In this document: one piece after another, positions 1 through 64,000 of the stretch
Layout: the number at the start of each line of letters is the position of its first letter
Position numbering within the stretch: the stretch's first letter is position 1
DNA from: Antedon mediterranea
Lineage: Eukaryota > Echinodermata > Crinoidea > Comatulida > Antedonidae
Length of the DNA stretch: 64,000 nt
Assembly (NCBI RefSeq): GCF_964355755.1
Contig: NC_092670.1
Coordinates: 16,119,201 to 16,183,200, forward strand
Direction: 5' to 3'
Made by a program: the position numbers and the translations under genes
The notes under the pieces: model-generated
Database searches by the model: none
Seen by the model: only the letters and a program-made list of their open reading frames with translations
Told to the model about the DNA's origin: nothing

Positions 1-1079
1 AGTATGCTAAATTCGCGAACGGTATGCGAGAATCATGTCTGTAAAATCATCAATTTAAGGATTTATTTGTTACTTTTTATGTGATTCTTCTTCATAAAAG
101 TACTTATGAGGCCAAATTTTAAGGTGTGGTATTCACAATAAGTTGCTTAACAATTTCGAGTCAAAAGGAAGTCGAAATAAAAACAGGTGCGAAACGGAAC
201 TAGCGCCAAATACACTGCATTCTAGTTTACAGATTTTGAAAACAAAAGAGTAGTATCAAGGTGTATTTTACTTACCAATGATAGGACGGTCATTTTGGCC
301 AAAACAAGTGTTGACCAAACAAGAAAAGAGTACGATGAAATTTACCAACCCAAAAACTACAGCCATCTTCGCAAAGTTGTCACGTTACATTGGTTGTGTA
401 GTAGTGTATGTGATCACGGGTGCGTTCATGCGTGACTTAATAGGGGAATTCCCTCTTATCACTTGAATACATAATTCGGTCGCCAGTGAATAATAACCAA
501 GATTGAGAATAGGTTAAAGCCCCAACATATTCTGCACTAATAACTCCATTTAATAAACTTGTAGATGAAAATATGGAGTATGGAGATCACATCATAAACT
601 GACCGCTTAATAAATAATTAACACGTACCTTGATGAGATTAATAATTGAGCATGGAATGCTAATCTAGGCCTACATCTGCATTGTCATAACATAACATAG
701 TAAATTATGTCTTTTTTTTCCAGTGAAAAGAAATTAACTTATTCTGTTAGATCTATTAGATATTCTACATAATACTACAAAACCTATTGTATGTTTCTTG
801 GGATAATTAAATTAGGTAACCACAAAAACAATATTTATCAGTTCATATGGGCATTTTCCTGGTTTATTTCCAGAAGTTCCCTGATTGAATTCCGTTACAC
901 CAGATGAAAAACGCATTATCGCGGCTGGTAAAAAAGCTTAATTGTATCCAATTGAAGAGATTGTAGGCCTACTAGTATTAAGATCTGGTTATTATATCAT
1001 ACTTTGTTCCAATTTTACAAATAGGTTAATACATGGAATTGTCAATACAAGGTTTGCTGCAAAAGGACACATTATTTAG

Positions 1080-1252
1080 GCCACCCATCAGACACCCAGA
1101 TATTCCGGCATAGGTGGAACGGCAAAGATAAGTGCAACGCAAATATTTTGACCATTCACGACGCTATCGGATCCGAAATGTCGCTTGTGATTGGTCAATT
1201 CACTTGTGTTACGTGACGCCATGTTGCGTTGTAGCCTAAATGGGAACCCACT
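1080..1252. repeat. MITE family C, copy 1 (diverged)
   Basis: It shares the stretch around 1170-1209 (ATCCGAAATG then CTTGTGATTGGTCAA) with 7118-7155 inside a chitinase intron. It ends in a GGGAACCC-type terminus like the copy at 13899-14088. It is a diverged member of a dispersed inverted-repeat family; its left end is uncertain. Confidence 0.5.
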
Positions 1253-1685
1253 TTAAACAACTACCTTATTAATTTGAATAAGATCATTTGAATACCCTCT
1301 ATGAATGTAAAAACGAAAATGAAACGAGAATAAAAGCCAATATCAAATTGTTGTTACTTTGCAAGTTGTGACCGACATTGACGAAGGCCTACATAGTATC
1401 AGTTGACTTACCGTGATGGTGTACTCGAGATCCACGTTTATAATGCTATACACTTTTTTTTTTTTTTTTTAACTTTTAGATTTATATAAATTGAGAATAA
1501 AAGCTACGTTATTAATTAAAATATTTAAATTATTGCATGAGGTTAACCTATCGATGGTATAGGCCTTTAACCAACGCTATACACATATTAACTATGTCTA
1601 TATACAGCGTTATTGATTGAAGGTTTGATGGCGATAAATAAAATATTGAATTATACAATTGTTGCATGTAAACCTACTACTAGGT

Positions 1686-1702
1686 GGGGGGGGGGGGGGG
1701 GG
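1686..1702. repeat. Poly-G mononucleotide run (17 G)
   Basis: Seventeen uninterrupted G residues, followed by CGCGATGG. It is conspicuous in AT-rich DNA, and the assembled length may be unreliable. Confidence 0.9.
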
Positions 1703-2402
1703 CGCGATGGTATAAATAGGCCAAACCAAACACTTTAAAATTACGTGCAGCTCATTGATTGAAAGTTTGATGGCGAATAAAAAACATTAAGTAAGGTGTG
1801 GTAGCCTACACATTATTTCTCAAAAAAATACTGTATATAAAGCAAAGGTTCATTGCTCCAGTTTCAACCGAAACGTCTCCAGACATCAAATTTACTTTAT
1901 TTCCTTCTTGGAAAATGCACATGGTGTACCGAAAACCTCAACATTCTATAATAAGGATTCGTGACAAAGGTTTGAGAGGACATTTTCCATCGGTAAACAA
2001 CACAGGTTGACACTGCACGTCATCCACGACGCCCCACCCGTCCCAACTTCGATCCAACATTGATTTGTTCCTCCACTTTCTGGCAGACATAAATTTTTTA
2101 ATTTTTCACAGCCAAACACAAAAACAAAAACAAACACAAAAAAACCAAATTCTTAATTATTTCCTCATACACAAAATGACTATCAGCTTTATTATCGGAT
2201 GAAGTGAAAGATTAGATAAACACGCAATAGAAAAATTATTCATAATTCAAACCACATTCCCAAGAAATCTAAGCTAGACCGGAATCTATCTTGCTTATTC
2301 ACCCACGGCCTACGGTATATAGCTTCTGTGATGATGGTTTTTCTGAAAAGAGATTGGCGATCTTTTAATATACGTCACCCATCTTACCAACTGGTATAAT
2401 AT

Positions 2403-2410
2403 TATAAATA
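2403..2410 (+). promoter_or_regulatory. TATA box of the chitinase gene
   Basis: TATAAATA lies about 30 bp before a short segment that ends in a good splice donor (AAAAAG|GTAAGG, donor at 2478). The matching acceptor is TTTGTCTTTCAG at 5234, just upstream of the chitinase start codon. The likely transcription start is near 2433. This is inferred from spacing and motifs only. Confidence 0.55.
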
Positions 2411-2432
2411 GAGAGCAACTTTGTCTAATCTG

Positions 2433-2477
2433 CTAAAACGTCTTCCGAAGCAAGCAGTGGACACACACTTTAAAAAG
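2433..2477 (+). other. Probable non-coding first exon of chitinase
   Basis: A short segment 3' of a TATA box that ends in AAAAAG|GTAAGG. It would splice to the acceptor at 5234, giving a second exon (5235-5388) with 69 nt of 5'UTR before the ATG at 5304. The exact start is unknown, and RNA evidence is needed to confirm it. Confidence 0.45.
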
Positions 2478-3411
2478 GTAAGGGACATTTTCACCTTTCT
2501 TTAGAGTTCCTAATTATTCATTTTAAATTAATGAAAATGTGGTACAAATAGAAATAGAAATTATTTTTTTATTTTTAGGTGACTTTGTAGCTACAAATAT
2601 TATGGTGTTTGTAAATAACAAATACATTAATACATATAGTTATCGTTTTCTCAGTATTGTTATCTTAATATAAGGTAACAGGACAAGACGCTTTGTTTTC
2701 CTTGGTTTTGACCTTATTTTATACGGTTTTGAATTGCAACTCTCATTAGGCCTATTAGTTTGTACTTATCTTTACCGTGAAATAAAGTGTGCTGTCGCAC
2801 AACGAAATGGCAAGTTGTGAATCAAACATATCGCAATCTTAGAAAGTTTAAAATATATCTATCGGTGATCATTCACATTTCAATACACAAAAGCCGTTGA
2901 TCGTTTTTCTTGATAAACCAAATGGTTCTTTATTTTGTTAGTCAATAAGGAAATATTTATTTAAAAAAATCATTAGTATTTCTGTAATAAATTACCATTC
3001 CTAACACAGTATTATAGTGTCTACATGACCATTCTAGAATAAGATGTTTTGATTTAAGAAACCATGTATAATTATTTAATTAATTAAGAACAATCAGGAA
3101 CATTTCAGAAGTGCTATTAATAGAAACTGTAATCCCATAGAATAGGAGGTATAATGAACGATCTAGAAGGATAGGAACATCTTGTATATAATTTAGGGAT
3201 GTAAACTATTGTAAGGTTGTTGGATATTCGATTGTAAAAGTTATTGTGAAGCTGTTGTTTAAAGTGCTTACTGGATTGTTGAAAGTTGAAGTTGATTGAA
3301 TTTAAAGCTTTGTGTTTTAAGTAATTTAAAACTTTGTGGATTTTGTGTGTATACTTTTAGGTCACAAGGGAGTTCCTAAAGTATTTTCAACCGCATATCG
3401 CGCGGCCTAGG

Positions 3412-3441
3412 CTAGCCTAGCCTAGCCTAGCCTAGCCTAGC
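3412..3441. repeat. (TAGCC)n microsatellite
   Basis: About six tandem copies of the pentamer TAGCC follow CGCGGCCTAGGC in chitinase intron 1. Confidence 0.85.
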
Positions 3442-3488
3442 TCAGAAACATATGTAAAGGGAGTTTGTGACAATTGCATTGACATTTA

Positions 3489-4261
3489 GTTTGTAATTAA
3501 CAAATGCTTTTATTCCACTACAAAGAAAGTAAAATTGGTTTGAAGAATGTGTGCGAAGTGACTGTAAAAATATTGTTGAATATTCCATTTTAATGTAAAA
3601 TAGGCCTAATAATATAGGCCTTAGTTATCGACTTTGACCAAAAGTTTGATCGAAAATAATGTATTTACCTGAAAAAAATTTAATATTTTTTTTATGGAAG
3701 TGATTAACTTTATTAAAACTACAAAATAACATATTCAAAGTCTGGTTTAATTAATCTTCATTTTTCATGTTTTTGGGGGACAATACATCTTTAAAACATC
3801 TGTTTTGTACCAATTTTTCCCTCCCACACATTTTTAGCTTTTAAACACGTAGTTACATGTTTAGCGTGTTTAAAACCTAAACGTGTTAGCTAGCTATCAT
3901 GTTGTTTTCCTCCACTCATTTAGCAGTCACATGTCACTATTATGTTTAGTCAACATGTTTAGGTACGTTTTTAGCGTTGCATGCATAAAATTATATGATT
4001 TTACTGTATCTATATTTCCGAAGTATCGTAGTAATATTTGGTGATACAACATATCCCACGTGTTTCACAGTGTATAATCTAGTAGTAACATACCCCTTAA
4101 CCTAACCTTACATGATACAGGCAACATGTTGTATCACCAAATATTCCTATGATAGCCTACTTTTGAACTAGATACAGTACCGAGAATCGGATGCCATTTT
4201 GCATAAATTCTTCAAACCAATTTTCACTTTCTTAGTATAGTGGAATATTTCAATTACAAAT
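3489..4261. mobile_element. Foldback element with nested MITE insertion
   Basis: The left arm 3489-3546 pairs with the reverse complement of 4209-4261; both carry the blocks TTTGTAATT, ATTCCACTA and AATTGGTTTGAAGAAT. A second inner pair, 4000-4052 and 4126-4178, contains a perfect 19-bp inverted match (AATATTTGGTGATACAACA at 4032-4050 with its complement at 4126-4144). The left arm is interrupted by several hundred bases that include a MITE family B copy ending at 3794, so the MITE is younger. No coding capacity is seen. Confidence 0.65.
3622..3794 (-). mobile_element. MITE family B, partial copy
   Basis: It ends in GGACAATACATCTTTAA, the terminal repeat shared with 4843-5066, 26699-27063 and 49488-49818. 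Its interior matches the same copies in reverse orientation: the CTTCATTTTTCATG block, and the GTATTTACCTG block near 3660. The opposite terminus is missing. Confidence 0.6.
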
Positions 4262-4283
4262 TATATGTAAATACGATTTCGAT

Positions 4284-4552
4284 CCAAGTCGGCCCTAAAC
4301 CGTCTCGGCCAAAGTCAAGTCGGCCCCAAGTCAAGTCGGCCCCAAGATAGATAGTAATTAAATCATAATAATATTAAGTAATTTTTGCGTTCCATACTTT
4401 ATTGTGGCCGAGTTGACCGATTAGTTTTTGGCCGAGTTGACGTGAGGCTGAGTTGACTTGAGGCCGAGTTGACTTGAGGCCGAGTTGACTTGGGGCCGAC
4501 TTGACGTGGGGCCGACTTGACTTTGGCCGAGACGGTTTGGGGCCGACTTGAC
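4284..4552. repeat. Foldback element whose arms are 16-bp tandem repeats
   Basis: The left arm (4284-4346) carries AAGTCGGCCC, ACCGTCTCGGCC and AAGTCAAGTCGGCCCC. It is the reverse complement of the right arm (about 4486-4552). The right side (4407-4552) is also a tandem array of 16- to 17-bp units of the type GGCCGAGTTGACTTGA. An AT-rich spacer separates the arms. The open minus-strand frame across it is an artefact of the array. Confidence 0.75.
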
Positions 4553-4842
4553 CTACACCCATATGGAGATACAGAACTGGCAAAAATCGGGTGGGATTAG
4601 TTAATAATGATATGAGGGAAATAAGAGACAATGACAAGATATACCACTAACTGGAAGATTTCTAAAAACCAATCCAGATTTCATTGGTTTTTAACCCCAG
4701 GAAACACAACAGAAAGTAGTTGATCCCACCACTTCAACCATAAATGAGCTAAGTTCGTTCATTTCCGATTCTTCATGTTTTTAATCTTCTTAACCTAAAC
4801 TTGAAACACTTGACAATTCAATTGTCGAGTGCTAGATTGAGG

Positions 4843-5066
4843 TTAAAGATGTATTGCCCCCAAAAACATGAAAAATGAAGATGAATTAAATCAGATTTTG
4901 AATAGGCCTATGTTATTTTTAACAAAGTTAATCACTTCCATAGAAAAAAAAATATTTTCACCTATAAATTGACAAAATAAATCCATTGACTGGCAGCCAA
5001 AAAAATGGCATATTCAACAAAAATGTTGTTAAAAATTATTTTTTCAGAGGGACAATACATCTTTAA
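4843..5066 (+). mobile_element. MITE family B, copy with both termini
   Basis: It is bounded by TTAAAGATGTATTG and CAATACATCTTTAA inverted termini. Its interior matches the copies at 26699-27063 and 49488-49818. The terminal TTAA on both sides could be a target duplication or part of the terminal repeat. It is non-coding and lies in chitinase intron 1. Confidence 0.75.
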
Positions 5067-5303
5067 GAAAAGTTTATTTTTAGCCCTTTTCTATTCCAAT
5101 CCAATATTTATACTTATTGGTTTAAAAAGTTAGACAAGGCCAAGATCAGGGAGAAGATTATCACATACGGCACTGTATTTCTCTACTTTTGGAAGTTCCG
5201 TGTATGATGTGAGCATATTGTTTGTCTTTCAGATATTGGTTTGATTAATATTAATAGTGACTACATAGGCCTACATAATATATTCAACATCTACACTGAC
5301 GGA

Positions 5304-8300
5304 ATGATTATCATCTCATTTATAATTTCTAGCTTGATTTCTGTAGGATTTACCAAATCTTACATTCAAATTCCACTGGAAAATACAGGTTAGTTACCAC
5401 AAGGGTTGTTTGATAGCCTAGGTTACCGTAAATATTGGAAAAAGTGAACCTGTTGCAATGACGAAGGATAAGATATTACTGAGTTAATACTTTTATGAAT
5501 TTCAGATACTGGGTACCGCCGCGTATGTTACCATACCAACTGGTCTCAATATCGACCTGGTATTGGTCACTTTGAACCAGCTGACATTGACACGTCACTA
5601 TGTACTCATCTTATCTACTCTTTTGCGAAATGTGAGGATAACCAACTAAAGAGTTACGAATGGAACGACGAATCAACAGAATGGTCCAAAGGAAACTTTG
5701 AGAAATTTAACGAATTAAAATTACGGAACCGTAATTTGAAGACGCTCCTAGCGGTTGGAGGCTGGAACCATGCGTCGGAAGGCTTTACGACAATGGTCGC
5801 GTCAGATGCATCTAGGGCTGCCTTCATCAACCAGACTATTCAGTACCTTAGAAAATGGGGATTTGACGGGTTAGATTTGGATTGGGAATACCCCTGTGCT
5901 AGAGGTGGCAACCCAGAAGATAAAAAGCGGTTTACCGCATTAGTGAAGGTAATGGGATGTCTATTGGAACATTATTATAGTCACGTATAACAATTAAGTT
6001 CCAGGTGCACGGGAGCTCCAACATTCTGTTGCTGTAATATAGATTTCATAATAATAGACACAATACTATCTGCCGTGATGTTGGGTAACCCGATGTTTCT
6101 TGTCTTTAACTGTCAATATTGTCTATTTTTAGGAATTAAGGATAGCTTTTCATAAAGAAGTTGAACGTACGAAAGGAAAGGAAAGATTACTTCTTACGGC
6201 CGCCGTGGCAGCAGGAGAAGACAAAATAAAAGCCGGTTATGAAATCGGATTATTATCTGTGTGAGTAGAGGCCTCCTTTTTGTCAAAAGACGTATACAGG
6301 AAAAGAATCGAGTTTCACAAAAATGGATCACGTGTCAATGAATATCATGGTAAAATTTCACTTTTTATAACCTATTTTTGTCCACAGATATTTTGATTTT
6401 ATTAGTGTTATGACCTATGACCTGCACGGAAGTTGGGATACAGTAACAGGAATGCACAGTGCTTTACACAGACATCCTTCTGAAAAGGGAGGACCTAATG
6501 CTAAGCTGAATCAGGTACAGTAGTTTTTGGCAAAGACGTGTTTAAACACATTATTATTCGTACCTTATGCTATAAGTAGACCGTTCACCATAAAGCTATA
6601 TGGCCGTATAGTGGAGCAAATGCGGTAATAGAAGTAGTAGACAATGTTCATGTACTAATACACCTATACTATACAGTATACGGTATACTTTCAGGTTGTT
6701 CATTTTTACTAACTTCGATCGTTACCTTATTTAGGCAAGTGCAATAAAAATGTGGATTGATGGTGGCACACCACCGGCCAAGTTAAATCTTGGTATTCCA
6801 ACATATGGACGCACATTTAAACTGGAAGATGAATCCAATAATGGTGTTGGTGCGCCTGCTTCAGGAGGAGGTGACGCGGGTCAATTTACGCGGGAAAAGG
6901 GATTTCTGTCATACTACGAGGTAAGCAGAATTTTCATTCAGGAAGTATCGTCATCATTATAGGCCTAGTTATTGTCAAAATCAACATTGTTAAACAATGT
7001 TTTCATTTGACGTACAATATGGTTTCTACATCATTCGTAAAGCTTGGAATTAATTAGACGCTCGCAAGGCATTAACTGCATCGCAAGTAAATTAACCAAT
7101 CATGACGCGTGGCCCATCCGAAATGCCTCTTGTGATTGGTCAACTTACTTGCGTTGTGCCTACGTCGTCCAGGTGGGAACAAATCATATGCAATACCTGT
7201 CATCAGAATTACATTATTGAATTTTCATTCTTAAAGATTTGCAAGAAACTTGAAGCCGGTGGAATGAAAGTTTGGGATCCTGTTCGAAAGGTACCATACG
7301 CATACTGGGGAAACCAGTGGGTGTCGTACGATGACAAGACAAGCATTGCCCTCAAGGTAAATTAACATTATATTACAACATTTTTATTCCAGTCATTACT
7401 GGAAACACTGAATAAAGAACGATTAAACACGTCTTTCAGAGCGTTTAGTTTGTGTAGTATAACTGACGACTGATCTCTAATAAAAAAAATTCTTGTCAAT
7501 GTTAGGTTGATTGGATGAAAGCTAAAGATCTTGGTGGTGTCATGATTTGGGCTTTAGATCTGGATGACTACAACGGCAACTGCGGTGAGAAATGGCCTCT
7601 GATGAAGAAAATTAAATCACAATTAGAAACAAGTAAGTATTAGTACCTTGACATTATAGTATGCAATATATTTTGTAATGCAGTCACGTAGGTGATGTGG
7701 CGCTGTATGTAAGGTTTATGGCCTTTGGTACATGCAACACATGTGATACTGAGATAACGAGAATTAGCTATGTTTTGTGTTTGATCATAATTATGCTTAT
7801 TATTTGTGTAATATACACCGTATACATCTTTTGTTCCAATAGACATACGTGCAGTAAACCCATCCGGAAATGAAGGTGATGTACAAACTGTTGCCATACC
7901 TACGACGCTAGCGCCTACGACAACGTTTGACAGCTTCAGTTGTCTAGGAAAACCAACTGCTGTTTATCCAAATCCCAGTGACTGTACATCATTCATAATC
8001 TGCATCAGTGGCTCTAGGCACGACGTGCAGTGTCAAAATGCTTTTCATTGGAACGCTGTGACCAACCAGTGTGATCCACCAGCCGTAGCCAATTGTGATA
8101 CTACTACAACTACCGTCCCACCTCCAACGACTGTCCCACCTCCAACGACCGTCCCACCTCCAACGACCATGACGTCATCCTCTTGTGAAGGAATCACATC
8201 TGGACTTCGGGTATACCCGTCTGATTGTTCGAAGTTTTTCTTTTGTCATCAAGGAAGAGCGATTGACATAAACTCGTGCCCTTCTGGTAAACTCTTTGAC

Positions 8301-9008
8301 CCACTGACACACCTCTGTAAAAATGCCAATGAGGTAATTTGCGAAGATTCGTCAGAAGAGGCAGTAGAAGTGGAATCTGTATGTAAAGGCATGTATGGAG
8401 GTAGTCGAGTTCGTCATCCAACTGATTGCTCAAAGTACCACATTTGCAGAAATGGTGAGATAGACGATACGCGGTCATGCCCACCTGATATGCTGTTTAG
8501 CTCTATTCAACGATATTGCGACTGGCCTAACTTTGTTTTCTGTCGCAATTATAAGCAACAACAAGAAGAAAATAGCAAAACTACACCTCATTCAACGACA
8601 CAATTACCTCCAACAACAGAAACACAAGTTGTAAACGTAGACGAGTTCTGCTTATCACGGCAGAACGGTTACTACGCACATCCTTACGACTGTAACGGGT
8701 ACATTCGTTGCTTACGCACCAGAACATACATAAAACAATGCTCACACAACCTTCATTGGAATGAAAACGCGAATGCTTGTGATTGGCCACAGAATACCAT
8801 ATGCCGATCACAGACTGCAGCGCAGGTAGAAAATGACGCGATGGTAGATACCGCTGGCGCGTTCGCATGCTCTGGTCGAGCAGACGGCAAATATCCGGAC
8901 TCTGCAGATGCACATAAATGGTATTGGTGCGTCTATGGTAAACTGCATCATATGACTTGTCCAGATAAACTTGTTTGGGATAATGATCTAAAAGTTTGCA
9001 ACTGGTGA
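5304..9008 (+). CDS. Secreted GH18 chitinase with five CBM14 chitin-binding domains
   Basis: Endo-acting family 18 chitinase, predicted to be secreted and to hydrolyse beta-1,4-linked GlcNAc in chitin. Coding exons: 5304-5388, 5506-5948, 6133-6260, 6388-6514, 6735-6920, 7237-7356, 7506-7632, 7843-9008. All have GT-AG borders and joining phases, giving 793 aa. The start was chosen because MIIISFIISSLISVGF is a clear signal peptide reading in frame into the GH18 domain. The GH18 domain (about 30-405) carries the catalytic motif DGLDLDWEYP at 149-158, with acid/base Glu156, plus LLAVGGWN, MTYDLHGSWD and MIWALDLDD, so it looks active. Five CBM14 modules start at about Cys439, 520, 586, 675 and 748; a T/V/P-rich linker (about 491-517) follows the first. 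The last module has only four cysteines. Poly(A) signals AATAAA are at 9140 and 9175. The role could be digestive, defensive or in matrix remodelling; the sequence does not decide. Confidence 0.95.
7057..7170. repeat. MITE family C, copy 2 (in chitinase intron 6)
   Basis: It shares ATCCGAAATG and CTTGTGATTGGTCAA with 1170-1209 and ends in GTGGGAAC like the copy at 13899-14088. It lies between the exons ending at 6920 and starting at 7237. The short open frame across it is not a gene. Confidence 0.55.
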
Positions 9009-9139
9009 ATATGAACCAGTTGAAATATACTTAATGTCATTATTTGTACATGCCGCAGGCCATATTATTAGTTATTAGGTATGTGTAAAGTTCGTTCGGT
9101 AGAATTTAAAGAAAAGTGAAAACCATCGTAGATTTATAA

Positions 9140-9180
9140 AATAAAACAAAGTGTGTATAGATTTATATTTTAAAAATAAA
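9140..9180 (+). terminator. Poly(A) signals of chitinase
   Basis: Two AATAAA hexamers, at 9140-9145 and 9175-9180, lie 130-170 nt downstream of the stop codon. They support 9008 as the true end of the protein rather than an exon border. Confidence 0.6.
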
Positions 9181-9192
9181 ATCATTTTCTAT

Positions 9193-9324
9193 ATTGAAAA
9201 CGTTGTGATCGTCTGATTTGTTGACAGTGACCTGCGGTATGCCTATTTAAAAGTCTTAGACAGTAGCTTAATATATCTTACAGTTCGGAAATAAGCAGCT
9301 GCTGTGCACGATTTATTTTTGATG
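9193..9324. repeat. ~133-bp duplicated segment, copy 1
   Basis: Near-identical to 12193-12331 in F8A intron 6; the shared blocks include GAAAACGTTGTGATCGTCTG and AATAAGCAGCTGCTGTGCAC. This copy starts just after the chitinase poly(A) signal. Origin unknown. Confidence 0.85.
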
Positions 9325-9647
9325 TAAGTTATGTGACTGTTTATTCTGTGGCTAAACTGTCAGCAGGCTGCAGGAACATGTTCTATGAAAATTGAAACTT
9401 TGTGACGAGATAAATCACAGTCAACAATAAAACAATTATTATTATATTATTTAGTGCTAAAAACACACACTGTTTATTTTATAATATTGGAAGTTCTTGA
9501 TACTTTAAATCACCTGTGTTCAGTTAGGTAACAAACACGAACAAACAACATCAAAAAGTTTTACTCCGTAATAAAAATAGAGGGCGCAAGACAAAATCAT
9601 AAAAACAATAGAGGAGAGGTACGTACGGTGGAAGTAACAAACTGAAA

Positions 9648-12600
9648 ATGGAAAGAGATGCAGATTTTCTTGGCCGTTACCGAAGCATTTCTGGAAAACT
9701 TAAAAGGTATTTTATAGAACAAACAAACGTATAAATAGTCAAGTTATTAAAATAAACATTAAGATTAAAAGTATATGTAGTGTATTCACTTTTAAAACCA
9801 TGTATAAGCTAGGCCCTATAGGCCTACATAACTAAAGCTTGTTGCAGACTAATATGACAGCTGACCGCGCCTACTTTCTACCCGAACACTGCACTAGTGA
9901 TACGCCTACGCTGGCCTAGCTAATTTAATCGGCTAGTGGTAGAGTAGGATTAAACATAGGAGTTTTTTATCCTCTCTACGATGGTTTATGTTTAAAATCA
10001 CCTGAATGTAGATAATAATAATATTAATATAGGTAAATTCTTCTAGGCCTATCATAATCAATGTATTTTAATTTATAATATAACATATTTTTTGTAGACG
10101 CTTCCTTCGTAGAAAATATTAATATAGGTAAATTCTTCTAGGCTAGGCCTATCAATGTATTTTAATTTATAATATAACATATTTTTTGTAGACGCTTCCT
10201 TCGTAAACCCAATGTTTCTGAAGCTATCGGACAATTCAGTAAGTCTCTTTTTGTTAATGTTAACGAACCAATTTTGTTAATGTCATATAATTAATTATGC
10301 CATTTAACTTATTTAATTTGATTGGTGCTTTTTTACAGATGCTTTAGGGAAAGTGCTTGAACTGCAGGAATGTTCCCAATATGCTGGACTCTGCTGCTTA
10401 GCAATGGCAAGGTGAAGTTTTCAGTAAAAGAAACTCATTAGTCAAAAGTTAGCTCTGTACATTGCTCTCTCATGCTTCAGATTTTACTAAGACTGAGCGA
10501 ACTCTCAGATTTTCATTTTTTCTGAATTTTACACATGCTTTAAACCAGGAAGTGAATTTAAACTTTATTTTTAAACTAGTATTAGTAACACTGAATAATA
10601 GGGAGTTTTCGCAATCTTACGAATACGTTAACAAAAACGGATACGTCACGAACACTTATTTGTTTTTTGTAAGCCAGTAAAAATCTGTTTCGCATGGCAA
10701 CGAAATATTGAGGGCGCCGTCCAAAATATGACTGCGGTAAATTTGAGCGAAGCGCAGATATGTGTTGCTTGGTGCTTGGCTGCCTAGGCCTAGCGTAACA
10801 TCAAAGCGAGTGAGAACTTTAAAAACTGCTATTTATCAAAATTGACCTGGCATTTTAGTAAATTACTTTAGTAAATTATCTTCAATAAAAGTATAATTAT
10901 ATTATAATCATGAATCATTCCTGATTCAAATGCAAAATGTGCAAAATAGATCAAAAACTATACTCATTTTGTAGTTACGAATATGACTGGTGATATTCGT
11001 CAACACGAATGCGCTTTACGAATTTGAAATAATGATCAGCTCAAAAGTTTAAAAAATGTGTGACGTATCCGTTTTCGTTATCGTATTCGTAAGGTTGCGA
11101 AAACTCCCTAATAATAACATCATTTTTATGTCCATTTAATTTATTATTTGTTTTAATCAGGTGTGAACACACCTTAGCTAATGCACCAGGAGAAGCAAGT
11201 GCCCTTGTGAACGCAGCACAACATTTCCTGGAGGCAGAAAATGTTGATCAAAGTACAAGTTGTCCAAACTTTGAAGAACACCTATCAGCTGCCATCAACT
11301 GCTATGGTCATGCAATTAAGGTACGAGAAACTATTTATAGATATGTTGGAATATCTTGTTTATGTAACTAGTTAATGAAAGACTAAACATTTTGGCAAAT
11401 TTAAGCCTAATGCAGGTCAAATTAGCAATTGAAATGACAGGTACCTATCTCTTGTACAGTATGCTAACAACAGTGAAAACACATGTGGTCGTTTTTGCTA
11501 AGCACACTTGACATCACAACAATTTACAGCGACGGCTGTACAGAGAGCGTGCGCGGTGGAATCGTAAATCTCGCAATTTTTCTGAAATCATATGTACATC
11601 CCTAATAAAACTAATATGGTAAAGATGTCCTAAGCTCCTTTATGTTGAAACTTATCAATGTTCTACTTAATAATAACTTTTTCGTTATTTTCAGGTGTAT
11701 ATTGAACAGAAACAACCTGCCTTGGCTGCAACATTGTGTCTGAGATTGGCCAATAGTTTGAAGGTACAATGTTCTCCACATCTCCACCACCCATCACAAC
11801 AATGTACAATCACTCCTCCAAAAATTTCTCCTTTTACAGTCCAAGAACGTCAAATACATATTCAAAAGTAAAAAAATGTAAAAAATTTCTCTTATACTTG
11901 CATTTATATTTTATTCTTTAAATACGTTATTGATTTTTAAAGGGCTTAAAGAAAGCTGGCGAGGCCTCACTACACTACCAGCGTGCAGCACAGTTACAAT
12001 ATCAGGTACGCTATAATACAAATTTAAATATGATAATTCATTGGAAACAAATATATAAATTGATGGGCAGGGTTCATTTCTATTACAGTACATACATTTA
12101 TTAAAATTTTTATATACTGTAAATTTTACTGTTGAACCTCCTATTTTATTAAACCTTGTTTATTGAGGGTGACCCAAAACAGCATGTGCTGAAATATATT
12201 GAAAACGTTGTGATCGTCTGGTTTGTTGACAGTGACCTGCGGTAGGCCTATTTAAAAAGTCTCAGACAGTAGCTGAATATATCTTACAAGTTCGGAAATA
12301 AGCAGCTGCTGTGCACGATTTATTTTTTATCGAGGGTGACCCAAAACAGCATGTGCTGACAGTCAAGGGTCCCCACATAAAAATAAGATAAAATGACATA
12401 ATAAAATATATAGACAACGCAAAACTATCATAAGACAAAACATATAAACATACATGTGTACTTATTATTTGCCTATAGAATCCGCTGGATTGTTTGCATT
12501 CAATGAACCAAGTAGCTGATTGTAAAATTGAGTTATGTAAGTTATATATTTTTTTTTTTTTTTTCTTACAGTCCCAATTATAGTTTATTCCAATTTACTG

Positions 12601-15600
12601 TATATGTTGCTAGCCTGGACCAATTTTCCCCATGACAATATTTGTTATTACTGTATATGTAAAAAAATAGATCAGTTAATATAGATAACGATGTTGTACC
12701 ACGCGTTCGATATTGCAAACACCTCGGTATCATAATAGACGAACATTTATCATGGAAAAATCAGATTGAATACATTCGAGGTAAAGCTCTAAATGGATTG
12801 GGTATGCTTAGACGATGTAGCTATTATTTTCCACAAAACATATTAAAACATATTGCAAACTCTATTGTAATACCTTACTTGAGCTATTGTAACATAATTT
12901 GGGGAAATAGTAGTCAAACTCTAATGAAAAGAGTTCAAACTATACAAAACAGAACAGCTCGAATCGTGTGTGGTCTAACATGGGACACACCTAGTAGTGA
13001 GGCACTAAGGCAAATTAATTGGTCACCTTTATTTTATCAAGATAGATATGAATGTTGTATGGTTATATATAAGGTTTTGACAGATAATGCCCCACCTTAC
13101 CTAAATAATGTATTTACATTCAATGATATAAATTATAATCTAAGGCACAGTGATACACATCTATTCATCCCAAAGCCAAAAACCGATTTAAAAAAACGAA
13201 GTCTGTCTTATCGTGGAGCAATTATATGGAATAGTCTCAAGGTTGATACCCTTCCAAATTCAGTTAAGTTGTTTAAAACGTATCTGAAAAATGCATTGTA
13301 AAACATAATGGTATGGTAATCTACGATCTACATCCAACTTTTAAAATGGCTAAATACTATGTAAAATGTGTGTTTTATCACTATTATTTTAAGGTAAATG
13401 AAATCCAAAAGATTTATTATGTATTACAGTTGAATCCCCATGAATTCTACACTTCGATAAGGGTTTCCGTTTACACTGGAAGTACCGGTATGGTGTACCC
13501 TAAATAGAGGTGTCAGATGAAGGGGATTCTGCTGTAATTTTGTTTCTTTTCAATTTCAATTTTTTTCGTTTCTGTTGTATTTATATGGTGTTGATTTTTT
13601 GTTGTTTTGTAATACAGTATCACGAACTTGTGTAAAAACAATCAATATTGATTGAACGAGTTGTACTGCACATCAGTCTCGTGTCTAAATAAAGTTTATA
13701 TATATGTACACATGTTTAGAATATGAGCACTGTTTCAATACTTTGACAATATTATTTTATTATTTACACAGTGCTACGCAACACAATTGATTTACATATA
13801 CATAGCAAATTAGCTATTAGGACATGTTTACATAAATTATAATTGCTGCTTTGTTCCAATTTCCATATTTAAAATAAAATGCACAAGTTGTAAAGCGTGG
13901 TTCCCACTAGAGCGAGGCACAGAGACGTCTTGACGCAAAGTGATGTAATGCGTATCACAAGTGGGAACTGACGACGAAACAGTGCTGCAAAAATCGCAGA
14001 TTTGATTTCACGCAGGCGGGACAAACACAGTTATTGGATAAGCATTTTCTTACAGTGCATAGGTTACGTTGCGTCGCTAGTGGGAACCCAGCTGTAGTCA
14101 TTATCAGAGATTTCATTTTCCAGGTGACTATGATGGTGCACTGGCCGTGATGACAGAGATGGAATATTTAGCCAGAGAGAGAATGACCATTGGTTTGAAT
14201 GGTCGTCCAGTTGGAGCTTTCCTGGACATACTGTCCAACTGTGAGATCAGTAGAGTGCTGCTTCTTATGCTATTACAGGTTCGGTTTTGAAATCATTTTA
14301 CTGTCATTTATAGAATGCAACCAAATTGATATGTGAAACTATTTAAAATACTTACATAAACTCTCGGATAAGGACTATAAACCATAAATCCAGTGTACAT
14401 ATCATGTGAACTGTAAAGAACATAGTACATCTTTCGAGTAGGGGGTTACCCCGGTGTACTAGTACATTACAGTAACTGGTCATAACTGGGCCCTCTGGGA
14501 GACCAGTCTTTGACTGAAGAGGTCGCCCAGTATAAATTAATGATATCAATCAACTATTCTACTTTTTAAAAAAATGATTATATTATTATTTTTAGCCAAC
14601 GCCTCAGCGAATTCGACCTGAGCATGCCCAGACGCTGGAACGATACTCGTGGGAGAGTAATGAAGATTCAACTCCAGGTAAGATCTTTGCATTTGTTGTA
14701 TTAATTTGTTTTCAACTTTTGCTTTTTGTTAAAAAAGTTGCTAAATTTGATTTCATATTTTGTTTTTCAGATTGTTTAAGTGAAACGTTATTTCTACTAC
14801 TCCAGTCATTAGTTGTAAGTATCTTTTGTTTGCACAAAAAATAAATATACACAAACTATTAATGTGAACAAAAATATGAAGCTTAGAGTAAATATTAGAA
14901 TATTTGTACCCAGGACATGTATTTCTTTTCATACAGAAGTTGGGTGACCCTTCATGAAACGTCACAAAATAAACATGAATTTTCATTAGTCATATCCATA
15001 AGGTGTGACGTAAGAATTGATCTAACTAAAATTTGCTAATGCAAACTTTTTCTGTCGAGCCATCTGTGTAGTTGAAGGGATTAGACTATAGACTTTGCAT
15101 GTCGATGTGTGTGGTTCAAATCCCATGAACAACTTCTTTTTACTTTATTGTGAGAGGGGGAGAGAACGCGATTATTTAGAGTGTTGGGTTAAGTTATATT
15201 TAGGAAGTAGTTCCGCTATCTTTCACATAACATAAGGAGTCCCCAACTTATGTACGAAAAAAAAAATTGCACCCAAAACACCCCATACTAAATGACAAGC
15301 ATCTTAAACTTCTTTTCACATCACCTGACAAAACTCCACAGAGTTTTTTTAGGTGGTGTGAAAGGGGTACTAACCACCAGACTATGATACAGTAGTGCCA
15401 ATTGTATAGTAAGTATTTCTTATGTGTTTTGTTTAGATGGCTTGTCAATCTAGAGATACTGAAGCATTAACTGCATTACAACAAGATCTATGGTGAGACA
15501 TTCTTATATTATTCTAAATTAATTATGTATATCCACAGTACAGGTATGGATATTGTCATTCATCCAGGTAGTATTAAGTTTGGAAAATTAAATAAAATAA

Positions 15601-15851
15601 ACTTGTATAGTAACCGGTGCGTTTCACGACCTATCCCGGTCGTATCATCAAGCCGAATAATGATAGAAATTATGACGATTGGTCTGTGACCTGTGACGGG
15701 GTTGAGGGGAGTATCCACAGTAAATAAAATATGAAAAATAAGCCTTATGTTTAATAAAAAGCTATATGAAATTTCTGTTTTATTTTTCTATAGGCCTTTA
15801 TTATCGTCAACACATAATCACCTTTTACATCTTATAATCAAGACACTTAGC
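9648..15851 (+). CDS. F8A1: F8A / HAP40, 40-kDa huntingtin-associated protein
   Basis: Orthologue of factor VIII intron-22 protein (HAP40), an alpha-solenoid protein that forms a stable complex with huntingtin and is linked to Rab5 endosome dynamics. Coding exons: 9648-9706, 10192-10238, 10339-10411, 11161-11320, 11695-11763, 11943-12005, 12479-12536, 14124-14278, 14596-14677, 14771-14814, 15437-15492, 15794-15851. Phases join cleanly to 307 aa. Diagnostic segments are DFLGRYRSISGKLKRRFLRK near the N-terminus, SLHYQRAAQLQ, DYDGALAVMTEM, RPEHAQTLERYSWE, FLLLQSLVMA and NHLLHLIIKDT at the end. These follow the mammalian protein throughout; it is shorter than the human protein because the low-complexity Pro/Gly/Ala stretches are absent. 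Mammalian F8A genes are intronless, whereas this copy has eleven introns and is clearly not a retrocopy. ATTAAA at 16023 is a plausible poly(A) signal. Confidence 0.95.
10020..10206 (+). repeat. 94-bp tandem duplication covering an F8A splice acceptor
   Basis: 10020-10111 and 10115-10206 are near-identical. Each holds the polypyrimidine tract, a TTTTTTGTAG acceptor and the first 13 nt or so of coding exon 2. Only the second copy continues into the conserved reading frame. Using the first acceptor (after 10097) would read a few residues and then hit an in-frame stop. Confidence 0.9.
10600..11109. mobile_element. 510-bp MITE with ~50-bp inverted termini in F8A intron 3
   Basis: The left end AGGGAGTTTTCGCAA and the right end TTGCGAAAACTCCCT extend into about 50 bp of inverted repeat, including AAACGGATACGTCAC and its complement. 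AATAAT flanks the element at 10594-10599 and 11110-11115, a possible 6-bp target duplication. No transposase is present. The short frame at its left side is not a gene. Confidence 0.8.
12159..12359. repeat. Duplicated 133-bp segment flanked by ~33-bp direct repeats
   Basis: The direct repeats 12159-12192 and 12326-12359 both contain GAGGGTGACCCAAAACAGCA. They flank a segment nearly identical to 9193-9324. The structure lies within F8A intron 6 and looks like insertion or ectopic duplication of the 9193 segment. Confidence 0.85.
12675..13708 (+). mobile_element. 5'-truncated LINE (non-LTR retrotransposon) 3' fragment
   Basis: An open frame from 12675 to the TAA at 13299-13301 gives about 208 residues. 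They match the C-terminal part of LINE reverse-transcriptase proteins: HLGIIIDEHLSWKNQIE, then YLSYCNIIWG and RVQTIQNRTARIV. The catalytic RT core and endonuclease are absent. The 3' region ends near 13708 with AATAAAG and an AT-repeat tail. It sits in the sense orientation in F8A intron 7. The clade (CR1, L2, Jockey or RTE) cannot be fixed from this part. The frame is intact, so insertion may be fairly recent, but the fragment cannot move by itself. Confidence 0.85.
13899..14088. mobile_element. MITE family C, best-preserved copy
   Basis: A 190-bp element with perfect 12-bp inverted termini GGTTCCCACTAG / CTAGTGGGAACC. Related copies are at 1080-1252, 7057-7170 and 41291-41437. It lies 35 bp before F8A exon 8. 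No target duplication is obvious. Confidence 0.75.
15064..15140 (+). repeat. tRNA-like / SINE-head relic
   Basis: Contains a near-consensus RNA polymerase III B box, GGTTCAAATCC at 15113-15123, and a degenerate A-box-like segment near 15067-15080, at tRNA-like spacing. No complete cloverleaf with matching acceptor stem was found. It is best read as a tRNA-derived SINE or tRNA pseudogene in F8A intron 10. Confidence 0.4.
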
Positions 15852-18599
15852 AACCCAGCCACACTCAGTATGGAAGAAACGTAGAAGATTTACACATGGC
15901 ATTTTTTTTTTTTGTGGTCTCTGATGTACTCATGTAAACTCATATGTTGTCAATACTATATTTGCACTTAATTTTTAGATATAATTAAGTTATAATATAA
16001 ATAATTATGTATATGTTAATATATTAAACTGTGCAATAATGTACATTTAAAAAAAACTAGTTTCGATTATTTCATTCTTTCACTTTCAAGTACAAAAGTA
16101 TAAAATCATCAACGGAAGTTGATTTTTTTTGTCTACTCATAACATTCAATCTATCTTTGACTAATTGTAGGACTATACAGACATGGCTGTCTTTTATAAC
16201 TAATGTTATTGTAAAATTATATTCTGCATATTTCAACATTACCTTCACATTAACCTTAACAAAACCTCGGGTTATGAAGTTGCACCATATTTGCCATAAA
16301 AGGTACGCCCTCTATATTTAGATCCAATAATAACCGCAATAACTGATCCAGGGCAGTGTAAAAGGTATTCCCTTGATGGTGACAACAACAACGTGATATA
16401 TGAGATACCAGCAACAACAACTCTCACGTGCTCTATAAATAACTCGACACTTAAGAGGTGAGAACGACATGTTTGGTAAACAATTCTTTAGGGGGGTGCG
16501 TGCCATCCAATCATAGAACGGCACGGATGGTATTGACCAATCAAAATCGTCATCTAAATATCATGAATATGAATATTATTACCTGATTTAAATACTAGCT
16601 AAATAGATCAAATTATAGTGACCTGATGTGACCCCAACGATAGTGTAATAACCGGGAATGGAAAAAGCATATAAACCAGTAACACGATATAAAGATAATA
16701 GCTTTCGGATGTGATGACACTCTGCGACACCTAAAAAAGGTTCTCCTGTATTGTTTTGAAGAAGTAGTTTTTCTAGTAGGCCTACTGTGTACACTCTGGC
16801 CATTCTAAAACTTCTGACAAATTCCCTTATTTTCTTTCTCTTTCTTTCTTATTTTACCTATAAATATAAATTATAAACATTGTAACATACAAATAATAAT
16901 AATTTTATCAAGGAAAGGGCTAAAAAATAGTTAAAACTAATCAAGTTCAGCGCCTAAACATTGAAATATAAATAGCTTACAAGGCAACTAGAATTTATTG
17001 TGAAAAATCAAAATGTGTTAAAGCTAGAAAAGCCTATATATTTCCATCCATGATTTCGTTTTTAAACAATGCAACTAGAATTTAATGAAACGTATACTTT
17101 AGTAACAATTTCGGCTTTATATTAAAATTTACAAACAAACTTTAAAATGTCACTATGTACTACAAATTTGGAAAAAGAAGTCCGTATGTTTATTTAATTT
17201 CTGCATAAGGATTTCTTCCATTTTCATCTTCATATAAACATTTGTGTAACGAAAATGAACTTGCCCTAATTTCTAATAATTTCCAAATTACCTCTGCCAA
17301 CTCAACCATGAAATTATCCCGCTTATGCCATCCATATGGACCTTAATAATTTAAACGTAGGCATTACTTGAAGACCAATGACAAAAACGGAAATTGCCAT
17401 GGAATACGATCTGTGAAATTGATAATAATAGGTAAGGCGTAAGGTCTAGGCCTACGTACGTATGAATTTCCAAAATGATGTACTGTACTGTATTCGTAAC
17501 AAACAATATTAGTTGCCATTCTCATCCATATACGATTTAGCCTGGGGTGGGTTTCATCAAGGTCAAAACCATAGTAGGCCTATTATTAGCTGTTTTATCC
17601 CTAGCATTATGTGTATATTTTGCACAAAAATAAGAAAAAACAGGTTAATTAAATCCAAAGGCAAATACTGAAAACAGAAATGACAATTCAATGGGAATAT
17701 ATAGATAATATATAGTAAATCAAATAAACAGACGATGATCAAAGAGCTAAATAAAAAAACGTCACAATAGGAGAAATTATTTATATAAACAAGAATTTAA
17801 AACCCTTAAATAAACAAAACGAATTAAAAGCAATTCAATATATATATATATATACTGTCCTCATTGATAATTTGTCCGGAGAAATTTTAAGTGTCAACTT
17901 AACACGGTAATTCAATACCTATTAATGTATACAGGATAGAGTTCACAATGTAAAAGTTACAAAAGTGATGCCAGTTATCATTGATTTGTACAGAGACTCA
18001 GGAATGATTCCGTAATAGATTATATCATAAACATATGCCTCGGCCTATAAAGTCAAAGAAGATGTGACACGTGTGTTCAAATTGCAGTACTGTATCCTAA
18101 TTATAAATTTGTAATGACAAATTGAAACAAGTTTGCAGATCTAAAATATTGAGACGGAATCGAGTCTTGGACTGTAGTATACTTGATGTTTTCCTCCTTA
18201 ATTATAACTCTTACCACTCATTTGTTAATATGCTTTAGTTGTTGACTCAATAATATGCTTTTAGAAGTCGAATTTAAACTGATTTTTCAAAAGAAACATA
18301 ATTAATTAAGTTTAAGTTGTGTTTTGTGATTATAATGCTTGTTATGAAAGATAGCATTTTTCTAATAGCCAAGGCTGTCCCGCAATCGACATCCTCTGGA
18401 TTAAACTATTCTTATATTGTCGGTTTTTTTTAAAGAATCGAACTTGTTATGAACTTTTTAAAATCCTTTAATTGAGTAATTGAATATCGTTTTAAGTACA
18501 ATGACCAAACCGTCCACCGGTTTAAAAATACAATGAACTTAACTGTCCTCTTTCCAACGTGGGACAACAATTCATTCAAATGTATATATTGTTGTTTCA

Positions 18600-19090
18600 G
18601 CAACAACGTCTCCATTTTCTATCATGGATTCCCCATTCTCATTTCTCTTTTTTATTTATTGAATGAATGTTCGCATTCTATGTCATGTTATATACAGCAA
18701 CAGTCTCACAAATGAGAGAGTTCTGAGATTACATTACGACCTTCAACATTGTAAAATACCACTTCATCAACATGATACTGTTCAGAACGTAGGCCTACTC
18801 GTTGAGACTTTCCAGTTTACAAGTTGGCAACTTCAATGTTCTTTTCTGTGATATGATGTATATGAATTTGAAACCAAACCAGTTCAGTAATATCTCCATG
18901 CTCATTTCTTTTTTAATGGTATTCTATTTCACGTATTACCAGTCAAACATAAATGTGCAGAATATTCCGAGGTACATTACGAACTTCAACATTGTAAAAT
19001 GTCACTTCATTCAACATGGCTTAGGCTGTTCAGCACATTTGTACTCTAAAAGTTTTCGGTTTCGATGTTTCTTTTCTGTGGTATTGAAAA
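18600..19090. repeat. Diverged ~250-bp tandem duplication
   Basis: The block with ACATTACGACCTTCAACATT (about 18731) recurs as ACATTACGAACTTCAACATT (about 18974). Aligned downstream words include CACTTCAT, TGTTCAG and TTCTTTTCTGTG. The preceding CTCATTTCT context is duplicated too. It is non-coding. Confidence 0.65.
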
Positions 19091-19719
19091 TTAAAGAAAA
19101 TATTCCATGGTCTTATATTTTGTTAAATGTTTTATTTTTTTTTTCTTTTCTTTTTAAAGTTTAAAATAACATTTTCTCTCTTTAAAGTTAAACTCACGGA
19201 TGTATCTCTCAACCTGTAACTTCACATTAAAATTATATTACCTTCACGTAATATTTTTTTTCCATAGAAAATACAACCAAATGTATACAATACGCCTATG
19301 TTCATCTAATGTAAATGTAACTTTACTATTATACATTCCTAAACAAATTCAGTAAAGTTCTACACTGAGCAAACAATTTTTGTCAGAATGTCGTCAAGTG
19401 CATAAAAATATATTCTTTGATTTAAAAAACAAAAATCTTAATCCCCTTCAGAATCGTTAATCTATCAACTAATACTGAAAGTGGTAAAGAATGTTTAACA
19501 TCACATGAACAACATGGACGTTAAAAGAAAAACATTTCAACATTTTCTTCCGTAACAGATTGACGATTGTTTTGACCTATGACCTATTAAGCTTGAACCG
19601 AAATAACCGTGGGGTAAATGTGGCTGTAAACAGACAACTTTGAATAAACAGTATAATACTGTAGAGTCAACAGTTAACTTGACTTTCTATTAGTATATAT
19701 CATATTACCAATGGCATAT

Positions 19720-19937
19720 GGTGGTATTTATATAACTTGAATAGGCCTATATTTAAATCATATGGCTGTATTCCCCAAACACTAATATTTAAACTAAAAA
19801 AAAGTATATAAAAGTATTTTAAAGTGTAATTAAAATTACATTGGTGGTATTTATATAACTTGAATAGGCCTATATTTAAATTACATTGCCGTATTCCCCA
19901 ATCAAGGGAAACACTAATTTTTAAAATAAAAAAAAAT
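19720..19937. repeat. ~120-bp tandem duplication
   Basis: The segment GGTGGTATTTATATAACTTG followed by AATAGGCCTATATTTAAAT occurs twice, about 120 bp apart. Both copies then run into GTATTCCCCAA and an A-rich stretch. Confidence 0.85.
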
Positions 19938-20925
19938 GTCTAGATAAAATTGAAAACACCTTCATTAAATTAAAATAGGGTACTAGCTAGCTATTGGTGG
20001 TGAATATGGCCTCTCTTGCTTCTAACAGAGAATACACTTTCAGTATGACAACTTTTTTTATCCAAAATACTGAATTTGAATTATACCTAAACATTTTTAT
20101 ATCCAATATAATTTATATTTAACAAAAAGATTTTCGGTAAATATTTATCATAAAATTTGGAAAACTTCAGTTTTTCTACGTACCAATTATATAACAATGA
20201 TATTAAATGATAAAGTTTTAATAATTTTAAACAGTTCATTTTACTATAGGCATGTTTAAGCCCAATTACAAGTATTCAATATCAATTAAAAAGCACCAAC
20301 TTTTTTTTTATTATTTAATCAAAATTTTCTTTAAAAAATTGTCAACTTCTATGTAGAATAAAAAGTGCATAAAAAGCACAACATTTATCATTTTATTTTT
20401 GGTATTTCTTTCCATTATTCAGAGTATGTAACTTATTTTATACCAGAATTAAATTTACAAACAATCAAATCCATTCAGCTTTTAAAGCTTACTTAACTTT
20501 CATCTAAAAAAGAAAATTATTTTTTGTTGTTTTCTAATAATAAAAATAAAACAAATTCAAACAAGTAAATTAATTATTAGGCTCGTTTTCCATTTGTCTC
20601 AAAATTCAATTAAAATAATTCTTTGTAGATAAAATTAAACCTTCTACGGTCTTTTTTAAAAAATAAAATATTCTTCTCAGATAAAAAGTCTTTTTCATGC
20701 AGCATTATAATTAATATTATTTGTGCAGCAGCTTTCACCTCACTTCACTGATGATAATTTATCCCTTCAGTGTGCTACTTGACCCTACATAAAGTTCAAA
20801 GTTCATGTCTTCCTCTGTAAAGGTCTTGCGTTCTTTATGTATCATCCAGGGTTCACATCAAGGCAAGCAACCAGCCAAGAAGTTTGCAGCATCAATGCAG
20901 CTAGCTCAACCTCTGCAACTTCAAC

Positions 20926-23055
20926 TCAAACGTTCAAGTCCGTTAGTTCTTCCATATTTTCTTCTAACTTAATTGGTTTTGTATTCTCTGTGAAGAAAAG
21001 ACATCAAGTTAAAGCTATACAAATTCACTATATGTTTTAAGTATGTGTTTCTTTTAGGTGTCGTGATAATATTTTAAAATTGTATTGTGCTATATCTAAG
21101 TGGGGTGCATAGGACCAAAAACCACCGTTCATCCTTAATTCTTGAGCCCATAGAACACCCACCTTTTGAAACCCATGTATTTCTGTTTTGAATTAATACT
21201 TTTTAGGACATTTTATGGATATTTGTTATTGTTATCAACTTACTTGGTGTGACAAACCATGGACATGGGTACTCCTTTGTAAGTATTCTCAATCCAATAC
21301 AAAAGATGATGAAAGCGATCACACCACAGATTGCCGCCATATCCCCAAGACTCATCACTGTTCCACTACTCTCTGCAGGAAAAGAAATACATTTTGTTAA
21401 GTACACACTGAATGTGTATAATGAAAGAAAAGTTGCATATGGTTATTGAAATAAAAAAAAAGAATTTATAAAACAAATATAATATTCATATATACACAGA
21501 AAACACTCTTCTACAGCTCTGTCTACACTTTCACATTAGTTTGACAAAAATAAGTGTGATGTGCCCAAATATGAGTGATAGAGTTTGATTGATAGTGTAG
21601 ACCTAGCTTAATACACACTATATCTAGAGATTCCTGAAGCAGACGCCAATACAAAGCATCAGCATAGATACAGAGGCTTCCTATATTTGCTGACTGTGTG
21701 TAGACAGAGCTTTTTGTGTTTCCTGAAAATTTACCTTTGTTCTCTTGCACATCTAGATCAGTTGATGTATTGACGTCATTCTCGTGCAACATTGTAGCAA
21801 CTACGCCTGTACCTTGCACTTTGGAATCTTCTAAGTTAACATCCAAAACATTAGACACGCTGTCTGTTTTTGTTGGCTTCAAATCTAAAGATTCATAATT
21901 TAGCAATTAATAAATACGCAATAGCTTTTAAGTAGATGACGTAACTAAATACAATATTTCTGTAACATATAGAGTATAGTAATACTAAACAGTAATCAAA
22001 CCATTTGTTCCATCTATTATAAATTAACTTTTAATTATTAATCTAAACTTTTATGATGCCCAATTTGATCCATTTATCTAGTTGCATGGTACAAAAATCA
22101 TTAACCTTATAAAACACGGCACAAGTACTTGTTTGTCATAGACAGAACGAATCCATTCCCATTCACAAGGGACGCACAAGAGAGAAAAGCAATATGCTCT
22201 AGGCAGTACAGTTGAATATTGCTAAAATTTGTCTTTGTTCACGATTGCATACGCTGCCTCACAAAACAACTTGTATTGTTTCATGTTTAAAGAGTGCCTA
22301 GTTGAGGTCATAATGGGGTCACAGAGTTCTATGATCTTCCCAAGGACACAAAGGAACCAGAATGATTTGTTTTTAATTAAGTTTTTACTGGAGTCAATAT
22401 GTTACAGCATAGTATACGGATACAGATATATTGCTAATTTGTTATATTTAAAATGTATATATGCAGCTATACAACAAAGAAATGTAAAATGTATTTACAT
22501 TTGATAAACATAGTAATCTTTAAAAATGAATATCTATTATTATATTCAATATTTTAATTGTAATTCAATGACTACGGCATAAAAAAAAATATTAAAGAAC
22601 AATGTTTTTCATAAAATAATTAATAATATTTTGAGAAAAAATAAAGGACCCATAGTACAGAAGAACAATATACAAAATATTTTTTTAAGACCATCATTAA
22701 TCAAGACCAAGATTTAAAGTATTTGTAATTGTACCTTAATACCTTGTCACATCATGAAACAAGACAGAAAATTAATAGGCAAATTAAGTAAATGCAAAAT
22801 AAACAAACAAAACAAAGAGAAAATGTGGAAAATACCTGAACATTGATGAGCACACTCAAAACTGGAAAAGATTTCAGAATCTGAATCACAAATATTTTCA
22901 CATGGAACACACATTTCATTCATACAAGCTTGCAAATTTGGACACATATTCTTCTTAGAACATTTCAAATCATCCGCAAAAACGACTTGTCCAACAAAGA
23001 CACAGACACTGATCACAAAGGTAGAAGATGAAATGAAGCTAGTGGAGGAAGACAT
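20926..23055 (-). CDS. Small type I membrane protein with one TNFR-like cysteine-rich domain
   Basis: Coding exons on the minus strand: 23055-22836, 21884-21735, 21372-21244, 20987-20926. Phases join to 186 aa. Residues 1-27 form a signal peptide. Residues 32-72 hold eight cysteines spaced C-x5-C-x5-C-x4-C-x2-C-x3-C-x11-C-x3-C. The last five (CVPCENIC...ECAHQC) match the spacing of the BCMA/TACI type of TNF-receptor module and also recall the single module of insect Grindelwald. An acidic, Ser/Thr-containing stalk (about 74-130) follows, then one hydrophobic segment (AAICGVIAFIIFCIGLRIL) and a short tail ending EELTDLNV. The tail shows no death domain and no clear PxQxT-type TRAF site; its last residues LNV could act as a class II PDZ ligand. 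A TNF-family receptor role is inferred; the exon structure is well supported. Confidence 0.72.
21515..21608. mobile_element. MITE family A, copy 1 (short, diverged)
   Basis: Starts AGCTCTGTCTACACTTTCA and ends TAGTGTAGACCTAGCT, with the family's internal GTGTGATGTGCCCAAATATG. It sits inside an intron of the TNFR-like gene. A further end-like sequence, GTGTAGACAGAGCTTT, lies at about 21697. Confidence 0.7.
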
Positions 23056-23063
23056 GTTGAATG

Positions 23064-23470
23064 CTAAAGAAAAAGAAACAGAAAAAATTGTAAATTGAAT
23101 CTAGTGAGCTGCTGAGGTTGATATGTTCTCGCAGTTCCCGCGACCCCGTCGTCTCCTCTAGTCTCGTCCCCTGCGCGGTTTTTAAAGATATCCTCCCTGT
23201 GCTGTGTCCGGTCCGTCAAGAGAATGTTGAACAATTTAAAATGTCTATCAAATATTTATTAATCCAACTTTAAGTACAATCACTTACTGTTTTATAACTC
23301 TACGTATAGTTTTGTATGTGTTTCTTCGAGAAGTTCAATAACCAACTGACACAGCTGGGTTTAAAATACCGGATAATTTAAACGTTGCCATAACCACGTA
23401 CCTGGGAATAAGTAAATCACGCCACGATTCTCTTTCTTTTACTCAGTTCACGACGACAGAGGGCGACATG
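23064..23470 (-). promoter_or_regulatory. Putative 5'UTR exon and promoter region of the TNFR-like gene
   Basis: On the minus strand a good acceptor (TTTCTTTTTCTTTAG) ends just before 23063, eight bases upstream of the ATG. A strong donor, CCCAG|GTACGT, ends an upstream segment at 23402. Together they suggest a non-coding first exon extending rightwards from 23402. An AGAGGGCG box lies at 23458-23465. No TATA box was identified. Confidence 0.45.
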
Positions 23471-24088
23471 CTTTTTTTAGATTTTAAAGTTTTTTTTGTC
23501 ATTTGTTTTTTAAATATAAAAACTGTATAAAATCCTTTTTAATGAAATTAGTTATATGCTGGTTTGTTAACTTAAATTCCTGGCCCGACTAAAGCATTTA
23601 CAATTAAGAACATACACCCATTTTGTACAGTAGACCTAATATAGTAGGCCTATAATAGGTTGACTAATAATTGCAATTTAGCCTAAGTAATTTTACAGTA
23701 CCGTTTGTATGTAGTTATGTATAGCAAACAAGGAATATAAAAATGTGGTTAGATTGATATTAATTGATAGGAACGAATCAGGATGGATTGTCACACAAAG
23801 GCGAAAAAGTTATAGGTTATGAAACTATAGGTGGCGCTATAAATGGTTGATATTTATTAAATGAATTTTTTGTATCATTTCTTGGTGGAAATAGTTTGAG
23901 TCAGTAAACCAACCAAATTCGTGTTGTTCAATTTTAAAAAACAATTGCCTACGTATTTTTACCCTCTTGCGGCGAGTTAATGAAATAGAGGTTCGCAAAC
24001 AAACATTCCTGTTCCAGCACATGCTCCCTCCCCTGTGTGTGCGCAGACTAGAAATGTGTGTCACGTGACAGGACAACAGAATAGAGTG

Positions 24089-24944
24089 TACTAAGTCAAA
24101 GAATATAATTATATCACAAGAATGAGTATTCCGCGATTTTTGCATGAGAAATTTGTAACAGAGAGCGCCAGTGAGTGATGCCCGCCCTCATAAGGGCGGA
24201 TGTATACATACTAAATAAGACTTGATTTAATAGATATTATACATGTCACATTAAATAGAATTGTGATACAGTAATAGTTTTTGCAATTGTAAACGATTTT
24301 ATAATACATATTTATTAACAAACTAGTGTACATTCACTTTTACAGACAATTATTTACTAACATGCTAAGTTAGTTCACAAAAAAGGCCTAACACAGCAAC
24401 ACCAAAAATCAACGAATCGTTTACTCAGCAGCACGGCCTATTCTTTACCATTGCCGTGTACTACTCTACGCCCGGTAAATTAAGTATTGTTTTTATGATA
24501 TAAATTAGTATAAAATACATGTTATTAATAGGACAAAATGTTAAATGTCATTAACATTTATTTGTTTTACCAGAAACAAGTTAATTATTAAACTATCCTT
24601 CGTGAAAACGCGTAAACACCAACACGCCCGGTCACGCTATCGTAGCGCCCGGTTGATAAAGCAAACTGTTTATACGAAGTTTTTACTAAATAAATTGCAT
24701 AAAACGAACAATTAAATATCCAAATATTATTTAACATGATGTTGGCATGTAGTTGATAACATTTTTTATCATGAAAATACTACCGGTGGTCCAGCCTTTG
24801 ATTAGTGAAACAGTCACAAAAAGTTGTATACATCCCAGATACATCCACACTTATGGCGGCGCCCTACCACATGGACAATTATTACTGTTACAGGGAAAAT
24901 CGCGGAATACTCATCCTTGTGATATATATTCTTTGACTTAGTGC
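24089..24944. mobile_element. Element with ~120-bp inverted arms
   Basis: Arm 24089-24214 pairs with the reverse complement of 24822-24944. The best block is ACTAAGTCAAAGAATATA, with ATGAGTATTCCGCGATTTT beyond it; GGATGTATAC-type blocks match further in. The ~600-bp centre has no coding potential. It is probably a non-autonomous or decayed DNA transposon; target duplications were not found. Confidence 0.65.
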
Positions 24945-25280
24945 GGTAAACTTGTACCGGATTTGGACAGTATGGTTCCTGTTTTGACAACAAAACAATG
25001 GTAAAATATTATATTTTTTAAACGGATGAGCATAATTTTAACATGTATTATATATTATTTTGTACAGTCCTGGTCCAACATAATAACGTGTAAATGCTAC
25101 AGTAGGCCGCTCTACTATTCTAGTCTTAGATGCTTGTTGCCTGATAAACTAAGTAGTAGTAGCCTACTATTAGTAGTAATATAGGCCTAGAATAGTAGTA
25201 GGCCTAGACTACATGATTAAACTAACTTTAGCTAGGATTAAGGCAGTGTAGGTAGACTGTAACTCTACAGTTTGTCTTTC

Positions 25281-25700
25281 GGTATTCCTTACAATGTGCT
25301 AGGTCACATAAGATTGGTTGCTGGTGGTATCTGCAATTAATTATGTAGTCTACTTGGGGTAAGAGAGGGTCTCTACTTTTCTTTTGCAGGAATTGTCAGG
25401 ACCAAGGGAGTGCATAGGATAGGTGGTCTGTAATAAGGCATTAGGTATCCTTACAATGTGTCAGATCATAATAATATTGTTTGCTGGGTGTATCTACTAT
25501 AGCTATAAGATAGCTAGTTGGGGGAAGGGGACTGGATGGAGGAGGGATGTCTAGTCAAACTTTAGCGGGGTCTGTCAGGACCAAGTGTATACGTGGTCTG
25601 TGATAGGTCATTTGGTATTCCTTACAATGTGCTTAATGATATAATATTGGTTGCTGGTGATATCTACATAAGATAGCCTACACTATAGTAGTTTGGAGGA
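25281..25700. repeat. Diverged ~167-bp tandem repeat, about 2.5 copies
   Basis: The phrase GGTAT(T)CCTTACAATGTG recurs at 25281, 25444 and 25614. Aligned downstream words include TTG(G)TTGCTGG, TATCTAC and a G-rich block with AGGGTCTCT or GGGATGTCT, then GTCAGGACCAAG. It is non-coding and satellite-like. Confidence 0.75.
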
Positions 25701-26698
25701 AAGGGAGGGTCTCTGGTCAAACTTGGTACTTGCGGTGCAGCGGAAAATTAGTCTGTCGTTATCCATTTGGTACTGTATGAACTCAACTTGTTCATTTATG
25801 CTATCCCCATTTTTAGGCCATCCATATAGGGGGTCTGGCGGGCCTATTACAGCGGATAAAATGTCGTTTGTGAATTTGGGCAGCTCATAGTGGTCAAATT
25901 AGGTGGTATATCTTTCGTCTATCTGGTACCATTTTTAAAGCAATTTTCGTGGTCACCCGGGTCTATACGCAGCGGGGGGTACCCTGCAGATTCACATTTT
26001 TATTGACTTCAGGAGCCTAACCCCCTCCACACTCACATATTCAGATATTGGTACCTAGGTCATCCAACCAAATGTCTCTGGGATGGCTGTCTAGACCGAC
26101 GGTTAAAAAATAGCCTATTCTAGGCTTTAGCTAAACTTCATGTCACCTACTGTAGGCTATTTCAGCCCAATTTTAATAATGACATTTAATAAATATTTGA
26201 CTATCGCATTGCCTTGTCACTACACTTTATTGTTGCCGACGGACGCTGCAGCAGATTGCCGTGTGATAATCTTGGCTTCTTACCACCGCTTGTGGCTTTT
26301 ATGCATTTACTTTTTTTTCTTATATGTATGCCTAAACTTATTTTTTTTAAACATCTACGTTCGTTAGCACTGGACACGATTCAATATAATTAATACAAGT
26401 CACTAATTACAGTTTAAAAGTAGGACAATTGTTTATTGTATTGTTGTAAGACCTAATCAATAATATTATTATTTAATAATTACATAAAACAAAAGATACC
26501 TTATTAAAATTAAGATAAAACTTACGACTTGGAACTTATGGCCAGGATAATTTGTTATGGCCAGGATAATAGAGTAGTAACCGGCCAGACTATAATTTTG
26601 CTCTCTCTCTCCCCAAAACTAACTCTATTGATTACTAATAAATAATATAAACGGTTATATTGCCGGAAGAGAGACACAGACTCGTCTCTCATCATAAG

Positions 26699-27063
26699 TT
26701 AAAGATGTATTGTCCTCCAAAAACATGAAAAATGAAGATTAATAAAATCAGACTTTAATATGCGCCATGTTGCAGTTTTGATAAAGTTAAAAATAATAAT
26801 TTCATATATTAATAAAAAGACAAAAAAATTGTTAAAAAAACCATTGTCTGACAGACCATTTAAAAGTGTTTTTTTGCTTTAAGTAACATTTTTTCAGGTA
26901 AATAATTTTGTTATTCAGTTTTTGATCAAAGTGAATAACTTACGTGACATTATAATGGATTGCCATATTCAACAACAAACAAATGTGAGTGTTTACCGAC
27001 CGACATAGTGATCTGTAGAGTCGCGTGAAATTTTGAAATGTTATGGGGACAATATATCTTTAA
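26699..27063 (+). mobile_element. MITE family B, longest copy (365 bp)
   Basis: Bounded by TTAAAGATGTATTGTCC and GGACAATATATCTTTAA. It contains all segments found in the shorter copies and is the best reference for the family. Confidence 0.8.
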
Positions 27064-28187
27064 GGGAAATTAGTTGAATTGAACCAACCTGGGGCGCAAT
27101 TATGTATTTTGTTTCAATGTAGGTTGCATTTGTAATTATTATCAAGTGTGACGTGTATTATTATTGGGTTGTCAACAATTTGTATTTAAAATGTAGTTGA
27201 GCCCCTCAACTATAATGTTGTTATAGTACTGATCTAAATACCTAGATTACATTCCAGTCAATTTTCCCACAGTATTTTTTACATTATCATATACCAAGAA
27301 TTGTGGGAAGGGCGATACGCACGTACGCCTCTCTTCTTGGGAGTTGAAACACCTGGACTGCCGTATACACTCAGGTGCTTAGACGTAAGTGTATACCAAG
27401 ATGACATCATAGCCTTTAAGAATACAGGACTACATTAATAAGATTATGATAGTGCCTTCGGATCGTGTACGGTTAATCATACCACGGAGAAATAATAAAT
27501 ATTATACACAGATATTGCTGACAATTGAATGATAGATGAAGACTTTAAAATAACGGGTGACCTAAATATTTAAATATCAATAATCGTAACCGTATTAAAT
27601 AAAATATTATAGGATTAATTTGCATAGGCCTACTTTGATCTAAATATCCATTAATTTTAAAATGTGCAGGCAACATTTATCATATGCCTATATATCTGCA
27701 GATATGACGTATTTATATTCTCTGTTTTATCATCATTGAGTCTATTAATTAACAAATGGCATAGGAACAATGAAGTTTGCACAATCATACTTGTCTATAT
27801 TAATTGATTTCATCGATACAGCATAATACCCACTTTGATGAGACGTTTAATTGAGTCTTCGTTTATCTTGGTAACAAGTCCCTCTTTATCCAGGGAACAA
27901 GCGAGTTTAGAAGTGGCTTTTGCAGGTGGTTTTGAGAGTATAACCTACTGGACAAGTTACGTACAAAACACGTTATTTACTTACACATATAACAATGTCG
28001 ATTGGACAAATCATGTACGTAATTAACATGTTTACTTAACGATAACTTATCGAAGATCAGAGACTGTGTTTTTTCATTCGGCCGATTAACACCAATCGAA
28101 CGTAACATAATACAATTAGCCTATGCAAACATAGTAAGCGTGCACGCGCGTGTGAGAAAAACATAATTGGATCGTATCTAACTTTAC

Positions 28188-28330
28188 GTCATCATCATAC
28201 CTCCGACAAACGCGTTTTGTGTTTGCTTCATAGCCCCGAGCCTGGGAATACACCAAGGCGTCATCATCATAGCACCGACAAACGCGTTTTTTGTGTGTTT
28301 TTAGCCTCGAGCTTGGGAACTCAACCAAGG
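28188..28330 (+). repeat. 72-bp tandem duplication upstream of the Unc-4-like gene
   Basis: Two adjacent copies (28188-28259, 28260-28330) each start GTCATCATCATA and contain CCGACAAACGCGTTTT, AGCC(C/T)CGAGC and CTTGGG- or CCTGGG-AA. They lie 165-305 bp before the start codon, so they may be duplicated promoter or 5'UTR sequence. Confidence 0.85.
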
Positions 28331-28493
28331 TAGCACTGGCTGTTCATTACTTTCTGAAAGATCCTACCGCCGAGAACATTCCAAATGATCATTTGTACAA
28401 GAAAGGCTTAATAGACACAGACGACTGAGGAGAAGTTGCTTAAATTAAACGTTATTGAACATTATTGAAATAAACAAACAACAAAAAGTAAAA

Positions 28494-31400
28494 ATGAATG
28501 GAAGAAACGAAGTAACAGCGTTTACGATTGCCAATATTTTGGGTCTTAACTTTAACCACGAGAAAGAAGAGAAAAAAGTAAATAACTTGACAACTGCTGA
28601 AGATTCTAACTCAGAAGTTTCTTCACAGCAAAATGGTTTGTACATTTTCAAATTATTACTATTAGTACTATTACTACTATTTTTACTATTTTTACTGTTA
28701 ATTAGGAAATCCTAATTTTCTTTGAATTACTAATCCCCCGCTGTAACTTTGACAACTTTTATGTTGATTTTATTTATTCTATCTTGTGTTGGTAAACAAG
28801 CACTTACCGTAGCTAACTTAAGACAATCGTATACCATGGAAGTATATTACCAAAACAATGTTTAAACATTGACACACTTCTAAAGATTATATCATTATTC
28901 ACTTTTTAAACCGCTGAAAAAAAAAAAATTAATATATTCATTTTTCTTATCCGGATAACTAGAGACGCTATATAAATTAGGCCCTAATAATATCAGGGAG
29001 GTATAAATATAATTATTGTTATAACTTCCAGCTAATATCCTTTTTCGCTATGACAAAAATTGATTGAAATATTTAATATTTGTTGATGTCTAGCAAAATA
29101 TCAGTTTTAGGTAGTTATTATAGATGTGGACGGTAAGGCATTGAGACTGCACTTATTCAGAAATAGTCTACCAAATTATAAATTATTATTATACCTCCCA
29201 GCTAATCTTTTTTTGCCAAGACAAACATTGATTGAAAAATGTGTTGATGTCTAGCAAAACATTAGTTTTAGGCAGTATTATAAATGTTTTCAACGGTAAG
29301 ACGTTGAGACTGCACTTATTCAGAAATAGTCTACTAAATTAGAAAAAACAAGTGTGTCGCCCTCTCAACAAAATATCTACCAAACTTCAGAAAAAGTTAT
29401 AAAAGTACAATGTATTTCATATTTTTGTAAATTTACAATTTTCGAAAATTACAATAAATCGATGATTTTTACCGAATGTATTTCTAATTCCGTATTTAGA
29501 CATGGGATGCAAAACAAAGAGAAAAACGCGAAGGATGAGAGTGCGAACTAACTTTAGCTCATGGCAACTGGATGAGCTTGAGCAGGCGTTCGAGTCCACT
29601 CATTATCCAGACATATTTATGAGGGAGGCACTCGCTATGCGGCTGGATCTTATGGAAGCCAGAGTACAGGTAAATATTTTATTTTTTTATTTTTTTTATT
29701 TATTCATTTCCCAACCAACAGTGAGCTCATGGTTCACCACTTACAGGAGGGAACACAGACAAACACGAACATATACAATAACAAACATTAAACTAAACTA
29801 CTAACAATGTTACGAAACTTACGGAAATTATTACTAAAGATATCTAACTCAGGGTTTCTTAAAGTAAAAGAATTATAAAGTATATATGCAATATTGATAA
29901 CTGTATACATTAGTTTCTCCATTTATTTAATATTTCCACTTATTATATATTCTACTGATCTTGCTGCCATGTTTTGTCTATCCAATTTGTTAACCTTAGT
30001 TCTCTTAAATCGTTGAAACATAAACTGCTCATCTCATTTGTAACTAAAGAATAAATACAAAAAATAAACTTTCTTCATCAGTACTTGAAATTCCTGGGTG
30101 CAGGAACACTATTCAAACTCAATATAGGCCAAACGTTTCGATTTTACGTTCATTTGGATTTCGCGTAAAGACTGTAATTCTGTCTAAAAATAAATAAATG
30201 TCTTCATCAGTACTTTGAATGGATAACTAAAGTTGAGAGCAGGAAAGGTTTAGTCAAAGGCCTACTGTTTCGATTTTACGATCATTCGGTCATTAGTCTC
30301 GCGTAAAGACTGTAATTCTGTCTAAAAAATAAATAAAATAAATTTCTTCATAGTACTCTAAATGGATAACTAAGTTTTTTTGTATGCATAATCAACAATA
30401 TGTATATAAAGGTTAAAAGTGTAAAAATCCGAAATTAACAACAAAAATGAAATTTAACGTACGAAAATGAAATGTGAATTTAATACATATGGAAGATTGA
30501 ATGAATAAAGGTGGTAGTTAACCACAAACGAGAAAACAAAGTTGAGAACAGGAACGATTTAGTCAAACTCAGTATTGGCCTACTGTATCGATTACGATCA
30601 TTCAGGAAATGATCACGTAAAATACTCTAATTCTGAAAACTGAAGACGCATTGGTGGTGGTCTGAAAAGGGGTGGTACTGATATAGGTTACTTTAGAATA
30701 CTAGTAATTGCTTATTTGATACTTATGATGTCTCAGAAGACGGCCACTTTAACTCGTATATCTTGCCAATCAATAAAAACGAGACAGTATTGATAGCACA
30801 AATCATTTGTGCATTTCTTTTGTACGTAATGGAATGAGGAAATTAAAATGAATTAAAACTGTGAAAGATAAATACTGACTAAAATAATATTAGAAGATTT
30901 ACGATGATGTATGAGGACCGTGGGAAACATTGGATTAAAGAAAGCCAGCATAAAATATGTTTTGAATATCATTTGTATTTAAAAGTAACATTTCGCATTG
31001 CGTCTGCTTACAATACCAGATAAGGAAGGTCTGACTACAAAAAATCCTTGCAAATCTGATTCAAGAAACATTCAAGAAACATTTATTGACCAAAAATATT
31101 ATTCGCTGTAGTCCCTCTTTACATTATACAAATAATAATAATACAACACCTTACCTTAATTAGCCGTTACGTACATCATATAAATGAAAAAAAAAAAGAA
31201 TTCAGTATCTTAATTCATTAGGTTACCATCTGAGATATACATTAATAAAAGATATTCTTTAACGGACCTTTTTAAACTTTTGTCATGCACCATGTTTGGA
31301 ATTTTTAATTCCAAAGTTTAGGTCCATTTATATGAATAAAGTGTTAGTTTTAAGAAAGTTAGTCTTAAGAAAGGTACATTCATTGCATATTTGTATTTAA

Positions 31401-32874
31401 GATTGTGATAATTGTTTTCATGCTTACTAAAAATGTTTAGAACATATTGTGGTAACACACCACGCCTAACATTATCCATTATTATACGTAATACGCAGTT
31501 AAGCGCGCAGTGTACGTCATTAACGCGTTCGGTAATTACTGTTAGTTGTTCGTGTGAGCAGGATAAACTCGCATTCTTTTACCTGAGAACCACTTTAATG
31601 TAATTAATCATCGTCAGAAACAATTGGCCGTAGCTAAGTTGATCGAGTAATTTAGAGAAGTAGACGTGGCGATGCAATTGCTCCGTAATTCACATAAATA
31701 ATCAAAATTCTTTTATCTCCAATGTCTCACCTTAGCGCTTGCACATCGTGCGTCGCTAAATGCGTTCAGGGAACGACTCTACTCAAACACACCTGGTCGT
31801 TTAACGACAAGGCGCGGGCCCGTTTATTGGCCATCATTTGAGTTAATTTCACAAAATTAGTCAAAATAATTTGTCTTGTTTTCCCGGCTGATTTCATTAG
31901 ACGTGAAACTATAATGCAAGTCGGAACTTGTCAGTTTTGATAAATGTGTACTGGTTTGCTTTTACAAAAAGAGAAAGTGGACACGCGATCTCCAAACACG
32001 CAATCTAATCAAATAACGACTAACAATTTATTATTAGTTTGGTCAGTCCACCGATTAGAATGAAAACGAATATGAAGTTTGTTGATTACTATCTTGTTTA
32101 CTTGATGATTCCGCAATTTTTCTGTATCTGAAATTGAGGCTAAGCAAACATGATATAGGTTTTAGCGCCCTTCTGTGTATCCGATGTAGAGGTTTAGAAC
32201 TTTAGAGACCACACAAAAGCAGAACAGAACAGTGTTAATTCTATTTAACTCCAATAGAGAAATGTTTTTTGTGGGTGCAATTCAAGCTCATGGTGGGCAA
32301 CGTGACAATGACGTCATCTGAAGCTGTCTTCTTGTAGATATGTCTACATATGACTTACATAGCTAATAATATTATTATTATATTATTGTTATAGGTATGG
32401 TTTCAAAATCGTAGAGCAAAATGGCGAAAGCAAGAGAAAAATACATCTCATCCATTACCAAACGATTTTGCATCTAACAATGACGATCTATCTCCAACAA
32501 GTCTCCGGATGAGGCCTAGGCCATCCAGCAATAGTACGTCCAATCATTCAGGCCCGGTTGAGAACGACTGGTGTATCAAACAAGAACCCATACCATTTAT
32601 AAGCGTTGTACCACCTTCTTTACCACCTATGGTATCATGCCAAGATCTGCGGTTCCATCATACGCGTGCCAATATGTCTTACCCTGACATACAGGCCACC
32701 AGCATCTCGATGCTACGACAAAGAGCTATCGATCATGCAGCAGGGCTTAGGATGCTAGGCCTAGCTCCAGTATTTGATTGTGATAGGGGATTAACAACTA
32801 AAAAAAGTGTATTCATGGGTGATCACAAACCTCAAGCTTGCACCTATGTCGGTGGTGATGCTTTTTCGTACTAA
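28494..32874 (+). CDS. Unc-4/UNCX-like paired-class homeobox protein with eh1 and OAR motifs
   Basis: Predicted nuclear DNA-binding transcription factor. Exons: 28494-28635, 29500-29669, 32395-32874; phases join to 263 aa. Exon 1 carries the eh1 motif FTIANILGL (residues 10-18), a Groucho/TLE co-repressor ligand. The homeodomain (about 59-118) has Trp11 ([12 protein letters not shown]), [16 protein letters not shown] and Gln50 ([12 protein letters not shown]). Trp11 plus REALA are shared with UNCX and not with other paired-class families I know. An intron splits homeodomain residues 46 and 47. The C-terminal part has a sumoylation-type site IKQE (Lys about 166) and an OAR-like motif, [19 protein letters not shown] (about 208-226). 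The first donor (G|GTTTGT) is weak, so exon 1 is slightly less certain. It is a tandem paralog of the UNCX gene starting at 51121 and more diverged than that copy. Confidence 0.9.
29020..29340 (+). repeat. ~170-bp tandem duplication in Unc-4-like intron 1
   Basis: Copies at about 29020-29180 and 29195-29340 share CCAGCTAAT, TTGATGTCTAGCAAAA, TTTTAGG(T/C)AGT and GACTGCACTTATTCAGAAAT. The array ends 160 bp before the homeodomain exon. Confidence 0.85.
30074..30645 (+). repeat. Three-copy ~130-bp tandem repeat in Unc-4-like intron 2
   Basis: Copies start near 30074, 30199 and 30345, each with CTTCAT(CA)GTACT, AGGAAC or AGGAAAGG-type, ATTTTACGATCATT and TAAAGACTGTAATTCTGTCT blocks. The third copy is interrupted by about 160 bp (roughly 30377-30540) before resuming to about 30645. 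Confidence 0.75.
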
Positions 32875-33248
32875 GTGGAGACTATTGCAACTTTGTATAC
32901 TGTAGAGGGCGTCTTGTTTTGTAAAGATGTAGAGCTACAGTAGATACAACTATGAACAAGGAAATATAATATGTTTGTCCATGATACAATAGAGAACAAA
33001 TAAGTGTCTAGTACATTCAGTCAACATGTTTAAAATAATTATCATTATCTAGTCGATGGCATACGATTCAGAATATTAATAATTATGCAATAAGTGCCTT
33101 AGAATGAAACGTTAGGCCTACAAATAACATTGACCTAATGACATTATAATAGATAATTCTAGTTACATTTTAACTTATTTTATAGTATAATTAATGTTTT
33201 ATTATATATTTATATTATAAATAAGCACATAACCAGAATGTATTTATT

Positions 33249-33460
33249 CCAAGTCCTCGACGAAATAAACTATCAATATAGCGTCCCCATGCGACTGGTT
33301 ATCCCCAGACACTCCATCTTATATTATTTGCAGTTTCACAACAAGGTTCTTGACGAAATGAACTATCAATATAGCGTTCCCATGCGACTGGTTTTCCCCA
33401 GACTCTCTCCGACATTTGCAGTCAAATCAAGTTCTTGGCGAAATCAATTCATAATCACAT
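33249..33460 (+). repeat. ~98-bp tandem duplication downstream of the Unc-4-like gene
   Basis: GACGAAAT(A/G)AACTATCAATA then TAGCGT(C/T)CCCATGCGACTGG occurs twice about 98 bp apart, followed by a partial third unit (TTCTTGGCGAAATCAATT). The open frame across it is a by-product. Confidence 0.85.
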
Positions 33461-34053
33461 GCAATTGAACAATTCCAATATCAATTTAATGTATATATTT
33501 ATGAAAGTGTTATCAGTTCTCGCTAATTCTTGACACGATATACCCTCCAGCTATTTTCTCTTAAAACATTCATTTTCTTAAATCGTCTACGCTATTTACT
33601 TAATCGGATGATGAATGGGTAAGCCTAAGATAGTCGGATCAACGCGATGCGATATTTAATTTCACGGGACAGAAGCCTTCAAAAGCCGTCTAGAAAATTA
33701 TCAAATGAATATTACATGGGGGCCTGCGATGGATGACAGTCGATTTAATTACAATATCACGTGACATGTTTCACACAGTTTGAATTTTTGAGAGACATGA
33801 AGAGCCATTGTATAATGATTGTCTGCCTGTCAAACTATTCGGATTTTGTATCGATTAAAAGCCCAGGATGCGTGAAGCATATTTTCATGTTTATTGTACG
33901 TTATGATTTACAAACAAGAAAAGTAAATAATTATATATAGTTGATGATTTTCATGCTTTTATTGTTTATAACATTCTTCAGTTAGTTCCCTTACCTCCCT
34001 CTAATCACAAATATCGCCACCGAAACAGGCCTACAATATCTAACGCGTTTTAA

Positions 34054-34118
34054 AACCATTACCGATGCGTTTAGTGTAAACGCATTTAAAACTTCGTTTA
34101 AACGCATTGGTAATGGTT
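34054..34118. repeat. 20-bp inverted repeat (19/20 match)
   Basis: Arms 34054-34073 and 34099-34118 are separated by 25 nt and could form a hairpin. No terminator or RNA gene context was recognised. Confidence 0.75.
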
Positions 34119-34989
34119 GGCCTTGTAACTGATGACTTAATAATTCTCTCCAATAATAATTAAAAACAACAATTTAGACATTGATCGATAACCAATCTAA
34201 AATTTACGTTGTTTGTTCTTTCAAATTATTAAAATTATTAAAATTGCAATAGATTAAAAAAATAAAGAAATTCAATGAATGTACAAATGAACAAATATAT
34301 AAAAAAATAATCTCAATCGTTATTATAATAATTGGTTTGCGAATGTTATTAGAAAACGAAAGAGAATATTTTGAGACTAACGCAATTATGTTATAAAAGC
34401 TTCTAAGACTTAATACGATTACATATTTTAATGAAATTCATTAAAAACTATTTTGATAAGATTTGTTCCAGTATGGTTAAAACATGACGCTGTTGGTTCA
34501 TGTTTCTTTGTTTTAATAATTGCATTATCACTAAGTTCACATTATCGACATTGCTGCACGTCTTTTCACAACCTAATCCTTCTGTCTGTCTTACATATCC
34601 TTCAGTCTATTTCGGACTTAATGCTCCAAGATGAAACTAAGAAAAATAATACACAATACTAAAGTTAGATCGAAGGTCAGATTTATCATTTCTTAGAAAA
34701 CAAATCATCTTTATACTTTGACAATGAAAACTGAAATTCTCATTTTGCTAATGTGGCTTATATAATATTTACTTCAGTAACATCATTTATTACTGCAGTA
34801 ATCGATTCTTGGAGCAATCTGTACTGTAGTAATCATCAAGAACCGGCTGATCCAAGATTGGTCGATATGTTTCGTTGACATTACTGTGCTAATGGAATAC
34901 ACTCATGTAACTTTCTGTTTGCGTCAGTTGCTGTAGAAAACTTATTGCGTATACACCGCTGTGATGGCGCTAGTTACTCTTCATATGGC

Positions 34990-35054
34990 TCTGTTCGTTA
35001 TGCATCGTTAATTAATGGTTACGCGTAATAAATCAATCATGCATAACGAACAGA
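34990..35054. repeat. 16-bp perfect inverted repeat
   Basis: TCTGTTCGTTATGCAT (34990-35005) pairs with ATGCATAACGAACAGA (35039-35054) across a 33-nt spacer. It could be a tiny foldback remnant. Confidence 0.8.
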
Positions 35055-36652
35055 TACGGTATAGATGTGATTCCAATTGTTTATTGCGCGTACCGGTTGA
35101 TCGGCGTATGTAACAGACCATCGTTGTAAATAAACTTGCTATTATACTTATTTACTTGTGATTTATTTATTTGTACAGTACTTGACGTGAGAATACTTTA
35201 AACTAAAAAATAAATAAAGTAAACCTATCCACGGTGTGAAAGATTGATCGATATTTTCCAATTCTAGTTGAGTGACACAGCATAATATATTCTGCAGTGT
35301 GTTATCATTAAAAAACACATAATTCAGTAAATGTAACTCAATTATTTTTGAATTATGCTGTAGTTTTTTTAGAAATACTAAATGAATATTTTAAAACTAG
35401 TCTTGGGCATTTAGTTCTTAGGATGGCCGCAGGCACGAATACTTAATACAATGTACGGTACCAACATTATAAAAGAGAGGTGTTATTGAGCATAAGACTT
35501 ATTACTAGGATACACATGTCCATACTCATTAGTTAAAGTCAATTTATGGCACTATTTATTCAAATTAGAACGTTGGTAAATCGGTTAATGAAAAAGTAAA
35601 TTAATGGATTCGTTTGTAAATAGAAAAAACTGTTAACCTGGATGACACTTTATAATAAGTGTTTTCTTTTTGTTATCTAAAACAGTTACATTACATTTCA
35701 AGGTAGAGTCATCAGTTAATAAACCTATTTGTTGCTACTTCATAAATTCATACTTTTTATGGCTGTGTATTGTCTCTTTGTTTGGTATCTGATGTGTAGA
35801 TTTCAAAGTTTCCGGGTTCTTTAAAAACGAATCTTTAAAAATGGTTCAAATAATAAGGATCCGTATTAGTTAATAAATTAGAAAGTTGGTAAACGGCTAT
35901 ACGGTTTACCAAACTCCTTGATAACACTTTAGTAGCGCGAGCCTTCAAAAAACTGATACGAATGTTATGCGCGCGTAAACTTCACGTGGTGGCGGAATGT
36001 GTGCATGTGATGTTCCTAACTTTAATTAATTGTAATTAATTGTTTGTTAGATAATACAGTATAAAATTTACCTATATATTTACTTTTGTCGCGCGCGCGT
36101 GTTCAAAACATGATAAAAGTATGTACGCGCGGAAACTTGCTGGCTCTTTCGTGATGGTGTGTCAGTGACGAAATGTCTGTATCTTGTGATTATCTACTAA
36201 TAAATGATGTATTTCGTTTAATGCATATAGAATACCCTATACTATATTTAATAATTCCGTTCACTTGTCGTATGATATATTAGACTTCTTATTATTCAAT
36301 ATTGTGAAGATGATTGTATTTCTGTCATATTTTTACCATTTATCTTTATGTCAAAATATACCGATTAAGCTCCCATTGCAAGATTCTGCTCTAAATTTAG
36401 AAAATGTAGATTTTTTTTTGACAATTGTATTTTTTTAATCTAATTTTATCTAACTTGTTTAAGAATGTGTTAAAGTATGGAATAAAAGGATTGTTTAAAC
36501 TAGATAGATGTGATAGCTTTTTTAATACCAACCTTTTAAAGGGACTCGACAGCACATTTTTAGGCACAAAATTCGTTACCGTTTTTGTGTTTTTTTTTTG
36601 TGATGTCACAGCAGACCATACCGGTACACTACTGTAAACATCAACCTATTAA

Positions 36653-36771
36653 ACCTCTGTCTACACTACCAAACTAGTTTGACAAAAAAGTGTGATGTGC
36701 CCAAATATGGTAGTAAAAGACATCATCATGTCCATATATGGTAACATCACATTTTGATAGTGTAGACAGCC
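36653..36771. mobile_element. MITE family A, copy 2
   Basis: Termini ACCTCTGTCTACACTACCAA and GATAGTGTAGACAGCC; interior GTGTGATGTGCCCAAATATG and GACATCATCATGTCC. TTAA flanks both sides. Confidence 0.85.
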
Positions 36772-38440
36772 TTAAACAGTAGAACAAAGTCAAACTAAGC
36801 TTGATATTGATTACTGGTTACCTTAATTTGAGTTGTGACCCACCACATACTACTTTCAGAATTATTTACCTTCAGATTTTACCCTATATTTTTCTAGTTG
36901 TAACTGAGAAATGCGTGCACATCCTAAATGCCGATTTTTTACATTTTCGTTCTTGCCAATAAAGACGAAAGTGAATGTTGGTTATTTTGGATTAAAAGCT
37001 TTATTCGTCCAATTATGAATTTTATTTGTTGAAAGACCTTGTAACGATTTAAAAAACTAGCAATTTCCTTTGTTAAGTGCAACTTAGCAGATTATAACTA
37101 ATTAACAATATGACCTAATGCCTATAATAACAGATCATAACATTTAAAATAGTGTAGACCACCACAATTTTTCAGAGATTCACACTTTACATGTTGTGTA
37201 CAAATACATCATCAATATATCTGTTTCTTAATTATTTAATTCATTGGAGTAAGAGCAGTTTTCTGTTTGGGCTCATGCCTACTTGCTCCTGGCAAGATGA
37301 AATGTAAAACGTACTTTTAAGAACTTTTACCGAATAAATATTATTATTATCATTATTATTGAAACCAAATTAATATTTATTTTGTGTACCCTATAATTTA
37401 TAGAAAGTTTAGCTACCGTTGTACTACAATTTTTCAGTTAGGCCTACAGGGTGTACGTCATAAAATGATAATGCACGCATGCGCACCTTGCAGGCGCTTG
37501 TTCAAACGATGATGATAGACTAAATGTACGCGGATTTAAACTTTGCCTTGTGCCTCGTATTGTCACTGAAAACTATTCCAAGCGGAACATTTCTTATTCA
37601 GTTTTATTTGTATCATTTTTGTAAACGACAGGAAGTAATTACGTCAGTTGGTAATTATACCGGTTGAACAGGTTAACGCGCGCGTAACTGATAATTCGTT
37701 GACAATTTAGCATTTGAGTGTTCTGATTGGTTTAAATATCCATTAGATTTGTTTGTTTTCTAAATGTGTGAAATGGTGCCATTAATACTGTAATACACTC
37801 GGCAATTTAGAAATTAGCGTTTGCTAAATAACCACTCATTAAATAATGCAAAATGATTAGCGCTTCTACCATATTGTAGCGAGTTGAATTAGCTTAAGCT
37901 GTAATCGGCGACAATATCGTCACACCAATAGTAATCGGGTGTCTTTAAGTAGGCCTAACACAGCTGCGAACAGTTGTTCAAGACGCAGTTAGACCTGGTC
38001 TTTCCCCGGGGAGTTTCAAGACTCTCGCGTCGTATGGGAGGCCTGAGAGAGGCTCACACATAAGGCTTTAGATGATCCGCTATCTAGTGAAAATGGTGTT
38101 GTTATTGCTAACAGGCATCTATTTCTTGTATTAAATGTACGTGTTATATAGATACCATATAGCGAAAATGGATGTTGTAGGCTATGAATTGCTCGTAAAG
38201 GAAGACTTTTCCTCTCAACGAATCGTTCCGGTCAGAAAACAAATTGACTTGAATATTGTACGCTTGAGATTTCTTAAACTAATATCAACTCAACAAACAA
38301 ACAAATGGGAAACGGTTGTTGTCTGAAAAATATTAAGCTTAACAGTGTAATTATGTCACAATGTGTACTGTTTTTGATAAAACATAATTGCAGAGGCTGC
38401 CATCTTTCTTGAAATGGTTGTTACGTCCGAGTACCGTTAC

Positions 38441-38646
38441 CAGTGGCGTAACGGCTATGAGCGTTCATTGGCTAAACCCAGGGGCCCGGAGCTTATGAGG
38501 CCCCATGAGCAGTGCCCAGAGGAAAAAAGCAGGCATTTACTCGTGCCGAAAAGGCTTAAAAACGCCCGAGGCCTCCAGCGTTGGAACTTGGAGGGCCACT
38601 TAGGTTTCTTAAACCAGGGGTCTCAGGCCTCTGCGTTACGCCACTG
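38441..38646. mobile_element. hAT-type MITE with perfect 8-bp target duplication
   Basis: A 206-bp element with 13-bp inverted termini CAGTGGCGTAACG / CGTTACGCCACTG, flanked by ACCGTTAC at 38433-38440 and 38647-38654. An 8-bp duplication and CAG...CTG ends are typical of hAT transposons. It is much more GC-rich than its surroundings and non-coding; the open frame through it is incidental. Confidence 0.92.
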
Positions 38647-39170
38647 ACCGTTACGTTAAACGTACGACGTAGAACATACGTATCGATACCTTAACTGAAA
38701 AAAACACCAATCCAATGTCACCTTAATTGCATATACGCAGTGATAACCCAACATTTATGACTTACGAAGCTTCCTCGTGAACCCTGGTCAGCAATGACGA
38801 TATTAAAACAATTGAATTAACAGTATATACTTAATATATTTTCGTGTCGCTTCATTGAATTATTATTATTAATTATAAGCGTGAAAAGCATTTACCATGT
38901 GTCTAATCTAGCTCCGCAATCATGTTTATTGATACCATTACTCTGAAGACTATTACACCTTGTTTATTAATGAAACATTGTATCAAAAACGTGCACACAC
39001 CATTGACGTTTTATGCGTTTTCCATGTGTTAGTAAGATTATTAATAAAACAATTGTTATTGATTACTTTAGAGTGACAGATTTGATTGGGAATTGGTAAT
39101 CGATATAACAGTCAATGACAGGACGTACAATATAAACCGGACCATGACAAAGCGCCACACGAGAGGACGT

Positions 39171-39285
39171 CTTGAAGCTGACGTCCTGGAAGCCTTGAAG
39201 CTGACGTCCTGGGAGCCTTGTAGCTGACGTCCTGGACGTCTTGAAGCTGACGTCCTGGACGTCTTGAAGCTGACGTCCTGGACGT
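39171..39285. repeat. 23-bp minisatellite, 5 copies
   Basis: Units CTTGAAGCTGACGTCCTGG plus AAGC, GAGC or ACGT, repeated five times exactly (39171, 39194, 39217, 39240, 39263). Units contain the palindrome GACGTC, and later units have it twice in near succession. Confidence 0.95.
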
Positions 39286-39617
39286 CGTAGAGTTACATCC
39301 GGGTATTATACGTACCTGGATGCGATCCGCCATTGTTGCAGGTAACTTTACATCTCACATTGTTACTGTCGTATATTTAATAAATTCAAAGACAAATTAC
39401 TGAAAATAATGACAATGCTGTGGGTATCAGTGGCTGGATCTCAATGGAGATTACAAAATAAAATAAGCAAAAAGCTAAATCAAAACGATAAAGTAAAATA
39501 GCCATAAAAAGTAGCAGAGCATTCGAGCAAGTGAGAGTACTTAGAAAAAATAGATAGTATTAAGCAGACAAGCGCTGCCTGAGTGGACTGGAATAAAGGA
39601 AATATAAACATATATTT

Positions 39618-39640
39618 AATATATATATATATATATAATA
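39618..39640. repeat. (TA)n microsatellite
   Basis: A short AT dinucleotide run in the homeobox intergenic spacer. Confidence 0.8.
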
Positions 39641-40084
39641 TACTAATAATTAATCCAAAGGTAGCTGATATTATAGGTGTACTTCTTCGTGTCAACAGTA
39701 CACTCGACGGGTTAATAATATTTTACTGCTAATTTCAACTAAATATGTTTAAACACTCAGAATTATTTGATACCTTTTTATAGTTCAAAATACTTTTTCC
39801 TAAATAATAACCGTGAAACAGTTATTAAAGATAATGAATGAGAGGTTGTCATTTCAATTTAAAAGTTGGTCGCGTGGAACCCGAAAGACACGCGACGTTA
39901 TCAGTGATTGTCTATGGAAAGCCAAACATCACTTGCATTTCTCCATTTGGCGTGTCGTACTTAATAGGTACGGTCGTTTATAACGCAAGAAGTTTTCAAG
40001 TTGTAATATTTCATTCACATGGATACTATAGACTTTCTATGTCGGTTATTACAATATAGTTAACACTGTAGTAACATAGACTTA

Positions 40085-40216
40085 AGCTCTGTCTACACTA
40101 TCAAACTAGAAAAAGTGTGATGTGCCCAAATATGTTAGTGATATGACATCATCATATCCATAAATGAGCACATCACATGTGTTTGCCACATAAAGTTTGA
40201 TAGTGTAGACAGAGCT
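40085..40216. mobile_element. MITE family A, copy 3 (intact termini, TTA target duplication)
   Basis: Starts AGCTCTGTCTACACTATCAA and ends TTTGATAGTGTAGACAGAGCT. It is flanked by TTA at 40082-40084 and 40217-40219, the 3-bp duplication typical of PIF/Harbinger elements. Confidence 0.9.
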
Positions 40217-41290
40217 TTATATCGATATTGCTGGAAACAATTACACACACACAAATATAGTGTAAACATCCATTTAGGCTCTGCAGTTTGACCCATTATA
40301 AATTTATATCGTGTCTGCAAACTACAAAATAATATTTTATAGATAAAAACAATTACCAACCAAAGTAGAACACATATTATTGATTAAATTGTATCAAAAT
40401 CCGCTGAAATAGATTTAATTTCATAAATAACTTTGATAATGGACTAAGGGATAATTAATGAAATATCGATTAAATTAATCGATTAAATGAGGTGTGGTCG
40501 CTCAAGGCTATTATTCAATATTCCATCACGCTTGGCATGCACGGCACGGATGACATCACTCTTTTTTCGGTTGATCCTTCACTATATCTGCACATTAGGA
40601 AATTAATTTACAAAAAGCTGATACTAAACTCTTCAATTATTCAAAATCAATTCGTTGTGTTGTTTTGTTTGTGTCCCGAGACATGCAGACTATACCGTAT
40701 TAATATTGTTGGCCTAGTCGGCCGGTCGCCTGTTCTCTGATCGGGAAAGACCAACGAAAAAAATAACCACTTTATACGACTTGTATTTGGTCCTCCCTGA
40801 AGACTAGCGCCAACTATTGTGTGCGTATTCCCTGGCGATCGTCTTCTATCAATTTGATAGCGTGTAAAAGGGCGAACATTCAACTAATAATGATACAAAT
40901 TCACTTAGCCGGTTTATGTTGATTTATACGCGTAGGACACTATCAGTGATATTACCAGGGCGTCGCCAGCCCGCCCGTTCGCAAAGTACACTTGATCCCG
41001 GCGCTTGCTGCGATACAATCACAACGTAAATAACCACTTATTGGAATCAATCGTGTTTACATAACCAATAGTTGGCTTAAGTTTAAAACGAATGTTGTAA
41101 ATTTTGAAATAATATTAACATTAGCATGTAAGAGAGCGTTGACATGTAGTGTTTGTGACAAAAATCAGCAAATTAAATTTTATTAGGAAAAGAGTGACGA
41201 AAAAGTAATTATTCTGCCAGATTTTAAAGACATTTATCGCGAAAATATTATAAGACTGTGACAATGTTTACGTAATCTGCTTAAAATTGG

Positions 41291-41437
41291 TTTCCATTCT
41301 TGGACGCAACGCAACGACGTAGTAACTGCACAAGTGAGTTGACCAATGAAAAGAGACAGTTCAGATGATCCATGGCGTCGTGATTGGACGAAATAATTTA
41401 TGGTGCGCTTACGTCATTGTGTTGCGTCCAAGCCTAT
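41291..41437. mobile_element. MITE family C, copy 4 (diverged)
   Basis: Inverted ends CTTGGACGCAACGCAACGAC and GTCATTGTGTTGCGTCCAAG; the interior GAGTTGACCAATGA resembles the GATTGGTCAACTTAC block of the other copies in reverse. It may be a related subfamily. Confidence 0.55.
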
Positions 41438-42004
41438 TTTAATTTTATCGCGATAATTAAATACTGCCAAAAGGAATATACAGTTGAGATGATTTCGAAT
41501 AACAAAATGGAAGGCTTCGCATTGAGGTGTTTGTCTTTTGTTATTTAATCTCAAAATTGAATTTCCATTATTCAGCTATCTGTCTCATTATGACGTGTTG
41601 TCGAGGATTTTCTCGAGAAGAATTGGTTGCCTTTGGTGGTGCGAGCATAGATAACGATCATATTTCATTGCGAGTTTGTTCATAGACCTATATCATCGCT
41701 TTCATACGCCCTTAGACTTTTAAATATGTTAAAACTGAATATTTATCCGTTGCATTTTAAAATAAATTTTTCAAAGAAAGGTCCATATATCATTCCAGTT
41801 TAATCCAGTCTGCAAAAATAAATTAAATAATTGTCGCCCACTCTACTGAAGCTGATTGTCCATTTATCTCCATCGGAGATGTGTTATACCCATATCGGCG
41901 CCGGAACGTTTTAATGCATATTCGCAATAAAACTCTTTATAGAACCGATACAAAACTATTAAGTGAATTTGTTATCTTAACGTTATGTATTTGTATTTTC
42001 TTAT

Positions 42005-42228
42005 AGTTCTGTATACACTATCAAACTATAGTTTGACAAAAATGTGTGATATGCTAAATATGGTAGTGATATGCCTAAATATGGTAGTGATATGCCTAAA
42101 TATGGTAGTGATATGCCTAATTATGGTAGTGATATGCCTAATTATGGTAGTGATATGACATCATCATGTCCACATATGGGCATATCACATTTTTTTATCA
42201 CATAAAGTTGGATAGTGCAGACAGAGCT
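42005..42228. mobile_element. MITE family A, copy 4, with internal 21-bp tandem repeat
   Basis: Family A termini (AGTTCTGTATACACTATCAA ... GATAGTGCAGACAGAGCT). Between them, 42048-42151 holds five tandem units of about 21 bp, GATATGCCTAAATATGGTAGT and variants, an expansion of a motif present once in other copies. Confidence 0.85.
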
Positions 42229-43227
42229 TTATATGATGTATGCTTAAACCATGGAGGTATAAAAAAGACTCCATGCTTAAACAAAAGAATAGTGCGTGAA
42301 TTTTTTTCAGAGTAAGTTTTAGGTTGTACGATATAATTATACAAAGTATCTATTAATTAGACACAGCACAACGCACACTCGCTCACTCAGTATAGGTTAG
42401 TGCGTCGCAGGTCATTAGAAGTATAGGTCGAAGAAATACGTCATACAAAATACGTAGACGTCGAGCGTTTCGATAGAAACCACTTGTGCGGGATTGCGGC
42501 ACGTGTACGAACTTATAATTGTGTTCAGTGTTATTTTCCAAAAGCATAAGATTAAACTGTAATTAAATATGTGTATCATAGTCAAATTCTGTTGTTACCT
42601 AAAGCTATTGAGTGCATTTAAGCAAAATGTGTATGTTAGCTCAACGCCTATTTGACCCAAACGCATTTTCAACCATTGTCCGAACAGCAACGTGCATATT
42701 ATTTTTAAAAGTCTATAGAACCGTACTGTATGTCATCCTGTTAGAAGTCAGTGTGCTTTTAAAAAAAACACAAGTGCAAATAAGTATCAATAAGGAAGGC
42801 GTTAGCCTTGGTAGTATTGTGATTAATGATATTGGATCTATACGATGTTTACGCTTAATTCGTCAGTTAATTTAATTGAACATGCACGAATATACCCAGG
42901 AGGATGTATTATGGATATAGCTACAAACATCTCGTTAACCAACTAAAACACCGTATATATGATACGCGTGAAATAGATTAATTTTTCAAATTAAACAGTG
43001 TTGAAAAAGCAGTTACCGTAATTGTAGCAAAATAGCCTAAAAGTACATTGAAAAAAATAATGTAACGATTACAAGAGAAAGTGTTAACAATATATTTATT
43101 CATGAGTAACGAATTTGAACGATATCATCATGACATGTTTAATTATCATTGTCGTCGTGACTGTCATTCAATTCAGCTTTTATTTTCTTGGTTTTTCAAG
43201 ATACTGTTTAAATGTAATGTATTCTTA

Positions 43228-43388
43228 AGCTCTGTCTACACTATCAAACTTTTATGTGACAAAAACTGTGATGTGCCCATATATGGTGATGTCATATCAC
43301 TACCATAATTGGGCATATCACTAAAATATTTTTTTTCACATCACACTTTTGTTTGTCGTCAAACTAGTTTGATAGCATAGGCAGAGCT
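43228..43388. mobile_element. MITE family A, copy 5 (TTA target duplication)
   Basis: Termini AGCTCTGTCTACACTATCAA and GTTTGATAGCATAGGCAGAGCT-like; TTA at 43225-43227 and 43389-43391. The interior has GTGATGTGCCCATATATG and CACATCACAC. Confidence 0.88.
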
Positions 43389-44729
43389 TTAGACATCATC
43401 TATTTAAATATTATATTTTATATCTGTTTTTGCAAAAAAAATCTAATAAAATATAAAACAATTCTATTAAAGTATGATTTAAAAAAATACTGTATGTACA
43501 CAAATAGTAAGACACTGTTTAAAAAAAAAATTCTGACATCTGTGTTGAAAAAGCTGATTTACAGAAAACAATAAAAATGGATATATCTGGGGGTTTTTTT
43601 TGCATCTTAACTCCTCAAGTTACATTTAAAAAAATTAATTATAACATTTTATCATTGTCTGAACTTTTGACACCAAGAAATGCAAATATTACCTAACAAG
43701 AAAAGAAAAACAAAATTGAATTTCGCTGTGACGCACCCCAACGCTATCATGATTATACAATTCAATTAGAAGAAAGTGATATATCAGGGTATATGGTAAT
43801 TTTGCAAAAAAAATACCATTTAGAAATTGTTGAACATTATCTCCCTTCGTTCATCAGAGGAAACGTGTAACCATTGTTTGTATTAATAAATCCATTTATC
43901 ATAGGCTGACAGGCAATTGGGACGGTTTCAAACAATTAGCGGTTTCTATACATGGTTATACAATCTCTATGGACAAGTATGGGGTGCCGAACTGGTTATA
44001 AACAAGGCCAGTGTATCATCACCGTCCAATATTCGCGGGTAAACTATCAAAATGACGATGGAAGAGTTAGCATTCAAGGATGTTTATATAAATTATGTTT
44101 TTGTCATATTTTTGTATCTGCATTAATATCAGAATTTTAATTCAATTTTCTTTTGTAAACAAGTCAAACAATTCATATACAGATACGGCGGCCATTTTGC
44201 GCTGTTCCTCCCATGGAAATCTCTTCGTTGTCACCTAGTTGTCCGTCTAATTCTTACAGTATTTAATTTAATTTATATTTACATTTTATCATCATTATTT
44301 GAATTGTATTTGAACTTGTAATCTGTATTTAATTTAAAATCTGAAAGAAATACATTTTGATTTAAATTTGAGTATATCTCAAATTATACTGGAACGTGAA
44401 GTGGAAAAATAAAATACAAAATTTCTCTATGTTGGACGTCAATATGTCGTCTTCTTAACGCAGTTTGTAATATTATCATTCATCGCTGATTTAATTATTA
44501 TATTAACTGTTTGTAACGACTATTATCTGTATCGTCAGTAGCCCTTATTTCGATATTATTTACACCATATATGGTAAATCTGATTGTTGGCGGATGAAGA
44601 AACATATTAATTTAAGAATAGCATTATTTGTAAAATTATTGCAATACAGTTCATAAAAATCGTAATAGACGTACATCGCGCCCTCTATAACGTCACCGTC
44701 ACCACTCGGACGCGTTCGTTCAAAACGTA

Positions 44730-44871
44730 AGCCTTGTCTACACTATAAACTTTATGTGACAAAAAAATGTGATGTGCCCATATATCAACATGATGATGTC
44801 ATATCACTACCATATTTGGGCCTATCACTTCCATATTTGGGCACATCACACTTTTTTTTATGGACAGAGCT
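44730..44871. mobile_element. MITE family A, copy 6
   Basis: Left end AGCCTTGTCTACACTATAAA and right end TATGGACAGAGCT followed by TTA. The interior GTGATGTGCCCATATAT and GGGCACATCACAC matches the family. Confidence 0.8.
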
Positions 44872-45860
44872 TTAAACCGTCTTATCATGCATTGGCATTA
44901 GTGTTACATCTCTGTACAAGTAAGCGCGTACGTACCCAGACTTGATAAAAAAAAAATGTTATGGAAACAAAACACTCTGTAAAATTAATTCCGTTAGTAG
45001 TTTGATTTCAATTCCTGCACCAAATCATCAAAGCCTTATTTAGCTAATAGAATTTGTAGATTGCAAAAGTAATTAATATCAACTCATATGGCTCAGAATA
45101 AGACGTAGCAACAAAATCAACTTACATTATGACTATGTTGTTTGCCTTTTATAAGAAAATTGAAATGTGTAATTTCACTTTTCTCTGGCACGCAGCTGAA
45201 ACAAAAAGGTATAGTGATAAATTCATTACACTGATGGTGAGTTCGAGTAGTAGCTAATGTAATTGGCCTGCAACAGCAATATTTCATCACGTTATTAACT
45301 AGATTACCTTAATTCAATAACTAACAAATTATACAGCCAATCATTTGGCTTAATAGCAGTAGCTAATTCGGATTCACTTAAGAGCTGGTGGCTCAGGGTC
45401 GGCTAAACCCCTACCAAGGGTCGATACAAGCCTATAGTAGCCTGCTTGTGCCGCCACCGAAAGCCACTTGGATCCCCCTTCAATGTCAGAAAAATGGAAA
45501 TGTTAATCTATCAGATGATATCACAACTGGCATAATAGGCCTAACTGTACCATGGGAATGTCTATAGATGTTTTTATTTGTTGATGTCTGTTGTACATTT
45601 AAATAATTAACATTTGTCTAATTAATGATAATCTCTACACGCGGACTTAATTGACAATGAAATCAAAATCATTTTCATACTAATTATAGGCATTATCCAT
45701 CAACGGCAAATCAGACAATCGATGGACAATATAAAAGTAGGAGTACATTCATAAACAATAAAGTTATGAATTATTATTTATATATATAATAGTATGGACA
45801 TTTGTAAACATTCGGCGTATTCACATTCCCGTCCTCAATTGGATTAGTAAAGGCATAGAG

Positions 45861-45864
<4 letters not shown>

Positions 45865-45892
<28 letters not shown>
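45865..45892. repeat. (TA)n microsatellite
   Basis: An uninterrupted TA dinucleotide run of about 28 bp. Confidence 0.9.
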
Positions 45893-45895
<3 letters not shown>

Positions 45896-47453
45896 ATGGT
45901 GAAGGTAAGCAAAACTATAAATAAAAAGTTATTTTTTCCAACAACAATGAAGTTACGTCTTCATTTCAATATACCTCCAATTGGAGGTGGTCCTAAACAA
46001 TTCATAAATTATTGGCATAGGGAATAATAAAAAAACAAGTGCTAAAAAATCTAAAAATAACACACACAACTAGGTCTAAAAATGGTGACACCTAATAATT
46101 TAATAGATAATTTCTTCCTGATCAAAAAATTGTAATTAAAACCTTTGTGTGCATTTTTGTTACAATTTTATTTCTGAATCAGCTTCGTGTAATACAAAAC
46201 AAGAAATAGAATATACCGGCGAATCACAGCACACTGCTATACAATGCCGGCTATTTGAAACATTTTACAACGGTTAAACCCATGGGGAGTTCCCATTGTC
46301 ATCATTATGGATACGTTGCATTAACTCGGCCAGCAATAAAGCTTACCAGCTCCGCTACCAAAAACAAACTCGGAAAGCGTTAATATTTGGTATACCTAAT
46401 CCTACATAATACCCTTTACTGTTAGCTTAAACAACTAATAATAAAACGTACATATTATTATCTTTACGTTCTGAAGATGATAAATATTTTTTCTGATTGC
46501 ATGATTTTTTGGATTGATTTATACAATAAGTCCAACTTGCAGAAATTCTCGTAAAACGTTTGTTTTCAAGATAAATTAAATTCTGAAACATGAAGCATTC
46601 GTTTTCCGTAGAGAATTAGAGAGAGTTCGTAATAACATGATAAAATTTGCAATGAAATTTAATCGCAGAAATAAAAATGACGATTCTCGAATCTATTTAA
46701 TGTGCGCGTCTTATTAATGAAAACCAAAACCACGTGTTACTAAATCAATAATTTCTTTTTATTTTTCATTATTGTTGAAAATAATAATAATGATAATATA
46801 TACAGTACCACACGTATCTAATCTATCAATAAAACAAAGGTACGGTATACATATAGTAATTAATTCAAATAGATTATAGATTTTACTTTTTTTTAGATAC
46901 ATAACTATAGTTTGCTACAAAAGTAACTTTGAATGAAGTTTTAATATTACTTCTCTTTATGCGCAGGCGGTAACAATTACAGTCCCTTTCGATCGATTCT
47001 AATTTGGTATAGCCTTTATGTATATGTCCCTTGTGTTAAATTAATGAAGTATTCAACACCTTAACATTTAATGATATATTCTATTAGTGCTTGTGCTTTT
47101 TTAATATAGTTTGTCTGTTGTGAATTTACTCGATCACCCAGACCTTACACTAATATTATAAGGTAGAACACTTACTATAGAAGACATCTATTTAAGTCGA
47201 AACCCATTTTACTGGAGACGTTCCTGCGCTACAAAAGGACACAGTATATTATGTCTTAACACTACGACCAACTCTATACAGGAGAGATCCATTAAGGGGA
47301 CACGCTAATAGGATTAAAAATAAAACAATATCCAGCCTCTACCAGTATTTTACTGATTGATACAACAAAACTACTTTTAAGTCACTGTAGTTGGGATGTG
47401 AGGGGTAAAACTAACCTAATTGCCGCCCTCTCTGTGTCTAAAATAACTGGAGA

Positions 47454-47841
47454 TATCGTAACGGCAGCAGACGGTACATATCGTAACGGCAGCAGACGGT
47501 AGTCGTCGTAACTGCAGACGGTAGTCGTCGTAACTGCAGACGGTAGTCGTCGTAACGGTAGATTGTAGTCGTCGTAACTGCAGACGGTAGTCGTCGTAAG
47601 GGCAGACGGTAGTCGTCGTAACTGCAGACGGTAGTCGTCGTAACGGCAGACGGTAGTCGTCGTAACGGCAGACGGTAGTCGTCGTAACGGCAGACAGTAA
47701 ACGTCGTAACGGCAGACGGTAGTCGTCGTAACGGCAGACGGTAGTCGTCGTAACGGCAGACGGTAGTCGTCGTAACGGCAGACGGTAGTCGTCGTAACGG
47801 CAGACGGTAGTCGTCGTAACGGCAGACGGTAGTCGTCGTAA
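47454..47841. repeat. 22-bp minisatellite, ~16-17 copies
   Basis: Tandem units of CGGTAGTCGTCGTAACGGCAGA and single-base variants (ACTGCAGA, AGGGCAGA), preceded by two slightly longer units (AACGGCAGCAGACGGTA). The long minus-strand frame across it exists only because the units lack stops in all frames; the encoded 22-residue repeat is not taken as a protein. Confidence 0.95.
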
Positions 47842-47889
47842 CTTTAGAACTTGTTGGTAGTTTACACAATTATACTTTGTAGCAATAAT

Positions 47890-48435
47890 CGTGTGATAGT
47901 CATCGTGTGATAGTCATCGTGTGATAGTCATCGTGTGATAGTCATCGTGTGATAGTCATCGTGTGATAGTCATCGTGTGATAGTCATCGTGTGATAGTCA
48001 TCGTGTGATAGTCATCGTGTGATAGTCGTCGTGTGATAGTCGTCGTGTGATAGTCGTCGTGTGATAGTCGTCGTGTGATAGTCGTCGTGTGATAGTCGTC
48101 GTGTGATAGTCGTCGTGTGATAGTCATCGTGTGATAGTCGTCGTGTGATAGTCGTCGTGTGATAGTCGTCGTGTGATAGTCGTCGTGTGATAGTCGTCGT
48201 GTGATAGTCGTCGTGTGATAGTCGTCGTGTGATAGTCGTCGTGTGATAGTCATCGTGTGATAGTCGTCGTGTGATAGTCGTCGTGTGATAGTCGTCGTGT
48301 GATAGTCGTCGTGTGATAGTCGTCGTGTGATAGTCATCGTGTGATAGTCATCGTGTGATAGTCATCGTGTGATAGTCATCGTGTGATAGTCATCGTGTGA
48401 TAGTCATCGTGTGATAGTCATCGTGTGATAGTCAT
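47890..48435. repeat. 14-bp minisatellite, 39 exact-length copies
   Basis: Thirty-nine units of GTGTGATAGTCRTC with one variable base (A or G). Reading that base by unit gives 9 A, 7 G, A, 8 G, A, 5 G, 8 A. It is 49 bp from the 22-bp array and shares the decamer TAGTCGTCGT with it. No unit length change was found. Confidence 0.97.
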
Positions 48436-49487
48436 CGCTTGCTGGTGTTTGCGGTATTCTGCTCTGATAATTAGACTGTAAACTGTAATCATAAAATAAA
48501 ATGTCGCGTCTTGTTTTTTCCCTTTTTTTCTGTGACTGTTTAAGATTTCAGAAATATATTAAAACCCTTTGTATGCAATAATTTCAAGGTTAAACCTTTT
48601 CCCCAACTAAAAATTATTGTAACATCGTGCCGTGTCTTGGAAGAAAAATGGTTTAAAACTACCGCACACAGAATAATTTTGGAGTTTTTGTTTAATAATA
48701 ACGCAACAAAAAAAATATTGCAAAAAATGCGATATAAAAATGTATATAATGTAGGCAAACCTTTAATCATTTCTTTTTATTATTATTGTTGTAAAATTTC
48801 TTTTATATTTCTCTCAATATTCAATGATGTCAAATATATCTATATATGAGTAAGGAGCTAACTTACGATAAAGTAATCAAATACAAATATGTGTGTATAG
48901 GCCTAAATATTATAAAATATAACAATGATATTTCTTTATGTCCAGTTTAATAGTGTGATACAAATTGCAATGGAAAAAATAATACAAAACATATTATTTA
49001 TAAAATCATTTATTATGCCGACGATCTCTTTTTAAATCATCAAATACTGTTTTCAATAACTCCATAAAAAAGCATTTCAATTCTCGTACGTGAAATGAGG
49101 ACGACACTGGAGAACATAAAAGCAGAGTAGTCGTAAAAGATACTAAAACAGTAATCAAAAGTAAATAAGAATAACACTTGAGCAGTTTTTTATTCTATAA
49201 ATTGATAAATCACTGCTGTTTTTTAATCAAAACGTTGCTTTTTATTGCTAGATTTATTCCTTTTTATCTAATTCAATATACTTTTGGAACGAGGCTAATA
49301 AATATATTTTTATTATTTACGTCAGCGAATGCAAACGTGTATTTTAACTACGATGATGAAAAGTATTTTTAATAATTATATTTCTAATAATTCTCAAATA
49401 AGCAAATAAGAAGGATGGTTAAGTTAAAAATACTTAGGCCTACTTCTATAAATTTTAATTATTTTTTATAAATTTAATAATATTTTC

Positions 49488-49818
49488 AAAAGATATTGCC
49501 CCCCTTTTTATTCAAATTTGTTTGTTGAATATGTCATTTTGATGTTACAGATAGTTATTCACTTACTGGATCGAAAAAAAATTGTTTTCTGGAAAAAACT
49601 GTAACTAAAAGCAAAAAATAATTAAATTGACTGCCATCCAATGGATTTTTGGTTGAATTTAACCGTTTTGTTTATTATATAAGTGAAAACATTCTTTTTT
49701 CTCGTTATTTTTTTCTGCGGAAGTGATTAACTTTATTAAAACTACAAAATGGCCTATTCAAAATCTGATTTTATTAATCTTGATTTTTCATTTTTTTGGG
49801 AGGACAAGGCATCTTTAA
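49488..49818 (-). mobile_element. MITE family B, copy 4
   Basis: Starts AAAGATATTGCCCCCC and ends GAGGACAAGGCATCTTTAA; the interior matches 26699-27063 in reverse orientation (GTGATTAACTTTATTAAAAC and CTTGATTTTTCAT blocks). Confidence 0.75.
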
Positions 49819-50492
49819 AAAACAAATATTAAATAATGATGCATTATTTGTTGTGTTTATTTTTCGTCAGTGACACCATGAAGAACAACGTAATTTGATG
49901 CTGATACGTATGCCTTATTTTTTGTTTTTAATTTAAAATATGTACGTTTTTTAACGTTTTGAATTCCTTAATTTTTTTAAAGGAAAAAAAATTAAGTAAA
50001 CTAAAATGAAAAATTATAACTAAATTAATCAATCAATCACAATATTTATTTTTTCCTTTCTCTGGGCCTACATTTAAAATGTTTTTATTGTTCGAAAAAA
50101 GAATAACAAATGTACATTATAATCTATAATTATAGTCTTCTTTAGTTTATACTGAACATTGCAGGAAACAAAAAATAACAAAATAACGATGAACAAGAAA
50201 AAATATTACAAAAAACAATAAAAAGTCACTTCGACTAAATTAAAAATACGATGTTTAATAATATTATATTACTGTATTTTATAAAATATGCAGAAAGAAT
50301 TATTATCGCTATTAACAAGTCGATTTTATAGACTCCCTCTGTGTACACAATATATTAAAACACTTCTGTCGTTTCCTGTCTTGTGGCAAATGGTATTATT
50401 ATTATTACGTGTATTATTACTTATATTACTGGTGGTATTATGCTGTTCATTTTACGCTAAATGCGCTCGCAAACAAAACACAATTATCCAGT

Positions 50493-50548
50493 ACCGCCCC
50501 GTTTAACGCTGATTTTACACACCTTTTGTGTTATGCACACGGGGCGGT
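50493..50548. promoter_or_regulatory. GC-rich perfect inverted repeat upstream of UNCX
   Basis: ACCGCCCCGT (50493-50502) and ACGGGGCGGT (50539-50548) form a perfect 10-bp inverted repeat 570 bp before the UNCX start codon. They look like paired GC/Sp-type boxes or a cruciform. A reverse CCAAT (GATTGG near 50715) and a CTCCTCCCC block follow. The promoter role is inferred. Confidence 0.4.
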
Positions 50549-51120
50549 CTGGACATAATCTTAACTTTCTGGCTCACTTCACTCATTTCTGTTACCGTTC
50601 ACACGTATAAAAACACAGTAATATGCGCTTACATTTTGTACTTCTTTTATGCTTATCTAAACTCATTCAACAAATGAAATCAAGCTAAACCAAACATGGC
50701 TAATAAGCTAATCTGATTGGTCGCCTGATTGCTTGTGTCTCCTCCCCTTTGACCTGTAAAGAGGCATCACCGAATGACTTGGTAGCTAAGCGAGTACGAT
50801 AATTGGGTATCAAACAAGAGTGTTGGATGTTATTATATTTAATGTAAATTGCTAAAAGCAATATTATTCGATAACTCTTTTATCTGGTGTAAACACATCT
50901 CGTTTGTAGCAGATTCTCCTGTCAGTTTGTCTGTACTGACCAAATCACGCTTGAGACAAAACTGGAAAACCCACTCTAAGTTTAACCACACCGGTGCTTA
51001 AAAACTGGATAACAATTCATTTATATTCTCTAATGCAGCTTACTTGATATTTAGAAAGCACAAGTTTTTATTTATTTCTATATACTGATTTTTGTCAACA
51101 TTGCTAAGCCTGCAAACGGA

Positions 51121-54100
51121 ATGATGGACGCGGTCCTAGACTCAATCTACCCGCGATTTATGTCCCGTCTTGCCATCCCAAACTATCCATTTGCCCCACA
51201 TCTACTAGGCCTACCGCCTAGGGGCTACCTCGAGAATCCGTTCCACAACCTACACCCTAACTCTTTAGCACTCCGGCAACTAGAAGGATTTCCTGGACTT
51301 GTCGGCAAACCGGATGCCATCGCTAGTCCTACGAATTCAGATGCGAGAAGTGATGATGACTGTCGATCTGGTAAGTAAAGAATTACTTTATCATAATTTT
51401 GATAATTAATAAATTAATATTTATTATTAGCCGGTTGATGTATCATTATTAATTATTACTGTTTTAAATAAATATGTTAAGTTACAAAGTACTTTTTTTT
51501 CGCCAAAACTCAAGTAGAACATTTTTTTTTTAGATTACCATTAGTATTTAGAGATGGCATCAATGTAATATCGTTATAGAAATGCTTAGTTTGTTTTCAT
51601 TTCTTTTGCCTTACGCTTTGAAATATGTTTTGTTACTCACATAAGTTAATGTAGTTAATAAAGTATAGATACGTGTTACAAAAGATAGCATTTGTATAGG
51701 ATTTTAATATTAGTGATTAATAGATCCATAGCTCATCCTTTAAACTTGTTTAGATTGTTAAAAGTTGATTTACTGTATAAACGGTATGAGGAATACAATG
51801 GGTACACTACTCACAATTTTATTTAACGATTGTGTTAACAAACATCCGATTAACATCGAGCTTGTAGAGAATTATATTTTTTAACTTTGTGTTGGGCCTA
51901 TTGTTGCAGTCAGTTTATATGTTTTATTTTATAAGTACATTTGATTGTAACAGTGAATTATTCGTTGGTCTATCAGGAGATAAAACCTTGGAACAACGCA
52001 ATTTAATTTAGGTCTAAAACACTTTTCGCAAACTATATCTTTCCAGTCGTCCTATACGGAGCAATGTTTGGTCTATCTGTAGTAGAGTAACAATCATTTT
52101 GTAGGTTAAGAATATACCAATAATATGCGTCTAATCGGAAATTTGCTTTGGACAAATTTCTGAAAAATGTAACTAGTTAGAGTATAGTGGACTACCTTAG
52201 TAATACAAATATGTTTTCTATATTGTACACAACTTCTGTAATTTACTTCATTTGGCGTAATAGAGAAAATGTCCTTTTATTTTAATAAAAATGACAGTCA
52301 TATTCAATTTATATTCTAATTCAACTGCAAGCATTAAGTAAATAAAATAGATATTTTAGTCATACATTGGAAATTGGAACATTAAGGTTTTGTGGCATAT
52401 TGAACGAATTCCATTTAATACATATGACATGATACATTTGCAACCAATTCTCGTTGACAAATAATCCATATAGCAGTTACGACCAGCGGATCTTAGACAT
52501 TGAATTATGGCCTCTGGTGAAATCAATCTAACTATTTACTGTGAAAATCACCCGATTTTGTGCACTGTATCTCCATAATATATGACTTTATCTGTCCAGT
52601 ATCGTAGGCAAATTCTGAAGTACAGTGTCACATATGTATCACATGTTATGGTTAAACTTATGATATGATGGTATGAGTTATGATACAGGCGTTATATAGG
52701 CCTATTTTATTACAGAAATTGCGTATGATGTACAGGGCAAATTATTATAGATAGGCTGAGAAATACTGAAAAGTTGGTATTTTTCTATATTGTATTCCAT
52801 TATTATACACAACCATGATTGATAAAAGCACGTTACTTGAAGGATATGTATTATTGTCATACGCTAATATGTATTGTTTGACGTCGAATACCATAACTTA
52901 ATATGGCCAGATACCCTGGTGGCGATTATTTCTGGGTAGTGAGTTTAAAAGCACAATAAGGGGAAATTTAATTCCGCTGCTATACCTAACTCTTGTATAG
53001 TATAGCGTACCGTACTGTAGCAAAAGATCGATGCCTCATACATTGTGTTCGTCAACTTTTTATGAACTTCTATTAACCAATGTTAGAAAATTACGATACT
53101 TAGGTCTATCTTATTGACTGCTTAGGTGTTAATTATATAATGTAAAAATAAACAACAAATAATATAAAGAGCAAGTTTCACTATAACACTTTTTTTTGTA
53201 AATTATTACGTTAGAATTAAGTTTTTTTTAAATAGTGGGAAATTGCTTCTTCTATAATATTAAAACATGTTATCGGTTTATCCTAATGCTCTGTCTAGGC
53301 CTACAATATCAAACTAGTTTGATAAAAATAATGTGATGCGCTCAAATATGATATGACATCACCATGTCCATATGGGCACATCACATTTACACACAAAGTT
53401 TGATAATGTAGACAAGGCTTTAGATAACCAAACTGTGAATTCACCTTTAACTGGATAACCGTATTAAAACCATTTTCTACCTTCGGGTTAACCGTCAAAG
53501 ACCAATCTCAAGTCTTTGCATATTGCAAGGAAAATGTATTTAGAATGAAGGATAACTAGATGTACAACCTTTTACTTATTCATTTATTTATTGAAAAGGA
53601 ATTAATTACATTTACCTGAGTATTAGACGGCTTACAAAACATGCGTCCCTGATATATCTAGATTATTTGACTTTTGGCGTCTCTTACCGACTATTTCACC
53701 GAAATATTTTAATCAGTAAAACTGGACATATTTACGATAAATTGGATTTACTAAATTTATTTATTTATGCAATGACTCGTATTGTTTTTTCAAGCATATT
53801 TAGGTCTTAATGCGTGTACAGGATTTAGCGAACGATACGACGCTAAGTGATATTCGAACGGCGCGCGATCCGGTGCAATAGCACAAAATAAAATCTACCG
53901 GAATTGAATTTTATCCAGAAGGATTTAAAACCGCTTTTGTTAATGTAAACATCTACGTACTAAATGATATTGGATAAGATGCGTGGTGTTAGAACAGGGC
54001 AACGCCGTGGGAGCTCGTTAACAATTACGGGAACGCGTTGCAACAACGTGTTGCCAACGGCCACAACAATATTTTTATTTGGAATAAATTCCCGTGTGAT

Positions 54101-57100
54101 TGTTTCTTGTAATATTCTATTTCTAACGATTTAGATCATTTTGTATCTTGCTGTGTCGTCATGCTCTTTTGCAAAATTGGTAACAAAGAGAAAAATTCCG
54201 TTAAAGATATTAAAATTGGAAACTGCAAAACTTAATTTATTATAAACAAAACCCGACAATGATTTTGACACTTTATGTAACTTGTTAAAACCATTTTAAT
54301 ATTTTGATTCGTGTGAATCTTCATTTTGATGTTTTTTATTTTGCTGTACAGTTGATATATGTTTCTCCTAAGGAAGGTGAATAAATTCGAATTTGAAGAC
54401 ACCATACAGTTAAAAAAAAATAGGATAATTATTGTTCATAAAACCAAATATCTTTGAGTAATACAAATAAATGTAATAGTAATAGATTACGTAATGCAAC
54501 AACAGCACAAAACAAAAGGTCTGAAAATATATTGTTAAAACCTTAAAAGATTATCATTTTGTCACAACGAAATACTCACTATACTTTATAATTGTATTTA
54601 TTGCTTGCAATTTTAAAGCATGTTCTAGCATGGAGATTCACAATAAAATCTTATTATTAAATAAACTATAATTAAATAATAGTTATTCCCAGTATATTTC
54701 TCACATACTGCCACGTGTAATGATGCTGATAGATACGTTAATTGAGAAAAAGTATGATTAAATCTTTAGCCCATTGACTGCGTGTAACATTCACTGAACC
54801 ACTTCGGTGTAACTGGATAATTTATTGCTAAATTCCCTTTGGTTGAAGAAGAATATCGCTACCTTGATGAATCATATATATGTGAACATAGAAAGTAATT
54901 TAAACCCTAATACTTTGATGGAAATTAAATATATAATACTCGTTTATTTAATTATGAATATCGCCATTTGATCCCACTCGTGACAGTTATTAAATATATA
55001 TAAGTCCGTGTGTTTTGGTTTATTTAATTATGCATAGGCATATCGTCATGTTTTGTCCACGGGCATGTTAAGGGATAATGTCGCCTTTTGTCATAAAGGT
55101 GAAAGATAATTACGTTGTTACTGTTAAATTCACAAGTATAGTAAAGCCGGGTGCATGCCCGAATATTAAGATATGACGTCATAAAATATTTGTGTGCGCG
55201 CGTGTTGAATTGATTATTTTTACAATTATAAATCTCGCGCGGTTTCAAATTTAATGTCTTCTTTTTTAAACTAAGATGGTCCAATGTAATATTTGCATCA
55301 TTATGTCGTTAAAGCATTGGTTCATGCGAAATAGCATTCATTATTAAAGGTGTCATTTTAGAATTTTGATATTCATTGTTAAAACAATATTCCAGTATCG
55401 TAAATTAAATTTCTAATTTATTTTGCTTAAATTTAATAACTTACTACCAAATGACAAATAATGTTATGGTATTATAGTTTGTCTTCTAATAATTATATTA
55501 GTGCGCATTCAACGCGTACTTTGATTCGATGACGTATAACTAACTTAATTGAAGTCGTCTGCTCGGACGCGCCACTCGTGATAATTTGATTGAATGGCCA
55601 TTTGATTAGGTTGGCCAAGTACCTATTAATTTCTCATTAACAAATGAATGTCCACTTTCAGGTCTTGGTTTTAACGTATATATGGTAATTATTTTAACAA
55701 TTACCTTTTATCTTTAAAAATGAGAAAATAAAATATAAACAATTATATTAAAAATGCAATTCTCTGTAGTCAATAATATCGGACAATTGATTTCGAATTT
55801 TTGAATGTTTGTATAGAATACAAAAATAAAATTTGACTGGTTTACAGGGTATTTGCTAACACATAATTTTATAAATTATTATTTTATAGATTTGTCTTAT
55901 TCTACTTTTTTATATACTACTTCTACTTCTTTTAATAACATACAGCAAAGTTAGTAGATGGTAAAGTATACATCTATAAATAATATTTCTTCAAGACTCT
56001 GTTTATGTTACATGAGTCATAAAGTAATACAAACGCTATATTTCATACTTTGATAATTATTTGGGGTTTAGGCGTCAGATAGTGGAAAATTAGAAGTTAT
56101 AAAAATTTAATTGAAACGATAATTTTGCGATTAATTATGAATAACAAATTGATAACCATAAAGTTTAATTTATAGAGGGTTTTGACAAGATGATCATCTA
56201 GTTCCGTTTTCATTAAACACATTGCAAATTAAAGATTTAAATCGGTTATCGCACATTTATCATTCTCAGTGAAATTTAAAGCTAAAAAAAATATATGTAT
56301 ATTGTGATGCAATTATATTTTGGAATAATTTAGGCAGAAATATTGCTGTTTTGCGGCGATCAAAATAGTTTTGTTCAAATTAAATATGTTTTATTCGGAA
56401 AGTACAGTACAGATTCTCTTTTTATTTATTATTTTCATTTTTTTACCAGTAGTACTTCTGTCTTTAGTGGTCTAACTAAATGAAATACAACAAATGAGAA
56501 AATATTGAAAATAAAATGTGAACCAAACACAACGTGCATATTTATAACTTTGGACGAACAGATGAAAGACAAATTAAACAATGTAAACAAAGGAAAACTA
56601 TTTTCCCATTGACCACATTTATCAGATAAAAGCATTTTACATTGATCTAAGTTAGATTCAGATTTTTATTTTTTCCTAGACGGACTCTAAAGCTTGTTTA
56701 GAAACAATTTTATATTCGCACAAGTTCCAACATTCGCGATATTATTATTTTTATTATTGAATGTTATACCAACGGGAATCATGAAATGTGCGAGGCTTTC
56801 ATATTTATGTTTTAAAGAATAAAGTTTTATCCTTGCTATAACATTGACATTATTTCCAAATAGAAATCTCTATTGTATAGAAAGGTCATACAGATCATAA
56901 CCAATCATTTCACAAGCATATACCGAGAATACTAAAGTCATAGAGTTCATGATGCCTTGTATTAAAGTTAGTGATACATAGGCATTATACTATATTTCTC
57001 CTATGACAATTATCTATGAACCCAAATATCAATATGCATACCCATCTAGAGTTATGATGGTGGTAATTGTTAATCTACTAGTGATGATTTGGATTTTCTT

Positions 57101-60100
57101 TTCAAGTAACTTTAACTTAACAGTATAATTTAAAGTTGCATGTTAATGTATATTATTAGGTACTTCTTATTAAGAAGTTATGAGTTTTTCTGGTGGAACG
57201 TAATTGCTTATTTCGCCAGCAAGAAACTGTTGCTATTTACCGTATTATTTGTCGAGTGTATCAATTTTTTTTCTTGTGAAAATTAATTAAAATTGAATTC
57301 AGTTGAAAACAAGATTAAACCCTAATTAGGCCCTTTTTAAATTTAAGTAAATAAATTTTGTTTTTATAGTGCTTATTGTGAATAGTTTGGTTTCTTTTCA
57401 ATTTCTTCAGTCGTATAGCTCATTTATGATTTCATTTTGTTCATCCTCCCTCGGCAGGTTAACCGTAGTTTGTCTTCATAAAACACATGAAAACTATCAT
57501 TAAATGTTGCAACGTATAGTATCATCGAATGTTGATTTCAGTTAGAAAATAGTAATTAATTTTATGTGAAAATGGTGTATACGATTTCGCTAGGAATTAT
57601 CTTCCGAAAGGCTTGGTAAATCAAGAAGAACAGGCAAATTATAAATAATACGATAGATCGTAAAATCCCAGCTAAGTCTATAAAAGATGAAGTGAAATCA
57701 AGATAGAGTTTCGTTTACTATTGAAATTCTACCTAACTTAGCTCGTAAAAATATAATATGTGATTATTCTGGACGGAATTTAAACTAACACTTTTGATGT
57801 TTCTAACTGATTGAATTGGATTGATATTAAGACTTACTCCTCTCGCGATATAAGCAGTCTCCGAGTGTCAAATGCGGCCAAAACTAGTGCGCATTGTGCC
57901 AGTCTTTTGTTACAACCCTTGTCGTAAAACACTGTTGTTACTTCGCCAAGATGCGTTTCGCTGAGCGTGTCCATCGTCGGTAACTGTCAGTTTTGTTTTT
58001 ATTAACTCATCTGATTAAAGTATAGACAAAAAAGAACATTTAATAAATGAAATATTAAAATGTAATAATTACGTAACTTGTTTTAAAATATAAATATTAA
58101 GAATTGGTCTACGAATAAAAAAAATACACTATTTTAGGCATATTTTATTGTTATTATTTCTATTATTTTATTTAGTAAATACGTACTTATTATTTAGTTA
58201 TATTATTTATTTTCAATCTTTGTACATATCGATACGAAATATAGTTTTAACATATAAATAAATATATGAAAAAGACAAAAACTGTGTGATGCTTAACCAC
58301 TTATTTAAATTCTTAACGAAATCGCAACAATAAAGTTGTTTCCTTATTGAAAATAAATGGAAAGCAAACTTGTTTACAAAAAATATCAGAATGTTTACGA
58401 CATATTTGAACCGTATTAGTAAACTCCTTGCCCCTAATAGATTCGTGTCTTTGATTAGACCAGATGCTTTACATCACGACCACTTTCTTTCTATTTACCC
58501 ATATTAGAGTATCGCTTACAAAGGAGTCGTGTTATTATCGATATTCATAAACTCCAATAATAAAGACAGTTTATTTTGTTTTTAACAATTATGTAGATAT
58601 GTAGCTATCTTGTATTCAATCCTAAACAGATTGGTCAGATCAGGGAGAAATAAGTCTATACTTAACAAAACAATTACCGTTGCGTAACAATCTCTTTCGC
58701 CACATGCTAAGTTGCATACTAATATTTTAATTAGCATTTTATTAATTAGTATCGAATTAATTTGCATTCAATGCATCTTTAAAACATGTTTAGCATTTTT
58801 TGCAATTAACCTATGAATAAGTTAAGGCCGTAGTCCTCTTAAGATGAACATACTGGTATTAATTATAACTGTAACATTATCAATACACCGTTGAACAATG
58901 AAGTACCGGTAGGTCTATTGTTGTTCAATACAAATAAATTAAATTTCTTTTGTAATTCCGATGGGTTGTTATTCTAATATAGCAAGTGCTAATATTTATT
59001 AATCGTTGTAACCTCTTGTTAATTCTCTATTCTGTTCATAGGCTTTGCAAGTATTAGAAATATCTAACTATTGTTAGATAACTAATCCACAGTACTATCA
59101 TATTATTCTTAGTGCACTGTATCGTTGCTATTATAGCTAGCTAAGCCATTTGGTATATTTCTAGGGTACCGTACACCTTGACTAAGGGGTGGACAACGTG
59201 CGCCTGTTCGCCCACCATGTAATATCGGCGGTATTTTTCTTGGATCTTCTTCCATAGCCTTGGTATATACTATGAAGTTACATTTCTACTCCTTTGTAGA
59301 AAAACACCTACTGCTCATCCTCTTTTGATATCGCCGAATAGATTTTGTGAAAGACATATCAATTCTTAAAATCCATTAAATAGCTATTACCATTTCATTT
59401 GTATTTCCTTGAAACAATTACATAACAGGCGTCATATAAGCAATAAGTGTGATTTAGTTAAATAAGTTAATTAATATAAATAAACATTTAAATTAAACCA
59501 AATAGAGTATCCCAAAACACGTTGTAGTAGACCCGCTGAATAAGAATGTGTTGTTTGGGATTGTTCAAAAGGGCTCTACTTCGTAGGATATGTTTCCATC
59601 TCATGACAAGTATCATCCACATGGTATCGGTACGATACGCGGTCACGTGTTCACCAATTACAGTACACATTTGGGAAATAGATTATTCTTTTAGTAAAGT
59701 TATACTTTAATTATTATCATAGCAGTTTTAATTAATATTCAGTAATTGAGTCATATAAAAACACTACGTGATATTGTAAGGTTTTTTTCGTTGCCTAGTG
59801 GAATATTTTTAAACTTCATCTTTCAAAGTGTATGACGTAATCAGGTGACGTAATTTCCCGAGGTACTATTTCTCAATTCAGTGTATTAAGTTGTTCTTTA
59901 TTCATATTTTGTCTCCTACTGGCAACTGTAGATGAATCCATTAACCGTTATATAAGCTATTCTAGTTACTTTTTTTTATCCAATTCTCTTCACACTTTCT
60001 TTATGAATGTTATTTTCATTTTATCTTCTATCCATCCATCCACTCATTTCATCGTTCATTCCTTCCTTACATTTCTAATTTGTTTATATTTCTCGAAACA

Positions 60101-61882
60101 ATTCAACAAAGTACAAAATAAATCTAAGCCTTAATTTTTTCAGGATTGTTTTATCTTTTTGTATTTTCTTTTTCTGTTCGAACAAACAGTGTCTTATTGA
60201 AATATCCTTTATTTTCCCATATCTATAAATTTTACTGCTTATTATCATATACGTTTCACACTAACGTGTAATGATTTATAGTCAAGTTGCTGGTAACATC
60301 TCCAAGGAACGCTGGTGATAGAATAGATACAAGAGAAGATAGTATAATAGCACTTCAAACAAATCATATCATCATCATCTTAAAGGGAGTGTTCACACGG
60401 TGTATAAAGAGTTACGCCAAAATACGCCTATATTTAAATTGGCGCGTGCACACGATATTGCACGCAACGTAACGCTATTAAAGCAAAGCGCGTATAGTTT
60501 TTCTTAGGCTGTCCACACGTATGGTACCATAACCTCAAGTTCAATGTAAACATTTATTTTCTTTCTTTCATCTTTCATAAACAATTACAAAATATAAATG
60601 AATAAGGTACTACTTAAATAAGGTAGGTAGTATTGAAATTCGTAGAACCTGTTTAGGTTTAGTTGCCAAAATATATGTATTAAGAAAGAACATTTATAAC
60701 GCTAGGATAGTTTGTTGAATGCGTCAAATTATTCGACAAAAGACCACAAATTGCGGTTTGACAACATTAAGTGTTCCTGTGTCAATCACAGCCAACAAAG
60801 ACCTGGTTATAATTAGCTTCATTCCACCTTGCTTGCATAACTATAATAGTTATTTGGTTAAATGCATTATATTTGTTATTCAATTACCATAGTTTCTTGA
60901 TATCGGTTTCGCAACCACCCTACGTAATGATAATAAACTCAGTCTCGTAGGCTAGCTTTTCACTGTCAGTCCGTCGGGCTAACCAACAAACTAGATGTAT
61001 GTGTGGTCGTTGCGATACGGTAATCATTAACCATTTAGGCTTGTTTTCCACAAGATGTAATACTGAATCCGTGTTTTCACTGACCGTAACTATGGTGTGT
61101 CCGTATCATTTTTTCTCGTGTCCGCACACATTTTATTTCGTAGTCATCGCTTGTAATGCGCATGCTCGTAGCTATTGCGATCAACACTTTAATGGTTTTC
61201 TGAGTCTGTGATGTTGATTTTCCATAATGAACTAATTTCACTGTTGTTTACCGAGACGGTGTATTGTTTTGATGTATTTCAATCGTGTTTAGAATTAAAC
61301 TTGATTAATTTTGTTTTGATGAAGCATCGAATTCTCATTATTAAATTGAATGGATTTTCTGGGTCGAGATTAATTATCTTATTAGACATAGTTTAATCGT
61401 AATGAATAATATTAGTAGATGTTGAAAAACAGTTTGTTAGAATAGATGGTAAAACTGATTGTGTTGTTTTAGTTTTCCATTATTGTGTTATGAGTAAACA
61501 AAATTACGGTAGCACATTTCTTAAATTACTCATATCATAAATCATATAAGTGTTTGGGTGCTTGGTTCGGGATTATTACAAATAAGATAGGACAGAGATT
61601 TATTTAATATTGTTAATTTCAGGTGTAGGCGTTTTGATTGTTTTGTTTCAATTGATGACCAAATAGTATAAAATTAATAACACTATATTATAATAAGCCT
61701 TTTGTCACTTAGATATCGATGATAAAGATGGAAATGGCGGGAAAAGACGACGCAGTCGAACTAATTTTACTGGCTGGCAATTGGAGGAGCTTGAACGCGC
61801 GTTCACAGAGAGCCACTACCCGGATGTGTTTACGCGTGAAGCTTTAGCTATGCGCCTTGACCTCGTTGAATCACGTGTACAA
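51121..61882 (+). CDS. UNCX: UNCX (Unc-4 homeobox), exons 1-2; 3' part beyond window
   Basis: Paired-class homeodomain transcription factor; in other animals the family patterns segments/somites and specifies neurons. Exon 1 is 51121-51370 (83 codons plus 1 nt) and exon 2 is 61713-61882 (170 nt). The joined frame gives CRSD then [20 protein letters not shown]. The homeodomain part, with [30 protein letters not shown] and VESRVQ, is nearly the vertebrate UNCX sequence up to residue 46. The intron then follows at the canonical 46/47 position, so residues 47-60 and the C-terminus are outside. The start is the first of two adjacent ATGs, as in vertebrate UNCX (Met-Met-Asp). Exon 1 has only a degenerate eh1-like FAPHLLGL (24-31). 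Intron 1 is 10.3 kb. No exon 3 was found before 64000. Confidence 0.93.
51371..61712 (+). other. UNCX intron 1 (10.3 kb)
   Basis: It runs from a consensus donor (G|GTAAGT) to the acceptor GTCACTTAG. It holds one MITE family A copy (53287-53419). The rest is AT-rich, stop-rich and without recognised exons or RNA genes. Short, highly AT intervals are common. Long first introns of developmental homeobox genes often carry enhancers, but none can be identified from sequence alone. Confidence 0.7.
53287..53419. mobile_element. MITE family A, copy 7 (UNCX intron 1)
   Basis: Left end GCTCTGTCTAGG with a TAGGCCTA-containing variation, then AATATCAAACTAGTTTGA; right end AGTTTGATAATGTAGACAAGGCT followed by TTA. 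The interior has ATGGGCACATCACATT. Confidence 0.82.
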
Positions 61883-64000
61883 GTAAGTATACAAATATCA
61901 CTGATTAACACAAATTATTTGCAAACTTTGTTAATCTAATCATTATTGCAATTATTTGTGAAAAATTAATTGATTTTACGCTAAATTTCAAGAAATTAGC
62001 ATTAATTTATATAGATTAGAAGCAGAGGGAGTTACATCTAAAAAGTGATTAAACGCAATAAATGGTGAACACAATTTAATTGTTTAAAATATTGGTGCCA
62101 GCCGCTTTGGAAAACTAATACCGCTTAATAAAAGCGAATAATAGGTATCAATTAACGTCTGATTATGTCTGCTATGTAAGTCGACCCATCACAAAGTACA
62201 ATTGACTCGACAAAAAATATGCCACTCGAAAAAAAAAACAAAAAAAAAACAGTTAATAATAGAATGTTGTCTCTCTGGCATCATTAGATTATATTCTGTT
62301 ATATTAATTTAATCGCTAAAAAGTATACAAAAATATTGGGATAATTAATAATAATTTGATAGTATGAATCAAATAGTAAGAAAAATAATTTAGTCTGCAG
62401 GGAGAGCAGACGATTCAATCTCAGAAATTGGATGGATTCTATTTACACAAAAACAGCCAAGAAAAAAAACCTGTAAATATTAAATCAGATCTGATTGGAA
62501 TTGGTCCATCTCAAAATATCGACTGTTTATATAAATTATTTTAGACCAAAATATTTGACTGCAATACTCGCCTTCAGCAAACAAATATCTTTACAGAAAA
62601 AAGTCAAGAAATTAAAAAACACTTAGGCCTATCCATGAAGAATTTTATTTTTCCATGGCCTATATTATACAATTGCGTTAACTCAAATGGTTACAATATT
62701 ATATAAATGAATAGAAAATTGTTTTATTTGTACACTTTGAATTACATGAAACAATAACAGAAATCGTGGCAATGCCAATGCTCTAAATCGTCGTCTCATG
62801 GTCCAATTATGGCCGGATTTTCTTGGAGAATATATATCGTAATCTTGTTTTAGCATTTGAACTTTTGACGTCTTTTTTCCAAATGATGAACATTATTCAA
62901 ATGTTTCTCATTGGCATATTCAATGCCTTTCCTGATGACATAATGGATGCAATTTAGATAATGTATATATTTTTATTTCTTTATGTCTATATTAGTTTTC
63001 TTTTTTTTTTTAATCTGCAAATTTCTATCTTTAGATGTAATTTAATAAATTTTCTTGATGGAATTATAACATGATAAATGAAAGCAAAACTTGAATCCCA
63101 AAGCCATACAATCAGAAGTTTAAAAAAGTATTAGGTCGTATAAGAAGACCTACAATACTCAATAGGCATGCAAAAGACATTTCAAACGTTTATTTATTTA
63201 CTTTTTGGTGGGTATCGAAAACTGGTGAAACATTTACTTCTACAAATGTGTTATACTGTTAGTTTGTACCTAAACACTATTTGAGATGAATGTGTGAATT
63301 TTCCTTCCAAGTACCTAAACGTTAAGCCAACGTCTATTGATTTTCAGCAGGTAAGTGCAGTGATTTGGTCCAGTGCCCAGCCCAGTCAGTCCTAATCCGT
63401 GTTACTTTAGCGTTAGCCTACCCAATAGCCCAAAGGCTTTACTGCTTTGTGAGGTGACAGCGATTCGGGTGTGTTTATTAAGTGATCTTCCTATGTTTGT
63501 GTTCTTTTAGAGAATTAACTGTGTGAGGTCCACCAGTATGGAAACATGGTTATTCCCATGAGTTATACCACTGACACAGTAATGACACCATTCATTCTTG
63601 GTGTTATTAATTTGTCCTCGGAAAGGGGTAAACAAGTTAAGTGTTTGAAGAATTAAGTAATGTTTTGTTCATAATGTCACAACAAAGTTATAATGGATTC
63701 TAGAATGTTGTGGTGAATTGGGATTGAAATAAATGGATGTTAGGATCTAGATTTCTAACTGGCACTGAAGTGATGACAAATTACCTGAGAACCTATATGC
63801 CAATTGTACTGAACTCTATACATAAATATCTTTATTGAAACTGACATTTTTCAAGCCATAGATTAAAGTTCGTTGCTCAACAATTTTAGGTGTTTTTTTT
63901 AGAAGTTTAGAACATTTATGTTGGAAATCAGAAATTATGTCAAAGACTACTTTTAGTGTAGAACTTCTCTGAATCTGTAAACATTTAAAACAGGAATATT
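61883..64000 (+). other. UNCX intron 2 (partial)
   Basis: Begins with a consensus donor, CAA|GTAAGT, and continues to the window end. It contains A/T homopolymer tracts (near 62230 and 63001) and a candidate recursive splice site at 63348-63356. No coding continuation ([10 protein letters not shown]-type) was seen. Confidence 0.7.
63348..63356 (+). promoter_or_regulatory. Candidate recursive splice site (CAG|GTAAGT)
   Basis: TTGATTTTCAGCAG is immediately followed by GTAAGT, the fused acceptor/donor arrangement of zero-length exons in long introns. It lies 1.5 kb into UNCX intron 2. The polypyrimidine tract is modest, so a 3-nt microexon or chance remains possible. Confidence 0.3.

Follow-up and report, generated by a model that had tools for sequence, protein, structure and literature searches.

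A tandem pair of Unc-4-family homeobox genes in Antedon mediterranea: a canonical Uncx and, most likely, an old diverged paralogue

Pairs of Uncx genes that share a chromosomal region have been reported in Drosophila melanogaster, Capitella teleta and Saccoglossus kowalevskii. Alx flanks the pair in the annelid and the hemichordate but no longer does so in Drosophila, and the family has conserved intron positions (PMC6543554). The pair in flies, unc-4 and OdsH, arose within Drosophilinae some 62 million years ago (PMC10917504). UNC-4 works with UNC-37 in motor neurons of Caenorhabditis elegans (PMC1310626, PMC8363302). In C. elegans and Drosophila, unc-4 proteins interact with the co-repressor Groucho through an eh1 motif at the C-terminus, which OdsH also keeps. 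In mouse Uncx, eh1 motifs are found on both sides of the homeodomain, and the N-terminal one was presumably lost in fly and worm (Copley, PMC1310626).

In this study, we analyzed a stretch of 64,000 nucleotides (hereafter, the window) on contig C1 of the crinoid Antedon mediterranea, together with homeodomain exons elsewhere in the same genome. As in S. kowalevskii and C. teleta, whose second copies were compared by description, two Unc-4-family genes with the conserved intron positions of the family lie in one region of an invertebrate chromosome. Alx linkage of the kind seen in the annelid and the hemichordate is absent here: both Alx genes are on C7, whereas the pair is on C1. Since such pairs have been reported in fly, Capitella and Saccoglossus, the present one adds a further lineage to a known phenomenon. 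New here are an N-terminal eh1 in gene 1, a C-terminal eh1 in gene 2 and weak OAR-like tails in both. We consider it quite probable that gene 2 is a canonical Uncx, that gene 1 is its paralogue through an old tandem duplication, and that the two encode putative eh1/Groucho repressors. The exons of the two genes are as follows (window positions unless a contig is given).

Gene 1, exon 1: 28494..28635, + strand, 142 nt; ATG and an eh1-like FTIANILGL at aa 10-18.
Gene 1, exon 2: 29500..29669, + strand, 170 nt; homeodomain residues 1-46 with Trp11 and REALA (match at C1:16148738).
Gene 1, exon 3: 32395..32874, + strand, 480 nt; homeodomain residues 47-60, C-terminal region and an OAR-like segment at aa 207-218.
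Gene 2, exon 1: 51121..51370, + strand, 250 nt; begins MMDAVLDS.
Gene 2, exon 2: 61713..61882, + strand, 170 nt; homeodomain residues 1-46 with Trp11 and REALA (match at C1:16180948).
Gene 2, exon 3: C1:16189380-16190195, equivalent to window positions 70180-70995, + strand; about 6.2 kb past the window end.

An earlier, sequence-only reading had proposed exons, frames and splice phases for these genes, and all of them were re-derived. Gene 2 does not end at 61882: exon 3 was located when a further 9.8 kb of contig past the window were read, and it completes a protein of 411 aa. Spliced from its three exons, gene 1 encodes a complete protein of 263 aa with zero internal stops. The homeodomain was recognized by Pfam in both products (PF00046, 5e-23 for gene 1; 4e-23 for gene 2), and a paired domain was found by Pfam in neither. 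Both genes have WFQN with Gln50 and the 46/47 intron, and they belong by these features to the PRD-type (PRD-LIKE) class. All splice sites are GT-AG. The sole weak donor is GTTTGT after exon 1 of gene 1, and the N-terminus of this protein is for that reason a prediction only; the frame of this exon is open, with an in-frame stop upstream and without an earlier ATG.

The weak donor, and a homeodomain branch longer in gene 1 (0.18 vs 0.065), are what might be expected if gene 1 were a decaying or unexpressed copy. Such a pseudogene is very improbable, however, as all three exons have stayed open despite saturated synonymous sites, exon 3 holds an open frame of 159 codons (about 4e-6 by chance at the local base composition), and the core residues of the homeodomain, WFQNRRAKW and the eh1 motif are intact.

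Gene 2 has the character of a canonical Unc-4/Uncx gene, judging by its homeodomain, its GPGRPAHN...TCSG.PI stretch and its C-terminal eh1, the same three parts in which it resembles vertebrate Uncx (Uncx4.1). Its homeodomain is identical at 54/59 positions to a provisional reference sequence of a vertebrate UNCX. After the homeodomain, exon 3 encodes TKKGPGRPAHNAHPTTCSGDPI, a stretch of the TKKGPGRPAHN...TCSG.PI type that is presumably specific to Unc-4/Uncx proteins. No second exon with a similar stretch was found anywhere in the genome. As exon 3 of gene 1 was likewise found to lack it, we refer to gene 1 as a diverged Unc-4 paralogue and not as a canonical Uncx.

Kinship of the two genes is indicated by several features. 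Both homeodomains have the Unc-4-type residues Trp11, Asn7 and REALA; the presence of Trp11 and REALA in each had been claimed before, and these occur in 0/60 other homeodomain exons read from the genome. The two homeodomains are identical at 45/59 positions, and the next best full-length match of gene 1 is Drgx (42/59). Drgx is as similar to gene 2 as gene 1 is (46/59), and Hbn matches gene 2 at 45/59. A tree of the PRD-type homeodomains of the genome unites genes 1 and 2 (91/86, or 93/87 with completed homeodomains), although the homeodomain is short, at 59 columns. No Unc-4 homeodomain peptides were found in the full text of papers. With two provisional reference Unc-4 homeodomains, from fly and vertebrate, gene 1 fell inside the Unc-4 clade (90/91). 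In AU tests, placement of gene 1 with Drgx was rejected (p 0.006), and placements with Shox (p 0.43), Otp (0.30), Phox2 (0.19), Prrx (0.18) and also Hbn were not.

These unrejected placements, together with the missing post-homeodomain stretch, raise the question of whether gene 1 belongs to another PRD-type family and merely lies beside Uncx. Candidates would be a Shox/Otp-like family or the echinoderm phb/pmar1 group, a distinct PRD-like class which, set beside gene 1 by description, is similar in its homeodomain, its tandem duplication and the eh1 of Pmar1 members (PMC4709884). We find this unlikely. Gene 1 has Unc-4-type residues and shares Trp11 and REALA only with Uncx in this genome; in Shox here, position 11 is Glu and helix 3 contains a Cys (RRAKCRK); the best tree unites the two genes; and gene 1 stands head-to-tail with Uncx, with a 170-nt exon of equal length.

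Their arrangement supports the same grouping. The two genes lie on the + strand, with gene 1 placed 18 kb upstream, and no other homeodomain match was seen for several Mb around them on C1. Chance adjacency is therefore unlikely, and tandem duplication is the simplest explanation. A search of the genome for a third Unc-4 copy found none. A duplication with one conservative and one diverged copy, as the sequence-only reading had put it, is thus supported at moderate strength by residues, adjacency and tree, and gene 1 is most likely a diverged paralogue of gene 2 that arose by old tandem duplication.

Other features of the window were recorded. Between the homeobox genes, at 47492-48437, are two minisatellite arrays (22-bp x16 and 14-bp x39, 94-98% matches). 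At 5499-9008, on the + strand, exons of a GH18 chitinase precede an exon that encodes five CBM_14 chitin-binding domains. An open frame of 212 codons at 12663-13301 has no Pfam match; judged by eye, it resembles the end of a non-LTR reverse transcriptase.

The shared intron layout, which had been offered as an argument for duplication, carries less weight than it seemed to. The layout itself is real: in each gene a phase-1 intron leaves a G that completes an Asp codon (G+AC and G+AT), exon 2 is 170 nt long, and the second intron falls at homeodomain codons 46/47. We compared it with the 60 further homeodomain exons of the same genome, with family names given from reading the sequences. Nearly all PRD-type genes proved to share both features, a 46/47 intron and, ahead of the homeodomain, a good phase-1 acceptor, so this layout, common to the class, is weak evidence for close kinship, and we dropped it as a proof. 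What remains informative is the exact length of the exon. The homeodomain exon is 230 nt in Shox, 224 in Pitx, 254 in Otp, 236 in Hbn, 260 in Rax, 206 in Phox2 and 176 in both Dmbx genes. Exactly 170 nt is common only to genes 1 and 2, with a possible, uncertain acceptor for this length in Prrx. As evidence of kinship, we give this length modest weight.

The survey also brought up other groups of PRD-type exons. Homeodomain exons of Otp, Rax and Hbn (named by eye) lie within 60 kb at C11:8545031-8604924, where the ancient HRO cluster looks intact. Two Dmbx-type genes, at C6:10086206 and C6:10115064, are 29 kb apart on opposite strands, each with its 176-nt homeodomain exon. Nearly identical, divergent PRD-type exons at C7:28975243 and C7:28987087, 12 kb apart, represent a duplication far younger than that of the Unc-4 genes and are a possible candidate of the phb/pmar1 type. 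An Arx-like exon at C5:21763292 has a stop in frame after FTR and may hold an extra intron inside the homeodomain. A COX1 gene was also looked for and is absent from the assembly.

Each protein has one strict eh1 match, and these are at opposite ends. In gene 1, it is N-terminal, FTIANILGL at aa 10 (23/50000 shuffles were as strict); in gene 2, it is C-terminal, FSIDRILAT at aa 308-316 (46/50000 shuffles). In addition, PFAPHLLGL in gene 2 is a possible degenerate remnant of an N-terminal eh1. Mouse Uncx has both motifs, so each copy looks like the keeper of one ancestral docking site. The diverged copy here differs in this respect from OdsH, which has the C-terminal motif. The split looks like complementary loss after duplication, although two proteins are too few to prove it; of the ancestral repressor machinery, each copy seems to have retained a different end. 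Both genes would encode Q50 PRD-type homeodomain repressors acting at TAAT-type sites. Groucho is predicted to be bound and recruited through the N-terminal eh1 by the product of gene 1 and through the C-terminal eh1 by that of gene 2.

The C-terminal tails were examined for an OAR motif. OAR (PF03826) was not detected by Pfam on the tail of either protein. A model made from 11 OAR motifs of the same genome scored 11.3 bits on the tail of gene 2 and 5.4 bits on that of gene 1, weak values that rank with about the best few of 5000 shuffles. Both tails are putative degenerate OARs, which would suggest that the common ancestor of genes 1 and 2 also had this motif. Vertebrate Uncx is not known to have an OAR.

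The duplication appears to be old. The two homeodomains encode the same residue at 45 codons; 21 of these codons are identical, compared with 19.8 expected under full randomization of synonymous sites. Synonymous sites are thus saturated, which makes the event old and sets no upper limit on its age. Alignment between the two loci is confined to the homeodomain portions of exons 2 and 3, and their noncoding DNA cannot be aligned. The parallel with Drosophila unc-4/OdsH, drawn in the sequence-only reading, holds for the layout: both are adjacent pairs of a conservative and a faster copy, with exon 1 non-homologous between copies. It does not extend to age, as OdsH dates back some 62 million years and occurs in Drosophilinae only, whereas the pair examined here is saturated.

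Whether the pair is restricted to its own lineage, as unc-4/OdsH is, or is more ancient is a question within the preferred explanation of an old tandem duplication. We give a lineage-restricted event a nearly even chance. Uncx duplications in unrelated invertebrates have been read as local events (PMC6543554), and a clade of genes 1 and 2 that excludes the fly and vertebrate Unc-4 survives the AU test (p 0.11). Saturation excludes a recent event, however, and in the tree with the provisional references gene 1 is sister to the remaining Unc-4 genes, which group without it (93/77), possibly an artefact of its fast evolution. This tree weakly prefers a split that would predate the divergence of fly and vertebrate Unc-4.

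Going further, the pair might be ancestral to Bilateria, and gene 1 might stand for a further Unc-4 paralogue group that has mostly escaped notice and was retained beside Uncx in some invertebrates, with the eh1 docking sites divided between an N-terminal and a C-terminal copy. We regard this as a tentative and rather doubtful extension. If the pair is old, it would be a case in which tandem copies of a transcription factor divide two short co-repressor motifs that are joined on one protein elsewhere. It would also bear on how the Unc-4 pairs of fly, annelid and hemichordate are to be read, as one ancestral pair or as several duplications.
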